From a virus, in IMG/VR virus record IMGVR_UViG_3300032073_000148, positions 1 through 30,558 of that record: a DNA stretch of 30,558 nt, one strand, 5' to 3'. The position numbers were made by a program, and so were the translations under genes. The notes below the pieces were generated by a model. It saw only the letters and a program-made list of their open reading frames with translations, was not told where the DNA came from and did not search any database. The first letter of the stretch is position 1. The number at the start of each line of letters is the position of its first letter. Of the stretch, positions 1 through 30,558 are shown in pieces.

Positions 1-364
1 CATATCTTTTAATTTTTTCTATATAGTCGCTAAAATCTTTTTTGTCTAGATCAGCAGAAGAGGCAAAGCCTTTCACTAGATTTCCGTTAGCGTCTTCAAA
101 AGTTTTTTTAAGAAATTTATATTTAAAAACTTCGTGCATTTCCTGGACCTCATAGCCTATTTCTCTAGCAATAATTTCAATTAATTTCCAATAAAATTTA
201 TTTTGACTTATAGTCCGCTCTTCGTTATATTCAGAAATTTTTATAAAATATTTTCCAGGATCAAGGCTATTAATAAAATCTTCAATTTGTTTTTTATTTT
301 TCCAGATTGTAACTCGGCGCTCATCAACTTTAAAAAATCCTATGTAATCTTTGCTCTTAGACAT
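1..364 (-). CDS. NinB-like recombination protein, 3' end cut by window edge
   Basis: The reading frame opens at an ATG at 364 and runs off the left edge, giving about 121 residues. The core ISQNKFYWKLIEIIARE, followed by a KYKFLKKTF segment and a DYIEKIKR segment near the edge, resembles the NinB/Orf recombination-mediator family of lambdoid and related phages. In that family a conserved Q-N-x-x-Y/F-W motif precedes a helical DNA-binding region. Such proteins bind single-stranded DNA and help phage recombinases. The ATG overlaps the stop of the upstream gene by 8 bases (ATGTCTAA), which suggests translational coupling. The setting, downstream of two PD-(D/E)XK proteins, fits recombination. 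The family call rests on motif resemblance only; the C-terminus is not visible. Confidence 0.6.
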   Translation of the reverse strand, partial: MSKSKDYIGFFKVDERRVTIWKNKKQIEDFINSLDPGKYFIKISEYNEERTISQNKFYWKLIEIIAREIGYEVQEMHEVFKYKFLKKTFEDANGNLVKGFASSADLDKKDFSDYIEKIKRY

Positions 365-776
365 ACTTAGAAGACATAATTTTTATAGCTATTTTTTTTA
401 ATTGAGAATAAGTAAGCTTTTCACCATGTAACATAGGAGCACGCTTTACAATTCTGCTTCCTTTAGTTGAGCAGTATATAAGACCAGCATACTCAGGAAG
501 CTCATCAGCTTTAATAAGTCCCATAGGACAAGCATAAAAAAAGTAGTTAGCTCCATAGCCGTTAGAGGTTGAAAAGTGCTTATCTTTCTTTTTAAAATCT
601 GCAAAAAAATCAGCTCTAGACCTCTTAACTTCATACTCAATAACTAGATCGCTTCTATCAACACTTAAGACATCACACTCCCAGCCTTCATATAAATAAA
701 AGTTTTTGACTACTAAATTATGTCCAAAATAAATAGCTTGATTTATTACTTTTTTCTGGATCGTAGAAGTATTCAC
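357..776 (-). CDS. PD-(D/E)XK nuclease-like protein (MmcB-like)
   Basis: 139 residues from a GTG start at 776 that overlaps the TGA of the preceding small gene. D35 (GWECDVLS) and the E49-V50-K51 triad (EYEVK) on consecutive predicted strands form the D...ExK core of the PD-(D/E)XK fold. They are followed by SRADFFADFKKKDKHF, a basic/aromatic stretch typical of small MmcB-like nucleases in phages and bacteria. Likely role: a structure- or end-specific DNA nuclease in recombination or repair, next to the RecE-like and NinB-like genes. The real substrate is unknown. The gene is tightly packed with both neighbours, which argues for a shared transcript. Confidence 0.6.
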   Translation of the reverse strand: MNTSTIQKKVINQAIYFGHNLVVKNFYLYEGWECDVLSVDRSDLVIEYEVKRSRADFFADFKKKDKHFSTSNGYGANYFFYACPMGLIKADELPEYAGLIYCSTKGSRIVKRAPMLHGEKLTYSQLKKIAIKIMSSKYV

Positions 777-925
777 TCTTTTTTATTTTTTATAATATTA
801 ATAGCTTCAAGCATACCAAAAGCAAATTGTTTCTGTCTAAAGCTCCCGTTATTTAATATATAGTTAGCTCGATCTATAACTCTACTTATTCTTATTTCTA
901 ATTCTTTAGGATCAAGATCAGACAT
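773..925 (-). CDS. 50-residue hypothetical protein
   Basis: Short frame from ATG 925 to TGA 773-775: it begins MSDLDPKELEIRIS and ends IINIIKNKKE in style, charged and predicted helical, with no cysteine or membrane segment. Its start overlaps the stop of the 918-1079 gene (ATGTCTGA) and its stop overlaps the GTG of the next gene. These -8/-4 type overlaps on both sides are the main reason to accept it as coding. The function is not recognisable. It may be a small accessory of the recombination genes it is coupled to. Confidence 0.6.
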   Translation of the reverse strand: MSDLDPKELEIRISRVIDRANYILNNGSFRQKQFAFGMLEAINIIKNKKE

Positions 926-1079
926 TGTTAAGATATTTAGTTACGTCAATTAGAGTTTTATATTTTTTCTTTCTGTGATATTGCCACCACTTGCAGAGAC
1001 TTAAAGCTCTTTTATAGACTTTTATTTCCCATAGAGCTTTAAGCTTTTCGTCTGCTTCTTTGTAGTTTATTCTATTCAT
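918..1079 (-). CDS. 53-residue basic hypothetical protein
   Basis: Short frame from ATG 1079 to TGA 918-920. It is rich in Lys, Tyr and Trp (a CKWWQYHRKKKYK stretch in the middle) and probably helical. The start overlaps the stop of the RecE-like gene by 8 bases and its stop overlaps the next start, so it sits in an unbroken chain of coupled genes. The basic, aromatic composition could suit nucleic-acid binding, but no family is recognised and this is only inference. Confidence 0.6.
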   Translation of the reverse strand: MNRINYKEADEKLKALWEIKVYKRALSLCKWWQYHRKKKYKTLIDVTKYLNNV

Positions 1080-1893
1080 TATTTAATATATTTAAGTACC
1101 ATTCAGGAAGTGAAACTTCATTAATATTAGGATCGTTAAATTCGTAGCCTTCACTCCAAAGATCATTGTCAATACAATAATTAAAATCGCTAACTATTTT
1201 CTTTAGAATTTTTTTACCTGCTTTTAATGTCTCAGGACAAAACTTAACAACCGAAACTTTATAAGGAGCTGCAGTCTCTACAATTATATGATAAAAATCA
1301 GGCATTATAAAGCCTTCATTAAATATCCCTGCTTGATAAATAGCAGCCTGTAGGTGATACATGTATTTTATTATACTTCTATACCAGCTTTTAGGATCGC
1401 TTTCAGAAGTTGTTTTTAAATCAAAAATAAAAGGCTTCCCGTCAAACTCCCCAAAGCCGTCTAATATTCCTCTTATAGTCAATCCTTTGTACTTAAATTC
1501 AATGTGCTTCTGTACTTCTGTAGTATTATTAAGAAGCATTTTAGACATTGGATTTTGTTCTAAAGCTTCTTTCATAAAATTAGCTTTGTCTAATAAATCT
1601 TTTTTAACTGGAATTTTATCTCCTATATTTTTTTGAAGCTCTGCCCAGGCTTCTTTCCCTGCTTTAGTTCGTCTATCTATGTTAGGAATATTAATAAATT
1701 TTTCGTCAAATTTTTGAGGCTCTAATAATAAGCAGTCTGTTAAACTCCCTAAGATCATAGGATCAGTCCAGGAAAAGTCTTTATTAATATATTTTAAAAA
1801 GTCTAAAGGTGATTTATAAAAATGTTTTAAACTCGAATAGCTTAACCTGGTCTCAGGAGTATATTTTTTTTCTAAAGTTTCAAAGTAATTCAT
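1072..1893 (-). CDS. RecE/exonuclease VIII-like PD-(D/E)XK exonuclease
   Basis: 273 residues. The N-terminus has the S-Y-S-S-L-K-x-F-x-x-S-P pattern and an ILGSLTDCLLLEP segment (about 48-59) seen in the PDDEXK-like phage exodeoxyribonuclease 8 family. The catalytic core follows: E132 region, RGILDGFG with D145, then FIFDLKTT giving D158-L-K160, and HLQAAIYQAG (about 180-189) matching the QxxxY motif of this nuclease class. Such enzymes resect double-stranded ends to give 3' overhangs for phage recombination. Start ATG 1893 lies directly behind an AAAAACAGACA leader. The NinB-like and second PD-(D/E)XK genes follow in the same coupled block. No annealase (RecT/Erf) is visible in the window. 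Confidence 0.8.
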   Translation of the reverse strand: MNYFETLEKKYTPETRLSYSSLKHFYKSPLDFLKYINKDFSWTDPMILGSLTDCLLLEPQKFDEKFINIPNIDRRTKAGKEAWAELQKNIGDKIPVKKDLLDKANFMKEALEQNPMSKMLLNNTTEVQKHIEFKYKGLTIRGILDGFGEFDGKPFIFDLKTTSESDPKSWYRSIIKYMYHLQAAIYQAGIFNEGFIMPDFYHIIVETAAPYKVSVVKFCPETLKAGKKILKKIVSDFNYCIDNDLWSEGYEFNDPNINEVSLPEWYLNILNNE

Positions 1894-1904
1894 TGTCTGT
1901 TTTT
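1894..1904 (-). promoter_or_regulatory. Leader motif AAAAACAGACA before 1072-1893
   Basis: Minus strand reads AAAAACAGACA immediately followed by ATG. The motif overlaps the TAA of the upstream gene at 1903-1905, so it is intercistronic and would act in RNA. One of six matching leaders in the window. Function is inferred to be translational. Confidence 0.55.
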
Positions 1905-2085
1905 ATTTAATTAGATTAAGATTTAATTCAGAAGCTACATAGTTAATATGTTTCTGAGTTGTCATTGACCACCAGCCTAATTGTTCTAGGTTAGAGCCGT
2001 TAATTGTTGCTACGTGTGTAGTATAAGAAATAACTTTATTTCCTTCAATTCTTAGATTTTGATTGTATTTTTTTAAGTTTGGCAT
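1903..2085 (-). CDS. 60-residue conserved-type small phage protein
   Basis: First gene after promoter 2121-2151. The sequence contains VISYTTHVATING and LGWWSMTTQKHINYVASEL. This arrangement (short strands with Y-x-T-x-V-A, then W-S-[MV]-T-T-x-x-H-I-N) recalls a small uncharacterised protein (DUF8033-like) common in phages of Bacteroidota. No catalytic residues are obvious. The ATG at 2085 follows the AAAAACAGACA leader with a 2-base spacer. It heads a transcript that continues into the exonuclease and NinB-like genes, so it is probably an early or accessory gene. The function is unknown. Confidence 0.7.
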   Translation of the reverse strand: MPNLKKYNQNLRIEGNKVISYTTHVATINGSNLEQLGWWSMTTQKHINYVASELNLNLIK

Positions 2086-2087
2086 TT

Positions 2088-2098
2088 TGTCTGTTTTT
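2088..2098 (-). promoter_or_regulatory. Leader motif AAAAACAGACA before 1903-2085
   Basis: AAAAACAGACA, two bases, then ATG. It lies in the short 5' leader downstream of the promoter at 2121-2151. One of six copies. Confidence 0.55.
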
Positions 2099-2120
2099 AA
2101 TTATTAACTTAATTCTTAGA

Positions 2121-2151
2121 CAAATATAAAACTTATTTTTGTTTCTGCAAA
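2121..2151 (-). promoter_or_regulatory. Bacteroidota-type promoter P1
   Basis: On the minus strand TTTG (2151-2148), a 19-base spacer, then TATATTTG (2128-2121). This matches the known -33 TTTG / -7 TAnnTTTG arrangement of the Bacteroidota primary sigma factor. Transcription would begin a few bases further on, about 25-30 bases ahead of ATG 2085. The spacer contains AGAAACAAAAAT, shared with the promoter at 19622. Confidence 0.8.
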
Positions 2152-2171
2152 CTATTTCATAAAAAAAAACA

Positions 2172-2201
2172 AAAAAAAAGAGGAACTAAATTAGCTCCCC
2201 T
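2172..2201 (-). terminator. Rho-independent terminator T1
   Basis: On the minus strand a 10-bp stem (AGGGGAGCTA / TAGTTCCTCT, two G-U pairs) closes a 3-base loop and runs into a long T tract. It lies after the 2242-2415 gene and before promoter P1, so it separates two transcription units. Confidence 0.75.
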
Positions 2202-2241
2202 ATAAAAGATCGGATAAACAGACAACCTTTCTTTTTTATTA

Positions 2242-2415
2242 TTATATAATTTTAGCTATTCCATGCTTTACAAGATAATTAGCATTAGCCTTACTAACCT
2301 GAGACATAGCTCCCTTTTTAATCCTTCCGCTTTTAGAGTCCTTTAAATACATAATATTTATAAGATCATGACTTACAGGATTTCCTTTATTTACTAAGTT
2401 TTCTGGACTGTACAT
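2242..2415 (-). CDS. 57-residue basic hypothetical protein
   Basis: ATG 2415 to TAA 2242-2244. It contains SKSGRIKKGAMSQVSKANANYLVKHGIAKII, a basic segment with a possible helix-turn-helix-like character (AMSQVSKANANYLVKHG), though this is not secure. It ends just before terminator T1. The start codon lies only 4 bases behind a TATATTTG box, so a transcript begun there would be leaderless or nearly so. Too short for family assignment. The clean frame and the terminator behind it support it as a real gene. Confidence 0.6.
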   Translation of the reverse strand: MYSPENLVNKGNPVSHDLINIMYLKDSKSGRIKKGAMSQVSKANANYLVKHGIAKII

Positions 2416-2419
2416 AAGA

Positions 2420-2427
2420 CAAATATA
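2420..2427 (-). promoter_or_regulatory. Possible -7 box without -33 element
   Basis: TATATTTG on the minus strand, 4 bases before ATG 2415. No TTTG is found 19-21 bases upstream, so promoter activity is uncertain. Confidence 0.35.
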
Positions 2428-2428
2428 A

Positions 2429-2698
2429 TTATTTTTTTAATAGTTCCTGTATGTATATAGATCGCAAGTCTTTTAAAAAATCAAGCTCTTTAGTAACTTC
2501 TTGTAAAGTGCTTATATTAATCTTAACATTAAGATTATCGCCTTCAATTTTATTCCATTGCATATCTAAATAAGATTTTAATTTTCCGTCTATGCTTGCA
2601 ATTCGTCTTCCAAATTGAGACATTAAATCTTCAGCTAGTTCAAGCTTTTGCTCAGCTGTATAAGTAAAAAGTTTTTCAGTATATTTATTATTTTCCAT
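2429..2698 (-). CDS. 89-residue helical hypothetical protein
   Basis: ATG 2698, ending in LRSIYIQELLKK. The sequence is charged and mostly helical (EQKLELAEDLMSQFGRRIASI, LQEVTKELDFLKDLRS), consistent with a short coiled coil. No signal peptide, cysteine or catalytic motif is seen. It follows the 2710-3045 gene with an 11-base gap that holds another copy of the leader motif, so both are expressed from promoter 3069-3099. The function is unknown. Confidence 0.65.
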   Translation of the reverse strand: MENNKYTEKLFTYTAEQKLELAEDLMSQFGRRIASIDGKLKSYLDMQWNKIEGDNLNVKINISTLQEVTKELDFLKDLRSIYIQELLKK

Positions 2699-2708
2699 GT
2701 CTGTTTTT
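2699..2708 (-). promoter_or_regulatory. Leader motif before 2429-2698
   Basis: AAAAACAGAC runs straight into ATG; the last A of the motif is the A of the start codon. Intercistronic copy. Confidence 0.5.
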
Positions 2709-2709
2709 A

Positions 2710-3045
2710 TTAAATTCCGTAATGTGATTCTAAAGCTTTCTTAAGCTCTGCAGTATAATTTTCGTCTTCTACTTTAATAGGATTTCCAAAGTCATCATAG
2801 TTATAAATATGTAAATCCTCTAACTCTAATTTTAATTCTCCGTCTACTGAAGGAGCAGTAAAATAATCTCCTGCGTCGTAAGTTTGATAATTTAAAATGT
2901 TTAAATCAAATATTAAAGAAAGAGTCTCTGATCCTGGAAATTCAATTTCTGTATCGCTAAAATATTCGCTTTCAGCAGAGTCATAAGTCGGTAAAAATTT
3001 TAAGTCTAAGCTTTCAATTTTTGGTAAAGTAGTTAAATTTTGCAT
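2710..3045 (-). CDS. 111-residue acidic hypothetical protein
   Basis: First gene of the unit driven by promoter 3069-3099. It is strongly acidic (runs such as ESEYFSDTEIEF and ELKLELEDLHIYNYDDFGNPIKVEDENY) and predicted beta-rich. The C-terminus ELKKALESHYGI is short and helical. Small acidic early phage proteins are often inhibitors or DNA mimics, but nothing here shows that directly. No family is recognised. The ATG is preceded by the leader motif with no spacer. Confidence 0.65.
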   Translation of the reverse strand: MQNLTTLPKIESLDLKFLPTYDSAESEYFSDTEIEFPGSETLSLIFDLNILNYQTYDAGDYFTAPSVDGELKLELEDLHIYNYDDFGNPIKVEDENYTAELKKALESHYGI

Positions 3046-3056
3046 TGTCTGTTTTT
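3046..3056 (-). promoter_or_regulatory. Leader motif AAAAACAGACA before 2710-3045
   Basis: AAAAACAGACA directly abuts ATG 3045, 13 bases downstream of the P2 -7 box. One of six copies. Confidence 0.55.
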
Positions 3057-3068
3057 TTAAATTCTAGA

Positions 3069-3099
3069 CAAATATAAAAGCTTTTTTTGTTTTTCCAAA
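3069..3099 (-). promoter_or_regulatory. Bacteroidota-type promoter P2
   Basis: TTTG (3099-3096), 19 bases, TATATTTG (3076-3069) on the minus strand. The spacer begins GAAAAACAAAAA, close to the AGAAACAAAAAT spacers of P1 and P3. It sits in the 71-base gap between the spanin stop and the 2710-3045 gene and separates lysis genes from accessory genes. Confidence 0.8.
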
Positions 3100-3116
3100 G
3101 CTTTTAGCAATTTTTT

Positions 3117-3563
3117 TTAAAAAAAGATTTCTCTTATATTTTTCATTAGAGCTAAAGCTATAAGTAGAAAGACAATAACGATCCCAATATTTAAGTAGTT
3201 TTTATAAGGTCTATTCTCTTTAACATATTTAATTTTTTCTACTTGAAAAGGAACTTCTTTATAATAATAAACTGTGTCTCCTTTGCAGGTGATCTCATGA
3301 TATATTTCCTTAGTTATAGTATCAAAAATATATTTAGCTAATACTCTTTCCGTGTTGATAATAACTGTTGTGTCGTGGTATTCAATAAGCTTAGTAGTGT
3401 CAAAGACCAGGCTTTCAATTAAGATCGTGTCTTTAACCTGGACAGTATCTGTAGAAACTCCTATAAGTGTAGGATTATTTTTTAATATTCTATTTAATCT
3501 TTGTTGAGGTGAGCAGCTATAGAAAATAATTAAGCTAAGAAGGATTATTTTTATTTTTTTCAT
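3117..3563 (-). CDS. Probable unimolecular spanin (lipoprotein with C-terminal TM)
   Basis: 148 residues. The N-terminus is a lipoprotein signal: basic MKKIK, hydrophobic IILLSLIIF, then Y-S-C with C17 as the likely lipidated cysteine. A long polar periplasmic region (about 18-118) is rich in beta-type DTV/DTI repeats. A hydrophobic segment NIGIVIVFLLIALALM (about 124-140) is followed by a short basic-aromatic tail. A lipoprotein anchor at one end and an inner-membrane helix at the other is the architecture of u-spanins such as T1 gp11, which fuse inner and outer membranes in the last lysis step. It follows the holin-like and endolysin genes. The start overlaps the exonuclease 3' end by 29 bases. 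Topology is seen; the spanin role is inferred. Confidence 0.65.
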   Translation of the reverse strand: MKKIKIILLSLIIFYSCSPQQRLNRILKNNPTLIGVSTDTVQVKDTILIESLVFDTTKLIEYHDTTVIINTERVLAKYIFDTITKEIYHEITCKGDTVYYYKEVPFQVEKIKYVKENRPYKNYLNIGIVIVFLLIALALMKNIREIFF

Positions 3564-4308
3564 ATTGCCAAATTAAATAATTTTTATATAAGTTTAAAGA
3601 AATAGTCCAGCCTCCTCCACATGTCTGACATCTCATTCTTTTTCTAACAGTTCCACTTTTTAAAGTCCTATCTCCATTACTTCTAATTTTTTGACTCCCG
3701 CATTTTGGACAGGTCCATTTATGATCTCCATAAGCAACACCCGTATGAGTATTAACTTCGCTATACTTATAAACCTTTTTAAAAACCTTCTCTAAAACAA
3801 CAACATCTTGCTCGCAATATTCAACCATTTTAGCTAAGGCTTCAGGCTTTTTATTTAATACATCAACCCAAAGCTGAAAGCCTCCTGTCTCTAATTTAGC
3901 TCCTAATCCAAAAAATTTAGCTATATAGTCCAGCTTATTAGAATTAAAATTAAATTGTTTTCTAGCCTTTTTAAGTGTATCGTAAGAGTCTATTTTATCT
4001 GGACAATAGATATTATGAAAAGCACATCTAGTCCTTAGCCATTTTATGTCGTATCTATCACCATTATGAGCAACGCATTCGTCAGCCTTTTCAACTATTC
4101 TCATAAAGCTTTCAAGCATAGTTTTGTCCTCCTGATCCTCGTCCCAGGTCAAGCTTCTAACTTTTTTTTCATGCTCCCATTTAAAGCTAATACATATAAT
4201 CTTATTTTGTTGTATAATATTACTATGAGGCAGGTTAATTCTGTAGCCTATTCTCCATGTATAAACAACTAAAGGACTAGTTTCTATGTCAAAAAATAAA
4301 CGCTTCAG
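3535..4308 (-). CDS. DEDDy 3'-5' exonuclease with C-terminal zinc ribbon, CTG start proposed
   Basis: Coding potential runs from a stop at 4315-4317 to TGA-type stop at 3535. From CTG 4308 the product is 257 residues beginning MKRLFFDIETSP. Exo I is D7-I-E9, Exo II is HNGDRYD with D87, and Exo III is YCEQD with Y164 and D168, so all DEDDy residues of the PolB exonuclease (RNase H-like) fold are present. A zinc ribbon follows: CPKC (C200, C203) and CQTC (C226, C229). There is no ATG, GTG or TTG before Exo I. A TTG at 4152 would remove Exo I. Start is therefore CTG 4308, or translation enters by a +1 shift at TTT-TGA-C (4294-4288). Likely role: exonuclease in phage DNA metabolism. Its place inside the lysis cluster is odd. 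Confidence 0.75.
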   Translation of the reverse strand: MKRLFFDIETSPLVVYTWRIGYRINLPHSNIIQQNKIICISFKWEHEKKVRSLTWDEDQEDKTMLESFMRIVEKADECVAHNGDRYDIKWLRTRCAFHNIYCPDKIDSYDTLKKARKQFNFNSNKLDYIAKFFGLGAKLETGGFQLWVDVLNKKPEALAKMVEYCEQDVVVLEKVFKKVYKYSEVNTHTGVAYGDHKWTCPKCGSQKIRSNGDRTLKSGTVRKRMRCQTCGGGWTISLNLYKNYLIWQYEKNKNNPS

Positions 4309-4918
4309 AGTTTTCTATTTCAAGAATTGTCTGAAGATGACATTCAACAATACGATCTTGAAACTCTGTAGACATTAATAATTTAGACTCCCTAAAATTA
4401 GTCATAAAGAAATTTTCAATAAGTATTGCGGGACAGGAAGTCTTTTTTAAAATATAAAAATTAGCTTCTTTGTCTGGATCGCCATCGGTATAGTCTTTTC
4501 TAGACTTATGTTTAGGGAAATAAAGCTCCATATTTTTAATAAACATAGTAGCTATAAGATCGCTTTTAGTTTCTCCTCTAGAAGTATAAACAGAAAAACC
4601 GTTAGCGCTTTCAGAAGTAAATCCATTAGAGTGAATAGAGACTAAAACAGATTTATTGTCAGAGTGATAAATTTTATTGGCTCTGTATGCTCTATCGTGA
4701 AGAGGTATGTCTGCTTGAGTACCTTCTAAAAGGTCTACATTATCAATACTTTTTTCGTCTAATTTTTGGATTAATTTTTTTACAATATTTCTATTCCCCA
4801 CACCTTCAAAATATTGCGATCCGTCAGACCAAATAGGAGACCGTTTTCCTGGAGTTATATATTCTCCGTTTATAATACCTCCATGCCCAGCGTCTAAAAT
4901 CCAATTGAATTTACTCAT
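4289..4918 (-). CDS. N-acetylmuramoyl-L-alanine amidase endolysin (Amidase_3)
   Basis: 209 residues. The N-terminal strand ILDAGHGG carries zinc ligand H12. E38 (YFEGVGNR) and H96 (VSIHSNG) complete the zinc site, and E168 (AILIENFF) is the catalytic glutamate, so the zinc amidase core is intact. It cuts the amide bond between muramic acid and L-Ala in peptidoglycan. There is no signal peptide, so access to the wall should need the holin. The start overlaps the stop of the upstream membrane protein by 4 bases. The TGA at 4289-4291 lies inside the start region of the exonuclease and has a C after it, a weak stop context. Confidence 0.92.
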   Translation of the reverse strand: MSKFNWILDAGHGGIINGEYITPGKRSPIWSDGSQYFEGVGNRNIVKKLIQKLDEKSIDNVDLLEGTQADIPLHDRAYRANKIYHSDNKSVLVSIHSNGFTSESANGFSVYTSRGETKSDLIATMFIKNMELYFPKHKSRKDYTDGDPDKEANFYILKKTSCPAILIENFFMTNFRESKLLMSTEFQDRIVECHLQTILEIENSEAFIF

Positions 4919-5097
4919 TTTTTTTCTGGGATAGCAATTAAAGAGTCTTTAGATCGTAAAAATAAAAGTCCTACAGCTAACCAACCTGACATGTCTTGAG
5001 CTGTTTGTTTTTCTAAGTAAATAACACTAGCGCAAAATCCTAGAATTAAAACTCCTAGAATTGTAGTAACATAGTTTCCAATTAACCTATTTTTCAT
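4915..5097 (-). CDS. Small two-segment membrane protein, holin candidate
   Basis: 60 residues. A hydrophobic segment VTTILGVLILGFCASVIYL (about 10-28) is followed by a short polar link and a second, weaker segment SGWLAVGLLFL (about 38-48), ending in KK. This size and topology fit a small holin, and it is coupled by overlap to the endolysin downstream and to the 5094-5459 gene upstream. Similar short proteins sit next to amidases in phages of Bacteroidota, as far as I recall. Which of the two neighbouring membrane proteins is the holin cannot be told from sequence. Confidence 0.6.
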   Translation of the reverse strand: MKNRLIGNYVTTILGVLILGFCASVIYLEKQTAQDMSGWLAVGLLFLRSKDSLIAIPEKK

Positions 5098-5459
5098 TTT
5101 TTTAAAGATTTTATTTCACTTAATATTGTAGCAAAGCCGACATCGACTTTTTTATCTAGTTCAGAGTGTAAGTCTTGAAAAGTTTTTAAAGTGTCATTAA
5201 TACCGTCTTTATAGGTATTAAATTCATCTTTAAAGCGATCTATTCTCTGATTAGTTATTTTCATATTGTCTTCAATATTCTTAGTAATTTCATTTTTAAT
5301 AATTAATTTATTACTCTGAACATCATTAATTTTTTCTACTAAGTTACTGATTTTAAGCTCTTGTTCTGCGTTTTTTATTTTATCACGGAAAAACCAGGCT
5401 ACTAATCCTGCTAATACTCCTCCAAAATAAACTAAGTCTTTTATGTCTATTGAGTCCAT
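5094..5459 (-). CDS. Membrane-anchored coiled-coil protein, holin-associated
   Basis: 121 residues. An N-terminal hydrophobic segment LVYFGGVLAGLVAWFF (about 9-24) is followed by a long charged helical region (KIKNAEQELKISNLVEKIND onwards) that looks like a coiled coil. The order is reversed relative to XhlA-type hemolysin/holin partners, which carry the helix first. Its place directly before the small membrane protein and endolysin supports a part in lysis, either as holin or as antiholin/anchor. The ATG abuts the stop of the upstream tail gene. Confidence 0.55.
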   Translation of the reverse strand: MDSIDIKDLVYFGGVLAGLVAWFFRDKIKNAEQELKISNLVEKINDVQSNKLIIKNEITKNIEDNMKITNQRIDRFKDEFNTYKDGINDTLKTFQDLHSELDKKVDVGFATILSEIKSLKK

Positions 5460-6385
5460 TATTTGTAATTTCTTTTAATTATATTTTGAACTCTGTCTGT
5501 AAATTGAATTACGTGGCTTCTGCCATTATAATAATATAGCTCTGTAGTTTGAGAAATTTCTTTAACAGCTAAAGGTATTTCATTATAAAAACTTGTATTT
5601 GTTAAGTTATAATCGCTAATATAAATCTCATTAGCTAAGATATTATTTTCAATTATAAATTGACTAACTGAGTCCTGCACGAATTCAACTTGTAGATCGT
5701 AAGTATATTCAATTGAGTCTTGAATTTGTGTTATAGATCGGCTAGAAGTCTGATAAGTATCTGTAATATATTCAGCTTGCTTATTCCACAATATGCCGTT
5801 AATTCTTATTTGTTGATACCAATTAAGATCGGTATAATCAAAGGCGCTTCTTTCAATATTTCCATTTTGATATGTAACTATTTTAACTGATCCGTCAGCG
5901 TCGTCAGCTGAATAATTTTTAAGTAGATAGTTAGGACTTTCAATAGTTACAGCATTTCCAAATTGTGTAAGATCAGCCTTAATAGTATAAACCCCAACCC
6001 CGTGCTGAGCTAAGACTTCTTTCCATTCTATTAAATAGCCTATATAAAGCAATTGTTCGCCAGTTCCTAAAGTTCCTAAATTGTAGAAAGTACCATAATT
6101 ATTGTTGTCTAGAGTAGCAGTTTCAACTCCTGATTTATAAAGCTTTAATTGAGCTGTGTCATTTAAGCTCATTACTCTATATAAAAAACTAGTCTTGTCA
6201 TTGTCCCGATCTTCATTACTTGTTAAGCTTCCGTAGACAGTTAAATTTCTTTCACAGTCTTGAGCTACACAAGCGCATTGTTCCTCTATTTTAGCAGGAA
6301 TAGAAGCTACAGAGCTGTTTAAAATTCCATTTTGTATAGCAAAAGGCTCAGGATTAGTTCCGGTATAAAAGATATTAATTCCCAT
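5459..6385 (-). CDS. Putative tail/baseplate protein, 308 residues
   Basis: Begins MGINIFYTGTNPEPFAIQNG and is beta-rich throughout with many Tyr, Asn and Thr residues. One acidic CACVAQDCER segment holds three cysteines near residues 37-44. No enzymatic motif is visible. It lies between fibre-type genes and the lysis genes, overlaps the upstream 75-residue gene by one base and joins the downstream gene, and its composition resembles the tail genes before it. A baseplate or tail-tip surface role is inferred from position; the family is not recognised. Confidence 0.6.
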   Translation of the reverse strand: MGINIFYTGTNPEPFAIQNGILNSSVASIPAKIEEQCACVAQDCERNLTVYGSLTSNEDRDNDKTSFLYRVMSLNDTAQLKLYKSGVETATLDNNNYGTFYNLGTLGTGEQLLYIGYLIEWKEVLAQHGVGVYTIKADLTQFGNAVTIESPNYLLKNYSADDADGSVKIVTYQNGNIERSAFDYTDLNWYQQIRINGILWNKQAEYITDTYQTSSRSITQIQDSIEYTYDLQVEFVQDSVSQFIIENNILANEIYISDYNLTNTSFYNEIPLAVKEISQTTELYYYNGRSHVIQFTDRVQNIIKRNYK

Positions 6386-6612
6386 TATTCAACAATTTCA
6401 GAGTTACTTTTAAAATTTCCATTAGCAAACTCATAATAACAAAACTTCCAAGCTTTGCCCCAATATATAGAAATAAACTCCTCTATTTTAGGAAGTTCTG
6501 TTTCATCTATTCCACCTATAAAAACAGCTAACTCACCTCTAGACATATCTACATCAAAAAGCTGTGAAGCTATAGTTAATAAATTTTCCCTTAATAGTTC
6601 TAGATCATTCAT
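6385..6612 (-). CDS. 75-residue hypothetical protein
   Basis: Starts MNDLELLRENLLTIASQLF and ends in an acidic tail. The middle holds SRGELAVFIGGIDETELPKIEEFI, and a WGKAWKFCYYEF aromatic segment. It is predicted alpha/beta with no membrane segment. It is fitted between two tail-type genes with a 2-base gap and a 1-base overlap, so it is co-translated with them. Possible tail or assembly accessory; the function is unknown. Confidence 0.6.
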   Translation of the reverse strand: MNDLELLRENLLTIASQLFDVDMSRGELAVFIGGIDETELPKIEEFISIYWGKAWKFCYYEFANGNFKSNSEIVE

Positions 6613-6614
6613 AA

Positions 6615-7271
6615 TTAACCGAATACATGTAATTTAATAACTGGATTAAGCGAGCTTCTAGTCGCAGAGCTTGGCTGTGAGCTATACCAATATAAATAGG
6701 CGCTTGCATTAGTGTTAGTATTATAATAAAAGTCTTGAGTATCTCCAACAGAAATATAATTAGGATATTGGTCATTAAAATATTGTATAATCAAATTGTC
6801 AGTATTATTATAAGTAAACTGACTGACCCCTGTCCCAGCTCCTAAGTTGACTAAATTCCAAGCAGGTTGAGCTTTAGCTACTGAATAGGTTATTGTGCTT
6901 CCAGTTCCTGGACCAAAAACTCTTTGATAATTTGTAACTCCGTAAGTAGTAACTAAGTCTTCTTGAACTCCAGAACTTGGAAAAGCTGACATAGTGGTAT
7001 GACCCATGTAAATTCTTTGCTTTTGTAAGCTATTAGTTGTCTGACTTGGACCGTCTAAAGCAAACTCAATAGCTTGAATATCTCCAGCTTTAGCAATACT
7101 AGCTTGGTCTATGATCCAAGCTGTCCAACCATATTCATAATATTGGTACATAGGAATAAGATCAGTTGTCAAAGAGCTAGGAGTCCCGATCTGTATAATA
7201 TCTAAAGTCGGATTAGAAGCTCCTGACATAATTCCAGAAGTATTAAAAAAAGATTTTAAAGCGCCACTCAT
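6615..7271 (-). CDS. Putative tail surface protein, 218 residues
   Basis: Beta-rich and low in charge, with repeated Gly/Ser/Thr/Tyr stretches (TYGVTNYQRVFGPGTGSTITYS, and a YNTNTNASAYLYWYSSQPSS segment). It ends SSLNPVIKLHVFG, a strand-rich C-terminus. Such composition is usual for receptor-binding, fibre-tip or adhesin-like phage proteins. It follows the 359-residue fibre gene by 12 bases. No known domain is recognised and the receptor is unknown. Confidence 0.55.
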   Translation of the reverse strand: MSGALKSFFNTSGIMSGASNPTLDIIQIGTPSSLTTDLIPMYQYYEYGWTAWIIDQASIAKAGDIQAIEFALDGPSQTTNSLQKQRIYMGHTTMSAFPSSGVQEDLVTTYGVTNYQRVFGPGTGSTITYSVAKAQPAWNLVNLGAGTGVSQFTYNNTDNLIIQYFNDQYPNYISVGDTQDFYYNTNTNASAYLYWYSSQPSSATRSSLNPVIKLHVFG

Positions 7272-7283
7272 ATTTTTTTAATT

Positions 7284-8363
7284 TTAAGTATAATCTAAAG
7301 CAAAAACCCAATAAAATTTTTGATTTCTAAAAGTCCATGAAGCTGTACTTATTTTTCCTGGAGGAAAAGCTATAGTTCCAGCTCCAGCATTAGCTACAAT
7401 TGAAGTATTTCCAGCATTTGTAGGAAGTGCTAAAGTTGAAAATGTAGCTCCTGAGCTATCATCAAAAATAAGATTTCCATAATCTCCATCACTAGCCTGA
7501 GTTATTTCTAAAGTGCATGCTGCTGTTGTAGGATTTAAGATAGTAGCTGAAAAACTAGTCTTAACATTCCAGACATAAGTCCCGGCTGTATCAGTTAAAA
7601 TTGTATTATCTTTTTGACCATAATGTTGAACTCTACATTGATAGGCTCCGTCAAAATAAGAAAGCTCTCCTGTATCTATTTCATAAAAGAATTTCCCAGC
7701 TTGATTAATTAAACCTGTTACTTCTGTTTTAGGTATTCTAGGAAGTAATAAAACTCTGTCGTCGTCTTCCCATGCTTCTACTACATCTACGTTAAAAGTT
7801 GTTCCACTATTCCCAACATATTTCTGTAAAGTTTTATTTACAAAAATTCCATAGGTTTTATTAGTTGACTCAACGATCCTATCAATTTCAGAATTAGGCT
7901 CATCATTTATAAACTCTATAACGTGCCCGTCATTTAAGTCTACAGTTTCTTTAATAGTCTGCAATCCGTCACTAGCTTGAGTAAGAGTATTGTCGTCTTC
8001 TACTTTGAATTTACCAGCTGCTGTTGAGCTATTAACTGAAGTCTGCGCAAAGGTTTGCTCAATAGCAAAATCAGAAAAATCAGAGCCGTTAATATTAGGC
8101 TTAACTTCAAAGCTTGGGACTTGTTCAACTACTAATTTATTAGCTGTGTTTCCTGAAATTGTCCTAGGTGCATTTAAAGTCTGATCTTGAACAGCTAAAT
8201 TATTTCCACTTCCTCCGCCTCCTAAAGCTGTTTGAAGTTGAGCTAAAGTTATTGATCTTGTTTCCCAATTTCCTGAGCCTTGTTCATTTTCATGAGAATA
8301 GTCTAATAAATCCCAGTTGTTTATATTTCCATTATTACTATATTCTGATATTTTTCCAGGCAT
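7284..8363 (-). CDS. Putative tail fibre protein, 359 residues
   Basis: The N-terminal segment MPGKISEYSNNGNINNWDLLDYS leads into TRSITLAQLQTALGGGGSG. This K-I-S-E/x-L...D-x-L...T-x-x-I-T-x-x-Q-L pattern is a common N-terminal attachment module of phage tail fibres in Bacteroidota phages. A glycine hinge at about 48-53 is followed by beta-rich, Thr/Asn-rich repeats and a strand-rich C-terminus that may form a tip. It probably sits on the baseplate and binds the host. The fibre identity is inferred from the N-terminal module and composition. Confidence 0.6.
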   Translation of the reverse strand: MPGKISEYSNNGNINNWDLLDYSHENEQGSGNWETRSITLAQLQTALGGGGSGNNLAVQDQTLNAPRTISGNTANKLVVEQVPSFEVKPNINGSDFSDFAIEQTFAQTSVNSSTAAGKFKVEDDNTLTQASDGLQTIKETVDLNDGHVIEFINDEPNSEIDRIVESTNKTYGIFVNKTLQKYVGNSGTTFNVDVVEAWEDDDRVLLLPRIPKTEVTGLINQAGKFFYEIDTGELSYFDGAYQCRVQHYGQKDNTILTDTAGTYVWNVKTSFSATILNPTTAACTLEITQASDGDYGNLIFDDSSGATFSTLALPTNAGNTSIVANAGAGTIAFPPGKISTASWTFRNQKFYWVFALDYT

Positions 8364-8375
8364 AATTTTTAATTT

Positions 8376-10883
8376 TTATTCTAATATTTTGTCGGTCCCG
8401 TCTTCCTTCAATTTCTGTGTATTATTTTCCATTTTTTTATCTCCAACAACTGGAGGCTCAACATCACTACTCCAAAGCCTAGAGCTAATTGTGTAAGAGC
8501 TTCCTTCAGTCATATTAGCAGAATTACTCTGACAGATTAAGTCTACATAATACCCAGCCGGATCAATCTCAATTTTTGTTCTTGTCTCCCCAGCAATTGG
8601 CTTCAATAAGTTGTTAATTGTTAAAGGATCGTTATTTGCTAAGGTACTCAATTCTTGAATTGAAAACAAACCACCTTGAGCAGTATCTATTCTTATTACT
8701 CCTGTGTAGTTAGTAAAGCCTAAAACAGCTCCGTCAACCCTAGTAAATCTAGCCTTAATAATGCAGTCTTCATTTGTTAATAAGCTTCCGCTTGTGTCAT
8801 TTCCTGTACTTAGTTGAGTAGTAGTAAAATCAACCTGGTGAATAGGAGTTAAATTAGTTTTAGGAGTATTGTCATTTCCATAATTTCTAGCTATAGACTC
8901 AGGAAAATAAAGACTATAATTAGTTGAACTAGCGTCTACATTAAATCCGTTAGCGTCAACAAAATTAGAGTTGCTAACATTTAAGTCTAGTCTAGGATAA
9001 ATATTAAAATTTTCAAAGACTGAATAATTAGAAGTGTTAAGGTTTAAGTTGTTATTAGTCTTAGTATTATCATAAAAAATAGAATTAACATTAGGATTAG
9101 CAAGCCACTCTTCCCAATTTATTTTAAATCCTATTTGAGCTTTATACTGAGTAACACCTCCAGCAGTTGAAAGAGTTTCAAAATTAGCTAAATTAAATTG
9201 ATCTCCTGCTTCTAAATTAAAGCCTCTAGTAGAGTTTAAGTTAATACTTTGTTGAGTGTATGTCTGTCCAGTTATAGCGGTATTAATAGAAGAGCTTAAG
9301 TCTATGTCAAAAGGATAAATAACAAACTCTTCATTTGTAATATTATTATAAGCTACAATATTAAAAGACATTTTATTTATTATAGCTCCATAGTCTGCCC
9401 TAGAGTTTAAGTGAAACTCGCACAGATAACCGTCCTCAACCATTCCATTGAAGCTGTCATAAGTGTCAGCTGTAGGATCGGTTAAAAAATTATTATGGTT
9501 ATAAATTTTAATATTTCTAGGCTCTTTATCTTCAATCTCAACAAGACCAGGAACATCTGAAGTTGATTCAAAAGGAGCATAATCAACTAGTAAACTAACT
9601 CTGTCGTCTTGTTGGTTAGTTATTCCAAAGCTCCCAATACTAATCCAGACAATATAGCTTTCACCATTATTAATAATTGCTGACTGAGCAGGAGTAAGAT
9701 CAACATCAAAGTCTATAGTTAAGCTATTAGTTCCAGCTGTAGAAGTAGAAATATTTTTTATAATAGTTGAGTCTCCTATTATGCTTTGAACATTACAGAA
9801 AGCATTATCATATAAAAAAGTATTTTCAAAATTTGTATTAGGAATAAAATTAGCTTCGTCCACAGCTCTTGAAAATCCTATATTAAAAGTCTGTCCAGCC
9901 TGGAAAGTAGTAGCTGAATTTATTACTACTTGACAATTAGTAACTCCTCCAGATTTAATAGCATTATTAGTCCCGCTAAAAGTAAAAGATGTTACACTAA
10001 AATTATTAGTAAATCCATTAAAATTTTCATTAAACCAGCCAACATTCCCTAAGAGATCAGAGCTTTCTAATATTTTTTGACTATTAACATTTCCAAGTCC
10101 TGGACGTAAATCAACATTAAGAATATACTTTAAGGAGTTAGTTCCGTTAAGATCAGGAGGAATAGTTCCGTTGTTATAAAAGACAGAGTAGTTAGTTAAG
10201 TAATAAGGTAAAATAATAAACTCATGCTCTATTTCAAAGACTTGATAAGCATTAGCATTTTGTCCTATATTTTCAATTTTAACAATTCCATTTTGCCAGG
10301 TTATAGCTGATCCATTAGTTAAGACCTGCATAGTTTGTTGTCCTGAAGCTATCTGACTAGCAAAATAGACTTGCTCTTCTTGATTTAAAACACTTGTATA
10401 TTGAGCATTAGCATTATTCTCAACAAGATTATATTTTAAAATTGCTGAGTCTAAAGCATTACTTCCTACCATGCTTCCAGTGTCATAAGTCCCAGAAGTA
10501 GCTGTTCCAGTTGCTACATCTACAAACATAGTCCCACTTGAAACAAAAGTTACATCTCCAGTAAAAACTACACTTTGAGGAGTTGAATTAATCATTGCTA
10601 AATTAACACTATCTCCAACAGTCCAGCCATCAAGAATAAAATCTCCATTATTAAAATTTAATTGTGCTAAGGTACTTCCAGCAGCTGGAGCAATTACTTG
10701 AACAGTATTAAATTCAGAGGCTATAGAAAACCAACGAAGCTGAATTGTAGAAACAGCCTTAACCTTGTCTCCTACATTTCCTTGTAGAGCAACAGTAAAA
10801 TCAGTAAGAGAACCTGAAAAGTTTTGTCCATTCCTAGTCTGACTATAAAATTTTTGTTCAGTTAAAAAAGCTTCGAGTCCCAT
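8376..10883 (-). CDS. Large putative tail/baseplate protein, 835 residues
   Basis: Starts MGLEAFLTEQKFYSQTRNGQNF. It is long, beta-rich, Asn/Thr/Ser-rich and nearly free of Cys and His over hundreds of residues, typical of a structural tail protein. Several FSGTNNAI-like, strand-turn-strand stretches hint at repeated beta domains. The C-terminus becomes charged and helical (KKMENNTQKLKEDGTDKI). It lies two genes after the tape measure, so a baseplate or central-fibre part is likely. No catalytic motif was found and the family is not recognised. Confidence 0.6.
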   Translation of the reverse strand: MGLEAFLTEQKFYSQTRNGQNFSGSLTDFTVALQGNVGDKVKAVSTIQLRWFSIASEFNTVQVIAPAAGSTLAQLNFNNGDFILDGWTVGDSVNLAMINSTPQSVVFTGDVTFVSSGTMFVDVATGTATSGTYDTGSMVGSNALDSAILKYNLVENNANAQYTSVLNQEEQVYFASQIASGQQTMQVLTNGSAITWQNGIVKIENIGQNANAYQVFEIEHEFIILPYYLTNYSVFYNNGTIPPDLNGTNSLKYILNVDLRPGLGNVNSQKILESSDLLGNVGWFNENFNGFTNNFSVTSFTFSGTNNAIKSGGVTNCQVVINSATTFQAGQTFNIGFSRAVDEANFIPNTNFENTFLYDNAFCNVQSIIGDSTIIKNISTSTAGTNSLTIDFDVDLTPAQSAIINNGESYIVWISIGSFGITNQQDDRVSLLVDYAPFESTSDVPGLVEIEDKEPRNIKIYNHNNFLTDPTADTYDSFNGMVEDGYLCEFHLNSRADYGAIINKMSFNIVAYNNITNEEFVIYPFDIDLSSSINTAITGQTYTQQSINLNSTRGFNLEAGDQFNLANFETLSTAGGVTQYKAQIGFKINWEEWLANPNVNSIFYDNTKTNNNLNLNTSNYSVFENFNIYPRLDLNVSNSNFVDANGFNVDASSTNYSLYFPESIARNYGNDNTPKTNLTPIHQVDFTTTQLSTGNDTSGSLLTNEDCIIKARFTRVDGAVLGFTNYTGVIRIDTAQGGLFSIQELSTLANNDPLTINNLLKPIAGETRTKIEIDPAGYYVDLICQSNSANMTEGSSYTISSRLWSSDVEPPVVGDKKMENNTQKLKEDGTDKILE

Positions 10884-10892
10884 TTTACAAAT

Positions 10893-11114
10893 TTAAAGAT
10901 TATTCTTTACTTTAGATAAAATAGACTTTAATTCTTTTACGTCGTTATTTTTAGTAGCTTTTTTTATTTCAGATAAAGTTTCTGTTATCTTTTCTTTGTC
11001 CTTTTTAGGCAAGTCTTTCATTTGTTCATAAGCTAATTTTAAGCTATTGTCATAGACTTTTTTATATTCTTTTATAGTCCCTAAAAGTGTTTTTTGTATA
11101 TTGTTTAAATCCAT
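10893..11114 (-). CDS. 73-residue lysine-rich helical protein
   Basis: Starts MDLNNIQKTLLGTIKEYKKVYDN. It is almost entirely predicted helix, very rich in Lys and Glu (LPKKDKEKITETLSEIKKATK), with heptad-like Leu/Ile spacing compatible with a coiled coil. It is wedged between two large tail genes with 9-10 base gaps. A chaperone or small structural adaptor for tail assembly is possible, but only position supports this. Confidence 0.55.
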   Translation of the reverse strand: MDLNNIQKTLLGTIKEYKKVYDNSLKLAYEQMKDLPKKDKEKITETLSEIKKATKNNDVKELKSILSKVKNNL

Positions 11115-11124
11115 AATTTAATTT

Positions 11125-12888
11125 TTAAACTTGATCTTCAAGACCAAAATGAGTAGTCTCTTTTAAATTTTTTGTATAAGGCTCACGGCTCCAGCCTGAA
11201 ACTAAAGCATAATCAGAGTCAAAGGACCATTTAAGCTCCTCTATTTTTATAACTTTTCCAGCCTGATTAGTACAATAAGAATTGTTTAAAAGACTTATAA
11301 AGTTAGTAAAACCAAAAGGAATTTTAAGCTCTTTAAAAATTGTTTTTTGTCCTCTATAATTATTTTTTACAAAGCTGTTTTCGACATGATAATTATTATA
11401 TAAAGTGTCAGCTTCTATTAAATGTCTGTTATCATACATTAATAATTTTCCTGTAGTAGAGTCTTCAGTTAAATATAATAATTTAGCTCTAGTAAGTGAG
11501 TCTCCTGTTAAGTGGAGCATCTCTGTTCTTTGAGTTATTTTAGCTACATTATTTCCATTGCCTCCTAGAGCATTTATAATAGCGTCCATAGCTATAGCTA
11601 GAAGCTTAACAAATCCTTCAATCGGATTTAATCCTTCTTTTTTATCACCTAAAGCAAAAGGAATAACAGTCTCATTAAATCCTTTTACTAATACTCTTTT
11701 AGTATCTCCAACAGTTTGAGGAGTTGTCAATATTTCATATCCTGTCCCTTTATACCTAATTATAGTCCAATAGTCAGCTAGATCAGTTTCATATCTTATT
11801 AGTTTTCTAGCTACAAGATCATTAGTATTATAAAGCTTTTTTTCATTAAGGACATCAGGTAAAACAAATTGAGTCTGACCAACCCAAAAATTATCGTCTA
11901 TTAAAGGAACTTGATTAACTGTGTTTCCAGTTATGCTAATTCTCGCTTCAAACATATTATTTACTAGAGTAATTAATTCCTGCATTGTGTAGCCATAATC
12001 AACAGAGTCAGGATAGCCAACAAGTCCACTCTGAGAAGCTATAAAAAGCTTGCCTTCGTCATTTTTAGACGGTAAAATATAAAGATTATCTAAGACGTCT
12101 ATAGTAGTATAATATGAGTAACCCATATAACCTAATCCCTTTTGTAATAGAGTTTTTAATCTTGTCCCCATATAACATCTTATTGGAGGAAATAAAATCT
12201 CTATAAGGTCTGTTATTAAGTTAATTAGTTGAACTAAAAGAAGAGCCGCATATATAATATTAATAGCTATAGTTGCTCCTACATAATAAGCTCCAGCTGC
12301 TGGTCCTGATATTCCCCCTGCAGTATGAGCAGGAGCATTAACTCCAAGCTCTTTTAATAAGTCTTCTGAAAGATCATTAAGCTCTTTTATAAATAAGAAA
12401 ATAGTTACTGAAAGTAAAGCTAATTCTGTAGCTGATTCTTTCAAAGGCTGTTCTTTTATATAAGGTATTTTAACAAAATCACTAGGCGTAATAATTCCGT
12501 CTTCAAATAAAGAAAGCATTGTTATTCCAGAAGCACGATCTGAAAGCTGATTAAGTCCGTCTAGTTTTTTTATTTTACACTTAACCTCTACAGGAGAAAC
12601 TTCCTCAAACTGATTTAAGTCTAGTATTCCTTCAAATATATCTAAGGTTGATCCGTTCTGAAGCTCTATGCTAAAAGGCAATCCTTCAAAAATTCCTAAG
12701 CCTCCTGTTAATCCGTCTTGAATATATTGTCTAATAGTCTGAGCATTTTCATTAACAAAAGTAAACTCCTCTAAGCTTATATTAGCTTGATTTCCATTCT
12801 CAGACCAAGTTCCTAAAACCTGAATAGACTCCCAATCTTTAACAGGATTAACAACATTTCCGTTTAATTTAAAAATAGCATTAACCAT
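11125..12888 (-). CDS. Tail-tip protein with internal hydrophobic segments, 587 residues
   Basis: The gene directly after the tape measure, where siphophages carry distal tail/tail-tip proteins. The N-terminal 130 residues are beta-type with VKDWESIQVLGTW and a DGLNQLSDRAS motif. Residues 157-168 and 201-233 are strongly hydrophobic (YYVGATIAINIIYAALLLVQ within the second), which is uncommon for a soluble virion protein and could insert in the host membrane. The C-terminal half is beta-rich with KWSFDSDYALVSGWSREP near the end. I recall similar proteins following tape measures in flavobacterial phages, but give no family name. Confidence 0.6.
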   Translation of the reverse strand: MVNAIFKLNGNVVNPVKDWESIQVLGTWSENGNQANISLEEFTFVNENAQTIRQYIQDGLTGGLGIFEGLPFSIELQNGSTLDIFEGILDLNQFEEVSPVEVKCKIKKLDGLNQLSDRASGITMLSLFEDGIITPSDFVKIPYIKEQPLKESATELALLSVTIFLFIKELNDLSEDLLKELGVNAPAHTAGGISGPAAGAYYVGATIAINIIYAALLLVQLINLITDLIEILFPPIRCYMGTRLKTLLQKGLGYMGYSYYTTIDVLDNLYILPSKNDEGKLFIASQSGLVGYPDSVDYGYTMQELITLVNNMFEARISITGNTVNQVPLIDDNFWVGQTQFVLPDVLNEKKLYNTNDLVARKLIRYETDLADYWTIIRYKGTGYEILTTPQTVGDTKRVLVKGFNETVIPFALGDKKEGLNPIEGFVKLLAIAMDAIINALGGNGNNVAKITQRTEMLHLTGDSLTRAKLLYLTEDSTTGKLLMYDNRHLIEADTLYNNYHVENSFVKNNYRGQKTIFKELKIPFGFTNFISLLNNSYCTNQAGKVIKIEELKWSFDSDYALVSGWSREPYTKNLKETTHFGLEDQV

Positions 12889-12894
12889 AACTTT

Positions 12895-15800
12895 TTAAAA
12901 TAGGGACTTATTATTATAGTGTATAATTTCAGTCTTTTTTTGTGTTTTAATTTTTTGAATAACAGCGTCTGACATTTTATCATAGTCCCAAGACTCATGA
13001 GGAATATGCTCTATAGCGCTGATGATCTTATTGTTACTTCTATTAATCTCATCAAGTTTAGAGCTTAAGTGATAATTTACAGCTAAGCTATTAGCTACAC
13101 TTTCAAAAGTCGAAGGACTTAGCTTATTGTATTTAATACCATTTAAAGATTTATTTTTATAATCTAGAGCTAAGTCTCCTAGTTCTGAATTAGTTAAACC
13201 TGCCATTTTTGCATTATTACTTGGGTCAACTATTCTTTCTGCACTATCAACCCTAACAATATGTCCATCACGACCAGCTAGATCAGGCTTCCCTAAGCTT
13301 GATCCCACGTCCTCAGTACCTTCATAAAATGTGGGTAGAGTTTGAATAAAAGCAGTTAGAGAAGTTATGTCTTTAATTGTTGAGCTTAATGGAGCTTTAT
13401 CTCCGCTTTCAACCTTAGCAGCGAATACTTTAAAAGCAGCTATCCCAGCATTAAATAATTGTTGATTTCTTTGAACTTTTTGACGTTTAAGTTCTTGTTC
13501 TTGTTGGATTCGTTCCTCAGCTAGAGCTGATTTTTCCGCGTCTACATTTCCGTTAATAGACAACTGTTTTAATTCATTGTATCTATTTTTACTAGCTTCT
13601 ATTTCCTTATTTATGTTGTCAATTTGTCTCTGTGCTCTAGCGTCATTCTGTCTTTGAAAAAAGTCTAATAAAGCATTAGTAGCTTGGATCGTGTCTGAAA
13701 GTCTTGCGAGCTTTTCGGCTTCAGTATTTTCAGCAATCTGAAGCTGTTTGTCAGCAGTAGTTTGAGCTGCGTCTATTATTTCTTTTTCTGCTTTTTCATA
13801 TCCTGTAACTCTATCTTCATTAACTTTTTTTATTTTAGCATCATAATTTATTTGATTTAATTTTAGAGCTTCAGTTAAATTATCATCTGCTTTTATAATT
13901 AAAGCGTCATATTGCTTTTTAGTTAATTGTCTATTATCAAGCTGACTTTTATATTTATTTTTAAGAGCTTGAGTGTTTCTTTCTTCTACTTTATTTTCAT
14001 AAGCTAAAGCCTCATCAAGTTGAAATTTTCTTTGAAAATATAATTGAGTAAAACCTTCTTTTAAGTCAGTAAAAACTCTATCGTCATAAAAGTCTAAATC
14101 AATTTCTCCGTCTTGGTCAAAGTCTACAACTTCAGGATCAGAAGCTCTTTCAATTCCTGCTTGAGTTAAGTCTTTAATGTTGTTTTCTTTATTTAAAATT
14201 AATTTATCTCTTACAGCTTTTTCAATATTTCGCTCAAGTGATAACTCTTCTTTTTTTAATTCTAATAAATCAGCCGCAAATTTATTTGTTACTTTTCTAG
14301 CTTTATTTCCTTTTTTAGTAGTGTTAAGATTTGAAATTTTAATTTTAGAATTAATTTTTAAAAGCTCAGCCTCTTCTGATAATCCGTCTAAAAGAGCTTG
14401 TTGTTCATCAACATTTTTTTGAGCATTATCTAAAGTCAATTTAGAGTTTTTAAGTCTTTGACTAAAGAATTTTATTTGCTCTTTAGCTTGTTTTCTTGTG
14501 TTATAAGTGGAAGTTTCTGAATTAAGTAATTTATTGTAAAAAGTTAGACTAGCGCTATCTTTATTAAAAGTCTCCTGAGCTTCATCTCTTAATTTAACAA
14601 ATTCTAAAAGTTTATCATAGGCTCTTCCGTCTTTGTATAAGTTAGCTTTTAACTCCTCATCTATTCTTTTTAATTTTAGCTTATGAAGTTCAGCGTCTGA
14701 AGCTCCCCTTTCTTTAGCCTTTGCAATTTCTAGATCAATTAAAGCTATTGCTTTACTTTGTGTAAATTCTATTTCTTTAAAATAAGCGCTTTGTTCTTGT
14801 TTTAATCTTTCGTAAGCGTCAGACAACCGATCTATAGACTCAACTTGTTCATCAGCAGCATCTCCATAGTCCCATAATAAAGCTATAGCTGTTGTTAAAA
14901 GTGATATAAGTAACCCTAAAGGATTAGACTTTATAGCTGTGTTTAGTCCTCTCATACCTACAGCAGCTCTTTTAGTAGCTCCAGAAAAAAGAAGAGTTGC
15001 TATTCTAGCGCCTTTAGTAATTAAATTATATGCAGTCAAAGCTACATTTTGAGCTATAACAGCAGTCTTATATGACACAAAAGCTATAACAACAAACTTT
15101 AAAACCTTTAAAATTGTGTCTAGATTTCTAGTTAAAAAAGCTATAGCTGACTTAAGACCATTAACAGCTCCTGCACTGTCAGAAGTTCCTAAGATCATAG
15201 CCTGCCACTTAGAATTTAATAAGGCTAGTTGTCCATTAACTGTGTCTAATTGCTTTTCAGCCATGTCTGCTAATTCCTGATTAACGTCTGTAATACCTTC
15301 TCTTAGTTCTTCAAGTGTGTCTGTTCCTTTAAGAAAGGTATTAAAAGCTGCTACTGATCTTTTGTCTGTAAGCTCTAAAGCTTCACTCAAATCAATTCCT
15401 TGTCCAGCTAATTCTTTTAAAGCCGGAATTAGATCGTCTAAATTTTTAACAGGTCTGCCTAAAGCTTGAGCTAATTCACCTCCAGAGTCAGCTAATTTTA
15501 ATAAAATATTTTTAGTTGAAGTTGCAGCTGTACTTGCATCAAATCCACTATTTGCAAGAGTACCTAAAAGAGCTGTAGTGTCTTCTAATTCAAACCCTAA
15601 AGAAGCGGCAACAGGAGCAACCTTTGACATAGCTGTATTGAAAAACTCCATGTCTAAAGCTGACTTAGTTGTTGCTACTCCTAAGACAGAAGCTACTCTT
15701 CCGCTTTCCTCTACATCTAAATTAAAAGCTCTTAATGTTTGACCGGTTATCTTAGCACTTTCAGCTAAGTCTTGTCCAGTAGCTGCTGATAAATCTAAGA

Positions 15801-16659
15801 TCGCTTTACTTGATTTAATAATTTCATCAGGCTTAAATCCAAGCTTTGCAAGTTCCAGGCTTAGATCAGCTACTTCAGAAGCAGTAAATTTAGTTGTTTC
15901 TCCAAGTGCTAAAGCGTTTTTCCTTAGTGCTTCTAGGTCTTCGTCTGAAGCTTGAGAAACAGCTCCTAAGTTAGCAATAGAAGAGTCAAAGTCAGTAACT
16001 ACATTTATAGCACTTCTTAGACCTCTTACAACTCCAGTAATTCCTGCAGTAACTCCAACAGCACTCATTAAATTTCCAAAGCCTGCTTTTAAAGCGCTTC
16101 CATAGTTTCCTACATTCCTTTGATATTGTCCAGCGCTTTTATCAACAGCTTTTAATTTCTTGTCTAACCTTCCTACTTGCTCAGCTAGTCTTTTAGCTTC
16201 TTTTGTATTTCCTTTTCCTGCAATTAATAAATCTTTATAACGTTTTCTTAAAGTGTTTAAAGTCTTAGCTTGTCTATCATAGGCAGAAACTAATCCTAAC
16301 TCAGCTCTAGCTTGATCTTTTAGTTGTTTATTTCTTTGTTGTTGTTGGACCTTAAGTCTAGCATTATTCTTAGCTTGTTTCTCAGCAGATTGATTTAACT
16401 TATTAAGTAACCTAACCCTTTCTTTTTCTAAGGCTATTAAGTTTTTTTCTGCTTGTGATACTTTCTGAGTTTCCTCTGCTTGTTTTCTTATTCCTTCTGA
16501 ATTATTAGGCTTTACTTTTAAAGCCTCCTTAGAAGCTTTCATAAGCTCCAACATTTGAGTCTTAAGTTCCTTAACAACTCCAATCATTGTCCTGATCTCT
16601 TCGGTTGTTCCTTTAAATAATTGCGGGTCAAATATGTCTTCTTTTCTAATTTTAGCCAT
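12895..16659 (-). CDS. Tail tape measure protein (TP901-type)
   Basis: 1254 residues. N-terminal coiled coil (about 30-180), then the PhageMin_Tail/TP901 tape-measure core at about 220-470, with DSSIANLGAVSQASDEDL, ALALGETTKFTASEVADL and a GVATTKSALDMEFFNTA stretch. Hydrophobic segments near 515-530 and 578-592 follow, then long charged coiled coils (about 620-1080). The protein sets tail length and fills the tail tube. At about 0.15 nm per residue, tape measures of this size go with tails near 180-190 nm, so the virion is a long-tailed siphovirus type. The start overlaps the upstream gene by 8 bases. Confidence 0.93.
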   Translation of the reverse strand: MAKIRKEDIFDPQLFKGTTEEIRTMIGVVKELKTQMLELMKASKEALKVKPNNSEGIRKQAEETQKVSQAEKNLIALEKERVRLLNKLNQSAEKQAKNNARLKVQQQQRNKQLKDQARAELGLVSAYDRQAKTLNTLRKRYKDLLIAGKGNTKEAKRLAEQVGRLDKKLKAVDKSAGQYQRNVGNYGSALKAGFGNLMSAVGVTAGITGVVRGLRSAINVVTDFDSSIANLGAVSQASDEDLEALRKNALALGETTKFTASEVADLSLELAKLGFKPDEIIKSSKAILDLSAATGQDLAESAKITGQTLRAFNLDVEESGRVASVLGVATTKSALDMEFFNTAMSKVAPVAASLGFELEDTTALLGTLANSGFDASTAATSTKNILLKLADSGGELAQALGRPVKNLDDLIPALKELAGQGIDLSEALELTDKRSVAAFNTFLKGTDTLEELREGITDVNQELADMAEKQLDTVNGQLALLNSKWQAMILGTSDSAGAVNGLKSAIAFLTRNLDTILKVLKFVVIAFVSYKTAVIAQNVALTAYNLITKGARIATLLFSGATKRAAVGMRGLNTAIKSNPLGLLISLLTTAIALLWDYGDAADEQVESIDRLSDAYERLKQEQSAYFKEIEFTQSKAIALIDLEIAKAKERGASDAELHKLKLKRIDEELKANLYKDGRAYDKLLEFVKLRDEAQETFNKDSASLTFYNKLLNSETSTYNTRKQAKEQIKFFSQRLKNSKLTLDNAQKNVDEQQALLDGLSEEAELLKINSKIKISNLNTTKKGNKARKVTNKFAADLLELKKEELSLERNIEKAVRDKLILNKENNIKDLTQAGIERASDPEVVDFDQDGEIDLDFYDDRVFTDLKEGFTQLYFQRKFQLDEALAYENKVEERNTQALKNKYKSQLDNRQLTKKQYDALIIKADDNLTEALKLNQINYDAKIKKVNEDRVTGYEKAEKEIIDAAQTTADKQLQIAENTEAEKLARLSDTIQATNALLDFFQRQNDARAQRQIDNINKEIEASKNRYNELKQLSINGNVDAEKSALAEERIQQEQELKRQKVQRNQQLFNAGIAAFKVFAAKVESGDKAPLSSTIKDITSLTAFIQTLPTFYEGTEDVGSSLGKPDLAGRDGHIVRVDSAERIVDPSNNAKMAGLTNSELGDLALDYKNKSLNGIKYNKLSPSTFESVANSLAVNYHLSSKLDEINRSNNKIISAIEHIPHESWDYDKMSDAVIQKIKTQKKTEIIHYNNKSLF

Positions 16660-17236
16660 CTTGTTTAGCAGTTTTCATCTTTATTTTCTCTGATTCATCT
16701 TGTATTAATTCAAGATAAGTAAAATACTTTTTAGTTGATAAAGTCTTAATGTCTAAAGAACTTCCTAACCATTTTTCAATTAGGATCACCTGCTTATTAT
16801 AATCATTCCCATCTTTATCAACAATATTTTTTGAGTTTTCTTTTTGTAGCTCCTTTTCTTTTATTCTTATTTCATTCTTTAAAAAGTTATTATTATTAAT
16901 ATACATATTACATTTTAATATAGCGATCTTTCTTTCAAGCTCTAAGACTCTTTTATATTTTTTTGTAAATCCAAAATTATCAATATACTCATCTAATATT
17001 TTTCTCCATACAATATCCAGCTCCTCATTAATATTATCATTAATTGCTAAGATAGCATAATCAGAGCTTTTTATTAAATATTTATAGTCTTTCTCAGCGT
17101 AGAGCTTAATCCAATTCCATAAAGGAAGATCGTCAAGCTCATTAAAATATTTATATTCTATCTGAATTAAATCTTTTTTAGACTTTAAAGATTTTCTCTT
17201 TAATATATTTTTGAGCCGGTAAAATAATTTTTTCAT
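16652..17236 (-). CDS. Tail assembly chaperone-position protein, 194 residues
   Basis: Begins MKKLFYRLKNILKRKSLKSKK, basic, then ELDDLPLWNWIKLYAEKDYKYL and a long helical region with IDNFGFTKKYKRVLELERKIA and VILIEKWLGSSLDIKTLS. The ELPLWNWI pattern and the position just before the tape measure match a recurring protein in phages of Bacteroidota. Tail assembly chaperones occupy this slot in other siphophages. No slippery frameshift site was identified. The start overlaps the preceding gene by 59 bases; a later start within the basic N-terminus would reduce that. Confidence 0.55.
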   Translation of the reverse strand: MKKLFYRLKNILKRKSLKSKKDLIQIEYKYFNELDDLPLWNWIKLYAEKDYKYLIKSSDYAILAINDNINEELDIVWRKILDEYIDNFGFTKKYKRVLELERKIAILKCNMYINNNNFLKNEIRIKEKELQKENSKNIVDKDGNDYNKQVILIEKWLGSSLDIKTLSTKKYFTYLELIQDESEKIKMKTAKQDG

Positions 17237-17651
17237 TTAAAATATCTAAGCTATGTTGATTAAGTCCTATTATTTCTCTTCCATATTTAATTGTAAGATT
17301 AGTTTCAAGTCCAGTCTGCTCATCAATCTTAATAGGATCGGCTGAAATAATAATGTCTCCTGAGTTATCTACGTGAGCTAAGAAGCTCTTATAAAAGTCT
17401 CCTGTATCTTTTAAAGTAACTCTATCTGTCGGCTGTCCTTTAGCTTGTTTTAATTCAACAGTAAAAGGAGTATATTCAGGAGTAATTTCATTTCCTAAAG
17501 CGTCTTCACCTTTTTTGAAAAGCTGATCTTCAGTATTTAAAGTAACTATTAAATTAAGTAAGCTTCTATCTTTGCCTACAACCTGGACCATTAAAGTCTG
17601 AGCAGTTAATTTTTTTTGTATTCCTTCTAAATATCTTATTATACTATCCAT
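17178..17651 (-). CDS. Putative tail completion/terminator protein, 157 residues
   Basis: Starts MDSIIRYLEGIQKKL at 17651 and ends KYIKEKIFKV. It contains VELKQAKGQPTDRVTLKDTGDFYKSF, a strand-rich middle with the DTGxFYxSF pattern often seen in phage neck and tail-completion proteins. The size fits HK97 gp10-like or related head-tail joining proteins, but sequence alone is not decisive. It overlaps the upstream membrane micro-ORF by 8 bases and the downstream gene by 59. Confidence 0.55.
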   Translation of the reverse strand: MDSIIRYLEGIQKKLTAQTLMVQVVGKDRSLLNLIVTLNTEDQLFKKGEDALGNEITPEYTPFTVELKQAKGQPTDRVTLKDTGDFYKSFLAHVDNSGDIIISADPIKIDEQTGLETNLTIKYGREIIGLNQHSLDILNEKIILPAQKYIKEKIFKV

Positions 17652-17742
17652 ACTTTAAAAGTACAAAAAATAAAAATAGAGTTAATATTATATTAAATAT
17701 ACTAAGCCAGAAAGCAAGATTAGCTCTTTTACTATATCTCAT
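17644..17742 (-). CDS. 32-residue single-pass membrane micro-protein
   Basis: ATG 17742 to TAG 17644-17646. It starts MRYSKRANLAFWLSI and is then almost entirely hydrophobic (FNIILTLFLFFVLL) before a KYG end, giving a positive-inside single-span topology. The start lies inside the end of the methyltransferase gene and the stop overlaps the next ATG by 8 bases (ATGGATAG). The frame fills an otherwise empty gap exactly, which supports translation. A similar micro-protein occurs at 21803-21913. The function is unknown. Confidence 0.5.
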   Translation of the reverse strand: MRYSKRANLAFWLSIFNIILTLFLFFVLLKYG

Positions 17743-18796
17743 TTAACCACTGATTAAAAATGTTATTAGCTATCTGCGCAACCATTACAGGAGGGACAGA
17801 CATTCCTATTAAATACTTAGGCTTATTATCTAAAAAATTATAGTCTACAGGATAGCTTCCTATTCTACAATATTCTAAGTCAGTGCATGATCTTAATTTT
17901 GACGGGTGCCAGTGAAATGATCCATGACTATTAGCTATAATAGTATTGGGAACTTTATCAAAGCTTAATTTATTTTCTCCAAAATAATGTCCCTTTTCAT
18001 GTACTGTCCCAAAGTTATGACCAGGCTGACACTTAAGCCAAAGGAATTTATAAGAGTCTCTAACTTCAGGATCGTTTCCTTTTGAAGTGTCTTCAACCTC
18101 CTTAAAAGTAATAGGCTTTTCTTTGAATACTAAATCTAACTTAGGAACTTCTGTAAACATATCCTTATAGTATAAAAACTTTTTAGCTAAGTCTTTTCTA
18201 AGACATACAAAAAAAACTCTTTCACGTCTTTGAGGAACTCCCATTGTTGAGGCGTCTAAAAGCCAGTGCTGACAATAATAACCTGCTTTGTCAAATTCTG
18301 AATAAATATCTCTAACATACTTAATAGCGTTCCCCATCATTAAGCCTTTTACATTTTCAGCTACTACAACTTTAGGCTGTAGCTCTTTAGCTAAATCTAT
18401 AAAATCAAAGAATAAATTATCTAAGACCTGCTCAGCCTGTCCTTCCCTAAATTTCTTTTCTTTTCCCCAATCCTTTTCACGATTCCCAGCCATTGAAAAG
18501 CTAGAGCAAGGCGGACTTCCGTCTAATATGTCTAGATCATAAAGCTCACTAGGTAAATCTTTTCTTTCTTTAAAAGTTTGAATAGGCTCTAAAAAAGAGT
18601 ATTTAGGATCGTGATTAGTTCTATAAGCTTCAATCATTTTTGGATCAATTTCATTACAGCCTAAGACATCAAACCCGGCTAACTTATACCCCATTGTTGA
18701 GCCTCCTCCGCATGCAAAACAACTAAAAACTTTTCCTTTATCCTTAGTAAAATTAGAGTCTGCTAAGGTCCAATTGTAGTTAAATTTATTTTCCAT
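17732..18796 (-). CDS. DNA (cytosine-5-)-methyltransferase
   Basis: 354 residues with the ordered C5-methyltransferase motifs. Motif I SCFACGGGSTMGYKLAGF (about 25-42) binds S-adenosylmethionine, motif II is NEIDP (48-52), motif IV is GSPPCSSFSMAG with nucleophile C97, motif VI is AENV (146-149), motif VIII is QRRER (189-193), and motif X is near the C-terminus (GMSVPPVMVAQIANNIF). All key residues are present, so the enzyme should be active. It likely protects phage DNA from host restriction. The target sequence cannot be read from the gene. It ends the accessory cassette inserted between tail genes, and no cognate restriction gene is adjacent. Confidence 0.93.
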   Translation of the reverse strand: MENKFNYNWTLADSNFTKDKGKVFSCFACGGGSTMGYKLAGFDVLGCNEIDPKMIEAYRTNHDPKYSFLEPIQTFKERKDLPSELYDLDILDGSPPCSSFSMAGNREKDWGKEKKFREGQAEQVLDNLFFDFIDLAKELQPKVVVAENVKGLMMGNAIKYVRDIYSEFDKAGYYCQHWLLDASTMGVPQRRERVFFVCLRKDLAKKFLYYKDMFTEVPKLDLVFKEKPITFKEVEDTSKGNDPEVRDSYKFLWLKCQPGHNFGTVHEKGHYFGENKLSFDKVPNTIIANSHGSFHWHPSKLRSCTDLEYCRIGSYPVDYNFLDNKPKYLIGMSVPPVMVAQIANNIFNQWLNEI

Positions 18797-18797
18797 A

Positions 18798-19067
18798 TTA
18801 TAAAGAATTAACTTCTACTTCAGTAAGTGTAAAAATTCCGTTATCTCCTCTAAATCTAATTTCCTTATCGTCTTCAGATTCGTCTATTGTAACTGTGCCT
18901 CCTTCGTGGAATTCAATGTCCCAATATATATCCGGTCTTTCTTTATGTAACCAACTAACTAGCCGATCTATAAAGCGATTAGTCTCTTTTCCTAGTTGTC
19001 CTATAGGATAGTCTTTAACTAATATTAAAAATCCTTCGTAACCCTGTGCTTGAAATAGTATGTCCAT
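18798..19067 (-). CDS. 89-residue acidic hypothetical protein
   Basis: Starts MDILFQAQGYEGFLILVKDY. It is alpha/beta, with a WLHKERPDIYWDIEFHEGG segment and an acidic IDESEDDKEIRF stretch near the end. It lies one base before the methyltransferase start and one base after the 19069-19389 gene, so the three are a tight unit. No family is recognised. It could be an anti-host or methyltransferase-associated accessory, but this is context only. Confidence 0.6.
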   Translation of the reverse strand: MDILFQAQGYEGFLILVKDYPIGQLGKETNRFIDRLVSWLHKERPDIYWDIEFHEGGTVTIDESEDDKEIRFRGDNGIFTLTEVEVNSL

Positions 19068-19068
19068 T

Positions 19069-19389
19069 TTAATTCTGTTTTTTAGCTGTGATTAATTCTA
19101 ATATTTGTCTAGCATATCTATAATTATTCCAGGAATAATAGCTATCTGTTGAGACCATTTCAAGTCCTATTTCATATATATATAACCTATAACCAAAATA
19201 AGTCTTGCTTCCTCCGCTTGTGAAGTATCTAAAGCCAGAAGGCTTAGACCATTTCTCTTCTGACCATTCGCTTAAGCTATGCTTTATATTAAGCTCATTT
19301 AATAGATCAGAAACTTTTTTTAGTGAAGGCATACGTCCCTTGTCTGTAGCCTTAACTTTTAATTGTTCTATAACTTTTAGATTTTTCAT
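19069..19389 (-). CDS. 106-residue hypothetical protein of the methyltransferase cassette
   Basis: Starts MKNLKVIEQLKVKATDKGRM, then PSLKKVSDLLNELNIKHSLSEW, and a Tyr/Gly-rich strand region with FTSGGSKTYFGYRLYIYEI. It is predicted alpha/beta with no membrane segment and no catalytic signature. The ATG at 19389 follows the leader motif with a 1-base spacer. It is transcribed from the cassette promoter at 19622-19653. I recall proteins like this (helical start, then FRYF-S/G-G-S-K-T-Y) in flavobacterial phages without a known role. Confidence 0.6.
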   Translation of the reverse strand: MKNLKVIEQLKVKATDKGRMPSLKKVSDLLNELNIKHSLSEWSEEKWSKPSGFRYFTSGGSKTYFGYRLYIYEIGLEMVSTDSYYSWNNYRYARQILELITAKKQN

Positions 19390-19390
19390 T

Positions 19391-19401
19391 TGTCTGTTTT
19401 T
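19391..19401 (-). promoter_or_regulatory. Leader motif AAAAACAGACA before 19069-19389
   Basis: AAAAACAGACA, one base, ATG 19389. It lies between the 19403-19597 gene and this gene, so it is an intercistronic copy. Confidence 0.55.
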
Positions 19402-19402
19402 T

Positions 19403-19597
19403 TTATATGAATAATTTATTTATTTTGTTTGGAACTTCGTTTTTAAAAACTGTTTTCATTCCAACTATTAGATTATAATGTTTTGTATAAATAAAAGTTT
19501 TTTCCCCTTTAGTATTTATATAAGTTTCTAAAAGATCATACACCTTTTTATTTCCATGTGTATATGTGTGAGCTGTTTTTCTAGTAATTAAATACAT
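19403..19597 (-). CDS. 64-residue hypothetical protein, start moved to ATG 19597
   Basis: MYLITRKTAHTYTHGNKKVYDLL start, then Tyr/Lys-rich strands (GEKTFIYTKHYNLIVGMK). A longer frame from TTG 19624 would begin inside the -7 box of the promoter and is not used; ATG 19597 directly follows the leader motif. First gene of the methyltransferase cassette. The basic, beta-rich composition gives no family clue. The function is unknown. Confidence 0.6.
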   Translation of the reverse strand: MYLITRKTAHTYTHGNKKVYDLLETYINTKGEKTFIYTKHYNLIVGMKTVFKNEVPNKINKLFI

Positions 19598-19607
19598 GTC
19601 TGTTTTT
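19598..19607 (-). promoter_or_regulatory. Leader motif before 19403-19597
   Basis: AAAAACAGAC runs straight into ATG 19597. It decides the start codon of this gene. It lies downstream of the -7 box at 19622-19629. Confidence 0.55.
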
Positions 19608-19621
19608 TTATAATTATGAAA

Positions 19622-19653
19622 CAAATATAATAGACATTTTTGTTTCTACCAAA
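19622..19653 (-). promoter_or_regulatory. Bacteroidota-type promoter P3 of the methyltransferase cassette
   Basis: TTTG (19653-19650), 20 bases, TATATTTG (19629-19622). The spacer contains AGAAACAAAAAT, identical in core to P1. The promoter lies between the 19671-19829 gene and 19403-19597, inside the structural region, and can drive four genes down to the methyltransferase without upstream read-through. Confidence 0.78.
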
Positions 19654-19670
19654 CTTTTGACAAACTTTTT

Positions 19671-19829
19671 TTAGTTTTTTTCTTTTGGCTTATAATTAGA
19701 ATAGGGAAGCTTAAACTTATTTAGGATCGCTTTTCTCTTTTGACAGCCTGAGCAGGCTTTAATCCTGTTGTTAGTTACCTTTTTTATAACGTCTTCTACT
19801 ACGTCTCCAAGACCTTTTTTATTTTCCAT
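19671..19829 (-). CDS. 52-residue CxxC small protein
   Basis: MENKKGLGDVVEDVIKKVTN start, then a basic segment with ACSGCQKRKAILNKF (C26 and C29). The C-x-x-C-x-K-R-K pattern near a [L/F]-x-x-[L/F]-P-Y end is found in small proteins near the head/tail genes of Bacteroidota phages, as I recall. A single CxxC could bind metal as a dimer, but this is inferred. It lies between terminator T2 and promoter P3. Confidence 0.65.
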   Translation of the reverse strand: MENKKGLGDVVEDVIKKVTNNRIKACSGCQKRKAILNKFKLPYSNYKPKEKN

Positions 19830-19839
19830 ATATAAATAT

Positions 19840-19872
19840 AAAAAAAAAGGAAGCTAAATTAATAACTCCCTT
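19840..19872 (-). terminator. Rho-independent terminator T2
   Basis: On the minus strand a 10-bp stem (AAGGGAGTTA / TAGCTTCCTT, with G-U pairs) with a 6-base loop runs into a long T tract. It ends the head/tail-tube unit after 19893-20057. Its sequence resembles T1. Confidence 0.75.
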
Positions 19873-19892
19873 TTAAAATATTACCTTAATAC

Positions 19893-20057
19893 TTAAGCAG
19901 ATTTTTTCTTAGGCTTAGGCTTAGGCTTTAATTTTTGTATCTCGTCCCATAGGTCTTCGTCATTATAAGCCTGCATGAAATGAGACTTTTTCATTTTAAG
20001 AACTACAGCCTTATTAAAGCTAATTCCTTTTAGTTTAAGAATTTCTACTTTTTTCAT
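19893..20057 (-). CDS. 54-residue basic small protein
   Basis: MKKVEILKLKGISFNKAVVLKM start, then KKSHFMQAYNDEDLWDEIQ and a KPKPKPKKKSA tail encoded by a 6-base tandem repeat (three copies). The charged tail may be an extension or linker. It follows the major tail protein gene by 2 bases and precedes terminator T2, so it is probably co-expressed with tail genes. A tail assembly accessory is possible; no family is recognised. Confidence 0.6.
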   Translation of the reverse strand: MKKVEILKLKGISFNKAVVLKMKKSHFMQAYNDEDLWDEIQKLKPKPKPKKKSA

Positions 20058-20059
20058 AT

Positions 20060-20971
20060 TTAAGCTGTTTGTTCGTCAGCTGTTACACTTGCAAAATCAA
20101 ATCCTTCTTTAGAAATGATAGTGTTGTATTTATCTCCAGCAGAAAGAGCAGAAGCAAAAACACAAGCATATTCACCAGGAACAGTAGCTGATTCAGTCCA
20201 AGAAGCAGGAGCAGCAGCAGCAGCGCCATTAACACTAATATTAACGTCAGCTAAAGCTATATCCGTAACAGGAGTAGCATAATCAGTTGTTTTAAGTGTT
20301 AAAGTAAATCCTGCAGTAGAAGCAGCTGAGTAAGTTCCAGTAACATTATAAAGACCATTAAGATCATCAATGTCAAAGTCTAAAGTATCAGCTTCAGCAA
20401 ATCTTAAATTTTGGTCTTTTTGGCTTAGTCTCCATTGCCATCTTAACATTAACATTTGAACTTCTGCGTCAGTAGCTTTCATTAAAGAACAGTAGAAAGT
20501 TTCATTATCTACAGCTATTGGGTAAGCGTGTCCGTCTCCTTTATCGTAATAAATAAAGTTACCTCCTGCGTCAATTACATAAGCTCCAAACTCAGAGCAA
20601 CCAAAAGACTTATAATGTCCAAGCTCTTGAGTTGATCCTAAAGGAATAAAAGAAGTATTAGTCCTAGCGCCTTCTCTAACTGTGATAATTTTACCAGAGT
20701 TAAATTCTTGAGTTACTGGGTCTTCTCTTGTGTCTTCAGTATTATCAACTTGAGCAGTAGGATAATAACGATCTAAAGAATTAGAAGCATTAATTTTAGT
20801 TAATAAAGTCGTCTTATTAATATTAGACGGGTCAAGGTCTAGTCTATTTTCATTCCCTTGAGCGTCATATCTAGGAACAAAAATAAATTTTCTAGCTATC
20901 TGCATTACTGGAGGACAGTCAGGACTTCCTAAGTTTTGTAGCGTAGCATTACAATTACAATCTATTGCCAT
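20060..20971 (-). CDS. Probable major tail (tube) protein with C-terminal Ig-like domain
   Basis: 303 residues. The N-terminal 210 residues are beta-rich and contain CNCNATLQNLGSPDCPP near the start, ending in the LRWQWRLSQKDQNLRF strand. From about 215 on, GLYNVTGTYSAASTAGFTLTL and later SVNGAAAAAPASWTESA with alternating strands looks like an immunoglobulin-like decoration domain of about 85 residues, often found at the end of major tail proteins. Position after the connector/completion genes and before the tape-measure region fits the tail-tube role. Tube identity is inferred. Confidence 0.65.
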   Translation of the reverse strand: MAIDCNCNATLQNLGSPDCPPVMQIARKFIFVPRYDAQGNENRLDLDPSNINKTTLLTKINASNSLDRYYPTAQVDNTEDTREDPVTQEFNSGKIITVREGARTNTSFIPLGSTQELGHYKSFGCSEFGAYVIDAGGNFIYYDKGDGHAYPIAVDNETFYCSLMKATDAEVQMLMLRWQWRLSQKDQNLRFAEADTLDFDIDDLNGLYNVTGTYSAASTAGFTLTLKTTDYATPVTDIALADVNISVNGAAAAAPASWTESATVPGEYACVFASALSAGDKYNTIISKEGFDFASVTADEQTA

Positions 20972-21039
20972 TTTTATTTAGTTTTTTTTATTAGTATTAA
21001 GTAGTAATATTATGCTAATATACTAAAATAATTTCTTAT

Positions 21040-21813
21040 TTATAGCTTAGCAAATTTATTTAAGCAAGCTTTCTTAATGGGAAGGTCAATTTCTAAATTT
21101 AAACCTGCTAAATTTTCATCTAATAAATATTTAACGTGTCCTTTATCCTGGACAACTTTCCCCCAATTCGTATGCTTAATATATGTATAATTTTCTAGCT
21201 TAGCTAAATACGGGTGCTTGTCACATATCTTAATAAACTTATCAGCTAAAGCTTCCATAGGATCAACAACTTTAGAATATTGCTCATCATTAGTCCAGTC
21301 TAATTTATTAGTAGTATCTAAAAAGCTTAGAGTTAGCTTAGGAGTATTTCCTAAAATAGAAGTATGATCTGCTTCAAAATTTTGTCTAATTACTTCCCAT
21401 AATATTACAGCTGGATATAGAGCTGTGCTTAAAACCTCTTCGCTAGTGTCAAGCTCCTTGTTTACATCTATATAAGTTCCATGATAAAAATAAGGTACTA
21501 TATTTCTAACTGTAGTAACCTGGCTAAGATCAACCTCTAATTCATTTTTAATTTTAAATACATTAGAAGAAACTTCTAAAGCTTTATTTCTTAAAACAAC
21601 TATCCATTCAAAACCCGTCCCAGAGACAAAATTCCAATAACCAAGCTCAACAACTTCATCTTCACTTATTGAAAAATCATCTAATATTTCATGATCTATT
21701 TTAGGCTCTTGAACATTAGTAATATCTATATTAGTTACGATCCATTCAGCTCTTAATTTATCTACTAAGACTGAGCAAAATTTTATAATATCCTGGCTTA
21801 AATTATTTGACAT
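21040..21813 (-). CDS. Putative head-tail joining protein, 257 residues
   Basis: Starts MSNNLSQDIIKFCSVLVDKL. It has a helical N-terminus, strand-rich middle with the GTGFEWIVVLRNKALEVSS stretch, and VILWEVIRQNFEADH and a DKFIKICDKHPYLAKL segment. It sits between the connector and the probable tail-tube gene, where neck and completion proteins lie in HK97-like phages. No family is recognised with confidence. Confidence 0.55.
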   Translation of the reverse strand: MSNNLSQDIIKFCSVLVDKLRAEWIVTNIDITNVQEPKIDHEILDDFSISEDEVVELGYWNFVSGTGFEWIVVLRNKALEVSSNVFKIKNELEVDLSQVTTVRNIVPYFYHGTYIDVNKELDTSEEVLSTALYPAVILWEVIRQNFEADHTSILGNTPKLTLSFLDTTNKLDWTNDEQYSKVVDPMEALADKFIKICDKHPYLAKLENYTYIKHTNWGKVVQDKGHVKYLLDENLAGLNLEIDLPIKKACLNKFAKL

Positions 21814-21913
21814 AATTATTAAATAAAATCTGGACTATTAATAGGTAAATAGCAAAAAAATAAAGTCCATATTTTTCAATTATTTTTATAAGTTTTTCTC
21901 TATAACATTCCAT
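21803..21913 (-). CDS. 36-residue single-pass membrane micro-protein
   Basis: ATG 21913 to TAA 21803-21805. MECYREKLIKIIEKY is followed by hydrophobic GLYFFAIYLLIVQILF and a short NNYVK tail. The start lies inside the 3' end of the 21900-22676 gene and the stop overlaps the next ATG by 11 bases, so the frame bridges the gap exactly. Like 17644-17742 it has a basic head and one membrane helix. The function is unknown. Confidence 0.5.
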   Translation of the reverse strand: MECYREKLIKIIEKYGLYFFAIYLLIVQILFNNYVK

Positions 21914-22676
21914 CAAGAACACTTAAATTTTTCTTCTTACATATATAGTCTACATAAGGATTAATATAAATAAATTTATCTGTAAATGTAAGACCTGGAT
22001 CACCTGCAAAATCAATTAAGACCTGTCCAGGATTAGTTCCTACATCATTAATAATAACACTATAATCTATTCCGTCAAGCTCAAAAGTGTCTCCTTGATT
22101 TAAAAGGCTACATAAATTAATACTATTTTTCCCCGGATCATTTCTTACTATCATTTGATATTCTCCTGGAGCTGCTTCAGTAATTCCAAAATAGTGAAGC
22201 TTACAGTCGTACATAATATGTAAAAAGCTACAAGCAGCTTGGTATATTTCAACTCCTAAATTGTATCTCTGTTCTATTACTGAATTAACCTGCAGCTGAG
22301 TTGATCCAGTAGAATTTTCAGCGTCAGCAAATCTAATTCCTACACTAGTAGCCTTAGCATTTAAGTTCCTTACATAGTCCCAATAAGTAAAATATTTTAA
22401 AGCTTCTTTAATTCCATAATAAGAAGTGTAAATTCCTTCTTTATCATAATAATAAAATTGATCTCCAGCAGCGTCTGTTCCAGTAATTAAAGCTACGTAT
22501 TTAGTTGTTGAGCTATTCGGACTAGTATTATATAAAGAAAGCTGATAGTCTCCTATTAAATCTCTTAAGAGCTGGTCCTGATTCCTTTCTATATATAAAG
22601 TAAGATCGTCAGTCTCTTTAGTATTCTGAGAAATTTTTACATTTCCTTTAAAATCGCTTCTTGTTATTAGTGCCAT
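21900..22676 (-). CDS. Putative head-tail connector protein, 258 residues
   Basis: Starts MALITRSDFKGNVKISQNTK with TLYIERNQDQLLRDLIGDYQ in the first 50 residues, a helical region typical of DUF6712-type/gp6-like connector proteins in Bacteroidota phages. The C-terminus is beta-rich (DTFELDGIDYSVIINDVG) and ends KNLSVLDGML. It follows the capsid gene and a terminator. Its ATG lies 7 bases behind a TATATTTG box. The connector role is inferred from position and the N-terminal pattern. Confidence 0.6.
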   Translation of the reverse strand: MALITRSDFKGNVKISQNTKETDDLTLYIERNQDQLLRDLIGDYQLSLYNTSPNSSTTKYVALITGTDAAGDQFYYYDKEGIYTSYYGIKEALKYFTYWDYVRNLNAKATSVGIRFADAENSTGSTQLQVNSVIEQRYNLGVEIYQAACSFLHIMYDCKLHYFGITEAAPGEYQMIVRNDPGKNSINLCSLLNQGDTFELDGIDYSVIINDVGTNPGQVLIDFAGDPGLTFTDKFIYINPYVDYICKKKNLSVLDGML

Positions 22677-22683
22677 ATCTATA

Positions 22684-22691
22684 CAAATATA
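22684..22691 (-). promoter_or_regulatory. Possible -7 box just after terminator T3
   Basis: TATATTTG 7 bases before ATG 22676. The -33 position 19 bases upstream reads TTTC, one mismatch, and lies inside the terminator hairpin. A transcript from here would be nearly leaderless. Confidence 0.4.
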
Positions 22692-22693
22692 AA

Positions 22694-22722
22694 TAAAAAA
22701 AGCCTAGTCCGAAAACTAGGCT
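22694..22722 (-). terminator. Rho-independent terminator T3 after the capsid gene
   Basis: On the minus strand an 8-bp perfect stem (AGCCTAGT / ACTAGGCT) with a 6-base loop is followed by a T7 tract. It lies between the capsid stop and the connector start and would give extra capsid transcript relative to downstream genes. Confidence 0.85.
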
Positions 22723-22747
22723 CATAACTTATAATATAAATTTTATA

Positions 22748-24013
22748 TTAAGCAGTAATAGAAGCTATATCTGTAGATATATCACCTTGAATAATAGCTC
22801 CAGAGTTTACTATTCTTAAGACTCCTCTCCATTCAGTTAGGATCGTTCTTAAGTTTTTAGTAAAGTCGTCTCCGTCCATTCCAAACTCTAAAGACATGTC
22901 TTCTTTAACAAACATTCTTATTTGAGACATATCACAAATAGCATATTTACCTTTTGCAATATTACTTGAAGTATGAATAGGAACTCCGTCTAAGCTCATT
23001 GTTCCAGCAGTAACCATTAATCTGTCAACATATTCAGCCTGAGTAGATTTAGTAACTCTTAACTTAGCTAAGTCAATTGGATTAAGGAAAATAGCAGAAG
23101 CTTTGTAAAATAGATCACCTTCCATTTGAGCCATAGCTATAGTTAACAAGTCAACTAAGTTAGCACTTGCTACAGTTCCAGCAAATGATCCAGCTCCGAA
23201 AGCATCTCCAGCAGTTAAAATCCCTTCTAATTGTCCACCTGTTCCACTACCAACAAAGCAGTCTTTGTCTACATCTTCAAGAACATTTCCAATTAATTCT
23301 CTGTTAATCTCAGCTTCTAAGAAAGAAATATCGTCAAGCATTTCAGTAGAAACTTTTATATAGTTTGCATACTTAACAACAAATTTAGACTCTACTACTA
23401 AGTCAAAATCAGACTGAGGCTTAGCTGATCCTTCAGCAACAGGAGCAGCTCCGTTTTCTCTATTTTGTTTAGTAACATAAGAAACAACATTGCTAGAAAT
23501 ACCTACTTGCTCTACATAAGGAAGGAAGCCTAAGATCGATCTTCTTTCGTCATAAACTCCAGCTTCTCTAAAAGACTGAGGAAGCTCACCTAACTCTGCA
23601 TTGTTATTAGCATAGCTCATTGTCCCAGCTGCTTTAATATCTAAGCTAAATTCATTATCTTTAGCAGTAGACATTGATCCTTTAAGACCTTTAAGCTTAT
23701 CAATGTTTTTACTTAATCCAGCTTTAATAGACTTAGATTTTATTCCTAAAGCAGTTTCATTTTCAGAAACTTCAGAAAGTTTTTTAATCTTTAATCCTTG
23801 CTCAATTAAAACAGTATTTAATTTTTCAATTTGTCCTTCAGTTTCGGACTTGTATTCATTATACAATTTAGCTACTTCCTCTTTAGAAGACTTAGCTTTT
23901 ATTGCGTCTTCGATTTCAGCTGACTTCACTTCATTTAAAGTGTTATAGTAACCAGCTAACTCGTGAACTGTCATTTCAGACAACTCATCATTTGATTTTT
24001 CAACAAAACTCAT
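22748..24013 (-). CDS. HK97-type major capsid protein
   Basis: 421 residues. The N-terminal 110 residues are a charged coiled coil (NDELSEMTVHELAGYYNTL onwards), matching the scaffold-like delta domain that the prohead protease removes. The mature part has YVTKQNRENGAAPVAEGSAK, FDLVVESKFVVKYANYIKVS, SFLEAEINRELIGNVLEDVD and a GTGGQLEGIL segment, all characteristic of HK97-fold capsids (Phage_capsid). It forms the icosahedral shell. It sits after portal and protease, in the usual order, and is followed by a strong terminator. Confidence 0.93.
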   Translation of the reverse strand: MSFVEKSNDELSEMTVHELAGYYNTLNEVKSAEIEDAIKAKSSKEEVAKLYNEYKSETEGQIEKLNTVLIEQGLKIKKLSEVSENETALGIKSKSIKAGLSKNIDKLKGLKGSMSTAKDNEFSLDIKAAGTMSYANNNAELGELPQSFREAGVYDERRSILGFLPYVEQVGISSNVVSYVTKQNRENGAAPVAEGSAKPQSDFDLVVESKFVVKYANYIKVSTEMLDDISFLEAEINRELIGNVLEDVDKDCFVGSGTGGQLEGILTAGDAFGAGSFAGTVASANLVDLLTIAMAQMEGDLFYKASAIFLNPIDLAKLRVTKSTQAEYVDRLMVTAGTMSLDGVPIHTSSNIAKGKYAICDMSQIRMFVKEDMSLEFGMDGDDFTKNLRTILTEWRGVLRIVNSGAIIQGDISTDIASITA

Positions 24014-24035
24014 TTTTTAGTTTTTTTAAATTTAA

Positions 24036-25283
24036 TTATTTGGTAAGTGTAGTTAGTAAAAACAATTTTAAGTTATCGGCTTTTTTATCTTGAGTAGAAA
24101 CTTCTGGCTCAATATTAAGAAGTGAATTATATTGTTCTTGTATATAAGCAAGCTCTTGTAGTAAAGACTTAAAGCCTCTATCTGAATAAGTGCCGTTGCT
24201 AATTTCTTTTCTTATTAAGGTCATTCTTTCGTTGACCTCATCAATATATTTTTTATGATCTAAAGCAGACTTAACTACTCCAAAGCTTGGAGTTGAACTG
24301 TTAGCTCCAAAAGTTACATAGCTTCCTTCCCACAATTTAACTTCTCCAATTTCATTATAGCCATTGTACTTGTTTAAAAAGCCTTCTCCTTCAGCTGTAT
24401 ATTCTAAGTTTTTTTCCTCTTCAAGATCAATCCAATTAGTTTTAGATTCAATGTATTGAAAGCCAATTGAGTGCTCTTTTATAATACCTGACTCATACAT
24501 TTTTAAGGCGTCTTCTCCGTCTGTGTGAGTGCCTATTTTACTTTCAAAATAAAGTCCTTTGTTGTCTTCCTTTAATACTTGAATTACTCCAATAGGTCTG
24601 CGCATATCGTGGTGAGCTAAGTGAGCAATTTGTCTATTGCTCGAACTCCCTGGACCTCTTTCATTAATAGACTTAGTAAAGGCTCCAGGCTTTATAAGAT
24701 CGCCGTCACTATCTACATTATTAAAAGCTGAAAAATATCCTGCTACAGTTCTAGATTTAGTGTCAACATCTTTAATTGACATGGTATTATTTAAGTTTCT
24801 ATAGTTATAGTCTTTTTTCATTTTTTTTAATTTGTCCATTGTTCTAATTGCCCAATTAACACCAGCGTCGCCTCCCCAAGCGTCCCAAGCTATGCCTCCA
24901 CAACCTTCGTCGTATGGAACATCTTTATTTTCTTGGTGCCTTTTAAATTGAGCCATTCTAGAAACTACGTCTCTTGATAAAGGCTCACGGTTAGCAAGCT
25001 GATTCATTCTTTTAAAACCTACGGCAGTTAAGCAGTTATTAGGATTATCATTTTTTTCTAGCCAATCTTTAGCTCTTCTAGCGTTATTAGTAGCAGCTTT
25101 AGGATAATCATTATAAGTTTCTTTGCTTTCTATTTTTTCATTTTTACTTTTTTTATTTTCCCATACCGAAGAGCAGAAGGCTAGTCTCTGATTATTCTTA
25201 GGAAAATCAGTCTGAGCTTCCTCATCACTCATACAGCGATCTATAAAATCTGATCTACTTTCATTATAATTTGGCTCCGGCAT
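24036..25283 (-). CDS. Prohead protease with long N-terminal extension
   Basis: 415 residues. Residues about 165-345 form the HK97 (S78) prohead protease: TKSRTVAGYFSAFNNVDSDGD, LAHHDMRRPIG with candidate catalytic H224 or H225, and EHSIGFQYIE with S272. It processes the capsid delta domain. The first 160 residues are an added region: ESRSDFIDRCMSDEEA, then YNDYPKAATNNARRAKDWL and DEGCGGIAWDAWGGDAG, a pattern I recall in other phage head proteins. Usual S78 proteases are near 200-230 residues, so this is about twice that. A weak TATATTTG box lies 16 bases before the start. Confidence 0.85.
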   Translation of the reverse strand: MPEPNYNESRSDFIDRCMSDEEAQTDFPKNNQRLAFCSSVWENKKSKNEKIESKETYNDYPKAATNNARRAKDWLEKNDNPNNCLTAVGFKRMNQLANREPLSRDVVSRMAQFKRHQENKDVPYDEGCGGIAWDAWGGDAGVNWAIRTMDKLKKMKKDYNYRNLNNTMSIKDVDTKSRTVAGYFSAFNNVDSDGDLIKPGAFTKSINERGPGSSSNRQIAHLAHHDMRRPIGVIQVLKEDNKGLYFESKIGTHTDGEDALKMYESGIIKEHSIGFQYIESKTNWIDLEEEKNLEYTAEGEGFLNKYNGYNEIGEVKLWEGSYVTFGANSSTPSFGVVKSALDHKKYIDEVNERMTLIRKEISNGTYSDRGFKSLLQELAYIQEQYNSLLNIEPEVSTQDKKADNLKLFLLTTLTK

Positions 25284-25299
25284 AAAGTTTAATTATATA

Positions 25300-25307
25300 C
25301 AAATATA
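25300..25307 (-). promoter_or_regulatory. Possible -7 box before the protease gene
   Basis: TATATTTG on the minus strand, 16 bases before ATG 25283, in the 32-base gap after the portal stop. No TTTG lies 19-21 bases upstream. Confidence 0.3.
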
Positions 25308-25315
25308 AAAAATTA

Positions 25316-26602
25316 TTATTTAGTATTTTCATTATTAATTTCTTCTGTAATATCAACCTGACCTTGACTAATATAAACAGAGTCCATAGACTCGTCTTCA
25401 ATAGGATCAAGTCCTAATTGTCTTCTAGCGTCATTTCCTGATATTATTCCAGCAGTTCTAAGCTTAGTAAGTCTGTCAGCTAATAGCTCTAAGTCTTGTT
25501 GTAAAGGCTCTATATTATCTAACATAGGACATATTCTTAAGTCTCTGTTTTCTAATTTAGAAATAGGAGCCATAAACCAATTATTTAAAGCAGCTTCTGT
25601 CTTATAAATTTCAGGTAAAATAGCGTCTGTCCATAGTGCTTTTTGTGCTTCTTTTCTATTGTTAAAAGTCTTATTAGCTGGATCATTAAAAAGGCTAGAG
25701 TCTACATGGTAAGCATTACATAAAGCTCGTAAGCTTATAACTCCTAGATCAAGTAGCTCCATATCTTGAGGACTTAATCCCATTTTTATAAAGTCAAGCT
25801 TTTTATTAGAGACCATTACTTGTCCAAACTTTCCAGAGCCTCCTAGTCTTTTATTAGCCTGCTCCTGCATAGCTTTAGCCTGCTCAGGAGTCATAGGTCT
25901 GTCTGAGTTGTCGGTTAATATTCCTGAAACTCCTCTATTTTTTAAAACATGAGCTGAAGCGTTCCAGCGCTCAGAGCTTGTTTTCCATACTTTTAATGTA
26001 GCTTCTAAAGGACTTAATCCATAAAGAGCCGGTTGAGTGTCACAAGGATTAGGATAAAATGTGTGAAGTATTTCTTCAGGAGTATATTTTAAATTATAGC
26101 TTTGAAAATAATCATAGCCTAAAACTTCTCTTGAATACTGATTCATATTAGGAGTCCTGATCTCTACATATTGAGACATTAAATTTTCTAACTCTGCAAA
26201 ATATTCAAAGCCTTCAGGCTTAACTCCATGAATATAGCTGTCTCCAGTTAAGAGCCTATAAATAAAATGCTCTTCCATAAATTCACCCCATGTCTGATTT
26301 TTATTAGGAGCTGTTAACACTTTATTAGCTACACTATCATAAACAATTTCATGACTTCCGTCAGGGAAATATTCCTTAATGTGCCAACGGATCGAGGCTG
26401 CATTTCTAGCTAAATAGCTTACGATTGAATAGACATCAGTAGTACGTGCATAGGCTTCATTTACAATATTAGGCAGATCAGAATAATCAAAATTAAATCT
26501 ATCATTATTTATATATTGAAAAAATCCAGAAGAGGCTAATTCGTCTGAGACTCCATTTATTCCTGCTCCTATGTTTAAAAAAAATTTTCCAATTCGATTC
26601 AT
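25316..26602 (-). CDS. Phage portal protein (HK97-type)
   Basis: 428 residues. NEAYARTTDVYSIVSYLARN (about 48-67), then LLTGDSYIHGV, the ILHTFYPNPCDTQPALYGLS segment and SPLEATLKVWKTSSERW follow the Phage_portal family pattern; GNDARRQLGLDPI is near the C-terminus. It forms the dodecameric ring at the packaging vertex. It follows the large terminase by 26 bases. A TATATTTG box sits 5 bases before ATG 26602. Confidence 0.9.
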   Translation of the reverse strand: MNRIGKFFLNIGAGINGVSDELASSGFFQYINNDRFNFDYSDLPNIVNEAYARTTDVYSIVSYLARNAASIRWHIKEYFPDGSHEIVYDSVANKVLTAPNKNQTWGEFMEEHFIYRLLTGDSYIHGVKPEGFEYFAELENLMSQYVEIRTPNMNQYSREVLGYDYFQSYNLKYTPEEILHTFYPNPCDTQPALYGLSPLEATLKVWKTSSERWNASAHVLKNRGVSGILTDNSDRPMTPEQAKAMQEQANKRLGGSGKFGQVMVSNKKLDFIKMGLSPQDMELLDLGVISLRALCNAYHVDSSLFNDPANKTFNNRKEAQKALWTDAILPEIYKTEAALNNWFMAPISKLENRDLRICPMLDNIEPLQQDLELLADRLTKLRTAGIISGNDARRQLGLDPIEDESMDSVYISQGQVDITEEINNENTK

Positions 26603-26607
26603 AACTT

Positions 26608-26615
26608 CAAATATA
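26608..26615 (-). promoter_or_regulatory. Possible -7 box before the portal gene
   Basis: TATATTTG 5 bases before ATG 26602 with no matching -33 element. If active, the transcript would be leaderless. Confidence 0.3.
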
Positions 26616-26628
26616 CTTATTTTTTCTC

Positions 26629-28035
26629 TTAGTATATAAAAGGAGCTGTAGAGTTTTCTAATTCTTCTGCTATTCCTGTTAAAACATCAACTGAGTCATC
26701 AAATTCATTGCTCCCTATTTTTTGATATTTAGCAACATGATTATAAAAATTAGGAAATAAAACAGACCAATTTTTAGGAAATAAAATATTATTCTGGACA
26801 TTACTTTGCTGACTTAAAATCCTGGCTTCTTTATTTTTTGACTGGTGAAATGGAAGGACTTGACATCTTAAAAAACTTTTTTCACTTAATATTCTTTCTA
26901 CATTACGGCTAAAAGCTCTTCCTCCGTTATTGCTTTCAATTAAAGCCTGGACAATATCAAATTTAATTATTTGATTTGCTACTAAGTCTTCTGTTATTTC
27001 TACAGTATCTTGACTATAAACTACGTCTAAAATATAAGCTTTGTTGTCTACTACTTTATAAGCTACTGAGCATAAATAATCTTTTCCAGTGTCAGCTACA
27101 TCGCAATAAATGTAAGTTGTTCCTTCTCCATTTATTTTGTCATATTCCTTTAAGTTTTTATATAATAGTCCAATTTGTGGGATCGGATTTTGTTGGAATA
27201 AGTTTGAAAATACTAAAGGATTTTTCTGTTTAATATTATTTAATTTTTCTAGTGAGTGCTTAGACTCCCATAGTGCTTCGCCTTTTTTTCTTATGTCATC
27301 TTTGTTAAGATCGTCTTCTTTTATAGCCGGGAACTTTACTACTTCCCAGGCTTCAGGCTCTTCAGCTAATAGCTTTCCTGCTAGATCGTCTTCATGCCAA
27401 CGAGTAAAAACAATTAAGACCTGGCTTTCATTGTGAAGCCTTGTCTCAGCTACAGAAGTAAACCAGTCCCAGACATTATTTCTAATTAAAGGACTCCAGG
27501 CTTCTTTACTATCTTTGTAAATATCATCAATAATTAGCTTATCTATTTGCCTAGAAGTTAAAGCTCCTCCTACACCAATAGAGACAACTGATCCTTTATA
27601 ATTAGGAATTTCAAACTCTGATTTGTTTTTTAAATAGCCGTCTTTACCTTCAATATTAATATCAACTTTAGGAAACAAATCTTTATAAGAATAGTCTGAC
27701 ATTATGCGCTGAATATCTTTTCCGAACTTAGAGCCAATAGTCTGATTATAACTGACAACACCTATTTTTTGATTAGGATCATTTCCAAGTGTCCAGGCTG
27801 GATAGCGCCGAGTGCTTATCTCTGACTTCCCATGTTGTGGAGGTACAAAGATCATAAGCTTTTTTATTTCTTTTCTTTCAAAAGCTTCTATTTTATTACA
27901 AATAACATCATGAAACCATTGAAGATCGTAGTCGTTTTTAGTGTAGCTTATAAACTCTTTAAAGCTTTTAGCGGTTGCTCTTCTTTTTAATTCCTTTAAT
28001 AATCTGTATTCCTGAAGCTCAATTTTTGACAGCAT
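26629..28035 (-). CDS. Terminase large subunit
   Basis: 468 residues. The ATPase half has a Walker A-type PPQHGKSE (65-72, K70) and Walker B LIIDD (167-171), with IVFTRWHEDDLAG as the coupling motif. The nuclease half begins near IYCDVADTGKDY (D312) and carries a later NNGGRAFSRNVERIL region. It packages DNA into the prohead through the portal and cuts the concatemer. It overlaps the small subunit by 17 bases. All key ATPase residues are present. Confidence 0.95.
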   Translation of the reverse strand: MLSKIELQEYRLLKELKRRATAKSFKEFISYTKNDYDLQWFHDVICNKIEAFERKEIKKLMIFVPPQHGKSEISTRRYPAWTLGNDPNQKIGVVSYNQTIGSKFGKDIQRIMSDYSYKDLFPKVDINIEGKDGYLKNKSEFEIPNYKGSVVSIGVGGALTSRQIDKLIIDDIYKDSKEAWSPLIRNNVWDWFTSVAETRLHNESQVLIVFTRWHEDDLAGKLLAEEPEAWEVVKFPAIKEDDLNKDDIRKKGEALWESKHSLEKLNNIKQKNPLVFSNLFQQNPIPQIGLLYKNLKEYDKINGEGTTYIYCDVADTGKDYLCSVAYKVVDNKAYILDVVYSQDTVEITEDLVANQIIKFDIVQALIESNNGGRAFSRNVERILSEKSFLRCQVLPFHQSKNKEARILSQQSNVQNNILFPKNWSVLFPNFYNHVAKYQKIGSNEFDDSVDVLTGIAEELENSTAPFIY

Positions 28036-28411
28036 TTCTTAACTCATTAAGTCTTTCATAAAGCTGAGCGTCAGTTAGTTCCTGAAGTTCTGTCTCTATA
28101 TCTACTCTATTAACTACTTCGCTTCTTTCTACATAGCCTCTTTTTTTACCTTTAGTCTTTAAATAAAAAATTGTTGCAGTAGAATTATTAGCGCTTATTT
28201 GTTCTAATAGTTTAGACTCTGCAAAGTCTAAAGAAACTTCTCCTACATCGTCTACAGAGGCTTTAAAATCAAGATCGTTATTATACCAATCATAAAAAGT
28301 AGACCTAGCAACCTGGCAAGCTTTGCATGCAGTTGTAACTATACCTAAGCTTTTTTCTAAAGCTCCTAATAGCTCTTTTTTTAATATGTCCGATTTTGTC
28401 CGGTTAGCCAT
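28019..28411 (-). CDS. Terminase small subunit
   Basis: 130 residues. N-terminal helix-turn-helix: LGIVTTACKACQVARSTFYDW (about 22-42) followed by YNNDLDFK. A helical middle (ESKLLEQISANNSTATIFYL) is likely the oligomerisation region. It recognises packaging sites and hands DNA to the large subunit, with which it overlaps. The order before TerL supports the call. Confidence 0.85.
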   Translation of the reverse strand: MANRTKSDILKKELLGALEKSLGIVTTACKACQVARSTFYDWYNNDLDFKASVDDVGEVSLDFAESKLLEQISANNSTATIFYLKTKGKKRGYVERSEVVNRVDIETELQELTDAQLYERLNELRNAVKN

Positions 28412-28420
28412 ATTATAAAA

Positions 28421-29002
28421 TTAAGTAAAATTTTTAGAAACTATCTCATAAAGTGCTTGCCCATTTGAAATAGACATGTTTTCTTTATATTGATTAATAG
28501 TAAGCATTATCTCTTTTTTCTGACTAGGAGACATAGGAATTTCAAGCATAACAGCCTCAGAGCTTTCTTTAGGTGAGCTATGATTATGATCTACGTTAAT
28601 TGTATTTTCATCTGTCTGAATAAAAGTTACATCTTCAAATTGGTAAGGGTGGAAACCCCATTGAATTAATCTTTCTTTATCAAAGTATTTTTTTAATAAA
28701 TCAAAGTCCCAATCTCCTCCAGTTTTATTTAATTTAATATTTAGCTTTTGCTCTTTCTTAAGATCAAGATCAACAAAAACAACAGGCACTGTTTTATATT
28801 TTAAAGACTTCCATATTTTAAGTCTTTGATGTCCTCCTATTAATATATTTTTTCTGTGTTTATTTTTATTTACAATAAGAGGCTTAACCATTCCGAACTC
28901 TTCTAAAGAGTCTTTAATTTCTTTTAGTTCTGCAGAGCTAATCTTTCTAGGATTGTATTCAGACTCAATTATTTCTCCGATCTTAACTTCTTTTATTGTC
29001 AT
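28421..29002 (-). CDS. ParB/Srx-fold domain protein
   Basis: 193 residues. The N-terminal ParB-type domain is clear: EIIESEYNPRK (NPR 17-19), SLEEFGMVKPLIVN, and IGGHQRLKIWKSL with GGHQR at 56-60, which in ParB proteins binds the nucleotide. The C-terminal half lacks the usual helix-turn-helix and dimer domains, so it is not a partition ParB. Stand-alone ParB-like proteins upstream of terminase genes are common in phages and are proposed to act in packaging or DNA modification. It overlaps the upstream small gene by 20 bases. Confidence 0.8.
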   Translation of the reverse strand: MTIKEVKIGEIIESEYNPRKISSAELKEIKDSLEEFGMVKPLIVNKNKHRKNILIGGHQRLKIWKSLKYKTVPVVFVDLDLKKEQKLNIKLNKTGGDWDFDLLKKYFDKERLIQWGFHPYQFEDVTFIQTDENTINVDHNHSSPKESSEAVMLEIPMSPSQKKEIMLTINQYKENMSISNGQALYEIVSKNFT

Positions 29003-29126
29003 TAATAATTTTTTGGAGTTTTAAAATCTGGAGCTGAGTTTTCTCGACCATTATAAAATTTTCATTTAATTGGTAAAACTGTTTCCAGCTAAATAAATTT
29101 TGCAGTTGCTTAATCTTGTTTTTCAT
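28983..29126 (-). CDS. 47-residue basic helical protein
   Basis: ATG 29126 to TAA 28983-28985: MKNKIKQLQNLFSWKQFYQL start and KTQLQILKLQKIIN near the end. It is rich in Lys, Gln and Leu with heptad-like spacing. It overlaps the gene before by 17 bases and the ParB-like gene by 20, so the frame covers the gap exactly. The function is unknown. Confidence 0.5.
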   Translation of the reverse strand: MKNKIKQLQNLFSWKQFYQLNENFIMVEKTQLQILKLQKIINDNKRS

Positions 29127-29259
29127 AGTTATCACCTAAAACATAAAGCTCTACTATAAAAGCTACTATTAAATAAATTATAGAAATAATTTTAATAGCT
29201 AAGCTGTTAGTTATGCTCCATATTATTAAAGTGAGTCCAATTGCGTTAAGAGTCTTCAT
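29110..29259 (-). CDS. 49-residue hydrophobic membrane protein
   Basis: ATG 29259 to TAA 29110-29112, preceded by AAGGAT, one of the few Shine-Dalgarno-like sequences here. IGLTLIIWSI and IKIISIIYLIVAFIVELYVL form one or two membrane segments, with a polar GDNYEKQD tail. It lies between the replication and packaging genes. No family is recognised. Confidence 0.5.
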   Translation of the reverse strand: MKTLNAIGLTLIIWSITNSLAIKIISIIYLIVAFIVELYVLGDNYEKQD

Positions 29260-29264
29260 ATCCT

Positions 29265-29471
29265 TTAAAATGGTTGATTAAAATCTTTTTTAGGAAATAC
29301 ACAAATAGTTAATTTTTCTGTAACTCCTACAGGCAGAGAATAAATCTCTATATTTTGTCTTCCTTCCTTTTCAAAACTAGTCCCGATCTTAATCCAGTTA
29401 GTTTTTTCATCTCCATTTTTGTCTGTATACTTTCTAGGATAGCAGACATCTTTTATTACTAATTCACTCAT
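29265..29471 (-). CDS. 68-residue small beta protein
   Basis: MSELVIKDVCYPRKYTDKNG then NWIKIGTSFEKEGRQNIEIY and SLPVGVTEKLTICVFPKKD. The pattern W-x-K-I-G-x-x-F...G...I-x-x-x-S-L-P recurs in small phage and plasmid proteins of unknown role near replication genes. It may be a beta-barrel nucleic-acid binder, but that is only inferred. The 5-base gap to the next gene supports co-expression. Confidence 0.65.
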   Translation of the reverse strand: MSELVIKDVCYPRKYTDKNGDEKTNWIKIGTSFEKEGRQNIEIYSLPVGVTEKLTICVFPKKDFNQPF

Positions 29472-29506
29472 TTAATTGTTTTTTGTAAATCTAACTAAAA
29501 TTTTTA

Positions 29507-29983
29507 TTATTTCTGTCTTTTGTTATTAATTCTAAATTTTAAATCTATCTTTTTTAACTCCTTAGCTAAAGCTTTTAGCATTGGCTTTGCCTCCTCATGA
29601 CTTATAAGATCATTTTTAACAGGCTCAGGAAGAGCTTTTATTTCTCTTAATGTTTTAGATCGGAGCCATACCTCATAAGCAGTTAATACTTTTCCAATAA
29701 ATAAATTGCTAAAACTTCCATAAGGCTCTATTAAGGTCCAGTTTTTGCCTGTAGTGTTAAGCTCAAAAGCTTCTAATACATTTTCTAAAGTTAGTGTAGG
29801 ATAGTTTTTTTTAGTAAACCTGGTAGCTATATCTATTTCAATTTTGTCTGGCTTTAAGCCATACATTAAAGCGCCATAAACTAAAGTCTGTTGTAGTTCC
29901 TTTTCACCAGCCAAGCTCCTTAGATATGTTTTCGGCGTAGCTTGAGGCTGTTGGTTTTTTAAATTTTGAAGTTGTTCGCTCAT
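29507..29983 (-). CDS. Replication-region conserved protein, 158 residues
   Basis: MSEQLQNLKNQQPQATPKTY start. The helical core TLTLENVLEAFELNTTGKNW and EPYGSFSNLFIGKVLTAYEVWL recalls a protein found beside replication initiators in phages of Bacteroidota (E-A-F...G...Y-x-S-F...x-I-G-x-x-L-x-A-Y). It may load or regulate the helicase, which is inference from context. Its start overlaps the replication protein gene by 80 bases, a long overlap. Confidence 0.6.
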   Translation of the reverse strand: MSEQLQNLKNQQPQATPKTYLRSLAGEKELQQTLVYGALMYGLKPDKIEIDIATRFTKKNYPTLTLENVLEAFELNTTGKNWTLIEPYGSFSNLFIGKVLTAYEVWLRSKTLREIKALPEPVKNDLISHEEAKPMLKALAKELKKIDLKFRINNKRQK

Positions 29984-30558
29984 TTTTCTCTTTTTTTACA
30001 TTTAACCATTTATCTAAATTCTCATCTGATCTTAAAAAATATTCTGGCGTAAGATACTTAAAATTATTTTTTATGTGATACTCATCTGCATAAGCATTAG
30101 CTACAGCTGTTTTTATTTTTTCAATTCCAAAAGTTTTTAATCTTTGCTTTAGTTTATTTTTATTTAATATACTAAACTTTCGTTTATATTCTTGATTAAT
30201 CCAACACAATAGCTCGTTAGAGATATTATTAATATTATTATCTACTATATTATTAGTTATATTATTTGTTATAGATTTTTGACTAACCCGTTTATCATTT
30301 TTGATTACCCCGTTATTAAGATTAGATAGTCCTAAATAAATTTTTCTTAAAGTTCCTTCTTTGTTTTTTTCTACAGAGTTTTTTACATAACCTCTTTTAT
30401 TAAGATTTGAAACTGATCTAGAAATTGTAAGGGGAGCACAGCTTAAAAGGTCCGCTATATAGGCATTAGACGCCCAGCAGTAGCCTTTTTCATGTGTTAA
30501 GTTACTTATTACACTATAAACAATTTTGTCTTTATCTGTAAGCTTAGGATCATAAAGG
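29904..30558 (-). CDS. Helix-turn-helix phage replication protein, N-terminus cut by window edge
   Basis: The frame is open to the right edge, giving about 217 residues. It begins in the window with LYDPKLTDKDKIVYSVISN, then NAYIADLLSCAPLTISRSVS as a helix-turn-helix. A low-complexity Asn/Ile linker follows (about 97-112 of the visible part), then WINQEYKRKFSILNKNKLKQ and KYLTPEYFLRSDENLDKWLN, matching the conserved phage C-terminal domain (Phg_2220_C) of replication initiators. It likely binds the origin and recruits helicase, like lambda O. A TTG at 30209 is not the start. The Asn-rich linker DNA could include origin repeats. Confidence 0.75.
   Translation of the reverse strand, partial: LYDPKLTDKDKIVYSVISNLTHEKGYCWASNAYIADLLSCAPLTISRSVSNLNKRGYVKNSVEKNKEGTLRKIYLGLSNLNNGVIKNDKRVSQKSITNNITNNIVDNNINNISNELLCWINQEYKRKFSILNKNKLKQRLKTFGIEKIKTAVANAYADEYHIKNNFKYLTPEYFLRSDENLDKWLNVKKEKNERTTSKFKKPTASSYAENISKELGW
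30222..30271 (-). repeat. Four AATAATAT repeats inside the replication gene
   Basis: On the minus strand AATAATAT occurs four times within about 45 bases at spacings of 12, 15 and 9 bases. They encode an Asn-Asn-Ile linker. The AT-only stretch might unwind easily, and phage origins can lie within the initiator gene. All spacings are multiples of 3, so protein low complexity alone could explain them. Confidence 0.45.

Follow-up and report, generated by a model that had tools for sequence, protein, structure and literature searches.

A common leader and its inverted copy in the window

The stretch of viral DNA analysed here (30,558 nt, hereafter the window) carries seven copies of AAACAGACA against 0.20 expected, a count reached in 0 of 100 dinucleotide shuffles. 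Six of the seven copies lie on the minus strand (1894-1902, 2088-2096, 2698-2706, 3046-3054, 19391-19399 and 19597-19605), each 0-2 nt from the ATG of a gene (ATGs at 1893, 2085, 2698, 3045, 19389 and 19597), the final A of the motif being the A of ATG at 2698 and 19597. CAGACA stands at the start codon of only these six among the 35 ATG-initiated ORFs (≥60 aa) of the minus strand. The six AAACAGACA leaders to which a preliminary description of this DNA had pointed are genuine and far above chance, and its further observation that some follow a promoter while others are intercistronic also holds: a TATATTTG box lies upstream of the leader genes at 2085, 3045 and 19597, and an upstream gene is close by at 1893, 2698 and 19389. 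The gene at 1072-1893 encodes an exonuclease VIII-like protein (phrog_412, E 3.5e-47; DUF3799), and the leaders of the 19389 and 19597 genes are the same in L060. The seventh copy, at 2216-2225, was overlooked in the preliminary description; it is inverted, giving TTGTCTGTTT on the coding strand (2225-2216), a sequence antisense to each of the six leaders. This anti-leader element falls in a non-coding stretch between a 57-aa ORF (2242-2415) and the promoter box at 2128. The features concerned are as follows.

1894..1904, minus strand: leader AAAAACAGACA; ATG 1893, gene 1072-1893, intercistronic; pairing with the anti-region -13.9 kcal/mol
2088..2098, minus strand: leader AAAAACAGACA; ATG 2085, 60-aa gene 1903-2085, promoter box upstream; -14.0 kcal/mol
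2121..2128, minus strand: promoter box TATATTTG of the 60-aa/exonuclease operon
2171..2201, minus strand: intrinsic terminator with a 10-bp stem and T-run, the expected end of the anti-leader transcript
2204..2231, minus strand: hairpin predicted by folding, with UCUGUUUAUC (part of the anti-leader element) in the loop
2216..2225, minus strand: anti-leader element TTGTCTGTTT, antisense to the six leaders
2242..2415, minus strand: 57-aa ORF with the anti-leader element in its 3' UTR; 60% identical homologue in L201
2420..2427, minus strand: promoter box TATATTTG, 4 nt before ATG 2415
2698..2708, minus strand: leader AAAAACAGACA; ATG 2698 (A shared), 89-aa gene 2429-2698, intercistronic; -13.4 kcal/mol
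3046..3056, minus strand: leader AAAAACAGACA; ATG 3045, 111-aa gene 2710-3045, promoter box upstream; -13.9 kcal/mol
3069..3076, minus strand: promoter box TATATTTG of the 111-aa/89-aa operon
19073..19080, minus strand: degenerate leader AAACAGAA, ending 5 nt before ATG 19067 (89-aa gene)
19391..19401, minus strand: leader AAAAACAGACA; ATG 19389, 106-aa gene 19069-19389, intercistronic; -12.5 kcal/mol
19597..19607, minus strand: leader AAAAACAGACA; ATG 19597 (A shared), 64-aa gene 19403-19597, promoter box upstream; -11.6 kcal/mol
19622..19629, minus strand: promoter box TATATTTG of the 64-aa/106-aa/methyltransferase cassette

The hairpin around the anti-leader element, predicted immediately ahead of the terminator (MFE -17.8, z -2.85), was matched by 1 of 200 shuffles, and the centroid structure opens part of its stem. 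The terminator is the sole terminator-like site in 1-5500; as shuffles average 1.7 such sites, a count of one is not above chance. The anti-leader copy possesses no promoter box of its own, occupying a 3'-UTR position with a terminator present, and we infer use of the box at 2420..2427, presumably as the start of the anti-leader transcript.

The anti-leader element is complementary to several unlinked mRNAs close to their start codons, the six leaders lying at 1.9-3.0 kb and 19.4-19.6 kb. By duplex energy the leaders rank 1-5 and 8 among 39 starts, with the non-leader starts at 20057 and 19829 outranking the weakest leader and that at 16659 coming close, and the pairing extends to the A of AUG in four of the six. 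The summed pairing of the anti-region with the leaders beats 1000 of 1000 mononucleotide shuffles, and the best four of 4360 sliding segments of the minus strand overlap the anti-leader element, although the next best elsewhere, at 9663, is fairly near (-75.6 vs -83.1). Among 168 words matching the anti-word in composition, anti-words and their overlapping registers take five of the top six ranks before terminators, a ranking in which shared ancestry is not fully controlled.

Mini-genes and matched words in related phages

Uncultured phages carry a mini-gene of ~55 nt, composed of a TAnnTTTG promoter box, a short seed and a terminator, and many genes of these phages bear a complementary leader against the ATG. 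Seed TGTTCTGTT goes with leader AACAGAACA, seed ATTCTGTTTTGTT with leaders AACAGAAT and ACAAAACAG, and seed CAAATGGTTTTGG with AAAACC-ATG, as seed TTGTCTGTTT goes with leader AAACAGACAA in the window. In one such genome, G061, the mini-gene reads TTTG-N19-TACATTTG followed by UUCUGUUCUGUU and a terminator; AACAGAACA precedes four genes and AAACAGACAGA two, these six leader genes are the six best targets among 37 starts, and the anti-element resembles a transcription unit of its own, with targets up to ~11.6 kb off. A scan blind to leaders returned at least 34 mini-genes (by pattern) among the 115 parsed matches listed, and same-strand AACAGAACA leaders accompany 18 of these 34 vs 1 of the 81 other matches listed (Fisher p 7e-11, a value that treats loci as independent, which they are not); at the remaining 16 listed mini-gene loci no leader occurs in the stretch available. 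A scan blind to seeds yielded seeds of three classes, and to each belongs a separate leader word. In class I, AACAGAACA occurs 49 times, in 24 of 43 loci; class III has AACAGAAT 29 times in 15 of 15 loci and ACAAAACAG 10 times in 6 of 15, two words that can belong to one leader; and the class IV word occurs 15 times in 5 of 5 of its own loci and 0 times in loci of classes I and III. Outside all three classes are 28 of the 72 promoter-bearing matches, and several unclassed matches that were inspected had few or weak leader matches. The main class tests cover 114, 107 and 119 loci from three scans, and seed-position and class IV pairing data refer to the matches listed (80 of 120, 80 of 107 and 80 of 120); in-gene starts were filtered from the class counts by word pattern, and 16 of the 153 "leader genes" begin within an AAA_25 protein gene and are to be ignored. 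Class II comprises two contigs only, the window and L058, the latter with a single leader, and no free-standing TGTCTGTTT mini-gene was present among 107 scan matches.

On these sequences, seed and targets co-vary, in few lineages and with ancestry uncontrolled; since the phages of classes I and III are related and fall into a single cluster, independent events of seed and leader change are few, and the class/leader association tests do not fully control for shared ancestry. Pairing in classes III and IV reaches the start codon, class IV including the AU of AUG, and the mini-gene terminator shows compensatory change in 5 of 12 pairs. At two orthologous genes, a phage's own seed gave better pairing than permuted seeds, with dG p values of 5e-5 and 1e-4 and shared ancestry uncontrolled. 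Orthologues of the 60-aa gene (1903-2085) mostly have a AACAGAACA leader. Some orthologous genes have no leader despite the presence of a seed, in L192, L254, L231, L264, L301 and L369. L201 has both the exonuclease and the 57-aa gene in common with the window; its 57-aa homologue is immediately followed by TTTGTTCTGTTTATAT in a hairpin, at a site orthologous to the window hairpin. L201 also has a AACAGAACATG leader, its single strongly pairing leader, and two other starts outrank it. On the 2085 leader of the window, the L201 anti-region reaches -14.7 vs -14.0 for the window's own.

A terminase search gave 34 related loci, one of which is the same phage (L007, 99.6% over 8118 nt) and another 70% identical at the terminase (L008). 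Ten of the 34 records have CAGACA within 3 nt of an ATG, usually a single time, and G022 (63.7 kb) has five CAGACA-ATG sites vs one control match. Peptide patterns of the window exonuclease found no IMG/VR relatives, and among cultured phages the protein met distant exonucleases only. Flavobacterium phages have a 233-nt exonuclease stretch in common with the window's first 8 kb. Neither the 60-aa protein nor the class IV region had a match among cultured phages, to which the mini-gene showed only weak 25-40 nt matches, in Mannheimia phages and otherwise mostly Firmicutes phages. The host of the window virus is probably a member of the Bacteroidota. A first promoter-leader scan gave two hits, taken as chance.

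A candidate antisense small RNA and competing explanations

The leaders, the anti-element, the terminator, the pairing rank and the joint change of seed and leader from one related phage to another support, at the level of sequence, a model by which the leader is likely the target of a phage-encoded, trans-acting antisense small RNA that represses translation of a gene set. Pairing between seed and leader is the well-supported part of this model; that the RNA is made and stable, that it represses rather than activates, and its timing, we infer. The RNA would be the 3' part of a short transcript comprising the 57-aa ORF, UUGUCUGUUU in the hairpin and the terminator, and would form a 9-10 nt duplex with AAACAGACA(A) at all six start codons. 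As pairing reaches the A of AUG in four of six, the 30S subunit should be blocked and translation repressed, separately for each cistron, whether it stands behind a promoter or another gene. The accessory set would thereby be lowered together, namely the recombination exonuclease, small proteins of no known function and the genes ahead of the methyltransferase. Counting against a small RNA is the arrangement of the element: in the window the RNA would derive from a 3' UTR, whereas relatives have their mini-genes as free-standing units. The coordinating role that the preliminary description gave the leader appears to stand, and its suggested RNA-binding regulator survives as a regulator that would most likely be the phage's own RNA, which a helper protein may or may not assist.

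The pairing evidence would equally support an RNA that activates or counters silencing, by protecting the mRNA or freeing the start site, or leaders that serve as decoys, and bacterial small RNAs can activate; however, pairing enters the start codon in four window leaders and in classes III and IV, and the AT-rich leaders would offer little structure to open, so that this reading is improbable. Less probable still is a DNA operator, with AACAGACA/AACAGAACA just downstream of promoters recognised as DNA by a repressor protein. The inverted copy would then count as a further operator, placed in relatives at the promoter of the mini-gene itself. Such a site could function in both orientations and would be expected to vary in step with its other copies, and the seed of relatives, among the matches listed, likewise lies just downstream of the TAnnTTTG box. 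However, the leaders are one-directional, with 0-1 on the opposite strand, and in relatives they hold to the ATG (-2 to 4 nt, sd 1.5 nt) while spacing to the promoter box is looser (sd 8.3, n=26, unfiltered for in-gene starts). For 47 of the 73 leader hits in classes I and III, a set that contains some false starts within a single coding gene, no TAnnTTTG box occurs within 60 nt, nor is a promoter box near three of the six window leaders. Further, the anti-element follows an ORF, away from a promoter box, in the window, L058 and L201, the class IV pairing takes in part of the start codon, and compensatory changes mark the stem of the terminator that closes the mini-gene. The tie to the ATG rather than to the promoter is in agreement with the earlier proposal that the signal works on RNA, at translation start.

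A further proposal takes CAGACA for an A-rich ribosome signal of Bacteroidota, here of their phages, the antisense copy then arising by chance. The leaders are A-rich, and one source reports that A at -3, -6, -12 and -13 favours initiation in Flavobacterium johnsoniae (PMC6847099). Compared with the start context described there, the leaders likewise place an A-rich stretch right before the ATG, but they consist of a specific CAGACA, CAGAACA or AAAACC in variable register to the ATG and have a matching antisense element. The motif pattern gave 77 hits in host genomes of many phyla, some preceding apparently real host genes in Bacteroidota. However, nine host genomes (~31 Mb, picked for having one motif site) hold 35 motif sites vs 22 reversed-control sites, little above control for a general start signal, and on this count a host regulon was also dropped. 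As the window's other genes lack the word, and the word changes along with the antisense element, the ribosome signal is very unlikely. Equally hard to credit is attenuation in cis alone, with the anti-element pairing with the 2088-2098 leader on a read-through transcript and the other genes uninvolved: the two lie <140 nt apart on one strand, but a terminator stands between them, two of the six leaders are ~17 kb distant, and the G061 element looks like its own unit with distant targets.

Relation to known RNAs and possible reach

Bacterial trans-encoded small RNAs combine a short seed with an intrinsic terminator and pair with several mRNAs at the start region, and the prophage RNA DicF has several host targets. 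The candidate RNA resembles these in seed, terminator and multiple start-region targets; it differs in being phage-encoded and seemingly aimed at the phage's own genes, in targets sharing one dedicated word that changes with the seed, and in a host phylum without Shine-Dalgarno sites. OOP acts on cII and is encoded opposite it, unlike the present RNA, which would be encoded in trans and address several targets through a 9-13 nt seed; sar is an RNA of phage P22. A review describes c4 RNA (P1, P7) as a phage antisense RNA that pairs around a ribosome-binding site and blocks translation, its complementary stretches thought to sit in loops, and OOP as a short lambdoid phage RNA with its own promoter, antisense to phage mRNA, with OOP, sar and c4 each acting on one mRNA (PMC12197685). 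Within that account, the candidate would resemble c4 and sar as a phage-encoded antisense RNA pairing with phage mRNA, and OOP as a short phage RNA antisense to phage mRNA, with a promoter box of its own in the mini-genes of relatives, but in place of the one target mRNA of c4 and sar (antirepressor) it would address a scattered gene set with a common leader. Literature searches found nothing resembling the leader/antisense system, no Rfam family reached gathering score in the window, L189, L209, L234, L194, L058 or L198, and the c4 covariance model had no match in the window or six relatives. The mini-gene pattern occurred in 4 of 395 genomes of the order of a Tenacibaculum genome, and by eye none of the five stretches listed held the G-rich hairpin.

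One short RNA seems to run a phage gene set via a common leader, and the four matched seed-leader words make co-evolution of seed and target directly readable among phages. This suggests how gene-specific translational control may be built in Bacteroidota, whose start sites do not offer the Shine-Dalgarno sequence blocked by many small RNAs, and a working system could supply compact orthogonal translation switches for this phylum. More speculatively, and with the odds against it, the words may form a private address code by which the early genes of each phage lineage are marked with its own word, and its own RNA shuts down precisely the genes so marked. If so, words would diverge between competing phages and decide, during co-infection or superinfection, who silences whom. 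This would amount to heteroimmunity at the level of RNA, in a phylum that has no Shine-Dalgarno sites.

The gene at 19067 is possibly a weak seventh target, as its degenerate leader AAACAGAA pairs weakly with the anti-region (-7.3 kcal/mol) and its homologues in L206 and L326 have AACAGAACA leaders.

Leaders and an inverted copy in the window

The word AAACAGACA occurs seven times in the window, a virus record of 30,558 bases, against 0.20 copies expected, a number reached in none of 100 shuffles. Six minus-strand copies adjoin the ATG codons at 1893, 2085, 2698, 3045, 19389 and 19597, as the preliminary description had placed them, and the mixed setting it described also holds, with a TATATTTG box ahead of three of the six leaders and none ahead of the other three. 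Among 35 minus-strand ORFs (at least 60 aa, ATG start), only these six carry CAGACA at the start codon. The seventh copy is inverted and complementary to the leaders:

2216-2225, anti-element: inverted copy between the stop of the 57-aa ORF and a terminator; the coding strand reads GGTTGTCTGTTTATCC

The terminator 3' of this anti-element, a 10-bp stem with a T-run, is the only terminator-like site in 1-5500 (shuffle mean 1.7), and the element itself is predicted to fold as a hairpin with part of the antisense word exposed in the loop. When 39 gene starts are ranked by duplex energy with the anti-region, the leaders take places 1-5 and 8, and the energy summed over the six beats 1000 of 1000 mononucleotide shuffles of that region. 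When windows are slid along the strand (n=4360), the top four overlap the anti-region (-83.1 to -77.5), the next (-75.6) lying at 9663.

Seeds and leader words in related phages

A relative from an uncultured phage carries a comparable pair, its antisense element being a mini-gene, that is, a unit of about 55 nt with a TAnnTTTG promoter box, a short seed and a terminator:

G061 (IMGVR_UViG_3300025543_000202): orthologue of the window's 60-aa gene, leader AAAAACAGAACAG before ATG

The other leader genes of G061 carry AACAGAACA (three) and AAACAGACAGA (two), and the separate mini-gene lies 3' of ninG (Pfam NinG), reading TTTG-N19-TACATTTG, AACGTTCTGTTCTGTT, a hairpin and nine T (spacing counted by eye). 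The six best targets of its anti-region among 37 starts are its six leader genes, and swapping the antisense regions of the window and G061 weakens pairing at 12 of 12 leaders tested.

Four seed classes (I-IV) are distinguished, each with its own leader word. A scan for promoter-leader pairs using AACAGAAC (class I) returned at least 74 stretches, of which many hold more than one leader and some include the mini-gene seen in G061. Among 168 words of anti-word composition counted before terminators, the anti-words and their overlapping registers took five of the top six ranks; TGTTCTGT stood in 24 loci and GTTCTGTT in 23, every other word in six at most, and when related contigs are counted as one cluster, the two words score 3 and 2, where the average word scores 0.24. 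A leader-blind scan (TTTG - TGTTCTGTT - T8) returned at least 120 stretches, from which 115 matches in 114 loci were parsed; among the matches listed, 34 of the 115 fit the mini-gene pattern (a promoter box, then a G-rich stretch and CC before T8). Same-strand AACAGAACA leaders accompany 18 of these 34 against 1 of the 81 others, and opposite-strand ones 1 of 34 against 8 of 81, again among the matches listed; the same-strand contrast gives a Fisher p of 7e-11 with loci treated as independent, though they are related. The word TGTCTGTTT in the same scan gave no mini-genes in 107 matches and no free-standing gene of the window's type. At L198 5877 and L200 1228, in contigs that carry AACAGAACAATATG leaders, TGTTCTGTT abuts a strong terminator; these two sites lack a TAnnTTTG box and may represent the system in an independent form.

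A seed-blind scan (promoter, gap, AAAGGGGT hairpin, CCT8) returned at least 120 stretches, and the 119 matches parsed comprise, among those listed, 24 of class I, 15 of class III, 5 of class IV and, outside these classes, 28 that have a TA..TTTG box; the remaining 47 lack the box. New seeds are found with no seed in the query, and the leader words change accordingly. Among the matches listed, loci with the class III seed ATTCTGTTTTGTT hold the leader AACAGAAT 29 times (15/15 loci) and ACAAAACAG 10 times (6/15); those with a class IV seed containing AAATGGTTTTGG hold AAAACC-ATG 15 times (5/5), a word found in none of 43 class I and none of 15 class III loci; and class I loci, both scans pooled, hold AACAGAACA 49 times (24/43). 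Off-diagonal words, on the same basis, are AACAGAAT (14) and AACAGACA (5) in class I and AACAGAACA (4) in class III. The class IV mini-genes (TACGGATTTCTTGTCAAATGGTTTTGG), whose leader AAAACC runs into ATG, include:

L494 4429-4497
L499 4317-4385
L537 2228-2296

The stretch L494 4000-6200 found no relative among the cultured phage collection. In the inspected part of the 28 other boxed matches, the seeds of L528, L497 and L491 match their own leaders, and L493, L500, L523 and others have few or no leader matches. Further promoter-seed-terminator units with other seeds (e.g., AGCGTCTGTCTTAATT, CATCAGTTTGTTTCATTTCAG) occur in L485, L500, L501, L522 and L523, their leader matches being weak or few.

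Own seeds pair better than permuted ones at two orthologous genes, the 49-aa gene (p 1e-4 by dG, 0.007 by longest complement) and the 60-aa gene (5e-5 and 0.0016), in a permutation that ignores shared ancestry and a set in which several leaders have no match at all to their own seed. Among sixteen aligned mini-genes, 5 of the 12 pairs in the terminator stem show compensatory changes. Most of the contigs compared are partial genomes of uncultured phages, and independent origins are few, since the phages of classes I and III belong to a single cluster of relatives and those of class IV to another. Orthologues of the 49-aa gene in L264, L305, L326, L192, L231 and L254 lack the leader, with the seed RNA sequence present, a possible natural escape from control.

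The window's lineage and host

The window is of class II, as is a second contig, L058, in which an 11-nt match (TTGTCTGTTTC) precedes a terminator and one leader occurs. The related contig L201 (record G480, 34,295 bases) compares with the window at 48.6% for the exonuclease, 60% for the 57-aa protein, 41% for the 89-aa protein and 43% for the 53-aa protein. Immediately past the stop of its 57-aa homologue stands TGGGG TTTGTTCTGTTTATAT CCCCA, then a strong hairpin and an interrupted T-run; place and shape are as in the window, the word is that of class I, and the 89-aa homologue has the leader AAAAAAACAGAACATG, as would be expected had both partners switched in this lineage. The L201 anti-region is also weaker than the window's own at five of six window leaders. 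However, at leader 2085 it is about equal (-14.7 against -14.0), its single strong pairing in L201 is with the leader of the 89-aa homologue (-12.5), starts 14085 and 6225 outscore that leader, partly via the GGGG/CCCC arms, and the exonuclease leader is complementary over 8 nt only.

Promoter boxes of the TAnnTTTG kind are found in Bacteroidota. The window's boxes are of this kind; among 20 matches listed for its terminase, phages of Bacteroides, Parabacteroides and Porphyromonas show 38-44% identity; and in its exonuclease-like gene (3535-4152), 233 nt align with Flavobacterium phages at 70% identity. The host is therefore most likely a member of the Bacteroidota. The nine host genomes in which the motif was counted were chosen because each contained one site. 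Whole contigs L060, at 99.3% identity, and L007, at 99.6%, represent the same phage, and in L060 the methyltransferase cassette keeps both of its leaders intact. In G022 (record of L026, 63,730 bases), a distant terminase relative, CAGACA-(0-3)-ATG occurs five times against one control match.

Action on RNA and the proposed control

That the signal acts on RNA, as proposed earlier, is supported by ATG-bound spacing, promoter-less leaders, one-strand orientation and an anti-element 3' of ORFs. Leader spacing varies by an sd of 1.5 nt to ATG and 8.3 to the promoter box (n=26), and no box lies within 60 nt for 47 of 73 leader hits, some of the 73 being spurious starts within a coding sequence. 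Leaders lie on one strand (opposite, 0 or 1); without the ORF filter, 16 class I words near ATG appear on the opposite strand, and these are probably complements of the seeds, given that an ATG occurs in TACATTTG when it is read in reverse. The anti-element lies 3' of an ORF in the window, L058 and L201.

In the window, computed pairing of four of the six leaders reaches as far as the A of AUG; in classes III and IV it includes AU. In F. johnsoniae, according to one study, start-region structure tends to reduce initiation, which is favoured by adenines at -3, -6, -12 and -13 (PMC6847099); by these rules, an RNA covering this stretch should repress. The putative antisense RNA would thus cover the leader, often with part of the start codon, and repress translation; both this direction and the timing of control are inferred, the system as a whole being proposed from sequence.

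Rfam gave no matches at gathering score in seven sources including the window, and no such system appeared among the open-licence papers listed on phage small RNAs, antisense RNAs and leaders, Bacteroidetes translation initiation, Flavobacterium phage transcriptomes or crAssphage small RNA. Among phage small RNAs, a review from 2025 names, in the portion available, OOP, sar, c4, aQ and PAK_P4as15, with zero occurrences there of "Bacteroid" and "regulon" (PMC12197685). Within these sources, the candidate would therefore be new among phage antisense RNAs, in that a gene set is targeted instead of a single target.

In the 6.8-kb contig L055, where no antisense element before a T-run was found, two copies of a promoter box and AAAAACAGACAAATG leader (3131-3167 and 3794-3830) precede different genes, the upstream 45 nt compared being identical, and resemble a moving promoter-leader cassette. 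In the window, TATATTTG or TAAATTTG boxes at 26615, 22691, 2427 and 10895 (minus strand) precede genes 26602, 22676, 2415 and 10883, respectively, at a distance of only 4-7 nt from the ATG, so that the transcripts may have little or no leader.
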